A DNA stretch of 64,000 nt, from positions 1,054,003-1,118,002 of the forward strand of contig NZ_LNAL01000006.1 in assembly GCF_001483135.1 (NCBI RefSeq). Reading direction: 5' to 3'. Under the pieces are notes generated by a model. It ran no database searches. It was not told the DNA's origin and worked only from the letters and a program-made list of their open reading frames with translations. Below are positions 1 to 64,000 of this stretch, piece after piece (positions within the stretch are counted from its first letter, which is position 1; every line of letters starts with the position of its first letter). The position numbers and the translations under genes are program-made. The stretch comes from Solirubrum puertoriconensis. GTDB lineage: Bacteria > Bacteroidota > Bacteroidia > Cytophagales > Hymenobacteraceae.

Positions 1-321
1 GTTCTGAATGGCTGCCAGCATGGCAATCATGCCGCCAACGGAGTGCCCAACGCCTACTACTTCGGTTAAATGCAAGGCATGCAATACCTCTGCCAAGTCG
101 GATGCGTACCCTTGCAGATTGGCGTAACGGTCGGGGTTATAGGCCGAAAGATCGGATTGACCAGCACCAACGTGGTCGAAAAGAACCAGCCGATAGTCAC
201 TGGAAAATGCCGGCGCCACAAAGCGCCATGCTTGCGTGTCGCACCCAAAGCCGTGGGCAAACACCATGGCGCGGCTGCCGCTGCCAAACGTCACTACATT
301 GTTGCGCTTAAGGATATCCAT
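1..321 (-). CDS. alpha/beta hydrolase, RsbQ-like (partial, C-terminus outside window)
   Basis: The first 107 codons are present; the rest lies beyond base 1. Translation from the ATG at 321 starts MDILKRNNV and then shows FAHGFGCDTQAWR (oxyanion-hole HG region, residues about 21-33) and VGVGHSVGGM (nucleophile elbow, Ser at about residue 95). The N-terminus, with HGFGCD and a buried hydrophobic site, is typical of the RsbQ/KAI2/D14 group of small alpha/beta hydrolases. In Bacillus, RsbQ acts with RsbP in energy-stress signalling. No RsbP partner is visible here, so the physiological role is open. The neighbour mutS2 is divergently transcribed. The family call is firm; the substrate is unknown. 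Confidence 0.8.
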   Translation of the reverse strand, partial: MDILKRNNVVTFGSGSRAMVFAHGFGCDTQAWRFVAPAFSSDYRLVLFDHVGAGQSDLSAYNPDRYANLQGYASDLAEVLHALHLTEVVGVGHSVGGMIAMLAAIQN

Positions 322-706
322 AGTGTAACGAGTATAGTTGAGTAATGAGCACTTAAAGTACAAGAATCTGGCAATATTTCAAGGTTGTGCTTGTGTTCGC
401 TCAACACAAACCAAGCCAGTAACCGACACTGATTGTGGTAGAGGTTATTGGTTGCTGACAGCCAACTTGTTATTCTAGGTGGTAGTGAGCTTCGCAACTT
501 CAGCTTTGGATGCAGCCGCGAGTACTTATTGGTGAAGCAGGCAGGGCTTCGCCGGAGTCGCTCAGGATGAAATTACCTCAGCCCTAGGTCCTGAACCTGT
601 GGGAGCAGGACAACAGGAGTGCTAATACCCGATTACACTTTCCTTTTACTATCGTATAGCTTTGTCTGAATCTTTCGGGCCGCTGGCCTGTTAAGGAAGG
701 CTGTCG
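322..706. other. intergenic region with mutS2 promoter and possible degenerate repeat
   Basis: This 385-base gap separates the divergent hydrolase and mutS2. I see no convincing gene; the short open frames have no family features. At 557-571 lies cgctcaggatgaaa, which resembles the CATCCTGAGCG core of an interspersed repeat I associate with this group of bacteria, but only one degenerate copy is visible. One CCTAGG palindrome is at 583. The right end holds the probable mutS2 promoter. Confidence 0.4.
657..664 (+). promoter_or_regulatory. probable -7 promoter element of mutS2
   Basis: TAGCTTTG matches the Bacteroidota -7 consensus TAnnTTTG exactly. It lies 42 bases before the GTG at 707, which predicts transcription from about 670. 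No clear -33 TTG is present at the expected distance, so this is a motif match only. Confidence 0.5.
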
Positions 707-3181
707 GTGCCGAGCGCCATGGCCTTTACATCTGACTACGGACTACTCAGTACCCAATACCATTTGATTTACCCGCAAACATTCGAGCAGAAGATTGGCT
801 TTCAGCAAGTGCGCGAGCTACTTGCCGAGCTGTGCCTCAGCGCCCTAGGTCGGAACTACGTGCAGAAAATGCAGTTTCAGCCAAGAGCCGACGAGCTGAA
901 GAAGCTGTTGCTGCAAACCGACGAGTTTCGGCAGCTGCTGCACAGCGGCGCCGACTTCCCTAGCCAATTTTACCACGATGTAACCCCGCACCTGCTGCGG
1001 GCGCAGCTGCCCGGCGCGTTTCTAGAGGTTTCGGCTTTTTACGAGCTGAAAATGTCGCTGCGTACCATTCGGCAGGCGCTGACATTCTTTACGCAGGCTC
1101 CGGAGGGAGCGTACCCCACGCTGCGCTTGCTCGGTATTGGCGTACAAGCCGACCGCAACCTGCTCGCCGCCATGGATAAAGTGGTGGACGACGAAGGCCA
1201 CGTGCGCGACGATGCCTCGCCCTTGCTGCGCCAGCTGCGGCAGGAGCTCATCAACCGCCAAGGCATTTTGCGCCGCCAAATTGCCGACGTGCTGCGCAAG
1301 GCCCGCTCCGAAGGCTGGACGCCCGAAGGCGCCGAACCCACCATTCGGGGTGGCCGCTTGGTGCTGCCCATAGTGGCCGAGCACAAGCGCCGCATCAAGG
1401 GCCTGATCCACGACGAATCGGCCACGGGCCAGACTGTGTACATCGAGCCCGAGTCGGTGTTCGAGCTGAACAACGATATCAAGGACCTAGAGAATGCCTG
1501 GCACCGCGAACTGGTGCGCATTCTCACGGCCCTTACCGATCAGCTGCGCCCGCACATTCCGGACCTGCGCCGCGCGTACCATTTCCTAGGTCTGCTCGAC
1601 TTCATTCGGGCCAAGGCCCGCTTTGCGCAGCAGCTCGAAGCCACGCTACCCAAGCTCAGCTCGCGCCCCTTGCTGAACTGGAAAGCCGCGCGGCATCCGT
1701 TGCTGTACCTCAATTTTAAGGAGCAGGGCCGCGAGGTGGTGCCCTTAGATCTGGAGCTCAACCCCGAGCAGCGCATCCTGGTAATTTCAGGCCCGAACGC
1801 CGGCGGTAAGTCGGTGGCCATGAAAACGGTAGGCTTGGTGCAGTACATGCTGCAGTGCGGCCTGCTAATTCCGGTAGAAGACGGCTCCGAAGCCGGCGTA
1901 TTCGACGACATTTTCCTGGACATCGGCGATGAGCAAAGCCTAGAAAACGACTTGAGCACGTACTCCTCGCACCTCACGCACATGAAGCAGTTCTTGTTGC
2001 TGGCCAACAAGCGCAGCCTGGTGCTCATCGACGAGTTTGGTACCGGCACCGAGCCCGTGCTGGGCGGCGCCATTGCCGAAGCGGTGCTGAGCGAGCTGAA
2101 CCGCGTGCGTGCGTTTGGCGTCATCACCACGCACTACACCAACCTGAAGAACCTGGCCGAGCGCACGCCGGGCCTCGTGAACGGTGCCATGCGCTACGAC
2201 CCCAAGCACCTGCAGCCGCTCTACCGTTTGGAAATTGGCAAGCCGGGCTCGTCGTTCGCCTTGGAAATTGCCCGCAAAATTGGCTTGCCCAAGAACATTG
2301 TAGAGCGGGCTTCGCAGCTGGTGGGCAAAGAGAAAGTGCGCTACGACCGCCTGCTCGAAGAGCTCGAAGCCGAAAAAGCCCAGCTTGAAAAGCGCAGCGC
2401 GGAGGCCGAGAAAAACGAGCGCCGCATGAAAAAGGCCGCGCAGGAGTATCAGGACCTGAAGAACCACCTCGAGGAAACCAAGCAGGAGGTAATTCGCGAA
2501 GCCAAGCAAAAGGCCAAGCTGTTGCTGAAGGATACCAACGCGCAAATCGAAGCTACCATCAGCGAAATCCGGACGGCGCAAGCCGAAAAAGAGCAAACCA
2601 AGGCGGCTCGCCAGAAGCTCGATGCCTTTGTGCAGACGGAGCTGAAGGTGGAAGCACCCAAGCCCCGCGCCCACCGCGAAGCAGCCGACCCCAACGGCCT
2701 CAAGCCCGGCGACAAGGTAGCCCTGATAGGGCAGGAGGGCCACGGCGAGTTGGTGAGCGTGAAGGGAAAAACCGCTGAGGTGCTGTTTGGAGGACTGAAA
2801 ACCTTGGTGAAGGTGAATCAGCTGGAAAAACTGACGCGCTCCGAAATTCGGGAACGGGAGAAAGAAGCTGCGCGCAAAGCACCAGCCACCGAAGCCCGAG
2901 CTACGGGCGGAATGGACGTTACGGGCCGCATGGCTGGCTTTAGCACCACCCTCGACCTACGTGGCGAGCGGGCTGAAGACGCGCTACAGCGCATCATGAA
3001 CTACGTTGACGATGCCGTGATGCTGGGCGTGCCCGAGCTTAAGTTTATCCACGGACGGGGCAACGGCGTGCTGCGCCAAGTGGTGCGCGACTACCTGCGC
3101 TCGGTACGAGCCGTTGCCAGCGTGGCCGATGAGCACGCCGACCGCGGCGGCGACGGGGTAACCGTGGCGGTACTGAAATAG
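707..3181 (+). CDS. mutS2: endonuclease MutS2
   Basis: MutS2 is a MutS-family ATPase that suppresses homologous recombination and, in Bacillus, also rescues collided ribosomes. The 824-residue product has the full layout: N-terminal clamp/lever helices, an ABC-type ATPase with the Walker A GPNAGGKS near residue 362 and Walker B LVLIDEFGTGTEP near 440, a long charged coiled coil (about 530-650), a KOW-like segment, and a C-terminal Smr domain with LDLRGERAEDAL and HGRGNGVLR (about 745-824) that supplies the nuclease activity. The mismatch-recognition domain of MutS1 is absent, as expected. The GTG at 707 has a purine-rich AAGGAAGG six bases upstream; an in-frame ATG at 719 is the alternative start, and the conserved alignment begins only near LIYPQTFEQK. 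Monocistronic, ended by the hairpin at 3194. Confidence 0.96.
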   Translation: MPSAMAFTSDYGLLSTQYHLIYPQTFEQKIGFQQVRELLAELCLSALGRNYVQKMQFQPRADELKKLLLQTDEFRQLLHSGADFPSQFYHDVTPHLLRAQLPGAFLEVSAFYELKMSLRTIRQALTFFTQAPEGAYPTLRLLGIGVQADRNLLAAMDKVVDDEGHVRDDASPLLRQLRQELINRQGILRRQIADVLRKARSEGWTPEGAEPTIRGGRLVLPIVAEHKRRIKGLIHDESATGQTVYIEPESVFELNNDIKDLENAWHRELVRILTALTDQLRPHIPDLRRAYHFLGLLDFIRAKARFAQQLEATLPKLSSRPLLNWKAARHPLLYLNFKEQGREVVPLDLELNPEQRILVISGPNAGGKSVAMKTVGLVQYMLQCGLLIPVEDGSEAGVFDDIFLDIGDEQSLENDLSTYSSHLTHMKQFLLLANKRSLVLIDEFGTGTEPVLGGAIAEAVLSELNRVRAFGVITTHYTNLKNLAERTPGLVNGAMRYDPKHLQPLYRLEIGKPGSSFALEIARKIGLPKNIVERASQLVGKEKVRYDRLLEELEAEKAQLEKRSAEAEKNERRMKKAAQEYQDLKNHLEETKQEVIREAKQKAKLLLKDTNAQIEATISEIRTAQAEKEQTKAARQKLDAFVQTELKVEAPKPRAHREAADPNGLKPGDKVALIGQEGHGELVSVKGKTAEVLFGGLKTLVKVNQLEKLTRSEIREREKEAARKAPATEARATGGMDVTGRMAGFSTTLDLRGERAEDALQRIMNYVDDAVMLGVPELKFIHGRGNGVLRQVVRDYLRSVRAVASVADEHADRGGDGVTVAVLK

Positions 3182-3193
3182 CGTACCCCGCAA

Positions 3194-3239
3194 CAAGCAA
3201 AAGAGGCTGCTCCGGTACCGGAGCAGCCTCTTTTGCTTG
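3194..3239. terminator. bidirectional terminator, 46-bp perfect palindrome
   Basis: The 46 bases are a perfect palindrome centred on GGTACC (between 3216 and 3217), with A-rich and T-rich tracts inside the outer stem. It lies between the convergent mutS2 (+) and the FN3 protein gene (-), so it can stop transcription from both sides. Confidence 0.85.
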
Positions 3240-3253
3240 TGCTTACCTAGGGT

Positions 3254-4231
3254 TTACTTCTTGGCCTTAGGAGCTACCCGGTTTTTGGAGTCGGTAATCA
3301 TCGGAACAGCTTCCGATACCGACGTGCCTTTGGCGTTGGTAGAGGAAACGCGCACGTAGTACACCGTAGCGGGCTCCAGGTTGCTGAGCGTGATAACGTG
3401 GTCGGTGGTGATGTCGGCGTTGGTAATTACGCTGCCTAGGTTGGAACTAGTGCCGTACTCCACTTTGGTGCTGCCAGGATTGATGGTGTTGAAGTGCACC
3501 GTAAAGCCTGTTTTGCCAATCTCCGTCGGAACGGGCGTGCCAACAATGCTGGGCATGCCGCCGTCAACCTCCATGTCCGATTTCAGACGGGGCAGCAGCT
3601 GGTAGCCTGTGGGCGTGCCGCTGGGCGAGTGCTGCCCGATGATGCCGATCAGATCAAATTTGCCAGAGGGCAACGCTTTTCCTACAATGCCATCGGGGCC
3701 AACCGATGCGCTGTTGATGCGCACAATGGCACCTGCCTGGCCGTTGATGAGGTAGTTCATGTTGCCAGCTATTTCGCTGGTGAGCGGGTTGCCGCCGGTA
3801 GTGGTAAGCGTGTTCACGCCCACGATCTTTACCAAACGCCCCTCGTTGGCTTCGTTGTATACCGAAGTCAGCGACGCTGCCGGCACCTCAATAGTGCGCA
3901 GCCGGCGCTTCGAAGCCAACTTTGTTACAGCCGTAACGGGGTCTACCTCGAGCAAGCCGTTGTAGTTTTTGAGGGTGCCCGAGAGCTGTACACTGTCGCC
4001 AGCAACAAGCGTAGCAAACTCCGGAATCTTATTGGTAAAGGCCGCAATGCCCGCGTCTTTATCCTGGATATAGCGTAACGAGCCCAACTCTGCGCCGTTG
4101 ACTACGACGCCGCGAATGGTAACCGAAGCCCCTGGGCCAGCCGCACGGGCTGCCGAAATGGAGACTACCGATTGAGCAGCGGCGAAAGTGCTGCTCCCAA
4201 GCAGCAATGCCAAAAGCGTAAACGTTTTCAT
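3254..4231 (-). CDS. secreted protein with OB-fold-like N-terminal part and C-terminal fibronectin type III domain
   Basis: The 325-residue product starts at the ATG at 4231 with a clear signal peptide (MKTFTLLALLLG...AAAQS, cleavage after about residue 20). An upstream in-frame extension to 4288 would bury this signal and is rejected. Residues about 25-220 carry a beta-rich module of the sort seen in DUF5689/YhcR OB-fold proteins (RGVVVNG, YIQDKDAGIAAF, GDSVQLSGTLKNYNGLLEV). Residues about 228-310 form a fibronectin type III domain (KVEYGTS, ITLSNLEPATVYYVRVSSTNAKG). The C-terminus is basic (RVAPKAKK), and no type IX sorting domain is evident. It is likely exported to the periplasm or cell surface. 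No catalytic residues are recognised; a binding role is only a guess. Confidence 0.75.
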   Translation of the reverse strand: MKTFTLLALLLGSSTFAAAQSVVSISAARAAGPGASVTIRGVVVNGAELGSLRYIQDKDAGIAAFTNKIPEFATLVAGDSVQLSGTLKNYNGLLEVDPVTAVTKLASKRRLRTIEVPAASLTSVYNEANEGRLVKIVGVNTLTTTGGNPLTSEIAGNMNYLINGQAGAIVRINSASVGPDGIVGKALPSGKFDLIGIIGQHSPSGTPTGYQLLPRLKSDMEVDGGMPSIVGTPVPTEIGKTGFTVHFNTINPGSTKVEYGTSSNLGSVITNADITTDHVITLSNLEPATVYYVRVSSTNAKGTSVSEAVPMITDSKNRVAPKAKK

Positions 4232-4397
4232 GTGCGGTTGCAATAGGACTATTGAGAGTTTGGCAAAATGAGGGTTAAATATCCACACTTTCTCTTACAG
4301 TTGCATCTATATGCCCCTCAGAACATTCAAATTACGTGTTGCTGAAGCGGTATTTGGCCTTCGCCTAAGCTTCACCCGAACCCCAAGACTATTCGAT

Positions 4398-5423
4398 CTA
4401 GAGAATGTTCACTTCGGGGTGCAGCTCGATGCCGAACTTTTCGCGCACCGATGCAATGATTTGCTGGGCTAGGGCATGCACCTCGGATCCGTTGGCGCCG
4501 CCTAGGTTCACGAGTACCAAGGCTTGTTTATCATGCACGCCATAGGTGCCGGCGCGGTGCCCTTTCCAGCCGCACTGCTCAATCAGCCAGCCCGCAGGTA
4601 CCTTTACGCCGCCGGGCACGGGGTAACCGGGCATATTGGGGTTGTCGGCCTTCAGGCTCTCGTACTTCTGTTGCGAAACCTCGGGGTTTTTGAAGAAGGA
4701 ACCGGCGTTGCCGATTTCCTTGGGGTCGGGCAGTTTGCTGCGACGGATGCTGATGACGGCCTGGCTAACCTGCTGCGGCGTAGGCTCGTCGGTTACGCCC
4801 ATGTCTTCGAGCGTCGAGCGAATGGCGCCGTACGACACGTTGGGCTGGTAGCGGCGGTGCAGGCGCAGCGCCACGCTCGTTACGACGTACTGGTTTTTGA
4901 GCGGGCCTTTAAACACCGATTCGCGGTAGCCAAAACCGCATTCTTCGCGGGTAAAGCGGCGTAGTTGGCCGGTAGCAATTTCCATGGCTTCGAGGTGGTC
5001 GAAGGCATCTTTCAGCTCCACACCGTAGGCACCAATGTTTTGCAGCGGGGCCGCGCCCACGGTACCGGGTATCAACGATAGATTCTCGATGCCGGCCAAG
5101 CCTTCGCCCAGGGCAAACTCCACCAAGCCGTGCCACGATTCGCCAGCACCGGCGTGCACCAAGGCCGTTTCGCCATCGGCCTCAATCGTGCTTTCGAGCC
5201 CCCGAATTTCGTTTTTTAACACAACGCCGTCGAAGTCGCGGGTAAACAGCAGGTTGGAGCCACCGCCCAGCACCAGTTTATCGGCCTGCTGCACTTCGGG
5301 TAGTTGCAACAGTTCGCGGAGTTCCTCTACGTTGCCAAACGCCGCAAAGTAGCGGGCCTTCACATCGATACCGAAAGTGTTGTAGGGAAGAAGCGAAACG
5401 TGGTGCTGTAACTGAGCCGACAT
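4398..5423 (-). CDS. murB: UDP-N-acetylenolpyruvoylglucosamine reductase MurB
   Basis: MurB reduces UDP-GlcNAc-enolpyruvate to UDP-MurNAc with NADPH and FAD in cytoplasmic peptidoglycan synthesis. The 341-residue protein has the FAD-binding VLGGGSNLLF near the N-terminus, LSLIPGTVGAAP and NIGAYGVEL, the YRESVFKG segment with the catalytic arginine, the catalytic serine in GSFFKNP (Ser242), and the C-terminal glutamate in HPEVNIL (Glu337). Length and the extra loop fit the type I (E. coli-like) enzyme. Start chosen at 5423 (MSAQLQHH); a frame extension to 5522 runs through the upstream terminator and is rejected. A perfect -7 box (TACCTTTG on the minus strand) lies 22 bases upstream, giving a very short leader. 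Confidence 0.96.
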   Translation of the reverse strand: MSAQLQHHVSLLPYNTFGIDVKARYFAAFGNVEELRELLQLPEVQQADKLVLGGGSNLLFTRDFDGVVLKNEIRGLESTIEADGETALVHAGAGESWHGLVEFALGEGLAGIENLSLIPGTVGAAPLQNIGAYGVELKDAFDHLEAMEIATGQLRRFTREECGFGYRESVFKGPLKNQYVVTSVALRLHRRYQPNVSYGAIRSTLEDMGVTDEPTPQQVSQAVISIRRSKLPDPKEIGNAGSFFKNPEVSQQKYESLKADNPNMPGYPVPGGVKVPAGWLIEQCGWKGHRAGTYGVHDKQALVLVNLGGANGSEVHALAQQIIASVREKFGIELHPEVNIL

Positions 5424-5445
5424 ACGGAGTAAGAGTAATGCGGCG

Positions 5446-5453
5446 CAAAGGTA
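5446..5453 (-). promoter_or_regulatory. -7 promoter element of murB
   Basis: The plus strand reads CAAAGGTA, which is TACCTTTG on the minus strand, an exact TAnnTTTG match. It ends 22 bases before the murB ATG. A TTG lies further upstream but nearer than the usual spacing, so only the -7 element is claimed. Confidence 0.6.
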
Positions 5454-5484
5454 GTGTACACCGCTTGGCAACTGGCGAAAACAG

Positions 5485-5516
5485 CAGCGCCCGCAACCAA
5501 ATTGGTGCGGGCGCTG
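5485..5516 (-). terminator. terminator of the FHS transporter gene
   Basis: CAGCGCCCGCA (5485) pairs with TGCGGGCGCTG (ending 5516), and ACCA/TGGT extends the stem inside with a one-base bulge. On the minus strand the stem is followed by CTGTTTTCG. It lies 25 bases beyond the stop codon of the transporter gene and before the murB promoter. Confidence 0.75.
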
Positions 5517-5540
5517 CCCCAAGAACGTGCTGCTAGGTGC

Positions 5541-6950
5541 TTAGCGTACGCGGTAGCCGCTGAGCGAGTAGTACAGCAGGTATGCGTAGCACAACGCCGG
5601 CAGCAGGAAAGCCACGCGCAAGCCGCCGCCGTAGGTAGCAAGCAGGCCCATCAACAGAGGCACGATAGCACCGCCTACAATGGCCATAATCAGGTACGAC
5701 GAGCCCTGCTTAGTGAACGGACCTAGGCCTTTGATGGCCAGAGGGAAAATAACCGGCCACATAATTGAGTTCATCAACCCGCACAGCACGATCAGCCACA
5801 GGGCCGTTTCGCCCTGGGTGGCAATGGAGGCCAGCACGAAGGCTACCGCAGCGGCGCACACAGCAACCAAAGCCTTCCGGTCGTTGATGCGGGTGAGCAG
5901 CGGAATGCCAACTACCCGGCCAACCAACGAGCCAAACCAGTACGATGCCACCATTACGGCCCCTACAGCTTTGGTGAAACCGGCTGTGGTGTCGATGGGT
6001 GCAGGCGGCTGCCCCAGTAGTACGGCAATGAAGTTGGTGGCCACATTGAGGCCGCGTACCAAGCTTTGGGTAAAGGCACTTAGCTGCGTAATGCCTTGCG
6101 CCTCGCCGTAACGGATGAGGAAGGAGCCAAGACCCACCTCAACGCCTACGTACAAGAAAATAGCAACGACACCTAGGACGAGGTGCCGGAAATCAAGGGC
6201 CGAACGCCGGCCACTTGCCGCTGCCAAATCATTCGTGCCGCTTTCTTCATCAGCTTGCATGCCTTCGATCTCGGGCAGCTTAAGCATGAAGAACACGCCG
6301 GCTAGTACCGCTAGAAAGATAGCCAGGCCCACGTACGGAGCCTTTACCAGTGTAGCTTCTTCCGCTAGGCGTTGCGCCTCGGGCAGCGAGGCCAAGCGGG
6401 CTTTCAGTGCTACCGAGCCACCAAACAGCAGCATGCCACCCAACAGCGGCGAAAGTGTACCCCCAAAGTTGTTGGCCACGCCTACGATGCTTACGCGGCT
6501 GGCGGCGCGACTAGCCGGGCCCAGTACCGAAACGTAGGGGTTAGCCGCTACTTGCAGCAGCGTTACGCCGGCGCCCAGTACGCTCAGGCCAAGCAAAAAC
6601 ACGCCAAAAGTGCGCGTATTGGCAGCTGGCACAAACAGGAGCGCACCAGCGGCCATCACCAGCAAGCCAACTACAATGCCACGTTTGTAGCCCAGGCGCT
6701 CAAGCACTCGGCCCGCTGGCAACGACATAAGAAAATAAGCCCCAAAAAACGCGAACTGTACCAGCGACGACTGTAAATCAGTTAGCTGGCATACGTCCTT
6801 GAGGTAGGGCATCAGCACGTCGTTGAAGTTCGTGACGGCCCCAAACAGGAAGAACAGCGAAGTCATGGCCGCCATGGGCAGCGCGTAGCTACGCGCGGTG
6901 GCTGGGCCAGTAGTGGTAGTTGAAGTAGCCTGCGAAACGGGTGTCGCCAT
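5541..6950 (-). CDS. sugar MFS transporter, FHS (FucP/GluP) family
   Basis: A 469-residue, 12-helix major facilitator of the fucose/glucose/galactose:H+ symporter group. Family features are the N-terminal FFLFGAVTNFNDVLMPYLKD, the loop GRVLERLGYKRGIVVG between helices 2 and 3, AANPYVSVLGP, and the long cytoplasmic loop in the middle (about residues 225-255, rich in E, D and S). It should import a hexose across the inner membrane with protons; the exact sugar cannot be read from sequence. Start chosen at the ATG at 6950 (MATPVSQ); an in-frame start at 7004 adds a poorly conserved leader. It is transcribed alone, with its own terminator at 5485-5516. Confidence 0.9.
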   Translation of the reverse strand: MATPVSQATSTTTTGPATARSYALPMAAMTSLFFLFGAVTNFNDVLMPYLKDVCQLTDLQSSLVQFAFFGAYFLMSLPAGRVLERLGYKRGIVVGLLVMAAGALLFVPAANTRTFGVFLLGLSVLGAGVTLLQVAANPYVSVLGPASRAASRVSIVGVANNFGGTLSPLLGGMLLFGGSVALKARLASLPEAQRLAEEATLVKAPYVGLAIFLAVLAGVFFMLKLPEIEGMQADEESGTNDLAAASGRRSALDFRHLVLGVVAIFLYVGVEVGLGSFLIRYGEAQGITQLSAFTQSLVRGLNVATNFIAVLLGQPPAPIDTTAGFTKAVGAVMVASYWFGSLVGRVVGIPLLTRINDRKALVAVCAAAVAFVLASIATQGETALWLIVLCGLMNSIMWPVIFPLAIKGLGPFTKQGSSYLIMAIVGGAIVPLLMGLLATYGGGLRVAFLLPALCYAYLLYYSLSGYRVR

Positions 6951-7029
6951 GGATGATTGGGAGCTGACGGGAAAAGGAGGCTTTAAAGATAGGAAAAGGA
7001 GCACGCGGCGCCGCGCCCCTCGAGCTGGG

Positions 7030-8049
7030 TTACAGCGGATACTTTTGGCGTAGCTGCTTGTAGCCGGGGTACTCCGTCAGGTCGGTTATTGATTCGAACA
7101 TGCTGATGAGCGTGCGAACCAACTCGGGGTCCGTGCTGCGCATGGCCCTGGGCTCCGTAACGCTCTCGAGGTTGTACTGACCTAGGAACGTGACCATTGC
7201 ACGGTATGGGTTGGCGGCTTTGCTATCGACGCACAAAAACAGCTGCAGCGGCAAAGAAAGCAGGGTAAGGCAAGGCGGCACCTTGGCCTGCTTCTGTTCC
7301 TCGTGTTCCGCGAACAACTCAAACGATTCCCTAATCTGCCGCAGGGTGGTGAGGTGCAGGTTTACATGCTCCAGCCAAATGGCTTCAGTAAGCGGTTCGT
7401 TGCTTCTGAACTGCATCCACAGCCCCAAAATGTAGTGATAGTAAAGCATGTTGGAGGAAGGAGGCGGGTAGTGTGTTTGCGTCTCATCGACAGCCAACGT
7501 AGCCAGATAGAACTCGCGCGTATCGTGCGAGCGAAGCAGTAATTGCTCGTGAATTTGCCCGGTGATGCCACGCATCTCGCCTTGGTTGAGCGGAGGCACG
7601 TGGTACTTGGCGTAAAAGGTGCCAATGGAAGCGGTAGGCACCATTACACCCAGGAACTCGGCTCCGGCGGCCTCGGCCAAGAAGTCGCGGATTTCCTTTT
7701 GAATATTGGCGAAGCCCTTGTACAACTCGCGCGTCGAGTCAGAAATGGTGGTTACGGCCGTGCGTATTTGCTCTTCTACTTGGTTGCTAGTGGCCACTAG
7801 GCGGCGCGTTTCGTCGGCCATTTGATGCATTTGCACCAAGGTTTCGTCGGTTTTGCGTGAGGCCGCATCGGCCGCCAGCCAGCTCTGAAAAGCCACAAAC
7901 AAACCCAAGAACGAAGCTACGCTGCCAATGATGGAGTACTGCACACCGAGGCTATGCGCGTACAAAACACCCGCCAAGGCAAGCGCCGCAAAAATGACGA
8001 GGTAGAACAGCCTACTCTTATTAGGGTCGAAGAAGAAGGGTTTCTGCAT
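7030..8049 (-). CDS. unknown membrane protein with two N-terminal helices and a coiled coil
   Basis: I do not recognise a family. The 339-residue product has two adjacent transmembrane helices (about residues 10-30 and 38-58), then a helical segment rich in Q, T and E that looks like a coiled coil (KTDETLVQMHQMADETRRLVATSNQ, about 65-120; motif given in part), followed by a cytoplasmic, mostly helical region with FLGVMVPTASIGTFYAKY. The topology, membrane hairpin plus coiled coil plus soluble effector-like domain, is seen in sensors and scaffold proteins, but no catalytic motif is visible. Start 8049 is preferred over 8079 because CGGAG lies a few bases upstream. It stands alone between an outward-facing sugar transporter gene and divergent recQ. 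Confidence 0.6.
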   Translation of the reverse strand: MQKPFFFDPNKSRLFYLVIFAALALAGVLYAHSLGVQYSIIGSVASFLGLFVAFQSWLAADAASRKTDETLVQMHQMADETRRLVATSNQVEEQIRTAVTTISDSTRELYKGFANIQKEIRDFLAEAAGAEFLGVMVPTASIGTFYAKYHVPPLNQGEMRGITGQIHEQLLLRSHDTREFYLATLAVDETQTHYPPPSSNMLYYHYILGLWMQFRSNEPLTEAIWLEHVNLHLTTLRQIRESFELFAEHEEQKQAKVPPCLTLLSLPLQLFLCVDSKAANPYRAMVTFLGQYNLESVTEPRAMRSTDPELVRTLISMFESITDLTEYPGYKQLRQKYPL

Positions 8050-8199
8050 AGCTCCGATAAGATAGAGCAGAAGAGGCAAAGTGACACTTGGTTGGGCTCG
8101 CGCGAGCTGCCTAGGTACTGAGTATTGATTGCCACCGGATGCCGCACCATTTTAGCATTTTGGTAGTTTCATTAGCCTAGAACTCCCGCCAAACAGCCG

Positions 8200-8207
8200 T
8201 ATTTTTA
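8200..8207 (+). promoter_or_regulatory. possible -7 promoter element immediately before recQ
   Basis: TATTTTTA differs from TAnnTTTG at the last base and ends only four bases before the recQ ATG at 8212. If used, the recQ message would be leaderless or nearly so. Confidence 0.4.
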
Positions 8208-8211
8208 CCGA

Positions 8212-10458
8212 ATGTTATTTGCTACCGAACCCCTCGCACCTTCGCTCGAATCGGCCCGCCGCGTACTCAAGCAGTACTATGGCTACGACACGTTCCGGCC
8301 CATGCAGCAGGACATCATCCAGAGCATCTTGGGTGGGCGCGATACGGTGGTGCTGATGCCGACGGGCGGTGGCAAATCGGTTTGCTTTCAGGTGCCGGCT
8401 ATGGTGCTCGAGGGCGTATGCGTGGTCGTATCACCGCTGATTGCGCTGATGAAAGACCAGGTTGAAGCCCTAAAAGCAAACGGCATTCCGGCTGCGTGCA
8501 TCAACAGCAGCATTGGGCAGGCCGAGCAAAACAGCATTGGCCGCGCTTGCCAGGCCAGCGCCCTCAAGCTGTTGTACGTATCGCCCGAAAAGCTGCTGTC
8601 GGAGGGCTTTCTGAGCTTTTTGAAGCGGATTCGGGTAAGCATGTTTGCCATCGACGAAGCGCACTGCATCTCGTCGTGGGGCCACGATTTCCGGCCCGAA
8701 TACACGCAGCTGCGGGTGTTGCGCGAGCAGTTTGCGGAGGTGCCGATCATTGCCCTCACCGCCACGGCCGACCGCCTTACGCAGCGCGACATTCAGCAAC
8801 AGCTGCGCCTCAACGACCCGCAGGTGTTCCTGTCGTCGTTCGATCGGCCCAACCTCTCGCTCAACGTACGACCGGGGCAAGACCGCGTCAACAACATCAT
8901 CAGCTACGTTAAACAGCGCCCCACCGAGCCGGGCATTGTGTATTGCCTTTCGCGCAAGCAGTGCGAAACCCTGGCCGGTAAGCTCAAAGAGAAAGGCTTC
9001 AGGGCAGGCTTTTACCACGCCGGCATGACGGACCGCGCCCGCTCCGAGGTGCAGGAGCAGTTCTTGCGCGACGATCTGCAGGTAATCTGTGCCACGGTGG
9101 CCTTCGGCATGGGCATCGATAAGAGCAACGTGCGCTGGGTTATTCACTACAACCTGCCCAAGAACATCGAAGGGTACTACCAGGAAATTGGCCGCGGCGG
9201 CCGCGACGGAGCCGCCGCCGAAGCCGTGTTGTTCTACAGCTACGCCGATGTGGCCCAGCTGCGCGACATGATTACCAAGGATGCCGACCCGCGTTTGGCG
9301 CAGCTGAACACCACCAAGCTCGAGCGCATGCAGCAGTTTGCGGAGGCTGCCTCGTGCCGCCGGCGCATTTTGCTGGCGTACTTCGGCGAGGTGCTCGATA
9401 AAGATTGCGGCAACTGCGACATCTGCCGCAATCCGCCCGTAACCTTCGATGGTACTGAGTTGGCTCAGAAAGCGTTATCTGCCGTGGCACGCACGCGCGA
9501 GCAGGCACCGCTCACGCTCATTGCCGACGTGCTCCTGGGGCGGCGTAACCAAGCCGTTATCAGCCGCGGCTACGACCAGATTAAAACCTTTGGTGCGGGC
9601 GCCAACCTCTCGTTTCTGGACTGGCAAAGCTACCTGCACCAGCTCCTCAACGACGGCCTGCTGTACATTGCCTACGAGCAAGGCTACGCCTTGAAGCTTA
9701 CTGACCTAGGGTGGCAAGTGTTGAAAGGGGAGCGGAAGCAGCAGCTGAAGCAGTTCCAGGTACCGGCCAAGGCCGAAAAGGCACCGAAGGGCCGTGCCGC
9801 CAAAGCCGCAGCTGGGCCGCGACTCGTGTCGGTTACCGACGACCTGTTCGACCGCCTGCGCCAGCTGCGAAAGCGCATTGCCGATCAGCAAGGTGTGCCG
9901 CCTTACGTGGTGTTTTCGGATACTACGCTGCAGGAAATGGCTATTGAACGGCCGCGCACGCGCACGGCCATGCTGGCTATTTCGGGTGTGGGCATGAAGA
10001 AGTTCGAAACATACGGCGAGCAGTTTATTCAGCTGATCAACGAACAAGCCGGTGCCCCATCGCCCGACGACGTGCCCGACCTAGGCGAAGACGAAGTGCC
10101 TGCTTCGCCGAAAAAGCGACCCGCTGCGGGCAGCACTTTCCTCGATTCGTGGAAGCTGCACCGCCAAGGCCTTTCGGTTGAGCAGGTTGCCGAGCAGCGC
10201 GGCTTGTCGCCCAGTACCGTAAAGTCGCACCTCGAAACCCTGTACGAGAAAGGCTACCAGTTGCGTACCGAAGAATTCCTGACCATGGATGACTTCGCCC
10301 AGATTAAGATGGCGGCGCAGGAGCTCGGCCCCGAACTGCGCCTGCGCGACTTGTTCGACCACCTACGCGAACGGTACGACTACTTCCAGCTGCGCATTGC
10401 CCTGATTTACGACAAGCGCATGCGCGGCGAACTGCCTGCCCAACCCGTTGAGGCTTAG
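8212..10458 (+). CDS. recQ: ATP-dependent DNA helicase RecQ with C-terminal HTH domain
   Basis: RecQ is a 3'-5' superfamily 2 helicase acting in recombination and stalled-fork repair. The 748-residue protein shows Walker A PTGGGKS (about residue 52), the DEAH box AIDEAHCISSWGHDF (about 148), the TATAD motif III, the QEIGRGGRDG motif VI, the zinc-binding cysteines of the RQC region (SCRRR, CGNCDIC, about 380-406), a winged helix, an HRDC domain (about 545-620), and finally a helix-turn-helix (LSVEQVAEQRGLSPSTVKSH, about 652-671). The last module is an extra feature compared with E. coli RecQ (609 residues) and is also known from other Bacteroidota and Firmicutes. It is monocistronic and followed by a strong hairpin at 10514. 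Confidence 0.96.
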   Translation: MLFATEPLAPSLESARRVLKQYYGYDTFRPMQQDIIQSILGGRDTVVLMPTGGGKSVCFQVPAMVLEGVCVVVSPLIALMKDQVEALKANGIPAACINSSIGQAEQNSIGRACQASALKLLYVSPEKLLSEGFLSFLKRIRVSMFAIDEAHCISSWGHDFRPEYTQLRVLREQFAEVPIIALTATADRLTQRDIQQQLRLNDPQVFLSSFDRPNLSLNVRPGQDRVNNIISYVKQRPTEPGIVYCLSRKQCETLAGKLKEKGFRAGFYHAGMTDRARSEVQEQFLRDDLQVICATVAFGMGIDKSNVRWVIHYNLPKNIEGYYQEIGRGGRDGAAAEAVLFYSYADVAQLRDMITKDADPRLAQLNTTKLERMQQFAEAASCRRRILLAYFGEVLDKDCGNCDICRNPPVTFDGTELAQKALSAVARTREQAPLTLIADVLLGRRNQAVISRGYDQIKTFGAGANLSFLDWQSYLHQLLNDGLLYIAYEQGYALKLTDLGWQVLKGERKQQLKQFQVPAKAEKAPKGRAAKAAAGPRLVSVTDDLFDRLRQLRKRIADQQGVPPYVVFSDTTLQEMAIERPRTRTAMLAISGVGMKKFETYGEQFIQLINEQAGAPSPDDVPDLGEDEVPASPKKRPAAGSTFLDSWKLHRQGLSVEQVAEQRGLSPSTVKSHLETLYEKGYQLRTEEFLTMDDFAQIKMAAQELGPELRLRDLFDHLRERYDYFQLRIALIYDKRMRGELPAQPVEA

Positions 10459-10513
10459 TTCGCCACCTTCCGCAGGTGTGCACCTTAGCAATAACTAAGG
10501 TCTGCAGGTTGTC

Positions 10514-10573
10514 AGCTGCACCACCTGTTGCCTAGGCTTAAAGCAAGCTGGGTAGCAGGTGGTGCAGCTTTTT
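10514..10573 (+). terminator. terminator of recQ
   Basis: AGCTGCACCACCTG (10514-10527) pairs perfectly with CAGGTGGTGCAGCT (10556-10569), followed by a T run. The 28-base loop contains a CCTAGG palindrome. Confidence 0.8.
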
Positions 10574-10681
10574 ATCACACACATTGTTTAGCCAAAATAG
10601 CCTGCCTTAAATATCTTCTCTCAGTGCATATTTGAGCTTAGCAAATTGCTACTTTGTAGAGTCAAGCAATTGCTGTTCTTC

Positions 10682-11386
10682 ATGCCTAGGTTTTCGCCCG
10701 TTCTCCGTACCCTGCAGGTGCTCATTGGCCTTGCGGTGTTGCTGTTTGCGGGGCGCATGTTGGTGCTTATTGTGCCGTACTTAAGCTTTGAGCCAGGTAT
10801 CGAATTTCTTACCACCAAAACGGCCGCAACCAACAGCAACCTGCTGTTTAGGGTGGGGTTTTACGTGCACATCACCAGCAGTTTGGTGGCTTTGCTGGTA
10901 GGGCTGCCGCAGTTCTTTCCGCAGCTGATGCGGCACCGGCGGGTGTTGCATCGGCAGTTAGGCAAGGTGTACGTAGCCACTATTCTGGCCTTGGCAGCAC
11001 CCTCGGGACTCGTTTTGGCCTTGTATGCCAACGGTGGGCTGGTAGCCAAAGTAGGCTTTACCATGCAGTGCCTGGTGTGGTGGCTGGCCACTTGGCAGGC
11101 CTACCAATTGGCGCGCGGCAGGCAATGGCAAGCCCATACCGAGTGGATGGTGCGCGGCTTTGCCATCACTTTAGCGGCTATGAGCCTGCGCCTCGAAAGC
11201 TATTTTATGTACTATTTCTTGGGCACCAAGCCTATGGAAACTTACCTCACCGTAACGTGGCTCTCCTGGACGGGTAATTTGCTGTTGGCCGAAGTGCTGT
11301 TGCAAGTCGGCTTGGCCAAACGCCTGTTGCGCGATTTTGCTGCTCCCAAACCTTCTCTCAAAGCTCAGCCTGCTGTACCCGCATGA
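10682..11386 (+). CDS. DUF2306 domain membrane protein
   Basis: A 234-residue protein with about six transmembrane helices. The segment HITSSLVALLVGLPQF...HRRVLHRQLGKVYV is characteristic of DUF2306, a family of predicted inner-membrane proteins with conserved histidines that may hold haem or a quinone; the biochemical function is not established. The ATG at 10682 is favoured over an in-frame start at 10646, because the extra leader contains no conserved sequence. Its stop codon overlaps the start of the next gene in ATGA (11383-11386), so the two are translationally coupled and probably act together in the envelope. Confidence 0.8.
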   Translation: MPRFSPVLRTLQVLIGLAVLLFAGRMLVLIVPYLSFEPGIEFLTTKTAATNSNLLFRVGFYVHITSSLVALLVGLPQFFPQLMRHRRVLHRQLGKVYVATILALAAPSGLVLALYANGGLVAKVGFTMQCLVWWLATWQAYQLARGRQWQAHTEWMVRGFAITLAAMSLRLESYFMYYFLGTKPMETYLTVTWLSWTGNLLLAEVLLQVGLAKRLLRDFAAPKPSLKAQPAVPA

Positions 11387-12240
11387 AAAAATCTGTGTAC
11401 CTCCTTGCCGTGGCCGCTTTATGCCTGGGTGCATGCCAGCGCCAGCCCGAAGCCAGCCGCCCCGTTGCAGCTGCCAAGCGTACGCAGCCCGCGCAAGCTC
11501 CGGTGGCTGTAGCAACCAGCAACAAAAAAGCAGCCCCCGCGAAAGCGGCCGAACTGCCTGCAAGCCAGCTAACGCCCGAGATGAAAGACTTTCTGCGGGA
11601 ACACGACTTAACCAAAGTGTGGTGCGTGGCCACTGCCGAGGGCCCCGTGGCGTACCCAAACAACGGCTTCTTCGGTGCCGAGCGCTACCGCATTGAGATG
11701 GTGTTTCTGGAAATGCACCGCGACGAGCAACGGCCCGAAGTAATGTACGTGCGCGGCAAAAGCCGCTACAAGAAAATTATCACGCCGTTTGAGGGCACGC
11801 TTACCGTCAGCGAAATTCATAACCTTAAGGCCGACCCCGAAATCCTCATTCGCGAGGGCAACCCCGCCTACTCGGTGGTGGGGCGCTTTGAGCTGCGCGA
11901 AGACCCAACCACCAAAGGCGCCGGCGTGTACCGCGGCCACTTCGGACTCGATTTTCAGCTCGATACCGACGAAAGCTTGCTGCTCGTGGATTCGGGCGAG
12001 CAACTGGCGGCGCGGGCGGCAGGGACGCTGTTCGAGGGCGAGTGGATCAGCAACAAAACCGGCAGCCGCAAACCCATTTTGTGGGGGCAGGATTTTACGG
12101 CTATCGGCAATGAAATTCTGGAAGAGTTTAGCGTGGGTATGCGCGAGGTACAGATCAACCCTAGATACGCCAAGCTCGGCTGGGACAGCTACTGGGAAAA
12201 CGACGAGTGGTGGGTTGATGCCAAAGTGGCTCGCCTTTAG
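11383..12240 (+). CDS. lipoprotein of unknown function
   Basis: The 285-residue product has a lipoprotein signal (MKKSVYLLAVAALCLGACQ, lipobox LGAC), then a low-complexity stretch rich in A, P, K and Q (about 20-65), probably a flexible tether, and a globular beta-rich domain. Visible segments are TKVWCVATAEGPVAYPNNGFF, RGKSRYKKIITPFEGTLTV and GVYRGHFGLDFQLDTDE. I do not recognise a family. It overlaps the DUF2306 gene by four bases (ATGA), so it is made from the same message and may work with that membrane protein. It should be anchored in the inner or outer membrane by its lipid. Confidence 0.75.
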   Translation: MKKSVYLLAVAALCLGACQRQPEASRPVAAAKRTQPAQAPVAVATSNKKAAPAKAAELPASQLTPEMKDFLREHDLTKVWCVATAEGPVAYPNNGFFGAERYRIEMVFLEMHRDEQRPEVMYVRGKSRYKKIITPFEGTLTVSEIHNLKADPEILIREGNPAYSVVGRFELREDPTTKGAGVYRGHFGLDFQLDTDESLLLVDSGEQLAARAAGTLFEGEWISNKTGSRKPILWGQDFTAIGNEILEEFSVGMREVQINPRYAKLGWDSYWENDEWWVDAKVARL

Positions 12241-12433
12241 TGCCTGATGCCTATACCCAAATTGTGTTCGGTTACTGATTAACAGCGACTACGTAGGCCT
12301 TATTGGTAACTCGATACGCATTAGCTAATTCGGAAGTAGCTTGATTGCCAATGTCATGAGCGTCAGATCAACAGCCTTGCTCGCGTGGCGCGACTACCGA
12401 TGATTATTCCTGAATTTTTAGAAAAACTTTCTG

Positions 12434-12446
12434 CTAATTGAATTAG
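12434..12446. promoter_or_regulatory. possible operator upstream of the XRE-S24 repressor
   Basis: CTAATT G AATTAG is a perfect inverted repeat around one base, 80 bases before the repressor start and inside an AT-rich promoter-like stretch. A related GCTAATTC lies at about 12324. Regulators of this class usually control themselves through such dyads, but the assignment is inference. Confidence 0.3.
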
Positions 12447-12525
12447 TAAATAACATTGGCTGTTGCTACCTTCACGAGCCGGTAAGCCACTGAGGGCGAA
12501 TTCCGTTAGCCGGCCACCCCGCCCC

Positions 12526-13365
12526 ATGATCAATACGAACCTCAAATTCTGGCGCCGCGAATTGGGCCTCACCCAAGCGCAGCTTGCTGATAAACTGAGC
12601 ATCAAACGCTCCCTCATCGGAGCTTACGAAGAAGGCCGCGCCGAGCCCAAGCTCACCACTTTGGTGAAGATGGCTCGTCTGTTTGGTATTTCGCTTGATG
12701 CGCTGGTAACCACCGATTTCTCGAAGAAACGCCAAGCTGCTGCCGTAATGCGCCAGCTGCAAAACGTGCCTGCCCTAGGTGCTACCGGTACCGATGGCGC
12801 CGATGTAACGAGTGTGGCCGAAAAAGCCAAAGGCGACAACCTGCGCGTGCTGGCCTTTACCGTTGACCAGAACCAGAACGAAAATATTGAGCTGGTTCCG
12901 CTGAAGGCCTCGGCCGGTTACCTGAATGGCTACGCCGATCAGGAGTTTATCGAGGAGTTGCCTAAGTTCCGCTTGCCCATGCTGGGCCAGAACGGCACGT
13001 TCCGCGCGTTCGAAATTTCGGGCGACTCGATGTTGCCCATTGCCTCAGGTACCGTGATTGTGGGCCGCTACGTGGCCGACTGGAACGAGGTGAAAGACGG
13101 TACGCCTTGCATCGTAGTGAGCAAGAAAGAGGGCATCGTATTCAAGCGCGTTTACAACCGCCTGAAAGAAGCCGCTTCGCTCACGCTTCATTCTGACAAC
13201 CCCGTGTACTCGCCCTACGAGATTGACGTGGAGGACGTGCTCGAAATCTGGGAAGCCAAAAGCTACATCAGCAGCACCTTCCCGATTGCCGACCTTTCGC
13301 TTAACCGTTTGGCCAGCATCGTGCTCGACTTGCAGAAGCAGGTAACCACCATGAAGAAAGCGTAA
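12526..13365 (+). CDS. XRE-family repressor with LexA/CI-type S24 autoprotease domain
   Basis: The 279-residue protein joins an N-terminal XRE helix-turn-helix (about residues 1-60: LTQAQLADKLSIKRSLIGAYE) to a C-terminal S24 peptidase fold. The catalytic dyad can be placed: Ser168 in ISGDSMLP and Lys207 in IVFKRVY. An Ala-Gly pair in KASAGYLNGY (Ala130-Gly131) lies 38 residues before the serine, the same distance as in lambda CI and close to LexA. This is the architecture of a repressor that cleaves itself when RecA filaments form, so a role in DNA damage or another stress response is likely. No prophage surrounds it. The start at 12526 was chosen because the HTH begins at once; an in-frame start at 12463 only adds unconserved residues. 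Confidence 0.88.
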   Translation: MINTNLKFWRRELGLTQAQLADKLSIKRSLIGAYEEGRAEPKLTTLVKMARLFGISLDALVTTDFSKKRQAAAVMRQLQNVPALGATGTDGADVTSVAEKAKGDNLRVLAFTVDQNQNENIELVPLKASAGYLNGYADQEFIEELPKFRLPMLGQNGTFRAFEISGDSMLPIASGTVIVGRYVADWNEVKDGTPCIVVSKKEGIVFKRVYNRLKEAASLTLHSDNPVYSPYEIDVEDVLEIWEAKSYISSTFPIADLSLNRLASIVLDLQKQVTTMKKA

Positions 13366-13390
13366 GTGAGGCCTTAGCCGACACCGTACA

Positions 13391-13424
13391 GCGCCACAAC
13401 CTTAGCGGGTTGTGGCGCTTTTGT
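13391..13424 (+). terminator. terminator of the XRE-S24 gene
   Basis: GCGCCACAAC (13391-13400) pairs with GTTGTGGCGC (13409-13418) with an eight-base loop, followed by TTTTGTTTT. Confidence 0.85.
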
Positions 13425-13652
13425 TTTGGGCCTAGGTCGGTTATGCACGCTGTAAGCCAAGGGTTGGCAAGCACATGCAAACACCACTGGTCGAGGTACA
13501 AATACCTAGTGACACAGGCCGCAAAGCAGAAAATTGGTGAAATACCACGCGCCGCCTGCTAAGCGGGCTCTAACTTAACGCCGCCGAGCCGCGTATGCGG
13601 GGCAGCTTATATTGTATCCTTACCGCACAGGAACCCAAGCCCGACCACGACC

Positions 13653-14372
13653 ATGCTCACTTACATTCCGGCTACCGAACGCTACCACGCCCAGCCCGTT
13701 GCCTGGCTCAGCAGCTTCCACTTGTTCAGCTTTGCCGAGTACTACGACGCCAAGAACATGCACTTTGGGCCGCTGCGCGTGTTCAACGACGATACGGTAG
13801 CCCCGAACGCGGGCTTTCCGCAGCACCCACACCACGAAATGGAGATTGTGAGCATCGTGCTCGACGGCGAAATCATGCACGAGGATACGATGGGCAACAA
13901 AACCACCATTAAAGCCGGCGAGGTGCAGCGCATGACGGCCGGCACTGGCTTGGCGCACTCCGAGTACAACCGTACCGATAAGCCGTTGCACTTCTACCAG
14001 CTGTGGTTTATCCCAAACATGAAGGGCCTGTCGCCGAGCTACGAGCAAAAGGATATTGACTTCTTGGACAGCAAAAACGAGCTGATTCCATTGGTTTCGG
14101 GCCAAAAAGTGCTGGAAGACGTGGTGTATATCAACTCGAACAGCACTATTTACTGGAGCAACCTGCGCGCCGAGAAGGAAATTGAGTTCAAGACTTTCCC
14201 TATCCGCAACACGTTTATTTACCTGAAGGAGGGCAGCATCTTCGTGAACGGCACCGAAATGGGCCCCGGCGACCAGGTGCGCTCTACCGACGAGCACGTC
14301 ATTCATATCCGGGCCGAGCGCGACGCGCAGTTCATCCTCATCGACCTGCCCGCGGCCGAAGCCAACTACTAG
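13653..14372 (+). CDS. pirin family protein
   Basis: Pirins are bicupin proteins that bind iron; bacterial YhhW acts as a quercetin dioxygenase in vitro and others modulate central metabolism. The 239-residue sequence carries the N-terminal cupin metal site HPHHEME (His58, His60) and AHSEYN (His102, Glu104), matching the human pirin ligands His56, His58, His101 and Glu103. The block GLAHSEYNRTDKPLHFYQLW and the C-terminal cupin (FPIRNTFIYLKEGSIFVNG) agree with the family, and the length is normal. It should be a cytoplasmic enzyme or redox-sensing partner. Monocistronic, with its own terminator. Confidence 0.9.
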   Translation: MLTYIPATERYHAQPVAWLSSFHLFSFAEYYDAKNMHFGPLRVFNDDTVAPNAGFPQHPHHEMEIVSIVLDGEIMHEDTMGNKTTIKAGEVQRMTAGTGLAHSEYNRTDKPLHFYQLWFIPNMKGLSPSYEQKDIDFLDSKNELIPLVSGQKVLEDVVYINSNSTIYWSNLRAEKEIEFKTFPIRNTFIYLKEGSIFVNGTEMGPGDQVRSTDEHVIHIRAERDAQFILIDLPAAEANY

Positions 14373-14405
14373 GCGGGTACACCACCTAGGGACTGATAAG
14401 AGTGT

Positions 14406-14434
14406 ACAAAAGCCGGCCCTAGGTCGGCTTTTGT
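14406..14434 (+). terminator. terminator of the pirin gene
   Basis: ACAAAAGCCG (14406-14415) pairs with CGGCTTTTGT (14425-14434). The nine-base loop is GCCCTAGGT, so a CCTAGG palindrome forms the apex of the hairpin. Confidence 0.8.
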
Positions 14435-14624
14435 ATTGTAGGTAACCGGTGCCTCGGTACACCTACTTTGCCAGAACTACTTAGCCCTAAGCTGAGGTTA
14501 ACGCTTGATTTATTACGGGTTTATCGGGCCTTAATTACGTGTGGCGCAGCGCAACAGTAGGTAGAGCGGCCGAGTACCAACTAGCAGGTGCCCACCCTAG
14601 GGCATTTGCTTACGCTCCGAGCTG

Positions 14625-16070
14625 ATGCTGACAATAAACTACGTGGCTAAATGGTTGACGGTGTTGCTTTTTGGGGTACACGCACTGGCTTGTAATACCC
14701 GCGAATCAACTGTATTGGAGCACCGCGCCAGCCAAGCTTTGGGCTCGGGCTTGCCAGTTCGCCTAACCAGCCAAACACCGCAAAAGCCAGTGCGGGTGCA
14801 GATACCGCACTACCCGCTCCGCCACGAAAAAGACCTCGACCGGCTGCTGCAAGAAATTGACGATGCGCGCGTGGTGCTGTTGGGGGAGGCTTCGCACGGC
14901 ACCCACGAGTATTACACCTGGCGCGCGGCCTTGAGCAAGCGCCTGATTCAGGAGAAAGGCTTCGACTTTATTGCCGTGGAAGGGGAGTGGGCCGATTCCT
15001 ACCGCGTCAACAACTTCGTGAAAGGACCTAGGCGCGACAGCATGGCGGCGGTGCAGGTGCTGCGGCACTTCAACCGGTGGCCCACCTGGATGTGGGGCAA
15101 CTACGAAGTGGCCTCGCTGGTAACCTGGCTTAACCAGCAAAACCAACAACGCCCCGCCCCCAACCGCACCGGCTTTTACGGCCTCGATGTGTATTGCTTG
15201 TGGGAAGCACTGGCCGACATGCAACCGCACTTGCAACGCACTAATCCCGAGCTGTTGCTGGCAGCCCGTACAGCCCATAAATGCTTTCAGCCCTTCAGCC
15301 GCGATGCGCAGGAGTACGCTATGGCCGTAGCCCGCGCCGACAAAACTTGCTACTCCGAAATCAACCGCCTCTGGAGAGGCATGGAGCGGCTAACCGGCGG
15401 GGCCGTGCCGAAAGATGAAAACCTGTTTGTGGCCCAGCAACACGCCTTGGTTGCTTACAACGGCGAGCGGTACTACCAAGCCATGACGCGCAGCAGCTCT
15501 GAGTCGTGGAACATTCGAGACCGACACATGATGGAAACCCTGCGCCGCTTGCTCGAGCTACACGGCCCCAGTAGCAAAGCCATTGTGTGGGAGCACAACA
15601 CGCACGTAGGCGATGCACGCTACACAGACATGGCCAGCAGCGCCGAGGTAAACGTGGGCCAACTGGCCCGCCAACAGCTCGGCCGCGAAAACGTGTTCAT
15701 CGTGGGGTTTGGCTCGTACCAGGGCTCCGTAATTGCCGCCGATGCCTGGGGCTCACCCATAAAGCACTTGCTGGTACCCGAAGCCAAAGAGGGCAGCTGG
15801 GAACAGCTACTGCACGCCGCCGGCCCTACGGATAAGCTGCTGCTTTCGAAAGACCTGCGCGATATCAGCTTTTTCAAAAAGCGCCTAGGTCACCGAGCCA
15901 TCGGGGTGGTGTACAACCCTCGCTTGGAGCGGTTCGGCAACTACGTGCCGTCGGTAATTCCGCAGCGCTACGATGCCTTTATCTACCTGGACAAAACCAC
16001 TGCACTGCACCCAATCGAAACGCCTGTAAAAGGCAACGAACCGCCTGATTTGTATCCCTCAGGCACTTAG
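14625..16070 (+). CDS. erythromycin esterase family lipoprotein
   Basis: The 481-residue protein belongs to the EreA/EreB-like hydrolase family (PF05139). It has the family signature VVLLGEASHGTHEYYTWR (from about residue 84), VEGEWADSYRVN, and later VWEHNTHVGDARYTD. The glutamate and histidines in GEASHGTHE and EHNTHVGD are the expected catalytic centre. The N-terminus (LLFGVHALACNTRE) looks like a lipobox (ALAC), so it is probably a membrane-anchored periplasmic enzyme. Most chromosomal members have unknown natural substrates, and macrolide resistance should not be assumed. It converges with the next gene, leaving only two bases between stop codons. Confidence 0.85.
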   Translation: MLTINYVAKWLTVLLFGVHALACNTRESTVLEHRASQALGSGLPVRLTSQTPQKPVRVQIPHYPLRHEKDLDRLLQEIDDARVVLLGEASHGTHEYYTWRAALSKRLIQEKGFDFIAVEGEWADSYRVNNFVKGPRRDSMAAVQVLRHFNRWPTWMWGNYEVASLVTWLNQQNQQRPAPNRTGFYGLDVYCLWEALADMQPHLQRTNPELLLAARTAHKCFQPFSRDAQEYAMAVARADKTCYSEINRLWRGMERLTGGAVPKDENLFVAQQHALVAYNGERYYQAMTRSSSESWNIRDRHMMETLRRLLELHGPSSKAIVWEHNTHVGDARYTDMASSAEVNVGQLARQQLGRENVFIVGFGSYQGSVIAADAWGSPIKHLLVPEAKEGSWEQLLHAAGPTDKLLLSKDLRDISFFKKRLGHRAIGVVYNPRLERFGNYVPSVIPQRYDAFIYLDKTTALHPIETPVKGNEPPDLYPSGT

Positions 16071-16072
16071 GC

Positions 16073-16345
16073 TCAGATGATGCGTAAGGTGTAGAGCCAA
16101 AACGAAGCCCACGCAACTCCTAACGAATTCAGAATTAATAAGCCCAGGCTGTGACGGTACCTACTTCTGAAGACAAGAAATGAGCTTACCAATAATAAAT
16201 TAATTGGTACAGAGATAGGTAACGCGAGTAGTCCATACCCCATAGGACCACCTCCTGATTGTAACACAACGAAGGTGAGCTTAACAAACCATAGGGCATT
16301 TTCAAGCAAAATAATCGCCGCTACAAGTGGGTTTGCATATTTCAT
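16073..16345 (-). CDS. small membrane protein of unknown function
   Basis: A 90-residue hydrophobic protein with three predicted helices (about 5-28, 37-60, 68-88). No family is recognised. Its stop codon lies two bases from that of the esterase gene on the other strand. The base composition from here to about 17000 is visibly more AT-rich than the rest of the window, and codons such as ATA and TTA are more frequent, which suggests a recent arrival. Confidence 0.5.
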   Translation of the reverse strand: MKYANPLVAAIILLENALWFVKLTFVVLQSGGGPMGYGLLALPISVPINLLLVSSFLVFRSRYRHSLGLLILNSLGVAWASFWLYTLRII

Positions 16346-16415
16346 AAGAAATTCTTCAAGGCACTGCAGAGCGGCTCACCTTAAACTGCGGAAATACACT
16401 TATTCGAAAGCAAAA

Positions 16416-16451
16416 TAGCGCCGCCCGATCTAAGGGGATGGGGCGACGCTA
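16416..16451. terminator. possible hairpin terminator in the AT-richer pocket
   Basis: TAGCGCCGCCC (16416-16426) pairs with GGGCGACGCTA (16441-16451) with one mismatch. It lies between two minus-strand genes, about 125 bases beyond the DUF4288 stop, with A/T-rich flanks on the left. Confidence 0.4.
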
Positions 16452-16577
16452 CTCACATTAAGTTCAAATGTTCCAGATCTACATTGCGTATTTCTGCTTT
16501 TATTATGCTGCTTGAGGCAGGTAGTCAGTATTCGTAAGTAGTTGCGTTACATGCAGACTGCTGCCTATTTCTACTAC

Positions 16578-16976
16578 CTAGCAACGTTTCCTACTGCCTT
16601 CTTTCGCAAGCCAATATTCTTTAGCTTTTACTAAACTTTTTGCCTTTCTAGCGCTAATGGAGCCGTAGTCCGTCCAAAGTATTTCGGTGCCATCCTCAAT
16701 GTCCTCGTAAACCGGTAAAAGGTCGCCATTACCAATGAAGAAGTTGGTTAACTCAACCCCTTCTTCGTTTCTGAATGTATAGTTGTATTTCTCACCAAGG
16801 CTTGCAGCTTTATCGTATGCTTCGGCCAAAGTGCCGGCTTTAATCAGGATGTAATTTCCCCAGACAGTACAAGAGCTTTTTTCTTTAAAGTCGTCCGCTC
16901 TGCTCGGTTCCGTCCGTTCGATTATTTCGGCGATGAACCAGTTTCCATTATTGGTAATTTTTTCTACTAGTTCCAT
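16578..16976 (-). CDS. DUF4288 domain protein
   Basis: The 132-residue protein fits DUF4288, small cytoplasmic proteins with an N-terminal WFIAEIIER strand, an acidic segment, an ILIKAGTLAEAYDKA helix and a C-terminal GTEILW block; all four are visible. The family is often found near polymorphic-toxin immunity genes or in variable regions, but its role is not known. The Lys- and Asn-rich composition differs from its neighbours, as for the adjacent small membrane protein. No toxin gene is next to it here. Confidence 0.7.
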   Translation of the reverse strand: MELVEKITNNGNWFIAEIIERTEPSRADDFKEKSSCTVWGNYILIKAGTLAEAYDKAASLGEKYNYTFRNEEGVELTNFFIGNGDLLPVYEDIEDGTEILWTDYGSISARKAKSLVKAKEYWLAKEGSRKRC

Positions 16977-17022
16977 AGCTGTACTCTGGCAACCTAATGG
17001 CTGATGTGGTAAAGTGATTTAT

Positions 17023-17070
17023 CTATTGGCTGCCCATCCGCTGTCGAGAAGCAGATTGGGCAGCCAATAG
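17023..17070 (-). terminator. terminator of the M2 peptidase gene
   Basis: CTATTGGCTGCCCA (17023-17036) pairs perfectly with TGGGCAGCCAATAG (17057-17070) with a 20-base loop, just beyond the peptidase stop codon at 17080. Confidence 0.75.
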
Positions 17071-17079
17071 GTCGGGAAA

Positions 17080-18930
17080 TTACATCGTGTATTTCCGGCC
17101 TTTGTTCTGCTGCTTCAGGTAGGTCATCAGCGGCTCGAAATAGGCTACCATGGCGCGGGCGGATAGGTCTTCGCCGGTTTTCTCGCGCAGGAGCTGGCGC
17201 CAATCGGCGGAGGCGCCGGGGTACATGATGTCGTGCAGGAACTTGCCTACCTCCTTGTTACCGTAGTAGTTGGTGGCGTGCGGGTCCTGCTTCAGGATGT
17301 TGCGCGAAATGTGGTCGTGCAGTTGAAACAGGATGACGTAGGAAAGGGCGTAGTCGTAGTACTGCGCCGGGTCGTCGTTGATGTGGGTTTTGGTAGCGGG
17401 GTCGAGGAAGTTCTCGCCGCGCGTGCTGGGCGGCACAATGCCTTGGTATTGCTTGGCCAGTTCCCACCAGCGGGCGTTCAATTGGTCTTGCGACAGGTTA
17501 TCGGCATAGAAGCTGTTTTCCCACTCGCTCATCACGCCCGAAGCAAACGGAATGAATACTACGTAGTTGAGGGCCTCCTTTAGCAGCGTCTGCGTTTCGT
17601 TGGTCTGCGTTTTGGCATCAACCAGACCTAGACCAGCCAGGAAGGGCTTCTGCGTAGCAGCCAGGCCCATCAGGGAGCCCATGGCCTCGTGGTAGCCGCG
17701 GTTGGCACCGCCGCGCAGCAACACCGGCACATCGGGGTTGGTGTAGGTGAGGTAGTAATAAATGTGACCTAGTTCGTGGTGCGTGGTTTCGTACCACTCG
17801 GTGTTGGGCTCCACGCTCATCAGGCTGCGCACGTCCTGGTTTAGGTCCATGTGCCAGGCCGAGGCGTGGTTGTTCTTCTTGTAGTTGGCACCGGCGGGCA
17901 GTGGATACAGGCTGCTCTTCTCGTAGAAGCTCTTGGGCAAGGCCGGAAAACCCAGGCTTTGGTAAAAGCGCTCTGCCTGTTGCACCTGCCACTCGGCGCC
18001 TTTCTTCTGCAGGGTCGCGTCGAGGTTCAGGCCTTTCACATCAACCATGGCGCTCCAATCCTGGCCCCAGCGGTTGGGCAGCCAGTGCGCGGGCAGGTAA
18101 TCGGGCACCTGTTTCTGGCCGTATTTTTTGGCCAGCTCGTAGCGGGCGTAGGTGTGCAGCTCGCGGTAGAGGGGGCGCAGCTCCTGGTTTACTTTGCGCA
18201 CCAGCTCCATCATCTCCTCCCGCGTCATGCCGTAATCGGATGCCTGGTAGGTGAAGTAGTCGGGGTAACCTAGGGCTTTTACTACTTGGTTGCGCAGGGT
18301 GCGCAGGTTCAGCAGGCCTTCCTTCAGGGTGGGGCCAACGGCTTTCGATGCCTCCCAAGCCGCAAGCCGGCGCTGCGGGTTTTTCTCGTCGCGCAGCACA
18401 CGGTCGAGGTCGTTGGTAGTTACCGATTTGCCGTTGTACTTGTAGTCGTAGCCGTAGAGTTTTTCGGTTTGCTGCGTTTCAGCCTTGATGCGGCGCTTTA
18501 CAACCTCGGATACGGTTTGCGGCGAGCCAGCTGCGTTGTACAAGGCGGTTTGCAGTTGCTTTACCTGAATGGGCGTCAGCTCCGATTTGTGCTCGAGCAG
18601 CTCACGCAGGCGGTTGATGTTTTCGACCGAGCCGGTGAAGGCAGCCAGCGCTTCGTTGGCGCGGGCCGTGGCCGCGGCGTTGGTGGTGTCGCCGGCTACA
18701 ATGCGCGTGTTGGAACGCCACTCGGCCTCGGCCGATTGGGTGTATAGCTGCTGGTACTTAGCCGAGTAGGCTTGCAAGAACTGATCGGCTTGTTCGCGCC
18801 AGTTAACCGGGGCGGGAGCAGGCGTGGCAGGGGCTGCTTCGGTAGCCGAAGTAGTAGCCGGGGCCGACGCTTTTTGCGCGCAGCCCGCCAGCAGCGTGGC
18901 CGCAAACAGCGGAAGAAGGTGCTTTTTCAT
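17080..18930 (-). CDS. M2 family metallopeptidase (angiotensin-converting-enzyme-like) lipoprotein
   Basis: The 616-residue protein is a peptidyl-dipeptidase of family M2. The zinc motif is HELGH at residues 385-389 (ETTHHELGHIYYY), and the third ligand lies in NRGYHEAMGSLMG, matching FHEAIGD of ACE, about 24 residues on. The N-terminus MKKHLLPLFAATLLAGCAQ is a lipoprotein signal (LAGC), followed by an A/P/T-rich tether. It should be lipid-anchored, trimming dipeptides from peptides in the periplasm or at the surface. Length and C-terminal YYDYALSYVILFQLHDHI agree with bacterial ACE homologues such as XcACE. The transcript ends at 17023-17070. Confidence 0.93.
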   Translation of the reverse strand: MKKHLLPLFAATLLAGCAQKASAPATTSATEAAPATPAPAPVNWREQADQFLQAYSAKYQQLYTQSAEAEWRSNTRIVAGDTTNAAATARANEALAAFTGSVENINRLRELLEHKSELTPIQVKQLQTALYNAAGSPQTVSEVVKRRIKAETQQTEKLYGYDYKYNGKSVTTNDLDRVLRDEKNPQRRLAAWEASKAVGPTLKEGLLNLRTLRNQVVKALGYPDYFTYQASDYGMTREEMMELVRKVNQELRPLYRELHTYARYELAKKYGQKQVPDYLPAHWLPNRWGQDWSAMVDVKGLNLDATLQKKGAEWQVQQAERFYQSLGFPALPKSFYEKSSLYPLPAGANYKKNNHASAWHMDLNQDVRSLMSVEPNTEWYETTHHELGHIYYYLTYTNPDVPVLLRGGANRGYHEAMGSLMGLAATQKPFLAGLGLVDAKTQTNETQTLLKEALNYVVFIPFASGVMSEWENSFYADNLSQDQLNARWWELAKQYQGIVPPSTRGENFLDPATKTHINDDPAQYYDYALSYVILFQLHDHISRNILKQDPHATNYYGNKEVGKFLHDIMYPGASADWRQLLREKTGEDLSARAMVAYFEPLMTYLKQQNKGRKYTM

Positions 18931-19030
18931 AGGTACAAGTGCGTGGGAGTGCCAGCCAGTGTACTACTGACTGCGGAGTGCGCCCAAAATAATCATCCGG
19001 CAGCGAACGTGCCCTGACGATGTGGTCGCG

Positions 19031-19969
19031 CTACTGCGCTTCGGCAACCTCCTCCAGCTGGCAGCACTGCTTAAACTTCTTGCCCGAGCCGCAGGGGCAA
19101 GGGTCGTTACGACCTAGGCGCTTGGGCTGCTTGCGCAGTAGGCGGCGCGGGTCGAAGCGCGAAAAGCGCAGGCCCGGGTCTTGGCGAAAGGTGCGGGTAA
19201 GTAGCTGGTATAGTTCGGGGTGGTGACTTTCCAGCTGCTCAGGCTTCTCGAAAAAGTACTCCAGCACTACGGCAAAGAACTCGGCCGGCGAAGTGCCGGC
19301 GTAGTCGCCGATGCTCGATTTGCCAGCATGGATCTGCTCCATTTCGGCTTGCATCAGCTGTTTCCACTGCGGCACCAGCTCGCGCGGCAGCATCAGCAAG
19401 GGCACCCCGTCGATTTGCCCATCAGCCTCGTCGAGCAGGTGCGCAAACTCATGAATGCCCACGTTTTGCTTGTCCTTGGCGTCGCGGAAACCCTGCTCCA
19501 GCGCGGCTTTCGACAGGCGCATGTAATGGTCGGTTTGGAAGTTTTGCACCGAACCCAGGAGCGTGCCTTCAAGCGGAGCTACTTCCTTGTCCTTATCGGA
19601 CGGCAGCTGCCAGGCATCCGGAAACACCAGCACCTCGCCTAGGTTGTCGTACTCCCAACCGCCCCGAAAACCGAAAATTGGAATGATGGCTGAGGCAGCA
19701 ACCAACAACCGGGTAGCATCATCGATGCGGGTTTTGATGCCCGTAATGCGCGTTTGCGCCAGAAACAGCTGCACCTGCTTTTCGAAGCGCACCTTTTCGG
19801 TATCCGTCAGGGCGATGTAAAAGGCTACTCGCTCAGCTAGGATGTCGCGCCAAGCTTCAGGGAAAGGCTGCGCCAACGCGCGGGCCCGCTCGCGCGTGCC
19901 GCTTGTGAGGTAGCGGTAAATCAGGAAGAAAATGCCGGCCAATACGGCTAGGCCAATCAAGTAATTCAT
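19031..19969 (-). CDS. M90/MtfA-type zinc peptidase fused to a SEC-C zinc-finger motif
   Basis: The 312-residue protein begins with one transmembrane helix (about 3-20), followed by an MtfA-like domain (peptidase family M90) with zinc motif HEFAH (173-177) and AEFFAVVLEYFFE, the conserved glutamate segment. In E. coli, MtfA titrates the repressor Mlc and is an aminopeptidase. Here the C-terminus adds a SEC-C motif, RNDPCPCGSGKKFKQCC (287-303), a zinc-binding module seen in SecA and in many unrelated proteins, usually for contact with another protein or with ribosomes. Start 19969 (ATG) preferred over a GTG at 19978. The membrane anchor plus SEC-C suggests recruitment to a partner at the inner membrane. 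Confidence 0.88.
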   Translation of the reverse strand: MNYLIGLAVLAGIFFLIYRYLTSGTRERARALAQPFPEAWRDILAERVAFYIALTDTEKVRFEKQVQLFLAQTRITGIKTRIDDATRLLVAASAIIPIFGFRGGWEYDNLGEVLVFPDAWQLPSDKDKEVAPLEGTLLGSVQNFQTDHYMRLSKAALEQGFRDAKDKQNVGIHEFAHLLDEADGQIDGVPLLMLPRELVPQWKQLMQAEMEQIHAGKSSIGDYAGTSPAEFFAVVLEYFFEKPEQLESHHPELYQLLTRTFRQDPGLRFSRFDPRRLLRKQPKRLGRNDPCPCGSGKKFKQCCQLEEVAEAQ

Positions 19970-20016
19970 CGGGCGCACAAACGGCAGCGCCGCACTTTGG
20001 TTGCGCCCAGGTATAC

Positions 20017-20376
20017 CTAGCTATTGGGGGTAGTTGCGGGTAAGTCTAAATCCGGAAAATGCGCCTGTATGCGCTCCTGCAGCAACGCCACCAGCTTGGC
20101 ATCTTGATACTGATACTTATCGGGTATGCGGAGGCAAACCACGGGCTTGCCCACCAGCGCATCGGCAAACTTCTGGCGCAAACGGTCGGCGTGGCGTTTT
20201 TCCATCACCACTACCACATCGGCCCACCCTAGGTGCCCGGCCGTAACGCGCACACGGGCACCTGCCTCGGTACCCGCCGAGCGAGCCTCTACTTGCGGAG
20301 AATTCTGAAACAGATGCTCGGCCGTGAGGCTGCGCCAACGGTTTTGGCTGCAGATGAAGAGCAGGTGTTTGAGCAA
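20017..20376 (-). CDS. low-molecular-weight protein tyrosine phosphatase-like protein
   Basis: This is a short (about 119 residues) member of the predicted tyrosine phosphatase group COG4551. The N-terminal P-loop HLLFICSQNRWRS contains CX5R (Cys9, Arg15), and IPDKYQYQD near residue 90 offers the acid. Other conserved blocks are SAGTEAGA and WADVVVVMEKRH. No ATG lies near the conserved start; the TTG at 20376 gives MLKHLLFICS and is my choice. An in-frame ATG far upstream would overlap the end of the helicase gene and the hairpin at 20427 and is not credible. The biological substrate is unknown. Confidence 0.8.
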   Translation of the reverse strand: MLKHLLFICSQNRWRSLTAEHLFQNSPQVEARSAGTEAGARVRVTAGHLGWADVVVVMEKRHADRLRQKFADALVGKPVVCLRIPDKYQYQDAKLVALLQERIQAHFPDLDLPATTPNS

Positions 20377-20426
20377 AGCAGTGCTAATGGTGAAGATTGG
20401 AAAGAGCCTTAAGCTGAAGGCAAAAG

Positions 20427-20484
20427 AGAAGCGCTGCGAGTGGTTGGGGTTCTTAATTCCACAGCAACCATCCGCAGCGCTTCT
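20427..20484 (-). terminator. hairpin terminator of the DbpA-like helicase gene
   Basis: Twenty-base arms at 20427-20446 and 20465-20484 are complementary except for two adjacent positions, around an 18-base loop. On the minus strand they follow the helicase stop codon (20510) and are followed by CTTTTGCC. Confidence 0.7.
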
Positions 20485-20509
20485 GTTCAGGTACAGTAGA
20501 GCCCTACTA

Positions 20510-21922
20510 CTAGCGCACCTCCGTAACACGCACTTTTTGCCCCTTGATGCGGGCGCCGCTCATGCTTTGCTGCACGGCTTTGCCGGCCTCGCGCGGCACA
20601 GTGATGTAGCTATAATGGTCGAACACCTCGATGCGGCCTACATCTTCGCGCTGCAGCCCGGCTACGTTTACCAAGGCGCCAACCAAGTCGTGGGCTGATA
20701 CCTTTTCCTTGCGGCCAGCCGATACGTGCAGCGTAACGGTAGTAGGGCGAATGGTCTTCTCGGCGGGCGGCAGCGAGGGCGCATGCAGCGGCTGCCAGCT
20801 CACGGCTTTCGGCATCTGCCAGCGCAGCACCTGTTGCTGCTCGGCCGGGGTGGCCAACACGTGGGCGGTACCCGTTGCACCTGCACGGGCGGTACGGCCG
20901 GCCCGGTGCTGGAAAGTGTCGGCTTTGTCGGGTACTTCAAACTGAACAACCGTGTCGAGGTCTTGCACATCGATGCCGCGGGCCGCTACATCGGTGGCTA
21001 CCAAGGCCAGGGCCGAGCCGTTGCGCAACTTTAGCAGGGCTTTGTCGCGCTCGGGCTGCGGCATTTTGCCGTGTAGCGCTTCGGCGGCCACGCCGCGGCT
21101 GCTCAGAAAGCGCGCCAGCTCTTCGCAGCGCTGGCGCGTGTTGCAGAAAATGAGCGCACGGCCGGTTTCGGGCTTTTGCAGCAAATGAAACAGCGCGGCC
21201 GGTTTTTTCTCGGCTGGCCCAAATTGCCCCAGCAAGGTAAGCGACTCGGGCAGCGACTCGCCTTCGGAGCCAGCCTGCACGTGGCGCGGGCGGGTGAGGT
21301 TGCGGCGTACCAGCTCCAGCACTTTATCGGGCATGGTAGCCGAGAACAACAGCGTTTGGCGCCGGCGCGGCAGGCGCTGCACGATGTTGGCCAACGCCTC
21401 CTGAAATTTCAAATCGAGCAGCTTGTCGGTTTCGTCGATAACGAGCAGCTGCAGCTTGTTGGGAATGAAAGTGCGGCGGTCGAGGTGGTCGAACAGGCGG
21501 CCGGGCGTGGCTACCAGTACGTGCGGCGCCTGGCGCAGGCTTTTGGTTTCTTCCTGAAAGCCGTGGCCGCCGTAGAACGCCGCCACGCGTAAGCCCGGCA
21601 GGTATTTGCCCAGGCGCTTGAGCTCGTCGCGGCCTTGCAGGGCCAGCTCGCGCGCGGGCACCAGCACGATGACTTGCACCGCATCGAGTTGCAAATCGAG
21701 CTTTTGTAGCAAGGGTAGGCCGTAGGCAGCCGTTTTGCCCGAGCCGGTAGGCGCCTGGCCGGCAATGTCTTGCCCTTCGAGCACCAGCGGTATCACTAGC
21801 TGCTGAATGGCAGTGGGTTGGGTGTAGCCAAGCTCTTGCAAGGCTTGCCGCAACGGCTCGGCCAAACCTAGGGTAGCAAAGTCGGGAGCGGCGGGGGCAG
21901 GCGTATTCGGAGCGTCGGACAT
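20510..21922 (-). CDS. DEAD-box RNA helicase, DbpA-like
   Basis: The 470-residue protein has the Q motif (YTQPTAIQQ), Walker A APTGSGKT, PARELALQ, TPGRLFDHL, SAT, DVAARGID and HRAGRTARAG, all in standard order, followed by a C-terminal RNA-binding domain of the DbpA type (about 395-470). DbpA uses such a domain to bind 23S rRNA during 50S subunit assembly. Motif II reads DETD (VIDETDKLLD) in place of DEAD, a conservative change that keeps the magnesium-binding Asp and Glu. The low-complexity N-terminus (PNTPAPAAP) is short. It is probably a cytoplasmic ribosome-assembly helicase. Confidence 0.9.
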   Translation of the reverse strand: MSDAPNTPAPAAPDFATLGLAEPLRQALQELGYTQPTAIQQLVIPLVLEGQDIAGQAPTGSGKTAAYGLPLLQKLDLQLDAVQVIVLVPARELALQGRDELKRLGKYLPGLRVAAFYGGHGFQEETKSLRQAPHVLVATPGRLFDHLDRRTFIPNKLQLLVIDETDKLLDLKFQEALANIVQRLPRRRQTLLFSATMPDKVLELVRRNLTRPRHVQAGSEGESLPESLTLLGQFGPAEKKPAALFHLLQKPETGRALIFCNTRQRCEELARFLSSRGVAAEALHGKMPQPERDKALLKLRNGSALALVATDVAARGIDVQDLDTVVQFEVPDKADTFQHRAGRTARAGATGTAHVLATPAEQQQVLRWQMPKAVSWQPLHAPSLPPAEKTIRPTTVTLHVSAGRKEKVSAHDLVGALVNVAGLQREDVGRIEVFDHYSYITVPREAGKAVQQSMSGARIKGQKVRVTEVR

Positions 21923-22007
21923 CGGCTAAAATTCAAAAGCGGGCCACGAAGGTACAAAACGTTACTGCGGCGGGCAGGTTGAGCTGCACTTAGTGCCTTG
22001 CGCAGGT

Positions 22008-22982
22008 TTACTCGGTAGCAGGGCTTGGCAGTGGAGCAGGCGCTGGTTCGGGGTCAGGCACATTCACCAAGCGGTAACTCACGCCCGAGGGCTTGGGTCG
22101 CAGTGGGTGGCCGGTATACTGGGCGTACACCTTGGTAAAGCTGGCGCCGAAGTAAAAAATCATGGCCGAGTAAAACACGAACAGCAGCAACAGCACCACC
22201 GACGAGGCCGGCCCGTAGATGGGCCCTAGGTTGCGCGGGCGAAGCAACAAGTGCAGCACCTGCTCGCCGATTTCGAACAGCACGCCCGTGAGCAAAGCGC
22301 CTCGCCATAGGGCAGGCCAGGGTACATGTGCATGGCTGAGGTTGCGAAACACCAAGCCAAACCACGCCGCAAGTATCAGCAACGAAACGAGGCTGTTTAG
22401 GCCTTGCACCAGTATCAGCAGCAGGTTTTGCCCGAGGCCGGCTACCATTTCGCCAAACAAGTGCAGGCCCGAATCGGCCATTACGGCCACTACCGACAGC
22501 AGGGCAGTTGCGGCCAAGGCGCCGCCCGAACGGCTTCGCTCGCGCAAAACTCGCCCGAACCGGCCTTTTTGCGGGCGCGGTCGCACCTGCCACAAATCGT
22601 TGAGCGAGTTCTGGATGACCACAAACAACGTGGTTGCCACGAACATCAGAAACACGAAACCCAGAGCCGTGACAATCAGGTTGCGCTCGATGTTGACTAC
22701 GTTCGTCACGATTTGCGCGAGCAACTCGGCGCCGGTGGTGCCCACCAAGTCGGCAATTTTGGCCAGCAACAGCGTGCGTATCTGCGAGGCCGGATACAAA
22801 GCTCCGAGTACGCTAATAAATAATATCAGAATGGGCGGCAGCGCAAACGTGGTGAAAAAAGCCGTTGCTGCCGCTAGCCGCAGCGGATCGTGGGCCGACA
22901 ACTCGCGGCCCGCGCGGCGCAGCAGAACGAGTACATCGGGCCAACGTTGGTGAAGCCGACCGGTAGGGCGTATTTTTGTCAT
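22008..22982 (-). CDS. YihY/BrkB family inner-membrane protein
   Basis: The 324-residue protein has six predicted helices and the family's landmarks: LAAATAFFTTFALPPILIL at the first helix, VVIQNSLNDLWQVRP before the second half, and YGPASSVVLLLLFVFYSAMIFYFGASF near the end (given in part). BrkB-like proteins were once annotated as ribonuclease BN; that activity belongs to another gene, and the actual function is unresolved. The tail (PDPEPAPAPLPSPATE) is Pro-rich. The start at 22982 (MTKIRP) is preferred to 23003. It is divergent from the DUF2062 gene. Confidence 0.87.
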   Translation of the reverse strand: MTKIRPTGRLHQRWPDVLVLLRRAGRELSAHDPLRLAAATAFFTTFALPPILILFISVLGALYPASQIRTLLLAKIADLVGTTGAELLAQIVTNVVNIERNLIVTALGFVFLMFVATTLFVVIQNSLNDLWQVRPRPQKGRFGRVLRERSRSGGALAATALLSVVAVMADSGLHLFGEMVAGLGQNLLLILVQGLNSLVSLLILAAWFGLVFRNLSHAHVPWPALWRGALLTGVLFEIGEQVLHLLLRPRNLGPIYGPASSVVLLLLFVFYSAMIFYFGASFTKVYAQYTGHPLRPKPSGVSYRLVNVPDPEPAPAPLPSPATE

Positions 22983-23103
22983 AAATAGGAAGCCGCGCTG
23001 CAACCCTGGCCGGCCACGGCGCGAAAGTTGTTAGAACGCGGCGGCAGGGTTGGCTGTTACCTACCAGCTCATCCTAGGTATTCGCGCTGCTTTACTGCTC
23101 GGC

Positions 23104-23613
23104 ATGTCATCAGTTGTTACGCCCACTCGTTCCGGTTTCTTTCGTCGTCGTGTAATTGAGCCGTTGCTGAGCCAATTGCGCCAAGGACTTTCGCCCACGC
23201 AGCTAGCCCTTACCATTGCCCTAGGTACCGCCTTTGGCTTGGTGCCTCTGCTGGGGATTACCAGCGTGCTTGGCACTGCTGTGGCCGTGTGGCTGCGTCT
23301 TAATGTTGGCGCTATGCTGCTGATTAGCCACTTGCTGAGCCCAGTGCAACTGCTGTTGTTGCTGCCTCTGTTGCGGCAGGGCGCCAGCTTGCTCGGCGGG
23401 CCCAGCGGTTCGCAAATAACCTTGGCCCGGGTACAATACCTACTTAGTCACGACTGGGCAGCTGCCCTGCAACTGTTCTGGCGCGCCGAGCTGGGGGCCC
23501 TGATTCTGTGGCTGCTTGGCTCGATACCGGTGACGCTGGCGCTTTACGCAGGCTTGCTGCCGATTCTGCGGCGCGTAGCACGCCGCCAGGCAGCTGCACA
23601 GGTGGCAGAGTAA
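23104..23613 (+). CDS. DUF2062 domain membrane protein
   Basis: A 169-residue protein with RRVIEPLLSQLRQGLSPTQLALTIALG followed by GLVPLLGITS and helices, the pattern of DUF2062 (motif given in part). In other bacteria the domain occurs alone or fused to glycosyltransferases; a transport or lipid-handling role has been suggested but not shown. Start at the ATG at 23104; an in-frame TTG at 23050 adds 18 hydrophobic residues and cannot be excluded. It is followed by a strong bidirectional terminator. Confidence 0.8.
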   Translation: MSSVVTPTRSGFFRRRVIEPLLSQLRQGLSPTQLALTIALGTAFGLVPLLGITSVLGTAVAVWLRLNVGAMLLISHLLSPVQLLLLLPLLRQGASLLGGPSGSQITLARVQYLLSHDWAAALQLFWRAELGALILWLLGSIPVTLALYAGLLPILRRVARRQAAAQVAE

Positions 23614-23625
23614 GCCTAGTTCTGT

Positions 23626-23677
23626 ACTTCAACAAAAAGCCCCGCAGCCGTTTTGGCGCGGGGCTTTTTGTTGAAGT
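23626..23677. terminator. bidirectional terminator between DUF2062 and SseB genes
   Basis: Perfect 20-base arms at 23626-23645 and 23658-23677 with a 12-base loop. The stem contains AAAAA/TTTTT tracts on both sides, suitable for both convergent genes. Confidence 0.88.
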
Positions 23678-23715
23678 AAGCTCGGTAGCAAGCTCAGAGG
23701 CCTGAGCCCCTAGGG

Positions 23716-24711
23716 CTACACTAGGGTGCGTTGGTACACCGGCTCTTGCTGGTTAAAGTACTGCGTGAGCGGTTCGTTGGGGTCGGGGCTCAGGCGGGCA
23801 ACATCCATGGTATCCTGGCCGGGCAGGTGGGCTTGCAAAATCGGGCCTAGCTCCTGCAAAAACTCCATGTCTTCGCCATCAACCTTGAAGGCCAGCAGCA
23901 TTCGGGTTGGAGCTTCTTCGCCTTCGATCAGTACGTCGGAAAGGTAAACCGCTTCGATGTGGGGGTGCTGGGCGCAGAAATCTTCCAGGGCAGCTTTCAG
24001 CTCGGCGGGGTGTTCGGCCATGGGCACCAGCTGGGCCTGCGGGCCTTGCTGCTCTTCGGCGGGCGGCGAGAAGATGCGGCCGCTCAACAGGTCTTCGATT
24101 TCGGGCAGAACCAGCAGCTTGCCGTAGGGCGAAAAGGGGTTGAGCACACACTCGGCACCGTGTGTCATGTGCAAGAAACCTTCGCCGCGTACGCGCAGGA
24201 ACGCTACCTGCTCGGGTTGGGCACCGCCTTCGTAAATGCGCTCTTCTGAGGAGAACATGGGAATGCGGCCGTCGTGCAGCACCTGCAGCTGTACTTCGGT
24301 ACCTTCTTCAACCGTCATTTCGCCGGGTTGGCCACCCTCCGGAATAGCCGTGAGCACCAATACTTCGGCGTTCAGCAGCTCGTGGTAAAAGGCTAGGCGG
24401 TACTGCGGATCCTGCGAGGCCATCAGCAACGCACTCTCCAGGTTGTTTTTGGGGTCGAACGGCGGCATGGGCGGCAGTTCGGGCATCGGCGGAATCTCCG
24501 GCATCGACGACATGGCCGGAGCGGCCGGCTGCATTTCGGCTGCCGATTTGGCTGCGAAAGCGGGGCGCTGGTAGCGCGGCCCGCCCGCCGTTTTGGAAGC
24601 CTCCGGTTCGGGAGTGGAGGTAGCAGGAGAGGTAGTAGCAGGTTGCGACGGGGCCGGCGTTTCGGCGGCTTCGTCGGCAGGCTTTTTCTTTAGAAAGTCA
24701 AACAGACCCAT
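23716..24711 (-). CDS. SseB-like (enhanced serine sensitivity) protein
   Basis: The 331-residue protein starts with GLFDFLKKK, then a long A/P/T-rich linker (about 14-90, with several MPELPPMP-like repeats), and a globular part with NLESALLMASQDPQYRLAFYHELLNA, the SseB N-terminal block, followed by the SseB C-terminal region (LKAALEDFCAQHPHIEAVYLSD). SseB proteins are cytoplasmic; E. coli sseB affects serine sensitivity, and related domains occur in type VII secretion loci. No secretion genes are adjacent. The proline-rich linker is unusually long for the family. Confidence 0.75.
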   Translation of the reverse strand: MGLFDFLKKKPADEAAETPAPSQPATTSPATSTPEPEASKTAGGPRYQRPAFAAKSAAEMQPAAPAMSSMPEIPPMPELPPMPPFDPKNNLESALLMASQDPQYRLAFYHELLNAEVLVLTAIPEGGQPGEMTVEEGTEVQLQVLHDGRIPMFSSEERIYEGGAQPEQVAFLRVRGEGFLHMTHGAECVLNPFSPYGKLLVLPEIEDLLSGRIFSPPAEEQQGPQAQLVPMAEHPAELKAALEDFCAQHPHIEAVYLSDVLIEGEEAPTRMLLAFKVDGEDMEFLQELGPILQAHLPGQDTMDVARLSPDPNEPLTQYFNQQEPVYQRTLV

Positions 24712-24839
24712 ATTTCGGTATGCGGATGAAGATGCAAACTAATGAGGATTGGCCGAAGAACCAGCTGCCGAGCCACTAATCGGCCGAAAAGCTTGTAGCC
24801 CTTGTCCTAGGTAGCTAAAGCGAATTGTGGTGGCAGGAG

Positions 24840-25271
24840 CTACTGCCCATCGGAACCCTGGCAGCGGTCGAGCAGCTCGCTTACTTCGCGAATGGTGTAT
24901 TTCTCGCCCTTGTTGCCCCACGCCGACTGCACGTAGTTCAGCAGGTTGGTAATCTGCGAATCGGTGAGGTCTTCGTGGCCGGGCATCACTTGGTTGTAGT
25001 GCACGCCGTTTACGATGATGGGTCCCTGCTGCCCACGCCGTATGAGGCAGGGCAAATCGTCGCGGTATTTGGTCAGGTAATCGGCGCCGGCCACGGGCGG
25101 AATCAGGCGGCGCAAGCCCTGGCCCTGGTCGCCGTGGCAGCTGGCGCAGTGGTTGGCGTACAGCTTCTGCCCCTCGTTCTGGCGGTCGGTAAAGCAGCTA
25201 GGCAAAGCCAAGGCGGCAGCGGCCAGCAACACCGCCGAGCGCAGCAAAGCAGAAGTGGGGCGAAGTGCCAT
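24840..25271 (-). CDS. c-type cytochrome lipoprotein
   Basis: A 143-residue monohaem cytochrome c. The lipobox is LPSC (ALALPSCFTD), the haem site CASCH is in LYANHCASCHGDQGQG, and the sixth ligand is probably the methionine in QVMPGHEDL. It should be anchored in the inner membrane facing the periplasm and carry electrons. The SCO gene lies upstream on the same strand, separated by a hairpin, so the two may be expressed separately though related in function (respiratory oxidase supply or assembly). Confidence 0.88.
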   Translation of the reverse strand: MALRPTSALLRSAVLLAAAALALPSCFTDRQNEGQKLYANHCASCHGDQGQGLRRLIPPVAGADYLTKYRDDLPCLIRRGQQGPIIVNGVHYNQVMPGHEDLTDSQITNLLNYVQSAWGNKGEKYTIREVSELLDRCQGSDGQ

Positions 25272-25306
25272 CGGGTTCGGGTAAGTGAGAAGAAGGCCAA
25301 TACTTC

Positions 25307-25346
25307 GCAGCCAACCCTAGGCAACGATTTACCTAGGGCTGGCTGC
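25307..25346. terminator. hairpin with CCTAGG at the top of both arms
   Basis: Arms of 15 bases (25307-25321 and 25332-25346) differ at one position and enclose a 10-base loop. Each arm ends in CCTAGG at the loop. It lies between the SCO stop (25367) and the cytochrome c start (25271), so it can act as a terminator or attenuator for SCO. Confidence 0.6.
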
Positions 25347-25366
25347 AAAACCACTAAATGAGGCGG

Positions 25367-26041
25367 TTACTTAGCGGCCGTGGCTTTGGTGGGAGCTACC
25401 TCATCGAGCAGCACCGGCAAGTCCTTCAGCAGGCGGTCGACTTCTTGCGGGTTGATGCCGTCGTAGAGGCCGCGCACGTGGCCTTGTGGGTCGACGAGGG
25501 CGAAGGCGCCGTTGTGCACCGCACCGCCGGGCGCGGTTTTATCGCGCTGCACGGCCGCCATGTACTTACGCGCCAGATTGTAGATGGTATCGCGCGGGGC
25601 GGTTACAAAGTGCCACTGCTGCGCGTTTTGCACACCTAGGCGCTGGGCGTAGTCGCGCAGCACCGGCAGGGTGTCGTGCTCCGGGTCGATGGTGTGCGAC
25701 ACGAAGCTCACGCGCGGATCGTTCTTGTACTTCTCGTACACGCGCAGCATCTCGCTCGACATTTTGGGGCAGATGCTGGGGCAAGTAGTGAAGAAGAAAT
25801 CGGCCACGTACACCTTGCCGGCCAGCGTGGCCGGCGTAACGGTTACGCTGTCCTGGTTGAGGAGCGTGAAGCTCGGAATGCGCGGGTAAACCGTGTCGCC
25901 GGGGGCTGCTACCTCTGGTTCGCCTAGGTAGGGCAGGCGGGCGGCAGTTTGCTTGTTGGTGGCCGATTGGCAGGCGGGCAGTAGCAGGGCGGCCGTAGCC
26001 AAGCCCAGCAGCGAGCGGAAAAACGAGAAACGAGACATCAT
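25367..26041 (-). CDS. SCO family protein (copper chaperone/thioredoxin-like) lipoprotein
   Basis: SCO proteins bind copper through CX3C and a distal histidine and help mature the CuA site of cytochrome c oxidase. The 224-residue product has a lipobox (LPAC), the copper motif CPSICPKM within ADFFFTTCPSICPK, and the histidine in SHTIDPEHDTLPVL. The C-terminal thioredoxin fold ends with FALVDPQGHVRGLYDG. It is probably tethered to the inner membrane facing the periplasm. The ATG (26041, or the adjacent codon at 26038) shares one base with the stop codon of the upstream lipoprotein (TAATG), so the two are coupled. Confidence 0.92.
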   Translation of the reverse strand: MMSRFSFFRSLLGLATAALLLPACQSATNKQTAARLPYLGEPEVAAPGDTVYPRIPSFTLLNQDSVTVTPATLAGKVYVADFFFTTCPSICPKMSSEMLRVYEKYKNDPRVSFVSHTIDPEHDTLPVLRDYAQRLGVQNAQQWHFVTAPRDTIYNLARKYMAAVQRDKTAPGGAVHNGAFALVDPQGHVRGLYDGINPQEVDRLLKDLPVLLDEVAPTKATAAK

Positions 26042-26475
26042 TAGCGGGAAGAAGTAGCCGGCTTAGCGGCCGAGCCCAACAGGGCTTGGGCCGAGTCGAT
26101 ACTCTGTTGCATTAAAACACCCACGGAGTCGATCTGGTGCTGCTGACGCTGAAAATATACCATTACGCGTTCGTGCCGCACGGTGTCGGCAGGTTTGCGG
26201 TACTGGTGCATCCAACTCATCATGGCATTGTCGGCGGCCAAGAGGGAGCGGCGTTGCCGGCCGGCAGCCACGGTATCGGGTACCTTGGTTAGCTGCTGCC
26301 GCAGCTGGTACAGCTCGTCCATGCGGGCCATTAGGGCATCGTGGCGGGCCATGAGCTGCTGCTCGGCGTACGCCTGTTTTTCTTCGTCGCTCTGGAGCTG
26401 CAAGCAGCTCGAAGCTGCAATGGCCAGCAGCGGCAATGCCCGCAGCCAGCCCGGGATGCTACGTCGGGTGTTCAC
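26041..26475 (-). CDS. helical lipoprotein of unknown function, coupled to SCO
   Basis: The 144-residue product has a hydrophobic N-terminus ending IAASSC, a plausible lipobox, followed by QLQSDEEK, whose acidic cluster resembles a Bacteroidota surface-export signal, and then a wholly helical body rich in Q, M, H and R (ARHDALMARMDELYQLRQQL). I do not recognise a family. I place the start at a GTG at 26475 because a perfect -7 box ends five bases upstream and the transcription start would then fall on the GTG. The longer frame to 26553 would begin inside the terminator of the next gene. It overlaps SCO by one base, and copper or oxidase biology is the contextual guess. Confidence 0.65.
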   Translation of the reverse strand: MNTRRSIPGWLRALPLLAIAASSCLQLQSDEEKQAYAEQQLMARHDALMARMDELYQLRQQLTKVPDTVAAGRQRRSLLAADNAMMSWMHQYRKPADTVRHERVMVYFQRQQHQIDSVGVLMQQSIDSAQALLGSAAKPATSSR

Positions 26476-26480
26476 GGGTG

Positions 26481-26488
26481 CAAAGGTA
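26481..26488 (-). promoter_or_regulatory. -7 promoter element, leaderless context
   Basis: CAAAGGTA on the plus strand is TACCTTTG on the minus strand. Only five bases (CACCC) separate it from the GTG at 26475, the same spacing as at 57061-57068. Confidence 0.6.
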
Positions 26489-26523
26489 GTCTGCAGTCGT
26501 GTATGGAATGCGCTGCAAACAAA

Positions 26524-26550
26524 GCGGGGCTGAGCAGTGCTCAGCCCCGC
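26524..26550 (-). terminator. terminator of the DUF4112 gene
   Basis: GCGGGGCTGAGC (26524-26535) pairs perfectly with GCTCAGCCCCGC (26539-26550) around a three-base loop, ten bases past the DUF4112 stop codon. On the minus strand the stem is followed by TTTGTTTG. Confidence 0.8.
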
Positions 26551-26559
26551 CAATGGGTG

Positions 26560-27090
26560 TTACAACGTCCAGTGTTGCTCGCCGTATTGCCACAGCCACA
26601 GCAGCACTTTCCAGAGGCCCCAAGCCACCAGCCCGAACATCAGCAGCAAGCCTACAGCCACGGCTACGATGATGCCCGTGCCGCGGCCTTGGTGCCGGCC
26701 CTCGGCGTAGTGGCGGCGCAAGAGGCGCACGTTGCGTTCGTTGCTCTTGTAGGCGAAGTCGAACAGGTTGCCGATGATGGGAATGCTGCCGATAATGGTA
26801 TCGAGCAACACGTTCAGCACCATCAGTACGATAACCTTGCGCGAGGCGCCGTGGCGTACCATCGTCATGATGAGCGTGGCCGAAACGGCAAACGTGCCTA
26901 GGTCGCCTACCACGGGGATAAGGCCCAGCAGCGGATCGAGGCCGAAGCGGAAATTGGTGCCGGGCAGCCGAAACTGGCTGTCCATGAGGTGCGCCACGTG
27001 GTCGACCCAGCGCAGGCGGGCGTCGGTGTCGGCGGGCGAGCCGGCCCGCACGTTGGAGTAGCGGTGTGGTATGGAAGCAGAAGAAGCCAT
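26560..27090 (-). CDS. DUF4112 domain membrane protein
   Basis: A 176-residue protein with the family block FGLDPLLGLIPVVGDLGTFAVSA and LDTIIGSIPIIGNLFDFAYKSN (both given in part), two glycine/proline-rich reentrant-like segments characteristic of DUF4112, and a C-terminal helix (about 145-165). These proteins are widespread in Bacteroidota and Proteobacteria; the function is unknown. It stands alone with its own terminator. Confidence 0.87.
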   Translation of the reverse strand: MASSASIPHRYSNVRAGSPADTDARLRWVDHVAHLMDSQFRLPGTNFRFGLDPLLGLIPVVGDLGTFAVSATLIMTMVRHGASRKVIVLMVLNVLLDTIIGSIPIIGNLFDFAYKSNERNVRLLRRHYAEGRHQGRGTGIIVAVAVGLLLMFGLVAWGLWKVLLWLWQYGEQHWTL

Positions 27091-27253
27091 AGGGTTTGCA
27101 GTGAGCCAAGTAGCTCATCTGTTTACTTGTACGCAAACCCTAGGTGCTCGGATAAACTTATACCAAGGCAGGCCGTAGCGGAGTAGCTGCGTACATCCTC
27201 CGTTGCGGTCGGCGCGTTACCATCTGTTCAACCAACACCTAAACTTGCTGCTG

Positions 27254-28252
27254 ATGAGTACACTACCAACCCGCGAGCTGGGCCGCCAAGGCCTGCGCGT
27301 TTCGGCCCTGGGCTTGGGCTGCATGGGCATGTCGGATTTTTACGCCGGCCGCGACGACGAGGAGAGCATCCGCACCTTGCACCGGGCCGTGGAGCTGGGC
27401 GTTACGTTTTTCGATACGGCCGACATGTACGGCCCATTCAAGAACGAAGAGCTGTTGGGCCGCGCCTTGCGCGAGCACCGGCAGCAGCTCATCATCGCTA
27501 CCAAATTTGGCATTCAGCGCGACCCCAACGACCCGAGCAAGCGGGGTGTAAACGGCCGGCCCGAGTACGTTCGTCAGGCCTGCGAAGGCTCGCTCAAGCG
27601 CCTGGACGTCGAGCACATCGATTTGTACTACCAGCACCGCGTCGACCCGAACACGCCCATCGAGGAAACCGTGGGGGCCATGGCCGAGCTGGTGCAGCAA
27701 GGCAAGGTGCGCTACCTAGGGCTGAGCGAGGCCTCGGCCGATACCATTCGGCGGGCGCATGCCGTGCACCCCATTACGGCGTTGCAGTCGGAGTACTCGC
27801 TCTGGAGCCGCGACCCCGAAGACGGCGTGCTGCAAACCTGCCGCGAGCTGGGCATTGGCTTTGTGCCGTACTCGCCGTTGGGCCGCGGATTCCTGACGGG
27901 CCAGATTCAGAAGTTTGAGGACCTGGCCGAAGACGATTACCGCCGCTTCACGCCCCGCTTTCAGGGCGAGAATTTCCAGAAGAACCTCGACTTGGTGGCG
28001 CGCATCCGGCAACTAGCCGAGCAGAAAGGCTGCACGCCCGGGCAGCTGGCCCTGGCGTGGGTGCTGGCCCAAGGCAACGACATTGTGCCCATACCCGGCA
28101 CCAAGCGCGTGAAGTACCTCGAGGAAAATGTAGGAGCGCTTAATGTGCAGCTCACCCCCGACGACCTACGCCAGATAGAGGAAATAGCGCCCAAGGATGT
28201 GGCCGCCGGCCAGCGCTACCCCGCCGAGATGATGCAGGCCGTAAACCGCTAA
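27254..28252 (+). CDS. aldo/keto reductase
   Basis: A 332-residue TIM-barrel NADP-dependent oxidoreductase. The catalytic tetrad is Asp54, Tyr59, Lys84 and His128 ([22 protein letters not shown]), and the cofactor site appears as [15 protein letters not shown]. It resembles the YhdN/perakine-reductase-like group (AKR13) that reduces aldehydes such as methylglyoxal. The start at 27254 ([10 protein letters not shown]) is the natural one; the frame extends to 27203 without conserved residues. Transcribed alone and convergent with the DAC-like gene. Confidence 0.92.
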
Positions 28253-28258
28253 CGCTTT

Positions 28259-28330
28259 CTGCCCCTAGGCTCGCCGCCCGGCATGGGTAGTGGGCCTAGG
28301 TGCATTGTGGTTTTGGCGGCCGAGGGGCAG
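28259..28330. terminator. bidirectional terminator with nested CCTAGG pairs
   Basis: CTGCCCCT (28259-28266) pairs with AGGGGCAG (28323-28330), extended inside by GCCGCC/GGCGGC. Two CCTAGG copies (28263 and 28296) lie within and could also pair with each other. The gene on either side is convergent. Confidence 0.55.
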
Positions 28331-28344
28331 CAAAAGTTGCGGGG

Positions 28345-29799
28345 CTATTTTTTCGACGAGAGCAGATCAATCCAGCCGTCTTCGCTTACCACCACGGCCA
28401 GCGTGGGGTACCGGGAGCTTTCAACGTAGCGCACGGCCGAGTTGTAGCGCGAGCCGCGCGAGGAGTCACCTTTTTCGGTGGCCAGGCCATCCAGAATAGC
28501 CCCGATGGCAAAGCAAGTGCCTAGGGGGTCGATGAGCACGGCGCCGTCGATGTTGGTGACCAGGCACAGCACCGAAGGCGTGATAAACCTAGGCGCCACC
28601 CGAAAGCTTTGCCGAGTGAGGCGTTTGGCCTCGGCGGCTGCGTTTTCCGAAATCACCAGGATGGTACCCGTGCGCTGGGTAGTGGCTTTCATGGTAAGCT
28701 CCCACAAATTCTCGACGGCGCTGCCATCGAGGGTGGGCCACAGGCGCTGAATGGTGGCGGCAAAAAACTGCTCGTTGATGCGGGCCTGCGGGAGCCTCGG
28801 CGTGCCCGATATCACGCGCATCATCAGCTGCTTATCGTGGCTGAGCTCCCAGTTGTGGTGGGTGGTAAAGCGCACCATAAACAACGGCTCGTACTGCTCG
28901 TCGGGGGATTCGGCCAAATGACCTAGGCCAAATACCTGCGTACCATCGGATATAAGCGAGGTGCGGCCTTCGCTCATTTCAAGCAGCTTGCGCACGGAGC
29001 GGTGGTCGCGCAGGGGCACCGGTGCCTCAAGCATCAACACAGGCACTACGGCCGCATGATTGCGGCGGGCAATGAGCATGGTGCCTTTGCCCTCGATGCC
29101 CTCGTGGCGCAAGCCGGCAATGCCGTTGCAGGCATCGTAGAGGCCGTGGTTGCCACTCGAGGGGGCGTGCATAAAGCGGCGGCCGGCCGCGCGCAGCAGC
29201 TCGTTGTAGTCGCGGTCGAGGATGGGGCGGTCTTCTTCCTGGTCGAGGTCGGTGCCGCGCAGGGCCTTGCTGCAGTCGAGCAGAAACTCGCGCACCACCG
29301 CGTGCAGCAGCGACACCGGGCGGGCGTCGGGGGCTTTGGGGTTGGCCGGCAGGGCGTAGTAGCTGGCAAAGGGCTCGGCCGATAGCTGCAGCACGGCCAT
29401 AATCAGGTAGCCGTTGAGGAGCACGGGCATCGAGCAAAATACCCGGCGGCCGAGGCTGGTGGCTTTGCTATCGAGCTCCAGCTCTAGGGCCCGGCGCAGC
29501 AGCAAATACCAGCGTTGTTTTTCGAGGCGGTCCTGCTCTTCGTGGTAGAGGTGGTACACAGGTTCGTAGGTGCCTTCGCGCTCGAGCGAGTTTGCGCGTT
29601 CCTTTACGCGGGCAAAATCGGCGGTCGAGTAATCGTGCGAGGCCGCTTCGAGGCGCACCGCATCCGGCGACTCGGCACCGCGCGATACGGCCAAGCCAAC
29701 CAAAAATACCTCGGGGCGCAGCGTACGATCGAGCAGGTTAAAAATGCCCTCGGCGAACAGCTGCGCCGAGACCCGGAACAAACTTTGGTATTCCCACAT
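28345..29799 (-). CDS. DisA/DAC-domain (diadenylate cyclase-like) protein with long N-terminal region
   Basis: The C-terminal about 130 residues of this 484-residue protein align with the DAC (DisA_N) domain that makes cyclic di-AMP: NIDGAVLIDPLGTCFAIG carries the DGA motif (418-420) and RGSRYNSAVRYV corresponds to the GTRHRxA motif, but the RHR triad is RYN here (451-453). The N-terminal about 350 residues are not like DisA, CdaA or CdaS; they include the segments LLNGYLIMAVLQLSA and GLYDACNGIAGLRHEGIEGKG (the latter given in part). No transmembrane helix is obvious, so it is probably cytoplasmic. Start at 29799 (MWEYQSLF) chosen because everything upstream is low quality. Whether it is a cyclase, a c-di-AMP binder or a pseudoenzyme cannot be decided from sequence. 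Confidence 0.75.
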   Translation of the reverse strand: MWEYQSLFRVSAQLFAEGIFNLLDRTLRPEVFLVGLAVSRGAESPDAVRLEAASHDYSTADFARVKERANSLEREGTYEPVYHLYHEEQDRLEKQRWYLLLRRALELELDSKATSLGRRVFCSMPVLLNGYLIMAVLQLSAEPFASYYALPANPKAPDARPVSLLHAVVREFLLDCSKALRGTDLDQEEDRPILDRDYNELLRAAGRRFMHAPSSGNHGLYDACNGIAGLRHEGIEGKGTMLIARRNHAAVVPVLMLEAPVPLRDHRSVRKLLEMSEGRTSLISDGTQVFGLGHLAESPDEQYEPLFMVRFTTHHNWELSHDKQLMMRVISGTPRLPQARINEQFFAATIQRLWPTLDGSAVENLWELTMKATTQRTGTILVISENAAAEAKRLTRQSFRVAPRFITPSVLCLVTNIDGAVLIDPLGTCFAIGAILDGLATEKGDSSRGSRYNSAVRYVESSRYPTLAVVVSEDGWIDLLSSKK

Positions 29800-30043
29800 C
29801 AGGAGTAAACAAGCAGGTAGCGGCGGTGCAGCCGCCAACATGAGGCAACGTACGTGCAAACCGCCAGCGGGTATACGCAAGCATAGGGCGCAGGCCATGG
29901 AAACACGCTCCCGCACGGCGCAACAATTTGGCATTGCGGGGGTTGAAGCACTATGCCGGGAACGTGTATGTATTGCGTGCCCAGCAGAATTGGCTTAACT
30001 TGGGTAACAGGCACGAGCCTTCATTTTTTGGCCTTGCGTTGGT

Positions 30044-30301
30044 ATGCTGGTGGATCTACTCTTAGGTGGCATTTGTGCGTTGATGTGGCTGCCGCTGGTT
30101 ACGGGCTATTGCGCCCAAAGCTATGGTCGCTCGTTTTGGTTGTGGTTTGCCCTGGGCTGCTGTTTCCCTATTGTGTCCTTCTTTGTGCTCTTCGGCTTGA
30201 TTTACCGTGACGAGCGCAACCCAGGCAACCAGTTGCTGGAAGAAGCGCGCCGCATATTGGCCGAAGCTGAAACCCACGAGGTGGAGCCCTTCGGCGAATA
30301 A
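30044..30301 (+). CDS. small two-helix membrane protein
   Basis: An 85-residue protein with two hydrophobic helices (MLVDLLLGGICALMWLPLV and FWLWFALGCCFPIVSFFVL) and a charged C-terminal tail (NQLLEEARRILAEAE). Similar small proteins occur widely in Hymenobacteraceae without a name. It converges with the flavoprotein gene, 37 bases apart. Function unknown. Confidence 0.6.
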   Translation: MLVDLLLGGICALMWLPLVTGYCAQSYGRSFWLWFALGCCFPIVSFFVLFGLIYRDERNPGNQLLEEARRILAEAETHEVEPFGE

Positions 30302-30338
30302 CCACACCCACTGCGCACTGTCGGGCTGCAAATGCGGC

Positions 30339-31580
30339 CTAGGGAGCCGTGTGTTGTAGCCACTGCGCAATACCCTTGGCTGCCCACGCGCCGGTGCTGA
30401 AGCAGCCCTGCAGCAAGTAGCCGCCGGTGGGTGCTTCCCAATCAAGCATTTCGCCGGCCACAAATACGCCGGGCCGGCGCAGCAGCATCAGGTGCTCGTC
30501 TACTTCCTCAAACGGTACACCCCCAGCCGTGCTGATGGCTTCCTCCAAAGGCCGCAGCGCCACAACAGGCAGCGGCAGGGCTTGTATGAGCGAAGCCAAC
30601 TGGGCCGTTTCAGCCAGAGTAACCGTAGGCGCTACTTCGCGCAGCAGGGTGGGTAGGGGCGCGCCCAGCTTTAGGGTTTGGCGCAGTACATCAGGCAAGG
30701 AGCGGCCGCGGCGGGCTTGCTGCAACCGCTTTAGCACCTCGGCAGGCCCTAGGTCGGGTTTGAGGATGAGCAGCAGTGGGGCTGGTGATTGAATATCCAG
30801 GGCCTGCCGGATGGCCGGTGTGAGGGCGTATACCGGTGTGCCTTCGAGGCCATACTCCGTCAGCATTACTTCGCCGCGGGCCTCCTGATTGCCGCAACTC
30901 AGCGCCACGTTCTTTAGCGGTGCCCGCCCAACTTTCTCCCGGAAAAACGCCGACCAAGCCACCTCCACGCCGCAGTTACTGGGCCTGAAGGGTACGCTCT
31001 GCAAACCTAAAGACTGTTCCAACACAGGCAGCCACTGGCCATCGGAGCCGGTTTTGGACCAGCTGGCACCCCCAAGGGCCAGCAATGTTGCCCGCGGCGC
31101 TACCGAAAACTCGGTGCCGGTGCGCTCGTCGCGGAGCAGCAGCCCATCGGGGCCGAAGCCCAGCCAGCGGTGGCGGATGTACAGCTGCACCCCTAGGTGT
31201 TCGAGGCGCTGCAGCCAAGCCCGCAGCAGGTGGGCGGGTTTGTGCTCGTCGGTAGGAAACACGCGGCCGCTGCTACCCACGTAGGTGGCAATGCCTAGGT
31301 CGGAGGCCCAGCGGCGGAGCGCGTCGGGCCCGAAATGCCCTAGGTACTGCTCGAAAGCCTGCTGCCGGTGGCCGTATCGGGGGCCAAAAGCCGCCACCGC
31401 TTCGCCGTTGGTGAGGTTGAACCCGCCGTGGCCTGCCACCAGAAACTTGCGCCCGGCTGTGGCCTGTGCCTCAAACACGGCCACGCCCTGCACCCCGGCT
31501 TCGGCCAGGCGTTGGGCGGCCAGCAACCCGGCTGGGCCACCGCCAATGATAGCTACTGAAGGATGCTGTTGCATGGGCAT
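30339..31580 (-). CDS. TIGR03862-type flavoprotein (HI0933/BaiN superfamily)
   Basis: A 413-residue FAD-binding protein. The N-terminal Rossmann motif is AIIGGGPAGLLAAQRLAEAG; the family features are GRKFLVAGHGGFNLTNGE, the segment GSSGRVFPTDEHKP, and the C-terminal FAD contact VFVAGEMLDWEAPTGGYLLQG (in part). TIGR03862 proteins (PP_4765 type) are of unknown function; a second, distinct member of the superfamily is encoded at 55808-57055. Starts at 31580 or 31574 are both possible. A -7 box lies eight bases before 31580, so the leader is almost absent. Divergent from the antiporter gene. Confidence 0.88.
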   Translation of the reverse strand: MPMQQHPSVAIIGGGPAGLLAAQRLAEAGVQGVAVFEAQATAGRKFLVAGHGGFNLTNGEAVAAFGPRYGHRQQAFEQYLGHFGPDALRRWASDLGIATYVGSSGRVFPTDEHKPAHLLRAWLQRLEHLGVQLYIRHRWLGFGPDGLLLRDERTGTEFSVAPRATLLALGGASWSKTGSDGQWLPVLEQSLGLQSVPFRPSNCGVEVAWSAFFREKVGRAPLKNVALSCGNQEARGEVMLTEYGLEGTPVYALTPAIRQALDIQSPAPLLLILKPDLGPAEVLKRLQQARRGRSLPDVLRQTLKLGAPLPTLLREVAPTVTLAETAQLASLIQALPLPVVALRPLEEAISTAGGVPFEEVDEHLMLLRRPGVFVAGEMLDWEAPTGGYLLQGCFSTGAWAAKGIAQWLQHTAP

Positions 31581-31588
31581 GTAAGGTG

Positions 31589-31596
31589 CAAACTTA
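31589..31596 (-). promoter_or_regulatory. -7 promoter element of the TIGR03862 gene
   Basis: CAAACTTA on the plus strand is TAAGTTTG on the minus strand, an exact TAnnTTTG match, ending eight bases before the ATG at 31580. Confidence 0.55.
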
Positions 31597-31652
31597 ACCA
31601 TGCTACGGCAGCCAAACCCGCCAAATCCGGGTCGGCTGCGTATGTTGAGCGC

Positions 31653-32873
31653 ATGGGGCCGTATTCCATTCTGATATATCTGAGCATTGCCATCATCCTG
31701 TCGTACCTCTTCGACATCATTGCGCGAGCCACCAAAATCCCGTCGGTGCTGATGCTATTGCTCACGGGCATAGCTATTAAGCAGGCCGTCGACTACAGCG
31801 GTGCTGCCGTGGTGTTGCCGCAGGTTACGCTCCAACTGCTTGGTATTGTGGGGCTGATCATGATTGTGCTCGAAGAGTCGTTCAACCTGAAAGTAAACCC
31901 CGAAAAGGGGCCGCTGATCAGGCGGGCATTTATTGCTGCGGCCGTAATGCTGCTGGTGCAGGCCCTGGCCATTGGCTGGTTGCTGCAACTATACCTAGGC
32001 ATGCCTTTTCAAACGTGCCTGCTCAATGCCGTGCCGCTGGCCGTTATCAGCAGTGCGGTGGCCATACCCAGCGTAGCGGGGCTAGGAGGCGAAAAGCAGG
32101 AGTTCATCGTGTACGAAAGCACGTTCTCCGACATCCTGGGCATCATGTTCTTCAACTTCGTAGCCCAAGACAACTTTGCGCAGGGCATTTCGGTGCTCAC
32201 GTTCGGCCGCGACCTGATTTCCATCGTGCTGGTGTCGGTGCTGAGTACGGTGATACTGGCCTTTTTGCTTGATCGGATTCGCCTGCACGTCAAGTTCTTC
32301 CTCATTCTGGCTTTTCTGATTCTGATTTACTCGCTAGCCAAAAAGCTGCACTTGTCGTCGTTGCTGGTGGTGCTGGTTTTCGGCCTCACGGTAAGCAATG
32401 CCGAGCTGTTTTTGCGTGGCCCCGTGCGCCGTTGGCTACGCCTCGAGCGCCTGCAGGAAGAGTTGCACCAGCTGCAAAGCATCACGGCCGAATCGGCTTT
32501 TCTGATTCGCACGTTCTTTTTTCTGCTGTTCGGCTTTTCCATCACGCTCAGCAACGTGCTCGATATTCGGCTGCTGCTACAAGGGGCGCTGATTGTGGCC
32601 GTACTCACAGTGATTCGCTACTTCTACCTGCGCTACGTGTCGCGCTCGAGCCTAGTGCCAGAGGTTTTCATCGCTCCCAAAGGCCTCATTACCATTCTGC
32701 TGTTCTACAGTATTCCGCAGAAGCACCTCATCGGCGAAGTCAGCGAAAACATTCTGTTTGTCGTAATTCTGCTCACGGGCGTGCTCATGCTCATTGGGCT
32801 GCAGCTACCCAGCAAAGAACCTGCGCAAATAGGAGAGTACAGATGCAGCTTCCGGGCTACTCGCTTTCTTTAA
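31653..32873 (+). CDS. cation:proton antiporter (CPA1-like)
   Basis: The 406-residue protein has about 12 transmembrane helices and the antiporter core. Typical segments are the first helix SIAIILSYLFDIIARATKIP, the discontinuous helix region LNAVPLAVISSAVAIPSVAG, and YESTFSDILGIMFFNF, where the Ser-Asp pair corresponds to the transport aspartate region of NhaP-like exchangers. It probably exports Na+ or K+ in exchange for protons. The start at 31653 is preferred over 31563, since the extra leader would overlap the divergent flavoprotein gene. The last 17 bases overlap the end of the convergent ClC gene. Confidence 0.87.
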   Translation: MGPYSILIYLSIAIILSYLFDIIARATKIPSVLMLLLTGIAIKQAVDYSGAAVVLPQVTLQLLGIVGLIMIVLEESFNLKVNPEKGPLIRRAFIAAAVMLLVQALAIGWLLQLYLGMPFQTCLLNAVPLAVISSAVAIPSVAGLGGEKQEFIVYESTFSDILGIMFFNFVAQDNFAQGISVLTFGRDLISIVLVSVLSTVILAFLLDRIRLHVKFFLILAFLILIYSLAKKLHLSSLLVVLVFGLTVSNAELFLRGPVRRWLRLERLQEELHQLQSITAESAFLIRTFFFLLFGFSITLSNVLDIRLLLQGALIVAVLTVIRYFYLRYVSRSSLVPEVFIAPKGLITILLFYSIPQKHLIGEVSENILFVVILLTGVLMLIGLQLPSKEPAQIGEYRCSFRATRFL

Positions 32874-41756: not shown

Positions 41757-42170
41757 CTACTTGCTCTTGGGCGCACGCACCGGGCCGCTGGTAAGGGCCT
41801 TATCGGGGTTGGTGCGGCGCAGGGCCTTCATGTACACCACGAGGTCGTCGAGCTGCTCGGGCGAAATTTCGTGTTTCTTGAAGGATGGCATGCGCCCAAC
41901 ACCTGCGAAAAATGCGCGACTACGAACCCGAAAACGGAGGGCGACGCCCGGCAAAGGCACGTTGTTGACGGCCGGGCCTGCACCCGCCTCGCCGCCGGGG
42001 TGGCACTTTTGGCAATTCTGCATGTATACCAAGTGGCCTCGTTGCACCCGGGCATTGCCGGCCACATCGAGCGAGCCACCTAGGGGTTCACTGCGGCGGG
42101 CAGTGCTGCAAGCGGCCAACACCAAGCCGAGCATGGCCGGCGCCCACAATTTGTTCAACACTCGTTTCAT
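41757..42170 (-). CDS. c-type cytochrome lipoprotein, partner of the sugar dehydrogenase
   Basis: A 137-residue monohaem cytochrome with lipobox LAAC (GLVLAACSTARR), haem site CQKCH (MQNCQKCHPGGEAGAG), and the likely axial methionine in GRMPSFKKH. It begins 38 bases past the stop codon of the PQQ-type sugar dehydrogenase gene on the same strand, and such pairs commonly pass electrons from the dehydrogenase to the respiratory chain. Start at 42170 (MKRVLNKL). Confidence 0.85.
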   Translation of the reverse strand: MKRVLNKLWAPAMLGLVLAACSTARRSEPLGGSLDVAGNARVQRGHLVYMQNCQKCHPGGEAGAGPAVNNVPLPGVALRFRVRSRAFFAGVGRMPSFKKHEISPEQLDDLVVYMKALRRTNPDKALTSGPVRAPKSK

Positions 42171-42207
42171 GGCTTGGGTGCAGGTTAGGTGCGCTTCAGG
42201 GTTCGAC

Positions 42208-43674
42208 TTACTGCTTGGTAATCTTCCAGACCACACCGGTTTGCTTGCGCGGGCTGGGGCCTTGTTCCGTCATGGGCATCACGCCAAAATCAACGACGTA
42301 CAGGGCTTTGCCGCTAGGGTCGAAGCGGGCCGTAACGGGGCGCTCCAAGCCCGCGCTGCTGATTTCGGAAGCCGGCCCGTTGGTGCGCCCTTTGTTTACC
42401 ACAAAATCTTCCACAGCGCCGGTTGCCGGGTTAACGCGCACCACCTTGTAGCCCACCGGCCCATACACGCGGCCTACCTCGGGAGCCATGTCGCCGAACT
42501 GGGCAATAAACGCTTCGCCTACGTGGCCGAAAGCCTCGGCACGCGAAAAATCGAAGCCGTTGGAGGATGAATGCACGCCCAAGATGGCAGCGGGCTTCGG
42601 GGGCTTTTGGGGGTGCGAGGCCAGCAGAAATTTTGGGTCGTTTTTAGGTGTTTCGTAGTCGGAGGTGTTCATGGGCTGGCCCGCCGAGTAATCGGGGAAG
42701 CCGTACCACGCGCCGGGCTTTATCTCCCACAGCACGTCGCCGCAGCCGTAGCCCGGCCGCGAGCCGCGGGTATCGTAAGCGTTTTCGGTAGTAAACAGGC
42801 GCCCGTCGGGCGAGTAGGCCAAGCCAAACGGGTTGCGCAGGCCCCAAGCCACGAGCTCGGGCTGCCCGCCGCGCAACGACACGCGCATAATGGCTCCGGT
42901 ACACGGCAACTGGCCTTTTACCACTTGCCCTTTGCTGGTAGTGGTGCCAAACGGCACGAAGGCGCCGGTAGTAATCTTGTCATCCTTGGCTTCGGTCAGG
43001 GGGTTGTCGGACTGAAAGTTCTCCCCGCTGAGCGTAATGTCTTGGCACGGAATGTCGTGAAACTCGCGGCGGCGCGTCAGCCAGCCGTAATCGGCATTGT
43101 CGGGGCCTACTACGCCCGAGTTGGTGGCCGTACCCTGGCCGAAGTAGATGTAGCCATCGGGGCCCACTACGGGCATGTTGGTGTGGTGGTCGCCGTAGCT
43201 CGGCAGCTTGTCGATGACGACACTCATCTGGCCTTGCGGCGATACGCGCAGGATGCGGCCGCCTTCGAGCTGACCGCCCTCCGAGATGTAAAAAGCGCCG
43301 CCGTGGTAGGTTACGCCCGTCCAGGGGCCGTTTTTGCCCCCCACGTATACCTCGCTGCTGCGCCCGCCGGCCTCAATGCGTAGCAAGCGCGGGGCCGTCC
43401 ATACCTCGCCGTATGAGTAACCGGCCTCCAGCACGTAGGGTGTGCCGCGCTCGTCGAACGCAATGCCGGTAGGGTAGGTAAGGCCTTGCGCAACTACCTC
43501 CACGCGGTAACCGCTCGGTACGGCTACATCCGTAGCTTCTACGCGCCGGGCCAAGGGCTCAAACGTTTGGGCACCGCCATAATGGCCGCGCAGCTTGTAA
43601 CAACCGCTAAGCGAGCTTGCAAGTAAGAGCGCCAAAGGCCCAAAAACGAGTTTGGCAGGAGTAAAAAGCTTCAT
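42208..43674 (-). CDS. PQQ-dependent sugar dehydrogenase (sorbosone dehydrogenase-like) lipoprotein
   Basis: The 488-residue protein has a lipobox (SLSGCYKL) and a six-bladed beta-propeller of the glucose/sorbosone dehydrogenase family (GSDH). Characteristic segments are GLTYPTGIAFDERG, DHHTNMPVVGPDGYIYFGQG, AWGLRNPFGLAYSPDGRLF, and GFPDYSAGQP. Family members oxidise aldoses in the periplasm using PQQ, but substrate and even cofactor vary and cannot be read here. The next gene encodes a lipoprotein cytochrome c, which supports a respiratory dehydrogenase. No PQQ biosynthesis genes are in the window. Confidence 0.85.
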   Translation of the reverse strand: MKLFTPAKLVFGPLALLLASSLSGCYKLRGHYGGAQTFEPLARRVEATDVAVPSGYRVEVVAQGLTYPTGIAFDERGTPYVLEAGYSYGEVWTAPRLLRIEAGGRSSEVYVGGKNGPWTGVTYHGGAFYISEGGQLEGGRILRVSPQGQMSVVIDKLPSYGDHHTNMPVVGPDGYIYFGQGTATNSGVVGPDNADYGWLTRRREFHDIPCQDITLSGENFQSDNPLTEAKDDKITTGAFVPFGTTTSKGQVVKGQLPCTGAIMRVSLRGGQPELVAWGLRNPFGLAYSPDGRLFTTENAYDTRGSRPGYGCGDVLWEIKPGAWYGFPDYSAGQPMNTSDYETPKNDPKFLLASHPQKPPKPAAILGVHSSSNGFDFSRAEAFGHVGEAFIAQFGDMAPEVGRVYGPVGYKVVRVNPATGAVEDFVVNKGRTNGPASEISSAGLERPVTARFDPSGKALYVVDFGVMPMTEQGPSPRKQTGVVWKITKQ

Positions 43675-43817
43675 AAACAGCGCTTCACAAGGTTAAGGTA
43701 ACGGAGCAATTACTGGGATATACTCCTTGTACACAGCCGATGTTGTGCCCAACCGGTGCGGGCTGCATCCTTGCTTCGGCGGCGAGCGTACTGCCGCTGT
43801 ACCAACCTCGCCTTGCT

Positions 43818-44198
43818 ATGCGCCACCGCTACATATTTGGCACCCTGTGCTTGCTGCTTGTGGCCTTTGCTGGCCTGCAGCTGAACGACCCCGACCCGCT
43901 GCTCTGGGTTACCCTATACTTGCTACCGGCTGCCACACTTGCCTGGGCTGCTGCGCGCCCGCTGCCGCGCTGGGTGCCGGCAGTGTTGGCCTTGGCCTAC
44001 CTAGGGCTGAGTGCTTGGTGGTGGCCAACCAGGTTCGATGGCGTAACCGGACCAATGAACCCCGGCACCACCATCGAAGACGCCCGCGAAGCCCTGGGCT
44101 TGCTTATCTGTGCCAGCTGCTTAGGCTTGGCGGCGTGGCTGGGGCAACACCGGCGGAGCAGCTATTCATCCATGCTAAAGCCACAGCCAAACGCCTGA
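43818..44198 (+). CDS. TMEM220 family membrane protein
   Basis: A 126-residue protein with four hydrophobic segments and the family's hallmarks: LQLNDPDPLLWVTLYLLPA between the first two helices, and TTIEDAREALGLLIC near the end. TMEM220 (PF15071) is conserved from bacteria to man without a known function. Start at 43818 (MRHRYIFG). Its stop overlaps the next start in TGATG (44196-44200), so translation is coupled to the outer-membrane protein. Confidence 0.82.
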   Translation: MRHRYIFGTLCLLLVAFAGLQLNDPDPLLWVTLYLLPAATLAWAAARPLPRWVPAVLALAYLGLSAWWWPTRFDGVTGPMNPGTTIEDAREALGLLICASCLGLAAWLGQHRRSSYSSMLKPQPNA

Positions 44199-45313
44199 TG
44201 CAGTCATCAGTACGTTATGCTGCGGTTGTAGCCCTGGGGCTAACCGGGTTGTTGCAGGCTGGCTTTGCCCATGCTTCAAGTCGGATGGCGCCAGATTCGG
44301 CAAAGGTTCGGCGTGTGGGTGTGTTGCCGGTGCCGGCCATTGGCTACTCGCCCGAAACGCGTGGGTACCTAGGCGCGGTGGCTTTGTTCACCCTGCGCTT
44401 GTACCCCCAAGACACCCTTACGCGTACCTCCAACGCCAAACTCGAAATCAATTTTACCCAGAACCGGCAGCGCATTTTTAGCGGTGAGTGGACGGTGCTG
44501 TTGCGGCGCGAGCAGTACCTAAGCCAGGGTGCGGTGTCGTACCTGCGCTTTCCGGAGTACTTCTGGGGGGTAGGCAACGATGCGCCCGAATCGGCCAAAG
44601 AGTTGGTAGATAGCCGCCGGGTAGAAGTGCGCGCCACCTTGCTCCGAAAGCTGCGGCCTTACGTGTTTGTAGGACCGCGGGCGCAAGTGCAGCACTTGTA
44701 TGGCGTGCGGCCCGCTGCCGGAGGCTTGCTCGAGCATGGCCAGGCCGTAGGGAGCCGCGGGGGTACCTCCAGTGGGGCGGGCTATGAGGTGGTATACGAT
44801 GGCCGCGACAACCTGCTAAACCCGCAGCGGCGCGGCTACGCGCGCTTGGCTCAAACGTTCTTTGGCGGTTGGCTTGGCAGCGACTTCCGCTTTACTCGTT
44901 ACGAGCTCGATTTGCGCCGGTACCTGCCTTTGGGCAAGCGAGTAGTGTTGGCCGGGCAATTGGTGGGCGTGCTCCACTCCGGCGAGCCTCCCTTTCGGAT
45001 GTTGGCCCTGCTGGGCTCGGAGGCTGATATGCGCGGCTACTACCGGGGCCGTTTTCGCGACCGGCAGTACACCGCCGCGCAGGCCGAGCTGCGGTTTCCG
45101 GTATACAAGCGTTTGGGCGCCGTAGCCTTTGCCGGCGGGGGGCAAGTGGCCCGTACCCTAGGTGACTTTGGGTTAAGCGAGCTGAAGCCAACCGTGGGCG
45201 GAGGACTGCGCTTCCTGATGGACCGGAAAGAGAACATCAACCTGCGCCTCGATTACGCCATTGGGCAGGATGGCAACAGCGGCTTTTACATTGCCTTCGG
45301 TGAAGCATTCTGA
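44198..45313 (+). CDS. BamA/TamA-like outer membrane beta-barrel protein
   Basis: The 371-residue product has a signal peptide (AAVVALGLTGLLQAGFAHA) and an Omp85-like barrel without visible POTRA domains. Supporting signs are alternating hydrophobic strands, YDGRDNLLNPQRRGYARL (the usual D-x-R-D-NP-x-GY barrel start), LALLGSEADMRGYYRGRFRD (the lid-loop R/GxRGY region of Omp85), and a C-terminal aromatic residue (YIAFGEAF). I read it as a short barrel of the patatin-adjacent or FhaC-free type. An open frame reaching back to 43727 overlaps TMEM220 and is rejected. Role unknown, perhaps outer-membrane transport. Confidence 0.8.
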   Translation: MQSSVRYAAVVALGLTGLLQAGFAHASSRMAPDSAKVRRVGVLPVPAIGYSPETRGYLGAVALFTLRLYPQDTLTRTSNAKLEINFTQNRQRIFSGEWTVLLRREQYLSQGAVSYLRFPEYFWGVGNDAPESAKELVDSRRVEVRATLLRKLRPYVFVGPRAQVQHLYGVRPAAGGLLEHGQAVGSRGGTSSGAGYEVVYDGRDNLLNPQRRGYARLAQTFFGGWLGSDFRFTRYELDLRRYLPLGKRVVLAGQLVGVLHSGEPPFRMLALLGSEADMRGYYRGRFRDRQYTAAQAELRFPVYKRLGAVAFAGGGQVARTLGDFGLSELKPTVGGGLRFLMDRKENINLRLDYAIGQDGNSGFYIAFGEAF

Positions 45314-45489
45314 TGGGCTGACCTAACCCTGTAAGCTTACCGCTTATGAGCTGCCGCCCCATCAAGTCAGCGTTAGTTGACTTCCGCTTCAGTGGCAGCT
45401 ACAAATGCTTGAGCGCCACTGAACCTAGAGAGGGTTGGTGCGTACCGCATTCAGGCACGCTATTGTTTTCACCTCAATCTTTTAACTCA

Positions 45490-46017
45490 ATGGACCCGCA
45501 CCAACTAAGCAAGGAACTACGCCTCGAGAAAACCCCCGACCTTACGCGCCGCCGCTGGATTATCGGTTTGTCGTTGTTGGGTGCTGCCCTAGGTCAGATC
45601 GTAACGTTGTACCAAACCGGTATCATCAAGCACCTGCCCGATCCGCCCCTCGATGTGTTCGATTCCGATAAAGTTGATGCCTCCAATTACGCCTACAAGC
45701 GCCTCGATACGCCCGATGCCGCCGGCATGATCGTAACCTACGGCATCACCACCGCACTGGCCTCGGCCGGTGGCAAAAGCCGCGCCCTCAACAAACCTTG
45801 GCTGCCGCTGATGATGGGCACCAAAATCCTGAGCGACGTGCTGACGAACATGAAATTGGCGCAAGAGGAGTGGGCCGAAAACAAGAAGCTGTGCTTCTAC
45901 TGCCAACTGGCCAACGTGGTGTCAGTGGCATCGTTGGCTTTGGCTGTGCCCGAGATAATTCGGGCCGTAAAGAACCTGCAGCAAGGCACCGGCCCAAACA
46001 GCGTGGCACAGGTGTGA
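45490..46017 (+). CDS. VKOR-like membrane protein with CXXC motif (putative)
   Basis: The 175-residue protein has four hydrophobic stretches and a CXXC, LCFYCQLANVVSVASLALA (about 138), near the last helix. Position and context fit the vitamin K epoxide reductase family, which passes electrons from DsbA-like proteins to quinone, but the family's loop cysteines are not clearly present. The N-terminal part (PDLTRRRWIIGLSLLGAALGQIV) is a basic anchor. I treat it as a probable VKOR relative; a plain membrane thiol protein is the alternative. It ends in a strong hairpin. Confidence 0.5.
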   Translation: MDPHQLSKELRLEKTPDLTRRRWIIGLSLLGAALGQIVTLYQTGIIKHLPDPPLDVFDSDKVDASNYAYKRLDTPDAAGMIVTYGITTALASAGGKSRALNKPWLPLMMGTKILSDVLTNMKLAQEEWAENKKLCFYCQLANVVSVASLALAVPEIIRAVKNLQQGTGPNSVAQV

Positions 46018-46031
46018 GCGGAAGATGAGCT

Positions 46032-46082
46032 CAAACGCAAAGCGGCGGCGCGGTTTTAAACCGCGCCGCCGCTTTGCGTTTG
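46032..46082. terminator. bidirectional terminator, 25-bp perfect stem
   Basis: Bases 46032-46056 pair perfectly with 46058-46082 with a one-base gap at the centre, within GGTTTTAAACC. It separates the VKOR-like gene from the convergent addA. Confidence 0.88.
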
Positions 46083-46110
46083 TACACACATTTTGAGGAT
46101 CAGCTGAGTA

Positions 46111-49100
46111 TTAGCACGCAAACTCCACGGCCTCTTCCGTTTCGAAGTAGTATATCAGCCCACGCACATCGGTGTAGCCAAGGCGCTTAAACAACTGGCC
46201 GTACTGCTTCACGAGGTACTGATGGCGGTCTTCGGGTGGGGGTAGCCGAAAGTCGATAAGCGTAACGCGGCCGGGTGCGGGGCCTATTTCGGGCTGAAAT
46301 ACTACGCGGTCGGGTTTGTAGTCTTCGCGTGGGGCGCCCCCAACCAGTATTTCGCGCTCGGTTTCGGCCGCTACGCCCGCTCGGAAGTACTGCACCAGTT
46401 CGGGGCGTTGAACCAAGCGGTGCAGGCGCTGCAAGAGCTCAGGCTGTTCGCGGCGGCTTACCAGGCCTTCGGCCGTGAGCTGGCCGGCCACGCGCTCCAC
46501 ATCTTGCGCCGAGAGCACGCGACGCAACGCAAAGTGCAGCTTGCGGTTCCAGTCGCGCTGCTTTTCTTGCTCCGAAAAGTCGAATACCGTGGTGGCATGG
46601 CGGCGCAGGCGCAGGCGCTGCTCCCAATCGGCCGTATCGAGGTTGAGCAGCGGCAGCAAGGCATGCTCTGGGTTGTTCGGCTGTTTGGCAGCAGGGGCAG
46701 GGGCCGGAGCACCTTGGCTAAGCACGTAGGTAAGCTGCTCCTCGTTCCACTGACCTAGGTCGAGCAGGTAGCGGTGCAGCAACTGGGCTATATTGGTAGC
46801 AGGCCCTAGGTCGGCCTTGGCAGCTTTGGCGCCATCGGGCCGGCGGCTGATGATGTAGAGCCGGTTGCGGGGGCGGGTGAAGGCGACGTACAACAGGTTC
46901 AGGGCCTCAACAAACGTTTTTTCGCGCTCCACGGAGTACTGCGCCCCCAGCGTGGTTTGGTACAGTGCTTCGCGCTGCGTTACTACCGCCACGGGCGGCA
47001 TATCGGCAATGGGGCGGTCGTCAACGTCGGGGAGGCGACCCCACAGGTATTCGCCGCGGCGGGGCTCTAGGCTCCAATCGGCAAACGGTACAATTACCAC
47101 ACCGTAGGCCAAGCCTTTGGCCTTGTGCACGGTGGTTATGGTAATGGCGTCGCGGCCGGCTGGCGCATTGATGCTCAGGTTGCTCTTGCGCTGATCCCAG
47201 TAGGCCAAGAAATTGCCTAGGTTGTTGCCAAAGCGCAGCGAGTACTCCAGCGTGAGGTCGAGGAAACGGAACAGGTACTCGCTTTCCTCGCGGCGGTGCA
47301 GCAGGCCAAACAAGCCCATGAGCTTTTCGCTGAGCTCGTACAAATCGAGGTTGCCGGTTTGGCGCTCCTGCACATCGTACCCCAGGCGGCGCAGCTCGTC
47401 GAAAAAGGGCAACGAGCGTTTCTGGTGCGCTATGTCGGCAATCATGCGGGCGCGGTCGGGGGTGGGCGGCAGGCCGCGCACCACCTTATCCACGAGCAGC
47501 AGTGCCTCCACGCGCGACAAGGAGTCGGCGGGTTGGTGCAGCACCCGCAAAATGGCCACGAGTAGGTTTACTACCTCGGCAAATTCCAGCGAAAGCGAAT
47601 CGGCCGAAATAATGTCGTAACCACGTTCCTTCAGGAACTTTGCCACGCGGCGCGATTGGTCGCGGCGGCGGCACAGCACGGCAATGTCCTTGGGCCGGAA
47701 GCCATCAACCAGCGCCTGCTCTATCAGGGCCAGCGCTAGGTACAGCGTGCTTTCTTCGTAGTCAAGTGCATCGGCAGGGGAGTGGCCGGGCAAGGGCTCC
47801 TCGGCGTACACTCCGGCCCTAGGGTTGTAAATGCGCGCTGGGGCATCGGGTTGGGTAAACAGCAGCTCCACATGGCTCGGAGGGGCGGCATCGGTAGGTG
47901 CGGGCGAGTTCTGGCCGAAATGCTCGTCGTAAATCGACTGCACCAGCGGTAGTTGCGGGTGGCCCTGGCTGACGTGCGCGAAGAAGTCGTTGTTGAACTG
48001 GATGATTTGGGGGCCTGAGCGGTAGTTGGTTTGCAGCGAAGCTGGCTCCAGCGCGTGCTCCAGGGTAAAGTAGCGCCCGGCCAGCAAGTCGCGGGTTTCT
48101 TCGTCTTGGGCTTTATCAACTAGGGCACCAGTTTGGCCTTGGTACAAGCGCAGAATCTGCTCCATTTCGCCGCCACGCCAGCGGTAAATAGCTTGTTTGG
48201 CATCGCCCACGGCCAGCGACAAAAAACCGTTGGCCACGGCGTTTTCTACCAAGGGCAGCAGGTTGTTCCACTGCAGCTCCGAGGTATCCTGAAACTCATC
48301 GATCAGCAAATGTTGGTACCGCTCACCTAGGCGCTCATACAAAAACGGCACCGGCTCGCGCAGCACAATACTAGCCAACCGGCGGTTGAACTCGCTAATG
48401 AGCACTACGTTGCGCTCCTGGCTTACTTGCTGCACGGCCTTGCTCAGCTCGCTCAGCAACGACACGTGGAAGAGGTGCGGCAACAAGCCCTCGATCAGTA
48501 GAAACTGACTTAGGTAGCGCAGCCTGATAAGCGTCAGCTCCTCAAACACTTCCTGCAGCACAGGTTGCACGGCTTCCACCCGGCTTTTGCCCGGTTCCTT
48601 TTTGCCCGTGGCGCTGCCCCACACGCCGCTTTCGGCTACTTTCTGCGCAGTAGCGGTGGGCGTATCGCCGTCTTCGAGCCAGCGGCGCCAGTTTTTGAAG
48701 TGCGTGTACACGCCTCGCTCGCCACCGGCCAGCAAATCGGGCGTTACGCCGTGCTGCTCCATGGCCTCCAGGGCACGCTCAGCAGTGGTTTTTACCAGGT
48801 TCTCGAGTTCGTCGCGGCGTTGGCGCAGGGTTTTGTGCAGCGTCCGGAATTCCTTCAGCTCCATTTTCTGCAGCTGCGCTACGGCCTCGTGCACCGATTC
48901 GTTCAGCAAAAACTTGCCGAAGCGCATCAGCTCGTCGGGGAGGGTGTTCCAGCTGCGGCCGTCTTCGGCTTTGCTCAGGGCATAGTCCTGCAGGGTGCGC
49001 GTAAGCAGCTCGTGGCCCGAGCCACGGTTTACTTTATCGAGCAGCAGTGCCACCGCTGCGTGCAGCACCGATTCATCGTCCATCTCCACCTCGAACGCGG

Positions 49101-49536
49101 CGGGCAGGCCCAGCTCGCGCGTAAACGACTGCACTACCCGCTGCACAAACGAGTCGATGGTGCTCACGGCGAAATCGGCGTAGTGGTAGAGCACCAGCTT
49201 AAAGGTGCGCTGGGCCCGGCTACGCAGCAGGGTTTGGCGCTGCTCGGGCGTTTCGAGCACGCGCGGCAGCAGGCCATCAGCGGCTAGTTCTTCGGCCAAT
49301 TCGGCCAGCATGCCGTCGGCTTTGGCATCGGTGCCGGGGTAGGCAAAGCCGCGCAGTGCGCCCACAATGCGCTCCTTCATTTCGGCCGCGGCGGCGTTAG
49401 TGAAGGTGATGGCCAGGATAGTTTTGTAGTAGCCCGGGTCTTCCGAACCTAGGGCCAACCGCAGGTATTCTTTGGTAAGCTGATACGTTTTACCAGAACC
49501 GGCAGAAGCGGAATAAATGCGGAAGGTGGCGGGCAT
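46111..49536 (-). CDS. addA: AddA-like UvrD-type helicase with degenerate nuclease domain
   Basis: The 1141-residue protein is a superfamily 1A helicase. Walker A is SASAGSGKT (residues 9-17), motif II LLIDEFQDTS (Asp413), motif III AVGDAKQAIYRWRGG, motif IV LQTNYRS, and motif VI LLYVAFTRPRNRLYI. It should move 3'-5' on single strands and unwind ends for recombination with AddB. The C-terminal domain keeps the nuclease outline (ETEREILVGGAP, KPDRVVF, LIDFRLPPP), but the catalytic DxK lysine is Arg1097 (Asp1095-Phe-Arg), so its nuclease is probably inactive. It lies away from addB in the same orientation. A small gap separates it from the lipoprotein gene at 49588. Confidence 0.92.
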   Translation of the reverse strand: MPATFRIYSASAGSGKTYQLTKEYLRLALGSEDPGYYKTILAITFTNAAAAEMKERIVGALRGFAYPGTDAKADGMLAELAEELAADGLLPRVLETPEQRQTLLRSRAQRTFKLVLYHYADFAVSTIDSFVQRVVQSFTRELGLPAAFEVEMDDESVLHAAVALLLDKVNRGSGHELLTRTLQDYALSKAEDGRSWNTLPDELMRFGKFLLNESVHEAVAQLQKMELKEFRTLHKTLRQRRDELENLVKTTAERALEAMEQHGVTPDLLAGGERGVYTHFKNWRRWLEDGDTPTATAQKVAESGVWGSATGKKEPGKSRVEAVQPVLQEVFEELTLIRLRYLSQFLLIEGLLPHLFHVSLLSELSKAVQQVSQERNVVLISEFNRRLASIVLREPVPFLYERLGERYQHLLIDEFQDTSELQWNNLLPLVENAVANGFLSLAVGDAKQAIYRWRGGEMEQILRLYQGQTGALVDKAQDEETRDLLAGRYFTLEHALEPASLQTNYRSGPQIIQFNNDFFAHVSQGHPQLPLVQSIYDEHFGQNSPAPTDAAPPSHVELLFTQPDAPARIYNPRAGVYAEEPLPGHSPADALDYEESTLYLALALIEQALVDGFRPKDIAVLCRRRDQSRRVAKFLKERGYDIISADSLSLEFAEVVNLLVAILRVLHQPADSLSRVEALLLVDKVVRGLPPTPDRARMIADIAHQKRSLPFFDELRRLGYDVQERQTGNLDLYELSEKLMGLFGLLHRREESEYLFRFLDLTLEYSLRFGNNLGNFLAYWDQRKSNLSINAPAGRDAITITTVHKAKGLAYGVVIVPFADWSLEPRRGEYLWGRLPDVDDRPIADMPPVAVVTQREALYQTTLGAQYSVEREKTFVEALNLLYVAFTRPRNRLYIISRRPDGAKAAKADLGPATNIAQLLHRYLLDLGQWNEEQLTYVLSQGAPAPAPAAKQPNNPEHALLPLLNLDTADWEQRLRLRRHATTVFDFSEQEKQRDWNRKLHFALRRVLSAQDVERVAGQLTAEGLVSRREQPELLQRLHRLVQRPELVQYFRAGVAAETEREILVGGAPREDYKPDRVVFQPEIGPAPGRVTLIDFRLPPPEDRHQYLVKQYGQLFKRLGYTDVRGLIYYFETEEAVEFAC

Positions 49537-49587
49537 TGCGGGAATTAAAGGGGCGCTACGGGAGTAGTAGTGGAGGCAAAGGAGCGG

Positions 49588-50325
49588 TTATTCCTCCTGG
49601 GCTTCAGTCGTGGTCGATGAAGTTGCTTTGGGCTGCTCTACCACAATACGCGAAGCCCCGGCGCGCTCCACCATCACTTGCTTGCCTAGCTCCGTGAGGT
49701 TGCGGCTTTCGTAAATCTTCATGGCCGTCGATACGTCGATGGCTTGGCGCGTCTGCTCGTCGAGGTCGAAGGTGAGCGTGATAAAATTGAGCTGCACACC
49801 TAGGGGCAGCAAGGCTTTGTTCGACAGCAGAAGCAGTTGGCTTTCTAGTTCGGCTTGATCCAGCTCTACAATGTCTTCGCTGAGAAACAAAGCCTTACTA
49901 ACGTCGCGAATGCGCTTATCAATTACCATGTTTTCGGCCCCCTCGAAAGCCGAGGGGTGTAGCGCCTCCTGGCTATCGGCATGGGCGTTTGCTTTGCCTA
50001 GGTACTTAGCCTGACGGATAAACGCCAGCGGATCGACAATGGTGTAATCGTAATCAATCTGCACGGAGGCGCGCACCCGGTCTTTCAGATTGGTGATGAA
50101 GCGGCTGTCGCCCTGCATCGGAAAGTTCGGAATGACCACTTTCATGTGGCAGGGGTTCATGGTGCCTTTGGGAACTGCTTCACCAGCGGGCACCCGTTCC
50201 CAGTTCATGCCGCAATCGGAAGATATGAGCACTTGCTGGTTGGATTTAGCATAGCTGCATCCCGAAAGAATAGCAGCGGCTGACAGAACGTGGGCAAGGT
50301 TGCGTACGCGGCGAGAAGTAAACAT
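49588..50325 (-). CDS. lipoprotein with SPFH/band 7-like domain
   Basis: The 245-residue product has a lipobox (AAAILSGCSYAK) and then a domain with IDKRIRDVSKALFLSEDIVEL, ESQLLLLSNKALLPLGVQLNF and LTFDLDEQTRQAIDVSTAMKI, an arrangement like the SPFH (prohibitin/stomatin) fold, including the leucine-rich late helix. SPFH proteins scaffold membrane domains; a lipid anchor in place of a membrane helix is unusual. The start at 50325 (MFTSRRVRN) is better than one at 50394, whose extra 23 residues overlap the thioesterase gene. Confidence 0.55.
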   Translation of the reverse strand: MFTSRRVRNLAHVLSAAAILSGCSYAKSNQQVLISSDCGMNWERVPAGEAVPKGTMNPCHMKVVIPNFPMQGDSRFITNLKDRVRASVQIDYDYTIVDPLAFIRQAKYLGKANAHADSQEALHPSAFEGAENMVIDKRIRDVSKALFLSEDIVELDQAELESQLLLLSNKALLPLGVQLNFITLTFDLDEQTRQAIDVSTAMKIYESRNLTELGKQVMVERAGASRIVVEQPKATSSTTTEAQEE

Positions 50326-50365
50326 AGAGCTACCGAAAGGCCGAAAGTTAAGGCCTAAAACGGGT

Positions 50366-50794
50366 TCATTCCACTGGTCCTTGCATCCGTTCAACCACGC
50401 TCTGCTCGATGCGTTTGGGCCGCTGCGTCTGCGGATCGAGCATTACCCACTTGGTTTCGGCTTCGCAGAGCAGGGCGCCATCGGCTACGCGTTCGATGCG
50501 GGTAAAGCGCTGCGAGGTAGCACCTTTCATCTCGCCTACCCAGGTAGTCAACAGAAGTTCATCGCCTAGGAGCGCGGGTTTGTGGTAGCGCACGTGGTGC
50601 TCCATTACTACCCAAATGTACTGCTCCCGCTCGCCCACGGGGTAGGCCGTTAGCCAGTGCCAGCCCGCAATATCCTGTATCCACTGCACGTACTGCACGT
50701 TGTTCACGTGGTTGAGCGCATCTATGTGCGATTCGACAACCGTGACGGGCCGGGTGAAGCGGAAAGCTGAGGCAGTAGGAGGAGTTGGTTGCAT
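50366..50794 (-). CDS. acyl-CoA thioesterase, hotdog (4HBT) family
   Basis: The 142-residue hotdog protein has the pattern HIDALNHVNNVQYVQWIQD, with the catalytic aspartate region, and VMEHHVRYHKPALLGDELLLTT. It resembles the YbgC/FatA group of acyl-CoA or acyl-ACP thioesterases. The product is probably cytoplasmic and hydrolyses a fatty or aromatic acyl-CoA; the natural substrate is unknown. Confidence 0.86.
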   Translation of the reverse strand: MQPTPPTASAFRFTRPVTVVESHIDALNHVNNVQYVQWIQDIAGWHWLTAYPVGEREQYIWVVMEHHVRYHKPALLGDELLLTTWVGEMKGATSQRFTRIERVADGALLCEAETKWVMLDPQTQRPKRIEQSVVERMQGPVE

Positions 50795-50883
50795 AGCTGA
50801 AAGTAACGGAAGAACACTCTACGCAGAAACCTTCGCTTTGGCAGGCCAGTACACCTAGGCACCAACCATTGCACCACACGTTC

Positions 50884-51624
50884 ATGCCTTACGAACAGAA
50901 CTTCGATTACCGGCCGACGCGCGGCGAGCGTGATCAGCACCGCAACGAAAACCGGAACAACAACGACCACCGCAACCAGGATAACCGCCGCAACGACAAC
51001 GACCGTTGGGACGGTTACGAGCCGCGCGAACACCGCGGCCCCGATGGCAGCCGCTACGACCACGACAACCAAAACCGCGGCGACCGGCACAACGACTACG
51101 ACCGCAGCCAACCGCGCGGCGACTACGGCCGCGACCAAGGCAGCTTCAGCTACGGGCGTCAATCGGAATACTACGATGGCCGTTCCGACCGGTCTTCCTT
51201 TAGCACCTCGCGCGAGCGGCAGAACCCCAGCGCGTTTCAGGGTGGTCTAGGGCCGGGCTCGAACCGCTACGAAGGCGACTACCGCGGCGGCCGTGGCTAC
51301 TACTCCGACGAAGACCAGCGCTGGCGCCGCGGGCACGATGCCGACCGCCCCGACAACCGGAACTTCCGTGACCCCTACGACCGCGACGACCGCCCCGCCC
51401 GCGAGCGGCCCTCGGGCTACGGTGCCCCCGGCGAACGAGTACGCCAAATCAACGACCAATACGGCCACGATAGTTATGACGGTAGCAGCCAGAGCGGCCG
51501 CTACCGCGACGATGAGCGCCGGTACAACGACGACTACCCCGGCCGCGACCGGGCCCGCGACGACCGCGACGGCCGCTACCATTACGATGACGACAACGAC
51601 CGGCGCAACAACCGCCGGCGCTAA
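50884..51624 (+). CDS. intrinsically disordered Arg/Asp/Asn/Gly/Tyr-rich polyampholyte protein
   Basis: A 246-residue protein with extreme composition. By my count it has 51 Arg against 42 Asp and 12 Glu, no Lys, no Cys, and only a single Leu, Ile and Val each; the rest is mostly Asn, Gly, Tyr, Ser, Gln and His. No signal peptide and no globular domain are visible. Arg/Tyr-rich, charge-balanced sequences form condensates or hydration shields in other organisms; function here is unknown. I chose the ATG at 50884 (MPYEQNFDYR) over an in-frame ATG at 50869. The codon pattern GAC/CGC/AAC produces long open frames in the other phases, which are shadows. Confidence 0.75.
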   Translation: MPYEQNFDYRPTRGERDQHRNENRNNNDHRNQDNRRNDNDRWDGYEPREHRGPDGSRYDHDNQNRGDRHNDYDRSQPRGDYGRDQGSFSYGRQSEYYDGRSDRSSFSTSRERQNPSAFQGGLGPGSNRYEGDYRGGRGYYSDEDQRWRRGHDADRPDNRNFRDPYDRDDRPARERPSGYGAPGERVRQINDQYGHDSYDGSSQSGRYRDDERRYNDDYPGRDRARDDRDGRYHYDDDNDRRNNRRR

Positions 51625-51635
51625 ACCCCACAACT

Positions 51636-51673
51636 CACAAGCGGCGCAGAGGTATACCTCTGCGCCGCTTGTG
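51636..51673. terminator. bidirectional terminator, 38-bp perfect palindrome
   Basis: The palindrome is centred on GGTATACC with outer arms CACAAGCGGCGC and GCGCCGCTTGTG, followed by TTTTA on the right. It separates the disordered protein gene from the convergent AlkD-like gene. Confidence 0.85.
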
Positions 51674-51703
51674 TTTTAGAAGCCCTAGTTAATGGTAGCC
51701 AAC

Positions 51704-52399
51704 TTATATTTTGGAAGCTTTACGGGCCCACACCTTTTCGAGGTAGGGCCGAATAACAAAGGTTTGGCAAGCGGTGTCGCCGTGGTCGATGACAACGGGC
51801 CCGAGGCGGTCGGCTGCAGCTTCAACCATGTGCCGTAAAGTTTCGCTGCGGCAACCAATAGCAATGAGCGCATTGTTCATGCCCTCCTTGGCCCGGTTGG
51901 CAGCCTTGGGAATGTGGTTCTCTATTTGGCTGATATAAGCTTCGAGACACGCATCGGATAAGGCTGATTGCTGAGCTTGCTTAGCTAGTAGGGCGTAGCC
52001 TGTGCGCTGCACGAACTCGGCCGATTGGCTAGTCCATTCACCGGCTTTTTGCTCCGCGAAGGGAGTAGCAGCAACCAAGCCGGCAAGCGTATCCGCCAGT
52101 GCATGATTGCGTACATCGGCAACCCAAGCTTCTGCCTCGGCAGGGGAGAACTGCTTCGGATCGGCAATCATGGTAGCCAAGGTACGCGCTTCAAAATTGC
52201 CGCTTTGCCAGAGTGCCAAGGCAACTTGGTGAGCTAAGTCTTTGTCTTTGCCGCGTCCCACAAAGGCTTTCTTCAACTGCCCTAGGTGGGCATAGCTCAC
52301 CCCGAATACATTGGGGCCTAGGCCATGGCGCAGGTAGGTGTTGCGGGTTTGCTCGGTGCCTAAGCTGCGCAATTGGTCCAATGTTTCAGAAACCATCAT
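51704..52399 (-). CDS. DNA alkylation repair protein, AlkD-like
   Basis: The 231-residue protein consists of HEAT-like helical repeats as in AlkC/AlkD DNA glycosylases, with GVSYAHLGQLKKAF at the N-terminus, LAHQVALALWQSGNFEARTLA, and a central KAGEWTSQSAEFVQRTGYAL. Members remove cationic alkylpurines. The tail IDHGDTACQTFVIRPYLEK is typical of the family. Start at 52399 or 52396 (two successive ATG codons). A weak -7-like TACATTTA lies upstream. Cytoplasmic. Confidence 0.82.
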   Translation of the reverse strand: MMVSETLDQLRSLGTEQTRNTYLRHGLGPNVFGVSYAHLGQLKKAFVGRGKDKDLAHQVALALWQSGNFEARTLATMIADPKQFSPAEAEAWVADVRNHALADTLAGLVAATPFAEQKAGEWTSQSAEFVQRTGYALLAKQAQQSALSDACLEAYISQIENHIPKAANRAKEGMNNALIAIGCRSETLRHMVEAAADRLGPVVIDHGDTACQTFVIRPYLEKVWARKASKI

Positions 52400-52500
52400 G
52401 AGTGGCTGGGTTAAATGTAAATAGTTGATTAACCGAATGTAAGCTACGGTGGCTGATGCCTAAGCCTGCACCAACGCGTTATAGCCCAAGCATCTTTCGC

Positions 52501-52530
52501 TTTGTCGGCAAATAAATAAGCATATCTTTA
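52501..52530 (+). promoter_or_regulatory. probable promoter of the csp gene
   Basis: TTTG (52501-52504) and TATCTTTA (52523-52530) are separated by 18 bases, close to the Bacteroidota -33/-7 arrangement, with one mismatch in the -7. Transcription from about 52537 leaves a leader of about 100 bases, which is long for this window and typical of cold-shock mRNAs. Confidence 0.5.
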
Positions 52531-52636
52531 CCAGCGTTTAAGAATAATTGCTTCCGTTTCTCTGTGTAGCATCTAGGTGTTTTCACAGGCTGCTGTTGCC
52601 GTTCAGCTTAAATAATTTATTCATCACCTCTTTACC

Positions 52637-52828
52637 ATGCAGACAGGAACGGTAAAATTCTTCAACGAGACCAAAGGATTTGGTTTCATCAAAAACGATG
52701 CAACCGGCCAGGACATTTTCGTCCACGTAACTGGTCTCATCGACGAAATCCGCGAAAACGACAAAGTGCAGTTCGAAGTGGCCGAAGGCCGCAAAGGGCT
52801 GAATGCCGTGCAGGTGCGTCGCGCCTAG
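52637..52828 (+). CDS. cold shock protein, CspA family
   Basis: A 63-residue single OB-fold RNA chaperone. RNP1 is KGFGFI and RNP2 is DIFVHV, in their usual places, with the start MQTGTVKFFNETKGFGFI. It binds single-stranded RNA without strong sequence preference and melts structures in the cold. It is followed by a terminator and, 340 bases on, by a DEAD-box helicase gene, so the locus gathers two RNA-remodelling functions. The leader is about 100 bases. Confidence 0.95.
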   Translation: MQTGTVKFFNETKGFGFIKNDATGQDIFVHVTGLIDEIRENDKVQFEVAEGRKGLNAVQVRRA

Positions 52829-52863
52829 TTAGCCGACGTATCCTACAAGGATATAGCGTGATC

Positions 52864-52900
52864 AAAGCGGCCTGCTCCCTTGGGGCAGGTCGCTTTGTTT
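52864..52900 (+). terminator. terminator of the csp gene
   Basis: AAAGCGGCCTGC (52864-52875) pairs with GCAGGTCGCTTT (52885-52896) with one G-T pair, followed by GTTTTTA. Confidence 0.8.
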
Positions 52901-52988
52901 TTATGCTCAAAGCAAAAGATAGGCACAGTAATTCAAGAATAAAGCGTTTCGTATTTGCTGATGACTCGCTATTATGCTATAATTTAAG

Positions 52989-52996
52989 TATCTTTG
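52989..52996 (+). promoter_or_regulatory. -7 promoter element of the deaD-like gene
   Basis: TATCTTTG followed by CACCC matches TAnnTTTG exactly. It lies 172 bases before the helicase ATG, giving an mRNA leader of about 165 bases. The leader contains long T- and C-rich stretches (about 53040-53160) but no clear hairpin that I can read. Confidence 0.6.
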
Positions 52997-53168
52997 CACC
53001 CGCAATTGTAAATCGGTCCGCGTCCCGGCCGTGGCGGTTAGTGTTGTCTGCCGCTTTCATTTAAGAATAAGAAGTTCGTCTGCTGTCGTCGTCCGTTGTC
53101 CTCTCGTGTTGCGTAGGGAAAGGAACGCGCTGGTTTCGATTGCCGTTTCTATCACTCCCTACTAAGAC

Positions 53169-55058
53169 ATGGAGAAAGTAAAATTTGAAGAGCTACAGCT
53201 CTCGGAAGAGCTGCAGCGTGCTATTACCGAAATGGGCTTTGAGGAAGCCTCGCCCATTCAAACCGCCGCAATTCCTGTACTGCTCGAAGGCAAAGACGTG
53301 ATTGGCCAGGCCCAAACGGGTACCGGCAAAACGGCTGCGTTCAGCATTCCGGCCATCGAAAGCCTCGATCTGAACTCGCGCGAAGTGCAGGTACTCGTTC
53401 TGTGCCCCACGCGCGAACTAGCCGTACAGGTATCGGGCGAAATCCAGAAGCTGGGCAAATTCAAGCGTGGCCTCTCGGTAGTGCCGATCTACGGCGGCTC
53501 GTCGTACGACCGTCAGTTTAAGGCGCTGGAGCGTGGCGTACAGATTGTAATTGGTACCCCTGGCCGCGTGATGGACCACCTTGAGCGTGGCACCCTGAAG
53601 CTGGACAACTGCAAAATGATCATCCTCGATGAGGCCGACGAAATGCTCGATATGGGCTTCCGCGACGACATCGAGACGGTTTTGAGCCAGATGCCCGAGG
53701 AGCGCCAGACGGTGTTCTTCTCGGCCACGATGAGCAAGCCCATCATGGATCTGACGCGCAAGTACCAGCGCGAGCCGCAGATCGTGAAGGTGAACCACCA
53801 GGAGATGACTGTTTCGAACATCGAACAGGCATACTACGAGGTGCGTGGCCCGCAAAAGAAGGACGTTCTGTCGCGCGTAATCGACATGTACAGTTTGAAG
53901 TCGGTAATTGTGTTTGCTAACACCAAGCGCATGGTCGACGACATCGTGAGCGACCTGCAAGCCCGCGGCTACTTTGCCGATGGCCTGCACGGCGACATGA
54001 GCCAGCAAGCCCGCCAGAACACCCTCGACAAGTTTCGCAAGGGTACACTTGAGATTCTGGTAGCTACCGACGTTGCTGCCCGTGGCATCGACGTTGACAA
54101 CGTGGAGGCTGTAGTAAACTACGACCTGCCCACCGACGAAGAATACTACGTGCACCGCATCGGCCGCACGGGCCGCGCTGGTAAGTCCGGTAAGGCCTTC
54201 ACCTTCGTGAGCGGACGCGACATCTACAAGCTGCGCGACATCATGCGCTTCACCAAGGCGCAGATTAAGCAGGAGCGTATTCCGTCGTTCGAGGATGTAT
54301 CGGAGGTGAAAACCACTGTGCTCCTAGGTCAGATCAAAGAGGTTATCGAAAAGGGCAACCTCGAGAAGTACATCGGCCGCGTGCAACGCTTGATTGATCA
54401 GGAGGAAGAGGTAACGTCGCTCGACATTGCCGCTGCTCTGCTGAAAATGGTGATGAAGGAAAGCAAGCAGGCCGAGAAAGGCCTGGAGGCCGACCGCCAG
54501 AAAGGCACGCCGCGCGAGGGTTATACCCGCCTGTTCGTGACGATGGGTAAGAAGGACCGCTTGCACCCGCGCGACCTCGTCGATCTGATTGTATCGTCGT
54601 CGAACATTGCTCCCGGCCGCGTTGGCGACATCGAGCTGTACGACAAGTTCAGCTTTGTGGAAGTACCCACTGAAGATGCCAACGACGTAATCGAGCAGCT
54701 GGGCCGTACCTCGCTGTATGGCCGTCCGGTATCGTTTAGCCTGGCTACCCAGCGCGACGGTGCTGCCGAAGGTGGCGAAGAGCGTCGTCCGCGCCGCTCG
54801 GGTGGCGTAGGTGGCTTTGGCGGTGGCAACCGCGAAGGCGGCTTCCAGCGCCGTGAAGGTGGTTTCGGCGGTGGCAACCGCGAAGGTGGCTACGGCGGTA
54901 ACCGTGGTGGTTACGGCGGTGGTCGTCGGGAAGGTGGCTACGGCGGAGGCCAGCGCCGCGAGGGCGGTTTCGGCGGTGGCGGTGGCTACCGCGGCCGCCG
55001 CGACAACGAGGGCGGCTACCGTCCGCGTCGCGACCGTAGCGAAGGCTTCGACGATTAA
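53169..55058 (+). CDS. deaD: DEAD-box RNA helicase DeaD/CsdA-like with glycine/arginine-rich tail
   Basis: The 629-residue protein has all DEAD-box motifs: Q motif SPIQTAAIP, Walker A AQTGTGKT, PTRELAVQ, TPGRVMDHL, DEAD (LDEADEMLDMGF), SAT, and HRIGRTGRAG. A CsdA-type linker and a DbpA/RRM-like RNA-binding domain (about 455-530: RLFVTMGKKDRLHPRDLVDL) follow. The last about 95 residues are GGF/GGY/RR repeats (RREGGFGGGNREGGYGGN), an RGG-like tail for extra RNA binding or condensate formation. It acts in ribosome assembly and mRNA decay in the cold. The csp gene upstream and the long leader support cold regulation. Confidence 0.95.
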   Translation: MEKVKFEELQLSEELQRAITEMGFEEASPIQTAAIPVLLEGKDVIGQAQTGTGKTAAFSIPAIESLDLNSREVQVLVLCPTRELAVQVSGEIQKLGKFKRGLSVVPIYGGSSYDRQFKALERGVQIVIGTPGRVMDHLERGTLKLDNCKMIILDEADEMLDMGFRDDIETVLSQMPEERQTVFFSATMSKPIMDLTRKYQREPQIVKVNHQEMTVSNIEQAYYEVRGPQKKDVLSRVIDMYSLKSVIVFANTKRMVDDIVSDLQARGYFADGLHGDMSQQARQNTLDKFRKGTLEILVATDVAARGIDVDNVEAVVNYDLPTDEEYYVHRIGRTGRAGKSGKAFTFVSGRDIYKLRDIMRFTKAQIKQERIPSFEDVSEVKTTVLLGQIKEVIEKGNLEKYIGRVQRLIDQEEEVTSLDIAAALLKMVMKESKQAEKGLEADRQKGTPREGYTRLFVTMGKKDRLHPRDLVDLIVSSSNIAPGRVGDIELYDKFSFVEVPTEDANDVIEQLGRTSLYGRPVSFSLATQRDGAAEGGEERRPRRSGGVGGFGGGNREGGFQRREGGFGGGNREGGYGGNRGGYGGGRREGGYGGGQRREGGFGGGGGYRGRRDNEGGYRPRRDRSEGFDD

Positions 55059-55075
55059 TTCAGCCCTAGGCTTAT

Positions 55076-55115
55076 AAACAGAAAGGCCGCCTCAGTTGAG
55101 GCGGCCTTTCTGTTT
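55076..55115. terminator. bidirectional terminator of deaD
   Basis: Nineteen-base perfect arms (55076-55094 and 55097-55115) with a two-base loop; AAACAG and CTGTTT at the ends. A CCTAGG lies just before it at 55064. Confidence 0.88.
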
Positions 55116-55180
55116 ATTGGGCTTCTCTGTTGCTAGGGGCAGATTCGAGCTGCCAAAAAGCCCAATGAAGCTATGCGGCA

Positions 55181-55654
55181 CTACTTAGAGGTTTCGCGCA
55201 GGCTGCGAATCTGCTGCTGGGCTTCCTTGATGCCGTTGTATTGCTTTTCAACAATCGACTTGATTTCGTTCGGCAATCCTTCCGACTGAATCGCCTTCTG
55301 GAATGCTTTTACGGCATAGTCTTCGCCACGCTCGCATTCGTCCAGGATGGCTTTGCGGTCGTTGCCGGTCACTACCGATTTGATGTTGATCCAAGCACGG
55401 TGCGCAGTGCCAACTACCGAGTCAAGCTTGTCTTCCTTGGCTTCGGCGGGGCGCATATTCAGGTTATGCATCGCGTTTTCCAGCTCGGTGAGGTAGCCGT
55501 CGCGCTGCACAGCATATTCCTTGAATACCTGTTTAAGGTCCTGATCTTTCACATCGGTAAGCGCCTCGGAGTAGCCACGCTCACCGTCTTTCAGGGTCTC
55601 TACCAGTTCGTTCAGAACGCCGCGGAGGGCGCTGTTGTGGTTGTCAGTAGCCAT
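55181..55654 (-). CDS. PA2169 family four-helix-bundle protein (DUF2383)
   Basis: The 157-residue protein is helical throughout, with the family segments LNELVETLKDGERGYSEAL, QRDGYLTELENAM and AHRAWINIKSVVTGNDRKAIL (in part), and ECERGEDYAVKAFQKAI. It belongs to the ferritin-like PA2169/DUF2383 group; Glu and His positions on the helices could hold a di-metal site, but the family has no assigned activity. It is often stress-induced in environmental bacteria. Start at 55654 (MATDNHNSAL). Confidence 0.85.
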   Translation of the reverse strand: MATDNHNSALRGVLNELVETLKDGERGYSEALTDVKDQDLKQVFKEYAVQRDGYLTELENAMHNLNMRPAEAKEDKLDSVVGTAHRAWINIKSVVTGNDRKAILDECERGEDYAVKAFQKAIQSEGLPNEIKSIVEKQYNGIKEAQQQIRSLRETSK

Positions 55655-55807
55655 GATGTTTTGGATGTAAGGGTTAGAGCAGATGCAGGAGTATCTCTCT
55701 ACTGACCGCAAGCGCGTAAGGTTGCGCTACAACCCTAGGTGGCAGCTACTGCTAGCTGCCAAACACCCAGTAAATCATTAAGCTAAGTATCCTTTTCCCA
55801 ATAGCTG

Positions 55808-57055
55808 TTACTCTTGAGCAGAGGCGGCGATGGCGCGGCCAGCAAGGTAGCCGGTAGTCCAGGCCGCCTGGAAGTTGAACCCGCCGGTGATGCCATCAAT
55901 ATCAAGCACTTCGCCGGCGAAGTGCAGGCCCGGTACGCGCCGGCTCTCCATGGTTTTCAGGTCGACTTCACCTAGGGGCACGCCGCCGCACGTTACAAAC
56001 TCTTCCTTGAAAGTGGTCTTGCCGCGCACCTGCAGAGGGGTGCGCAACAGCAACTCAATCAGGCGGTTTTGCAGCTTGCCCGCTAGCTCGCTCCAGCGTA
56101 CCTCGCTGCCTATGCCGACCTGCTCTACCATGTTGCGCCAGAGGCGTTGCGGCAACCCAAACAGCGGGTTAGCTGCCACGATCTTCTTGCCGTTTTCGGT
56201 ACGGAAGGTTTGCAGCCACTGGCGCATGCTTTCCTCGGTGTAGGTTGGCACCCAACTAATCAGGGCTGTGCCGGTGTATTGCAGCTCGTGCAAACGGCGC
56301 GCCCCCCAAGCCGACAGCTTGAGCACCGATGGGCCACTAACCCCCCAGTGCGTTACAAGTAGTGGCCCTTCGTATTCAAGCTTTTCGCCGGCCAGCACCA
56401 CGCGGGCATGCGGAACGCTAACGCCCATCAGCTCCTTAAGGGGCGAATTAGGCACGTTGAAGGTAAACAACGAAGGTACCGGCTCGCAGATGCTGTGCCC
56501 TAGGTGGCGCAGCCAATCATAGCCCGCCGACTTAGGGTTGCCACCGGTAGCTACCAGCAGCTTCTGCACGCGCAGCTCTTGGTTGCCGCTCAGGTGTAAG
56601 CAAAAACCACCGCCCGAAAGCGGCTCAATGCGCTCGGCTGCGGTGCTTGTGAGCACCCGCACGCCAGCGCGTTGGGCCGCCTGCTCGAGGCACCGCGCAA
56701 CGGTTTCCGACGAATCGGTGGTCGGGAACATACGGCCGTCGGCTTCGGTTTTTAGGCGCACGCCGCGCCGCTCAAACCACTGTACTGTGTCCTGCGCACC
56801 GAATTGCTTGAACGGCTCCTTCAAGTGCTTGCCGCCTCGGGGGTAAAACTGTACCAGTTGGGCTGGCGAAAAGCAGTTGTGCGTAACGTTGCAGCGCCCG
56901 CCACCCGAAACGCGCACCTTGCTCAGCAGCTTGGTGGTTTTTTCGAGCAGCACTACGTTGAGAGCAGGGTTGGCTTCGGCGCAGGCAATAGCTCCGAAAA
57001 AGCCCGCCGCACCGCCGCCCAGTACGGCTACATTGGCAGCAAAAGAGTTTTTCAC
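55808..57055 (-). CDS. NAD(P)/FAD-dependent oxidoreductase, BaiN/HI0933 family
   Basis: The 415-residue flavoprotein has the Rossmann motif AVLGGGAAGFFGAIACAEANP, KVRVSGGGRCNVTHNC, RGVRLKTEADGRMFP, LLVATGGNPKSAG, and the terminal GLHFAGEVLDIDGITGGFNFQ (in part), all typical of the family. Known members include BaiN, a bile-acid reductase of gut bacteria, but the general substrate is unclear. It starts with GTG at 57055; a perfect -7 box ends five bases upstream, so the mRNA is probably leaderless. A distant paralogue lies at 30339-31580. Confidence 0.9.
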   Translation of the reverse strand: MKNSFAANVAVLGGGAAGFFGAIACAEANPALNVVLLEKTTKLLSKVRVSGGGRCNVTHNCFSPAQLVQFYPRGGKHLKEPFKQFGAQDTVQWFERRGVRLKTEADGRMFPTTDSSETVARCLEQAAQRAGVRVLTSTAAERIEPLSGGGFCLHLSGNQELRVQKLLVATGGNPKSAGYDWLRHLGHSICEPVPSLFTFNVPNSPLKELMGVSVPHARVVLAGEKLEYEGPLLVTHWGVSGPSVLKLSAWGARRLHELQYTGTALISWVPTYTEESMRQWLQTFRTENGKKIVAANPLFGLPQRLWRNMVEQVGIGSEVRWSELAGKLQNRLIELLLRTPLQVRGKTTFKEEFVTCGGVPLGEVDLKTMESRRVPGLHFAGEVLDIDGITGGFNFQAAWTTGYLAGRAIAASAQE

Positions 57056-57060
57056 AAGTG

Positions 57061-57068
57061 CAAAGGTA
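57061..57068 (-). promoter_or_regulatory. -7 promoter element, leaderless context
   Basis: CAAAGGTA on the plus strand is TACCTTTG on the minus strand; five bases (CACTT) separate it from the GTG at 57055. The layout repeats that at 26481-26488. Confidence 0.6.
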
Positions 57069-57113
57069 CAGCTGCTCCTCGGTTGAGGGCGCTGGCCAGT
57101 TAAGCCTGCGGCG

Positions 57114-57944
57114 CTAGCAAAAGTTCAGCGCCGCAATGGGCTCGGGGTGTAGGAACTGGTAGGAGAGAGTTTGCTGCAGCTTGGCCGTGTCAATGAGTTT
57201 GCCACTGCGCTCATCACGTGCGTTGAAGCTGGGTGGCTGCAGCCCTAGGTGCGTAGCAGCCGCGGTGTAGAACACCATACGTGAAGGGTGCTCAGGAGCA
57301 CAAACATTCAGCGTTTGACCCCACGTATTTAGCTCGATGACGGCTTTAATCACGCCCACGGCATCATCGAGGTGCAGCATGTTGACGGGGGCGTTAGGTT
57401 GGGGCACATCGGTACGGCCCGCTAGAAAGCGGCCGGGCGCACGGCCGGGGCCCATCAGGCCACCCAGGCGAAGCACAGTGGTTTGACACGCTTGGCCAGC
57501 TTGCCGAAACAGGGCCTCGGCCTGTAGCAAGTGGCTTTCGGCGTCAGCGGTTGCCGCAGCATCGGCTTCCCTCATGGTGCGGGACTCGTCGGGGTACACG
57601 CCGGTTGAGCTTACGAACACTACGTGCTGCACGGGCGAACTACCTAGGGCGACTACTACCGGAGCCAGGGCCGCCGTGTAAGCTGCGCGGTCGGTGGCAG
57701 TGCGCGAAGGCGGCACATTGAGCACTAGCACTTGCGCACCGGCTAGCAGCGGAGCTACCTCGGCAGGCTGGGTGGCAGTGCTGAGCTGCAACAGATGAGG
57801 GCGAATGCCAGCTGCTTCAAGCCGAGGTAGTTTTTCGGGAGTGGTGGTGCTACCGGCAACCTGGTAGTCTGCTTGGGCGAGGGCACTACCTAAGGGCAGG
57901 CCCAGCCAGCCGCAACCGAGCACGGCAATGGAGGTGGTGTTCAT
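57114..57944 (-). CDS. NAD(P)-binding SDR/epimerase-like protein (YeeZ type)
   Basis: The 276-residue protein starts with the Rossmann motif IAVLGCGWLGLPLGSALAQ, followed by VQHVVFVSSTGVYPDESRTM and VLRLGGLMGPGRAP, the features of atypical extended SDR proteins such as YeeZ. These act on nucleotide sugars or unknown substrates. The usual YxxxK appears weakened: STGVYPDE has the Tyr, but the expected Lys is not clear. Start at 57944 (MNTTSIAV); cytoplasmic. Divergent from the next SDR gene. Confidence 0.82.
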   Translation of the reverse strand: MNTTSIAVLGCGWLGLPLGSALAQADYQVAGSTTTPEKLPRLEAAGIRPHLLQLSTATQPAEVAPLLAGAQVLVLNVPPSRTATDRAAYTAALAPVVVALGSSPVQHVVFVSSTGVYPDESRTMREADAAATADAESHLLQAEALFRQAGQACQTTVLRLGGLMGPGRAPGRFLAGRTDVPQPNAPVNMLHLDDAVGVIKAVIELNTWGQTLNVCAPEHPSRMVFYTAAATHLGLQPPSFNARDERSGKLIDTAKLQQTLSYQFLHPEPIAALNFC

Positions 57945-58077
57945 AAGTAGCGGCAAGTAACAACCTAGGTCGTCAGCAGCCTAGCAAGTTTTTTGGGTTA
58001 AAAATACGCGGCATGCATACAAAAGCGGGCAATTGCCTTTCTTGCAGCATTGCATTTGCCACCCCAACTTTTTTACC

Positions 58078-58950
58078 ATGCCATCACCCTACGCCCAACC
58101 CATGCTGCGCGACGGCGCCCTCGAAGGAAAAACCATCATTGTAACCGGCGGCGGCACTGGCCTGGGCCGGGCCATGACGACGTATTTCCTCCAGCTCGGG
58201 GCCAACGTCGTTATCAGCTCGCGCAAACTCGATGTGCTGGAAACCACCGCCAACGAACTGCGCGAGAAAACCCACGGCAAAGTGCTGGCTGTGCAGTGCG
58301 ATGTGCGCAAGTACGATGAGGTAGAAGCCATGATTGCGCGCACGGTGCAGGAGTTCGGGCGCGTGGATGTGCTGGTAAACAACGCCGCCGGCAACTTCAT
58401 CAGCCCCACCGAACGCCTCACCCACAAAGCCTTCGACGTAATCGTTGACATTGTGTTGAAGGGTACTTACAACTGCACCCTGGCAATTGGCAAGCATTGG
58501 ATTGAGCAGCAGCAAACGGGCACCATCCTGAACATCGTAACCACTTATGCCTCGGTAGGCTCGGCCTACGTTGTACCCTCGGCGGCGGCCAAAGCAGGCG
58601 TGCTGGCTATTACCCGTTCGCTGGCGGTGGAATGGGCCAAGTACGGCATCCGTTCGGTAGCTATTGCGCCAGGCCCGTTCCCGACGGAAGGTGCCTGGAG
58701 CCGCCTGTTCCCCGAGCCGTTGGCTTCCAAGCTCGATCCGGCCGCGTCGGTGCCGCTCAAGCGCGTAGGCGAGCACCAGGAACTGGCCAACTTGGCGGCT
58801 TACCTGGTGTCTGATTTTGCGGCTTACGTCAACGGTGAAGTCATTACCATCGACGGGGGCGAGTGGCTCAACGGCGCTGGCGAGTTCAACAAGCTGGAGC
58901 TGCTGACCCCGCAGATGTGGGACCAGATCGAGAAGACCATGCGCCGCTAA
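58078..58950 (+). CDS. SDR family oxidoreductase, 2,4-dienoyl-CoA reductase-like
   Basis: The 290-residue enzyme has the classical TGGGTGLG cofactor motif (about 23-30), NNAAGNF (about 102), and SAAAKAGVLAITRSLAVEWAK in the active-site helix; the missing classical YxxxK and the presence of SAAAKAG are features of peroxisomal-type 2,4-dienoyl-CoA reductases, used in breakdown of unsaturated fatty acids. C-terminal LTPQMWDQIEKTMRR is unusually long. It starts at 58078; a frame extension to 58033 has no support. It is followed by a repeat element that includes its terminator. Confidence 0.88.
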   Translation: MPSPYAQPMLRDGALEGKTIIVTGGGTGLGRAMTTYFLQLGANVVISSRKLDVLETTANELREKTHGKVLAVQCDVRKYDEVEAMIARTVQEFGRVDVLVNNAAGNFISPTERLTHKAFDVIVDIVLKGTYNCTLAIGKHWIEQQQTGTILNIVTTYASVGSAYVVPSAAAKAGVLAITRSLAVEWAKYGIRSVAIAPGPFPTEGAWSRLFPEPLASKLDPAASVPLKRVGEHQELANLAAYLVSDFAAYVNGEVITIDGGEWLNGAGEFNKLELLTPQMWDQIEKTMRR

Positions 58951-58957
58951 GCAGCAA

Positions 58958-59204
58958 CGGTTCCCCCAGTTGTCATTGCGAGCAAAGCGAAGCAATCGGT
59001 CCTGGGCAGAGTACCGCCGTTCAGCTAGCACTAACCGAAAACCGCACCGCCCGAGCCCCGGAAGCAGGATTCGGGCGGTGCGGTTTTGAACCTACTAGGT
59101 TCTCGCTAAGTGCTAGGTGAAAAGTCGTGTTTTGCGCAGGACTGCTTGACGGCGCTTAATCTGCGGAATGTCGTGCCTCCTCGCAATGACAGCTAGGGGA
59201 ACGG
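58958..59204. repeat. MITE/REP-like element with terminal inverted repeats
   Basis: The 25-base ends (58958-58982 and 59180-59204) are inverted copies that match at 22 of 25 positions and contain TGTCATTGCGAG. The left end continues CAAAGCGAAGCAATC, a core seen in small interspersed repeats of many bacteria. No coding sequence lies inside. It fills almost the whole gap between the SDR gene and the DUF1571 gene and encloses the SDR terminator. Direct flanking duplications are not evident. Confidence 0.6.
59038..59087. terminator. terminator of the SDR gene inside the repeat
   Basis: AAAACCGCACCGCCCGA (59038-59054) pairs perfectly with TCGGGCGGTGCGGTTTT (59071-59087) with a 16-base loop. Confidence 0.85.
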
Positions 59205-59207
59205 TAG

Positions 59208-60083
59208 TTAAAACTTGTAGTCCTTATAGTCTTTCGTGAATTCGGCAGCGGCGATGGGCTGGTTGGCCACTACCTGCGAAAACTCGAACGACTCGAACAG
59301 GCCTTTGTCATCCCACACGGCCACGGCCAGTGGGAGCATGCTTTTTTGCTCCACGCACAAAATGGTGCGGCGGCCGTAGGCATTGGGTAGCTGAAGCACG
59401 CGTCCCGCGGGTAGCGGCGTGGTGTAATCTACTTTGTTGCGCTCCACAATGCGATACTCGCCGCAGCCGTAGCGCTCAGCAATTTTGCCCACGGTTTCGC
59501 CGGCCGAGGTTTTGTGGCTTATGTAGCGGAACTGCGGAAAGTCGGAGCGAAGCAGGTAGCACGGGCGCCCCTGAATGGTGGTGTCGCCGGCGTAGCGGAA
59601 CGAGCGGCGGTAGGCATCGGAGCGTTGCGGAGCGGTGCGAATGAGGTCGGCAATGGTACCGTAACCGGCATCGGTTACCGCGTGGTGCTGCGTGCGGCGC
59701 ATCAGCGTGCCGTTTGGATCGAGGCTGAGCGTGACGTACGGAAACCGGTTGGGGTACACCCACGCGTCGCCGTCGTTCTGGCCCTGCACCCACAGCACCT
59801 CTATGCCGTTATTGTTGCGCACATACACCCGCAGCGGCGAGCTGGCCACTTTCATTTGCGACTGCACTTGCTGGTATTTGCCGCCGTGCCGCTCGCTGGC
59901 TTTTACGTTGCAGCGCAACGTTTGCAAGCGGCTGATTGCTGCCGAAAGCCGGGTGAGCAGATTATCGATGGAAGGAGCATCGGCGCTGATGCCAGCCCTA
60001 GGTGGTACGGCAGGCGCTGGTGAAGGAGCAACGGGTGCCAGAAGCGAAACCACAACCGGCAACCAGTTTAACGAAAACAACAT
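59208..60083 (-). CDS. secreted DUF1571-like protein with internal LysM-type insertion
   Basis: The 291-residue product has a signal peptide (LNWLPVVVSLLAPVAPSPA) and a LolA-like beta domain of the DUF1571 type (LQTLRCNVKASERHGGKYQQ, VWVYPNRF-type strands, GTIADLIRTAP). Into this is inserted, at about 190-245, a segment ISHKTSAGETVGKIAERYG with YRIVERN and LPAGRVLQLP, the pattern of a LysM peptidoglycan-binding domain. The DUF1571 core then resumes (ILCVEQKSMLPLAVAVWDDKG) and ends in DYKF. It probably sits in the periplasm, with LysM binding cell wall. Start at 60083. The insertion is unusual and deserves structural comparison. Confidence 0.7.
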   Translation of the reverse strand: MLFSLNWLPVVVSLLAPVAPSPAPAVPPRAGISADAPSIDNLLTRLSAAISRLQTLRCNVKASERHGGKYQQVQSQMKVASSPLRVYVRNNNGIEVLWVQGQNDGDAWVYPNRFPYVTLSLDPNGTLMRRTQHHAVTDAGYGTIADLIRTAPQRSDAYRRSFRYAGDTTIQGRPCYLLRSDFPQFRYISHKTSAGETVGKIAERYGCGEYRIVERNKVDYTTPLPAGRVLQLPNAYGRRTILCVEQKSMLPLAVAVWDDKGLFESFEFSQVVANQPIAAAEFTKDYKDYKF

Positions 60084-60141
60084 GTGAGCAACGGTAAGGT
60101 GGAAACCGGATACAGCACGGGTGCGCAGTAGCAATTAAGCG

Positions 60142-60441
60142 TTAGTTGAGGCTGATTTTGGGCAAGCGCGAAGCCGAGCTGTCGAACACAAACAGTTCAT
60201 CGATTTCAATTTGCTTCAGAAATCGGTAAAGCGGAAACTGTTCTACCACAGCCCGCACGGTTTCGGCGTTGGGCCCCTGCATGGTAACCCACCCACGCGA
60301 ACGGTCGGCGCTAATGGCGTACGATACCACGATGTTCTCCTCGATGAGGTTGTTGATGAAGGCCCGGTGGCGCGGGATGAGTGCCACAAATTCTTCGTCG
60401 AAGAAATCGGGTAAGCGCAACGACACTACGTAAATGCCCAT
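60142..60441 (-). CDS. small ferredoxin-fold protein (muconolactone isomerase/YCII-like)
   Basis: The 99-residue product has the alternation of strand and helix of a dimeric alpha/beta barrel: IYVVSLRLPDFFDEEFVALIP, RAFINNLIEENIVVSYAIS, RGWVTMQGPNAETVRAVVEQF and LFVFDS. YCII-like and muconolactone isomerase-like proteins share this fold; key catalytic residues cannot be recognised. It lies 58 bases beyond the start of the DUF1571 gene on the same strand, so they may be one unit. Confidence 0.5.
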   Translation of the reverse strand: MGIYVVSLRLPDFFDEEFVALIPRHRAFINNLIEENIVVSYAISADRSRGWVTMQGPNAETVRAVVEQFPLYRFLKQIEIDELFVFDSSASRLPKISLN

Positions 60442-60554
60442 GGATAAATCGGCAACTGAGCCTTGCCGCGTAAACGCCGCTCTGAAATGGAAAGTTGGGC
60501 TAAACCGGCCTCGGGTAGCAACTTTTTTCGATGGCAGCCGAACAAGCGGGCACT

Positions 60555-61322
60555 ATGCATTTTGCTGTAATCACTCCTACGCACAACCGCGCCGCCTACC
60601 TGCCCGAAGCCGTGCAGAGCGTACGCGCCAGCGTGCTGGCCCCGTTACCTGAGGCCAGCTACGAGCACCTAATTCTCGACAACGCCTGTTCCGACGATAC
60701 AGCTCGCTTTCTGCGCGAGGCTACCGGCTGGGAGGGCCCAGCCATCCGGAGCTGGCAGCACTCCGGTACCAACGCCATGGCTCCGGGTGCCGCGCGGCAC
60801 TTGCTTATTGGCCACGCCCAGCCCGAAAGCTGGCTCGTTCCGCTCGACGACGACGACCTAATGCTGCAGCGCACGCTCTACCATTACGGCGCTCAAATTG
60901 AGGCTAATGCAGGCAAGCAGTGGTTTGTAACTGACTTTCTGCGGGTAGATGAAGAGCGGCGCTACCTACCCGGCGAGGATTACTACACCTGGCGGTTCGA
61001 CACCCCCGCCGACATGCTGCGCGCCATTTTCAAGGCCGAGCACTTCATCCAGGGCAACGTGTGTTTCAGCCACGCGCTCTACCGCGAAGTGGGTGGCTAC
61101 GATGAGCAGCTGCGCATGGCCGAAGACCTTGATTTGTACGTGCGCTTTCTGCTGGCCAACCACTTACCCGTGCTTTGCCCGCACATCAGCCATTTGCACC
61201 GCTTCCACAGCTCCAACGTGAGCATTGGGGTAGATGCCGCGCGCCACGGCGCCGACTTGCAGGTGATTTACCGCAAATACGCCAATCAGTTGCAAGCCCT
61301 AGGTGTTCCGGAGCCGGAGTAG
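60555..61322 (+). CDS. glycosyltransferase family 2
   Basis: The 255-residue GT-A enzyme has the N-terminal ITPTHNRAAYLPEAVQSV, the DXD-like metal site in WLVPLDDDDLML (about 95), and FSHALYREVGGYDEQLRMAEDLDLYVR (in part; acidic base region). No membrane helix is present, so it is a cytoplasmic or peripheral transferase for an envelope sugar; donor and acceptor are unknown. An in-frame ATG at 60531 is an alternative start, but MHFAVITPT at 60555 begins the fold directly. Confidence 0.88.
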   Translation: MHFAVITPTHNRAAYLPEAVQSVRASVLAPLPEASYEHLILDNACSDDTARFLREATGWEGPAIRSWQHSGTNAMAPGAARHLLIGHAQPESWLVPLDDDDLMLQRTLYHYGAQIEANAGKQWFVTDFLRVDEERRYLPGEDYYTWRFDTPADMLRAIFKAEHFIQGNVCFSHALYREVGGYDEQLRMAEDLDLYVRFLLANHLPVLCPHISHLHRFHSSNVSIGVDAARHGADLQVIYRKYANQLQALGVPEPE

Positions 61323-61611
61323 TACCTAGGGAGCTACCGCTTTCCCAAATTCCTGCCTGGGCAATATGCCCAACGCTTGGGTTGTCAAGTCGAATACCGA
61401 GGCCACATCGGCACCCAGTACTAGGTGCTGTGCGTGCCCGGATAATAGGTCATTGAGGTAAAGCAATAAGGTTCAGATGTCGGGGGCAGTAATGAGTGCA
61501 CCAGAGCCCATACGTGCGTGAGCATACTGGCATGCACCGCAGCGTCTTCGGATGATGGCGTTATGACCTAGTGTATGGTATGCGCTCTGGCGCGAGCCCG
61601 CTTTGCTTGTG

Positions 61612-62916
61612 CTACTGCTGTTGCGCCTGACGGTAAATGGTACCACCTTTCATCACCCATTGCACCTGCCGCAGCGCCTGCACGTCCTGTGTCGGGTCGC
61701 CGGCTACGGCTACAAGGTCGGCAAGCAGCGTGGGAGCTACGCGGCCTCGGTCGGGGAGGTGAAACAGCTTGGCGTTGCCGCTGGTAGCACCCCGCAGCAC
61801 CTCTAGCGGGGTAAAGCCGTGCTCGCGCACCAGCAACTCTAGCTCGCGCACGTTATCGCCGTGGGCAAACACGCCTACGTCGCCGCCAATGGCCAGCGCC
61901 ACTCCGGCTTTGCGCGCTGCTTGCATGCTCTGGCGTTTGTGGGCAATGCGCTCGGGCTCGGGGGTTTGGCCTTTGCGCCAGCCGCGGTATTGCGAAATGG
62001 CGTCGCCGGCGGCCACGGTGGGGCACAGCGCAACGCCGCGCTGGCGCATCAGCTTAAACACTTCGGCCGTACCATCGTCACCGTGCTCTATGGTTTCGAC
62101 GCCGGCCAATGTTGCCCTGCGCATGCCTTCGGGGGTTGAGGCGTGCGCCACTACCGGCTTACCTAGGGAGCGGGCAGTGACTACCAGCAGGTTAAGCTCG
62201 TCTTGCGAAAACGTGGGTACCGAAGGGCTGGTGGCCGAGAGGCGGTAATCGGCGTACACTTTAACGATGTCGGCGCCTTTGCCAATTTGCTCGCGCACGG
62301 CCCGCACAATTTCATCGGGGCCGCTTACCTCTTGTGCGCCTTGGGGTACCTCCACATCAACCGAAAGCTTGGGGCCATAACAGCCCGTAGCTACTATGGC
62401 TCGGGTGGCAATCAGCAACCTAGGGCCCGGTATCAGGCCCTGCTCAATGGCTTGCTTCAGGCCAACATCGGCGTAGTCGGCGCCTTCGGTGCCTAGGTCG
62501 CGGGCGGTGGTAAAGCCCGCTTGCAGCGTACGGGCTGCGTGTGCGGTGGCCCGTGCCACGCGCAATGCCTGCGACTCAAGCAGTACCTGATCGTTCCAGG
62601 TAGTTTCGTTGTAAGGGTGCAGCAACATGTGCGAGTGCCCTTCGATAAGTCCTGGTAGCAACGTGAGGCCCGGCAACGCCACGGTGCGCGCCCCGGCCGG
62701 CGTTGGCAACTGATTGGCCGGCCCCACAGCCCTGATTCGTTCTCCCTCTACCAACACCGCCCACCCGGGGTGCAACGCTTCGCCATCGAACACTGCCGCC
62801 GGTTGCAACACAATAAGCTGCGGAGTAGAAGTGGGCGTTTGGGCCTTGGCGTGCCCGAAGTGCAGCAGCAAAGCCGCTCCGACAACCAGCTTGCCTACGT
62901 GCGAACAAAGAATCAT
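61612..62916 (-). CDS. secreted amidohydrolase family protein (imidazolonepropionase-like)
   Basis: The 434-residue metal-dependent hydrolase has a signal peptide (LVVGAALLLHFGHAKAQ) and the amidohydrolase motifs GLIEGHSHM (HxH), IVKVYADY (bridging Lys), VVAHAST, ETIEHGDDG and ALAIGGDVG, all in order. Secreted relatives act as prolidase-like or Xaa-peptidase-type carboxypeptidases; the substrate is not evident. It ends with QRQAQQQ-type low complexity. Divergent from the metallophosphoesterase gene; the gap between is strongly AT-rich. Confidence 0.9.
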   Translation of the reverse strand: MILCSHVGKLVVGAALLLHFGHAKAQTPTSTPQLIVLQPAAVFDGEALHPGWAVLVEGERIRAVGPANQLPTPAGARTVALPGLTLLPGLIEGHSHMLLHPYNETTWNDQVLLESQALRVARATAHAARTLQAGFTTARDLGTEGADYADVGLKQAIEQGLIPGPRLLIATRAIVATGCYGPKLSVDVEVPQGAQEVSGPDEIVRAVREQIGKGADIVKVYADYRLSATSPSVPTFSQDELNLLVVTARSLGKPVVAHASTPEGMRRATLAGVETIEHGDDGTAEVFKLMRQRGVALCPTVAAGDAISQYRGWRKGQTPEPERIAHKRQSMQAARKAGVALAIGGDVGVFAHGDNVRELELLVREHGFTPLEVLRGATSGNAKLFHLPDRGRVAPTLLADLVAVAGDPTQDVQALRQVQWVMKGGTIYRQAQQQ

Positions 62917-63004
62917 TAGAGGTATGAAATGGAATATTCAGCAGCAGATGAGCTGCAAGAGATAATAGCTCAAGTAAGCTAGGGATGTTAATGCTATTCA
63001 AATG

Positions 63005-63060
63005 ATCATTAGATAAATTTAAAATATTATAAAAATTATGTAAATTATATGATAAGCACC
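63005..63060. promoter_or_regulatory. AT-rich divergent promoter region
   Basis: This stretch is almost entirely A and T (for example AAATATTATAAAAATTATG), in sharp contrast to the rest of the window, and lies between the divergent amidohydrolase and metallophosphoesterase genes. I see no exact TAnnTTTG match. Confidence 0.4.
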
Positions 63061-63073
63061 TTGCTTGGTTGGT

Positions 63074-64000
63074 ATGAGGTATTTCGGTGTATTCGAGCGG
63101 CTTTGCAGGAATGTTGGGCTTGCGCTTTTGTTGTTTGGTAGTAGCATAATGTGCTGTGCCCAGCGTTTTGCCTGCATCGGCGACTACGGCTTCGAAGGAC
63201 AACCCCTGCGCGATGTTTCCAACATGATCAAAAGCTGGAATCCTGAATTCATCATCACCACCGGGGACAACAACTACGAATCAGGCGAAGCCGCCACCAT
63301 CGACCGCAACATCGGGCAATACTTTCACGACTATATCTTTCCTTATGCGGGAGCCTACGGTACGGCCTCTCCCAAGGCCGAGAACCGATTCTTTCCGAGC
63401 ATCGGCAACCACGATGTATACACTGAAAACGGCAAACCCTATCGCGACTTTTTTACGCTGCCCGGAAACGAGCGGTATTACGAGTTCACGCGTGGAAACC
63501 TGCACTTCTTCGTTCTGAACAGCGACCCAAGCGAACCTGACGGCACCAGCAGTACTTCGGTGCAGGGGCAGTGGCTAAAGCAAAAGATGGCCGAATCGAA
63601 GAAACCCTGAAAGATAGTGTACTTCCACCACGCGCCATTTTCGTCGGGCCATTACGGCGACATTGCCTACATGCACTGGCCGTTTAAGGAATGGGGAGCA
63701 TCGTTGGTGATGGCCGGGCACAACCACCACTACGAGCGGATTATTGTAGATGGCCTGACGTACATTGTGAACGGCTTGGGAGGCAAAAATATCTACGGCA
63801 TAGGGCCGAAGAAAGCCTATTCGCAGTCTTTGTACGCCGGAGACTACGGAGCAATGCTGCTGGAAGCGTCGGCAAACACCCTGAGCCTAAAGTTTATAAC
63901 CCGGTCCGGCGTCGAAGTTGATGCTACAACGCTTATCCGGACCGTATTGCCCGTAACGCTGAGCAGCTTTCAGGCCACGCGGCGCGGCAATGAGGCTGTG
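63074..64000 (+). pseudogene. metallophosphoesterase with probable T9SS tail, interrupted by in-frame TGA (partial)
   Basis: The frame opens at ATG 63074 with a signal peptide (GLALLLFGSSIMCCAQ), then the purple-acid-phosphatase motifs GDYG, GDNNYE and GNHD, and stops at TGA (63608-63610, codon 179). The same frame continues without break to the window's end with FHHAPFSSGH, GHNHHYER and LPVTLSSFQATRRGN, the last resembling the linker to a type IX secretion sorting domain. The stop replaces a codon that in relatives is usually Trp (W-K-I-V-Y-F), so TGG to TGA is the likely event. Either a recent nonsense mutation or a sequencing error; readthrough is less likely. The 3' end is outside the window. 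Confidence 0.8.

Follow-up and report, generated by a model that had tools for sequence, protein, structure and literature searches.

HIP1 (GCGATCGC), the highly iterated palindrome of cyanobacteria, occurs in genes as well as in spacers, and its purpose is still disputed, partly because it is so widespread in that group. In Elhai's account (PMC4390886), HIP1 and the alternate HIPs reach about one copy per kilobase, are replaced or lost in some relatives and have been linked to methyltransferases and to repair. The uptake sequences of Pasteurellaceae and Neisseriaceae (USS and DUS) and Chi are further short words; in the comparison given in PMC1939737, uptake sequences and HIP1 show shoulders of near-miss forms when measured against base composition, Chi has 1,008 copies in Escherichia coli K12 and GCCTAGGC, as its table reads, is absent from that genome. 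Repair enzymes may also shift word abundance, as described for Vsr/Dcm very short patch repair and CTAG-containing words in enterobacteria (PMC5337935).

Here we describe a word, ACCTAGGS (S = G or C; either strand), that is present in thousands of copies in a few Hymenobacter and scarce in their close relatives, a contrast suggestive of cell machinery that reads or produces it. The word resembles HIP1 and the alternate HIPs in its density, in its patchy presence among relatives and in a proposed link to repair. Unlike HIP1, it is mainly an asymmetric octamer, occurs in Bacteroidota, has no general excess of one-mismatch forms and has no matching methyltransferase in the five families searched here. 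With USS and DUS it shares a short asymmetric sequence, equal strands and a higher density between genes, but it lacks the near-miss shoulder, shows short-range avoidance rather than a spacing of one site per kilobase, and has a 6-bp palindromic core. Like Chi, it is a short asymmetric word spread over the chromosome, although it is much denser than the Chi sites of E. coli K12 and shows no replication-strand bias in our coarse test. We found no description of CCTAGG or of the octamer, whether as a palindrome, in methylomes or in Hymenobacter, in the open-licence literature; the first-pass annotation of this DNA likewise knew of none in this group.

The window, the whole 64-kb stretch of DNA that was analysed, contains 91 copies of CCTAGG (Table 1), where Markov models of orders 1, 2 and 3 predict 13.7, 12.6 and 19.7, and the word ranks first among all 4,096 hexamers under each of these models. 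The earlier estimate of about 90 copies against about 20 expected is therefore accurate at third order. The maximal-order expectation is much higher, at 75, because CCTAG and CTAGG are themselves generated by the site. CTAGG is preceded by C 91 times and by the other three bases together 29 times, a 3.1-fold preference in the direction claimed before, although short of the four-fold size then given. The genome that contains the window (G000; 4,804,721 bases in 8 contigs) carries 6,212 copies of CCTAGG. GGATCC, with 136 copies in the whole genome, was rejected as a control word as it is itself avoided (in 584 kb of G000, composition predicts 186 copies and 13 are present), and Markov models and relatives were used as the yardstick instead. 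With 6,212 copies of CCTAGG and 4,831 of ACCTAGGS in 4.8 Mb, the genome-wide overrepresentation is confirmed, and the word is grossly over-represented in the sense used for HIPs. The first-pass annotation would have abandoned its claim at a genome count close to the third-order Markov expectation or if codon preference sufficed; the count is far higher and codon preference fails.

The bulk of the excess needs an A on one side of the core and S on the other, and a simple palindrome was rejected as the enriched word. The octamer accounts for 456 of the 583 CCTAGG sites in 436.5 kb of G000, and for 218/272 and 218/255 in the related genomes G005 and G006; in the window, ACCTAGG can be read on one strand at 79 of the 91 sites, and 70 sites match the full octamer. 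Relative to base composition, the flank contexts among G000 sites score 1.05 for ACCTAGGA/TCCTAGGT, 0.85 for ACCTAGGT and 0.04-0.24 when A is lacking, and ranges among sites of 0.43-0.87 for ACCTAGGT and 0.04-0.35 for SCCTAGGS were obtained. The earlier term "highly iterated palindrome" thus keeps its iteration and its palindromic core and loses the palindromic word. Sites without A (54 of 583 in G000) are about as many as the genome's own Markov models allow. A weaker excess of non-octamer flanks also exists, since SCCTAGGS is several times denser in high-copy genomes than in low-copy relatives (0.13-0.24 versus 0.014-0.067 per kb, both strands). One-mismatch neighbours of ACCTAGG show no general excess over a third-order Markov model (O/E 0-1.8), with the exception of CCCTAGG and GCCTAGG, in which the opposite side of the same palindromic sites is read. 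Over all contigs of G000 the octamer is found 2,359 times forward and 2,472 times in reverse, and no strand or replication polarity was seen, with no GC-skew trend in the sampled pieces, a coarse test as the origin was not located.

Table 1. Positions of the word in the window and of other features mentioned in the text
Feature	Sequence	Span	Strand	Details
All CCTAGG (91)	window	583..62497		word count
ACCTAGGS (31)	window	3245..62425	+	first base: 3245, 5721, 9704, 10079, 14384, 15026, 18268, 19112, 21866, 25331, 25634, 27714, 28587, 28921, 31993, 33187, 33907, 34839, 36279, 42078, 43999, 44367, 48325, 49447, 49798, 50853, 55970, 57642, 61324, 62161, 62418
ACCTAGGS (39)	window	582..62498	- (SCCTAGGT on +)	first + base: 582, 843, 3434, 4500, 8109, 10684, 12773, 13430, 14417, 15883, 19637, 20227, 22224, 23219, 25922, 26896, 27138, 28294, 30747, 31191, 31293, 31338, 36385, 37357, 38887, 39421, 40484, 45156, 45587, 46804, 47215, 49996, 52280, 55733, 56498, 57243, 59996, 61297, 62491
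CCTAGG with other flanks (21; 9 with ACCTAGG on one strand)	window	1585..57969		first base of CCTAGG: 1585, 6172, 7181, 10531, 14596, 23073, 23709, 24806, 25316, 28264, 28520, 30338, 39584, 40030, 46754, 47818, 50565, 52317, 54323, 55065, 57964
Terminator-like hairpin, CCTAGG (14418) at apex	window	14405..14435		sequence inspection
Hairpin, sites 25316 and 25332 paired together in stem	window	25307..25346		sequence inspection
Protein with DACNG, DACNH and DAC domains	window	28345..29934
PD-(D/E)XK protein	window	37201..40257
UvrD-like helicase	window	46111..49536
Likely plasmid	L048 (G000 contig C4)	1..12518
N6/N4 methyltransferase, 297 aa	L048	5493..6386
Vsr endonuclease gene (PF03852, E 4.8e-32)	L016 (G006)	1498..1935		match at C1:3010308-3010520

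The host of the window is very probably a Hymenobacter, and among named genomes scanned for RecQ the nearest was Hymenobacter edaphi. Eight congeners fall into two groups. CCTAGG is abundant in G000, G005 (5,678) and G006 (5,325), at 1.2-1.4 per kb, and 21-50 times rarer in G001 (123), G002 (249), G003 (163), G004 (201) and G007 (220). The 50 further genomes of a draw of 58 from the genus, family and order, which included the eight congeners, have 5-807 copies. In a phylum-wide draw of 395 genomes, which included G000 without G005 and G006, the other 394 have at most 266 copies of ACCTAGGS (the maximum in G236). A scan of named genomes for RecQ yielded 80 loci, 19 of them from Hymenobacter, and 14 of these 19 genomes were counted whole. 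Hymenobacter setariae Fur1 and strain BT559 carry 4,541 and 4,613 copies of ACCTAGGS, and the other 12 carry 28-109; the remaining five (L185, L192, L193, L197 and L199) were judged by their RecQ loci only, from which the octamer is absent.

In the RecQ tree, H. setariae and BT559 form one clade (support 1.0) within a clade (1.0) that also holds low-copy members, and G000, G005 and G006 are placed in a different clade (1.0) together with G001-G004 and G007; several inner nodes of this tree are weak (0.18-0.67). The RecQ sites of H. setariae and BT559 do not coincide with those of the window. The simplest reading is that the word arose twice, in two Hymenobacter lineages; alternatively, there may have been a single old gain followed by many losses. 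In a tree built from 44,176 aligned columns, high-copy and low-copy congeners part with support 1.0 and the closest partner of G000 is G006; in RecQ alone it is G005 (0.86), so that the order inside the high-copy group is less sure. In 22-kb loci of H. setariae and BT559, 54 of 72 CCTAGG sites have the A flank and 38 are ACCTAGGS, and the flank rule is thus looser in this second lineage than in the G000 group. Within a single genus, and apparently on two occasions, a HIP1-like phenomenon has been turned on; low-copy sisters serve as controls and the high-copy genomes include the named strains H. setariae Fur1 and BT559, which together make its origin, mechanism and reader testable.

Small contigs are poor in sites, with 3 ACCTAGGS and 6 CCTAGG in 52.5 kb where about 57 octamers are expected (L048 whole and 10-kb pieces L265-L268), and are taken to be plasmids or other recent DNA. 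Gene content was viewed, by eye, for L048, which has ORFs like a coupling protein, a relaxase and a replication protein and is likely a plasmid.

Gene context was analysed in 184 kb of G000 by simple ORF calling, with no gene finder. Predicted genes contain 171 of the 241 sites there, and 61 lie between genes. The genic sites are read as NNC-CTA-GGN (Leu-Gly) in 151 cases and as CCT-AGG (Pro-Arg) in 20, and none of the 171 falls in the TAG frame; the earlier observation that copies in genes are mostly Leu-Gly, with others in spacers, agrees with these counts. Density is 1.07 per kb in genes versus 2.5 between genes in G000, 1.03 versus 3.15 in G005 and 0.93 versus 3.15 in G006, and in each genome the highest density is that of convergent spacers (4.37, 3.24 and 3.31 per kb for G000, G005 and G006, the order kept below). 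Where the protein sequence offers Asn, Asp, His or Tyr followed by Leu-Gly, the hexamer is realised in 198/261, 201/288 and 151/268 cases (56-76%; 584-600 kb), against 1/52 and 2/51 in low-copy G001 and G003. The corresponding numbers for Pro-Arg are 71/528, 85/600 and 77/649, against 0/288 and 0/202 (0/490 together). The CTN Leu codon before Gly is CTA in 151 of 218 cases after a C-ending codon and in 26 of 178 otherwise.

Copies had also been placed at the apices of terminators. The copy at 14418 does sit at an apex, whereas those at 25316 and 25332 are paired in a stem and that at 10531 is part of a long loop. Perfect stems of 7 bp surround 7/201, 2/212 and 10/218 intergenic sites, with 12, 11 and 18 per 3,000 control positions, and hairpins therefore hold only a small part of the sites.

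Gain and loss of sites were followed in three-way alignments of G000, G005 and G006 (373,227 positions, 302,203 of them kept at a local identity of at least 0.78). On the G000 and G005 branches, the central G-to-A change that creates a site occurred at 11 of 65 filtered ACCTGGGS/SCCTGGGT opportunities, compared with 1/70 for SCCTGGGS, 1/56 for other flanks and 10/512 for [AGT]CTGGG (Fisher p = 2e-6 against 10/512 and 0.002 against 1/70); wider G-to-A controls gave 34/2,481 and 95/5,685. In the right flanks, the rate of gain is roughly tenfold that of controls. On the G006 branch the same change was seen at 2/23 sites with the right flanks and at 0/29, 1/25 and 3/224 controls. Among unfiltered one-step octamer gains in G000 and G005, 12 of 13 came from a transition at the centre and the remaining one from a change at the first base. 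Transversions into the centre numbered 0 in 154 opportunities on these branches, a count of little weight given the low transversion rates of the controls. From the low-copy genomes to G000, transversions into the site reached 6/59 and 2/20 against 13/853 and 1/443, counts that are pooled over five low-copy genomes, are not independent and span a long branch on which multiple steps are possible.

Octamers common to the other two genomes were kept at 173/226 in G000, 170/201 in G005 and 170/238 in G006, and octamers in general were retained at 65-67%. C-to-T or G-to-A changes destroyed sites at the second or fifth core base in 4/226, 4/201 and 1/238 cases. In a smaller alignment, the same change struck the C of other CTA words in 33/538, 39/569 and 31/526 cases, so that the rates at sites are lower by factors of about 3.5, 3.4 and 14. 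These two bases alone are clearly protected in G000 and G005, the first, sixth and central bases changing about like controls; in G006 all four outer core bases are protected. The two flanking bases of the octamer show no protection and change freely in the filtered alignment. An initial conservation control, xCTAGG (kept 8/86 versus 110/159 for sites), was discarded: words of this kind are often former sites that have decayed, which confounds the comparison. The three-way comparisons took its place. Faster gain together with some slower loss would fit weak selection, and the uneven protection of the core bases leaves room for repair bias.

G006 loses sites almost only through a central change of T:A to C:G (40/238, one-step), compared with central changes of any kind in 2/226 for G000 and 4/201 for G005. 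The change of CTTGG to CCTGG is also raised in G006, at 19/109 versus 5/96 and 2/89 in the other two high-copy genomes (7/185 pooled). Very short patch repair runs in the direction CTWGG to CCWGG. Among the three high-copy genomes, a match to Vsr (PF03852) was found only in G006, and low-copy G001 also has one. In G006 a PF00145 methyltransferase match lies about 10.7 kb from the Vsr gene. The erosion of the centre fits very short patch repair, which would explain the erosion and not the origin of the word. As with the known effect of Vsr/Dcm on CTAG, a repair enzyme may here shift the abundance of a CTAG word; the sign is as known in G006 and reversed in the two genomes that lack a Vsr match, G000 and G005. 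m5C methylation, with or without Vsr, was rejected as the maker of sites, as G000 and G005 have no PF00145 or PF03852 matches. G006 thus offers a natural experiment in which a Vsr gene is present and the same sites erode at their central base pair.

The spacing of coding sites was tested by shuffling which permitted codons carry a site (500 shuffles). Pairs 7-49 bp apart are deficient, with 12, 12 and 7 seen versus 29, 31 and 17 expected, and 0, 0 and 3 of the 500 shuffles were as low as seen. Deficits of up to 3 standard deviations persist to 200 bp, beyond which the picture is mixed: G006 is at or above expectation, and G000 is low again at 500-799 bp (137 versus 165). A permitted tripeptide is realised at a rate of 0.25-0.42 with another site within 150 bp, of 0.41-0.61 at 300-1000 bp and of 0.25-0.55 beyond 1000 bp (38-64 cases each). 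Realisation at 300-1000 bp is no lower than beyond, a pattern expected of local occupancy but not if a single site in each kilobase were enough. The avoidance has no sharp outer limit, and part of it may come from Leu-Gly-rich proteins.

Given these analyses, we tentatively favour ACCTAGGS, with its core CCTAGG, as a word under selection throughout the chromosome and recognised by a protein that binds or processes DNA sequence-specifically and is present in some Hymenobacter lineages only. The candidate reader, missing from relatives and perhaps acquired separately by the two lineages, would bind the ACCTAGGG duplex specifically, compared with SCCTAGGS. Each copy would give a small local benefit, with selection rather than biased repair as the force; site-creating mutations would be favoured where the protein sequence permits, chiefly the synonymous change of CTG to CTA in Leu-Gly, and site-breaking mutations would tend to be purged. 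The benefit would be partly redundant at short distance, most of all under 50 bp, as might be expected of a protein that occupies, bends or marks nearby DNA. The restriction to some lineages, the presence in two of them, the faster gain, the partial protection of the core, the short-range avoidance, the use of permitted tripeptides, the density between genes and the scarcity on small contigs all support a recognition word. Against it count the clear protection at only two core bases in G000 and G005, the unprotected flanks, the looser flank rule of the second lineage and the predominance of central transitions among gains, as repair or mutation bias would give; the losses in G006 indicate that the force can be overridden. 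We speculate further, in an extension that we consider unlikely, that a horizontally acquired protein reads the word about once per kilobase and either labels the chromosome as self or gives it shape, that selection recodes most of the best class of tripeptides, and that two Hymenobacter lineages independently gained the protein and rewrote their genomes.

Alternatively, and possible if somewhat doubtful in our view, the word may be made by biased mismatch repair or mutation. T:G in ACC(T:G)AGGS would be resolved to T:A, so that CCCAGG and CCTGGG become CCTAGG without any benefit, comparable to the repair model proposed by Elhai for HIP1. The central transitions, the dependence of gain on the octamer context and the high rate at which the best tripeptide class is realised would follow, and the flanks, as well as the outer and central core bases in G000 and G005, lack clear protection, as such a bias would leave them. 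G006, with its Vsr gene, runs the same base pair backwards and has the raised CTTGG to CCTGG change, which indicates that mismatch repair can move this site. A central bias leaves unexplained the protection of the second and fifth core bases in three genomes, and the mutual avoidance of sites within 50 bp and the pooled, long-branch transversions into the site also argue against it. Either selection on a recognition word or a bias in repair may be the mechanism. The best reading is a word that resembles HIP1 in behaviour and that a putative DNA-binding or repair system selects or makes; it is restricted to some lineages and probably arose twice.

A solitary methyltransferase that modifies the word, with the cell using the mark, had been suggested by the first-pass annotation and appears improbable; its two other suggestions, a repair bias and a protein that organises the chromosome, may both still hold. 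Among the cyanobacteria surveyed in PMC4390886, a genome that carries HIP1 or an alternate HIP as a rule also encodes a methyltransferase able to act on the word, with few HIP1 exceptions. Here, no methyltransferase common to G000, G005 and G006 scored above the cut-off in five Pfam families: PF00145 has two matches in G006 and none in the other two; PF01555 has one in G000, two in G006 and none in G005; PF07669 is above the cut-off in G006, has one match below it in G005 and none in G000; PF02384 has one in G005, two in G006 and none in G000; and PF02086 has none in the three. The asymmetry of the octamer also argues against such an enzyme. The sole G000 match, to PF01555, is encoded on the 12.5-kb plasmid-like contig that is poor in sites (Table 1). 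The analogy to HIP1 drawn earlier holds for behaviour (density per kilobase, presence in some lineages only, synonymous retention) and not for palindromy, and the methyltransferase link finds no support in the five families.

We give similarly little credence to a DNA uptake sequence, in which cells would favour the uptake of DNA that carries the word and transformation would spread it. About one octamer per kilobase, equal strands, a higher density between genes and near absence from the small-contig pieces would suit uptake, but one-mismatch forms are not in general excess, and realisation at 300-1000 bp is not below that beyond 1000 bp (a small class), though one site per fragment would do. 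Composition, codon preference or chance, with which the Leu-Gly copies would agree, are virtually excluded by the first rank among hexamers, the dependence of CTA on its context, the density between genes and the contrast with congeners.

A search for genes present in all three high-copy genomes and absent from the fetched pieces of low-copy genomes returned 31 of 170 ORFs and no usable candidate for a reader; many of the 31 seem restricted to high-copy genomes because the low-copy pieces end there. GGCAATG (enriched 3.2-5.5 times in low-copy and 1.9-2.6 times in high-copy genomes) and TGCGCGA (3.2-4.7 times in all eight) were rejected as replacement words in the low-copy relatives, as both have codon-periodic flanks.

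Other words are avoided in these genomes. In the fetched regions of all eight congeners GATC is rare, and GCGATC/GATCGC, the heart of HIP1, is nearly absent (3 copies in 584 kb of G000 versus 372 by composition, and 0-6 versus 80-399 in the others). CTCGAG is strongly depleted in the five low-copy congeners (1-7 copies versus 40-69 by composition) and is near expectation in G000, G005 and G006 (160-243 versus 186-199), which perhaps reflects a history of XhoI-like restriction in one clade. The window itself encodes a protein with DACNG, DACNH and DAC domains, as well as a PD-(D/E)XK protein and a UvrD-like helicase, which we take to resemble AddB and AddA, respectively (Table 1).
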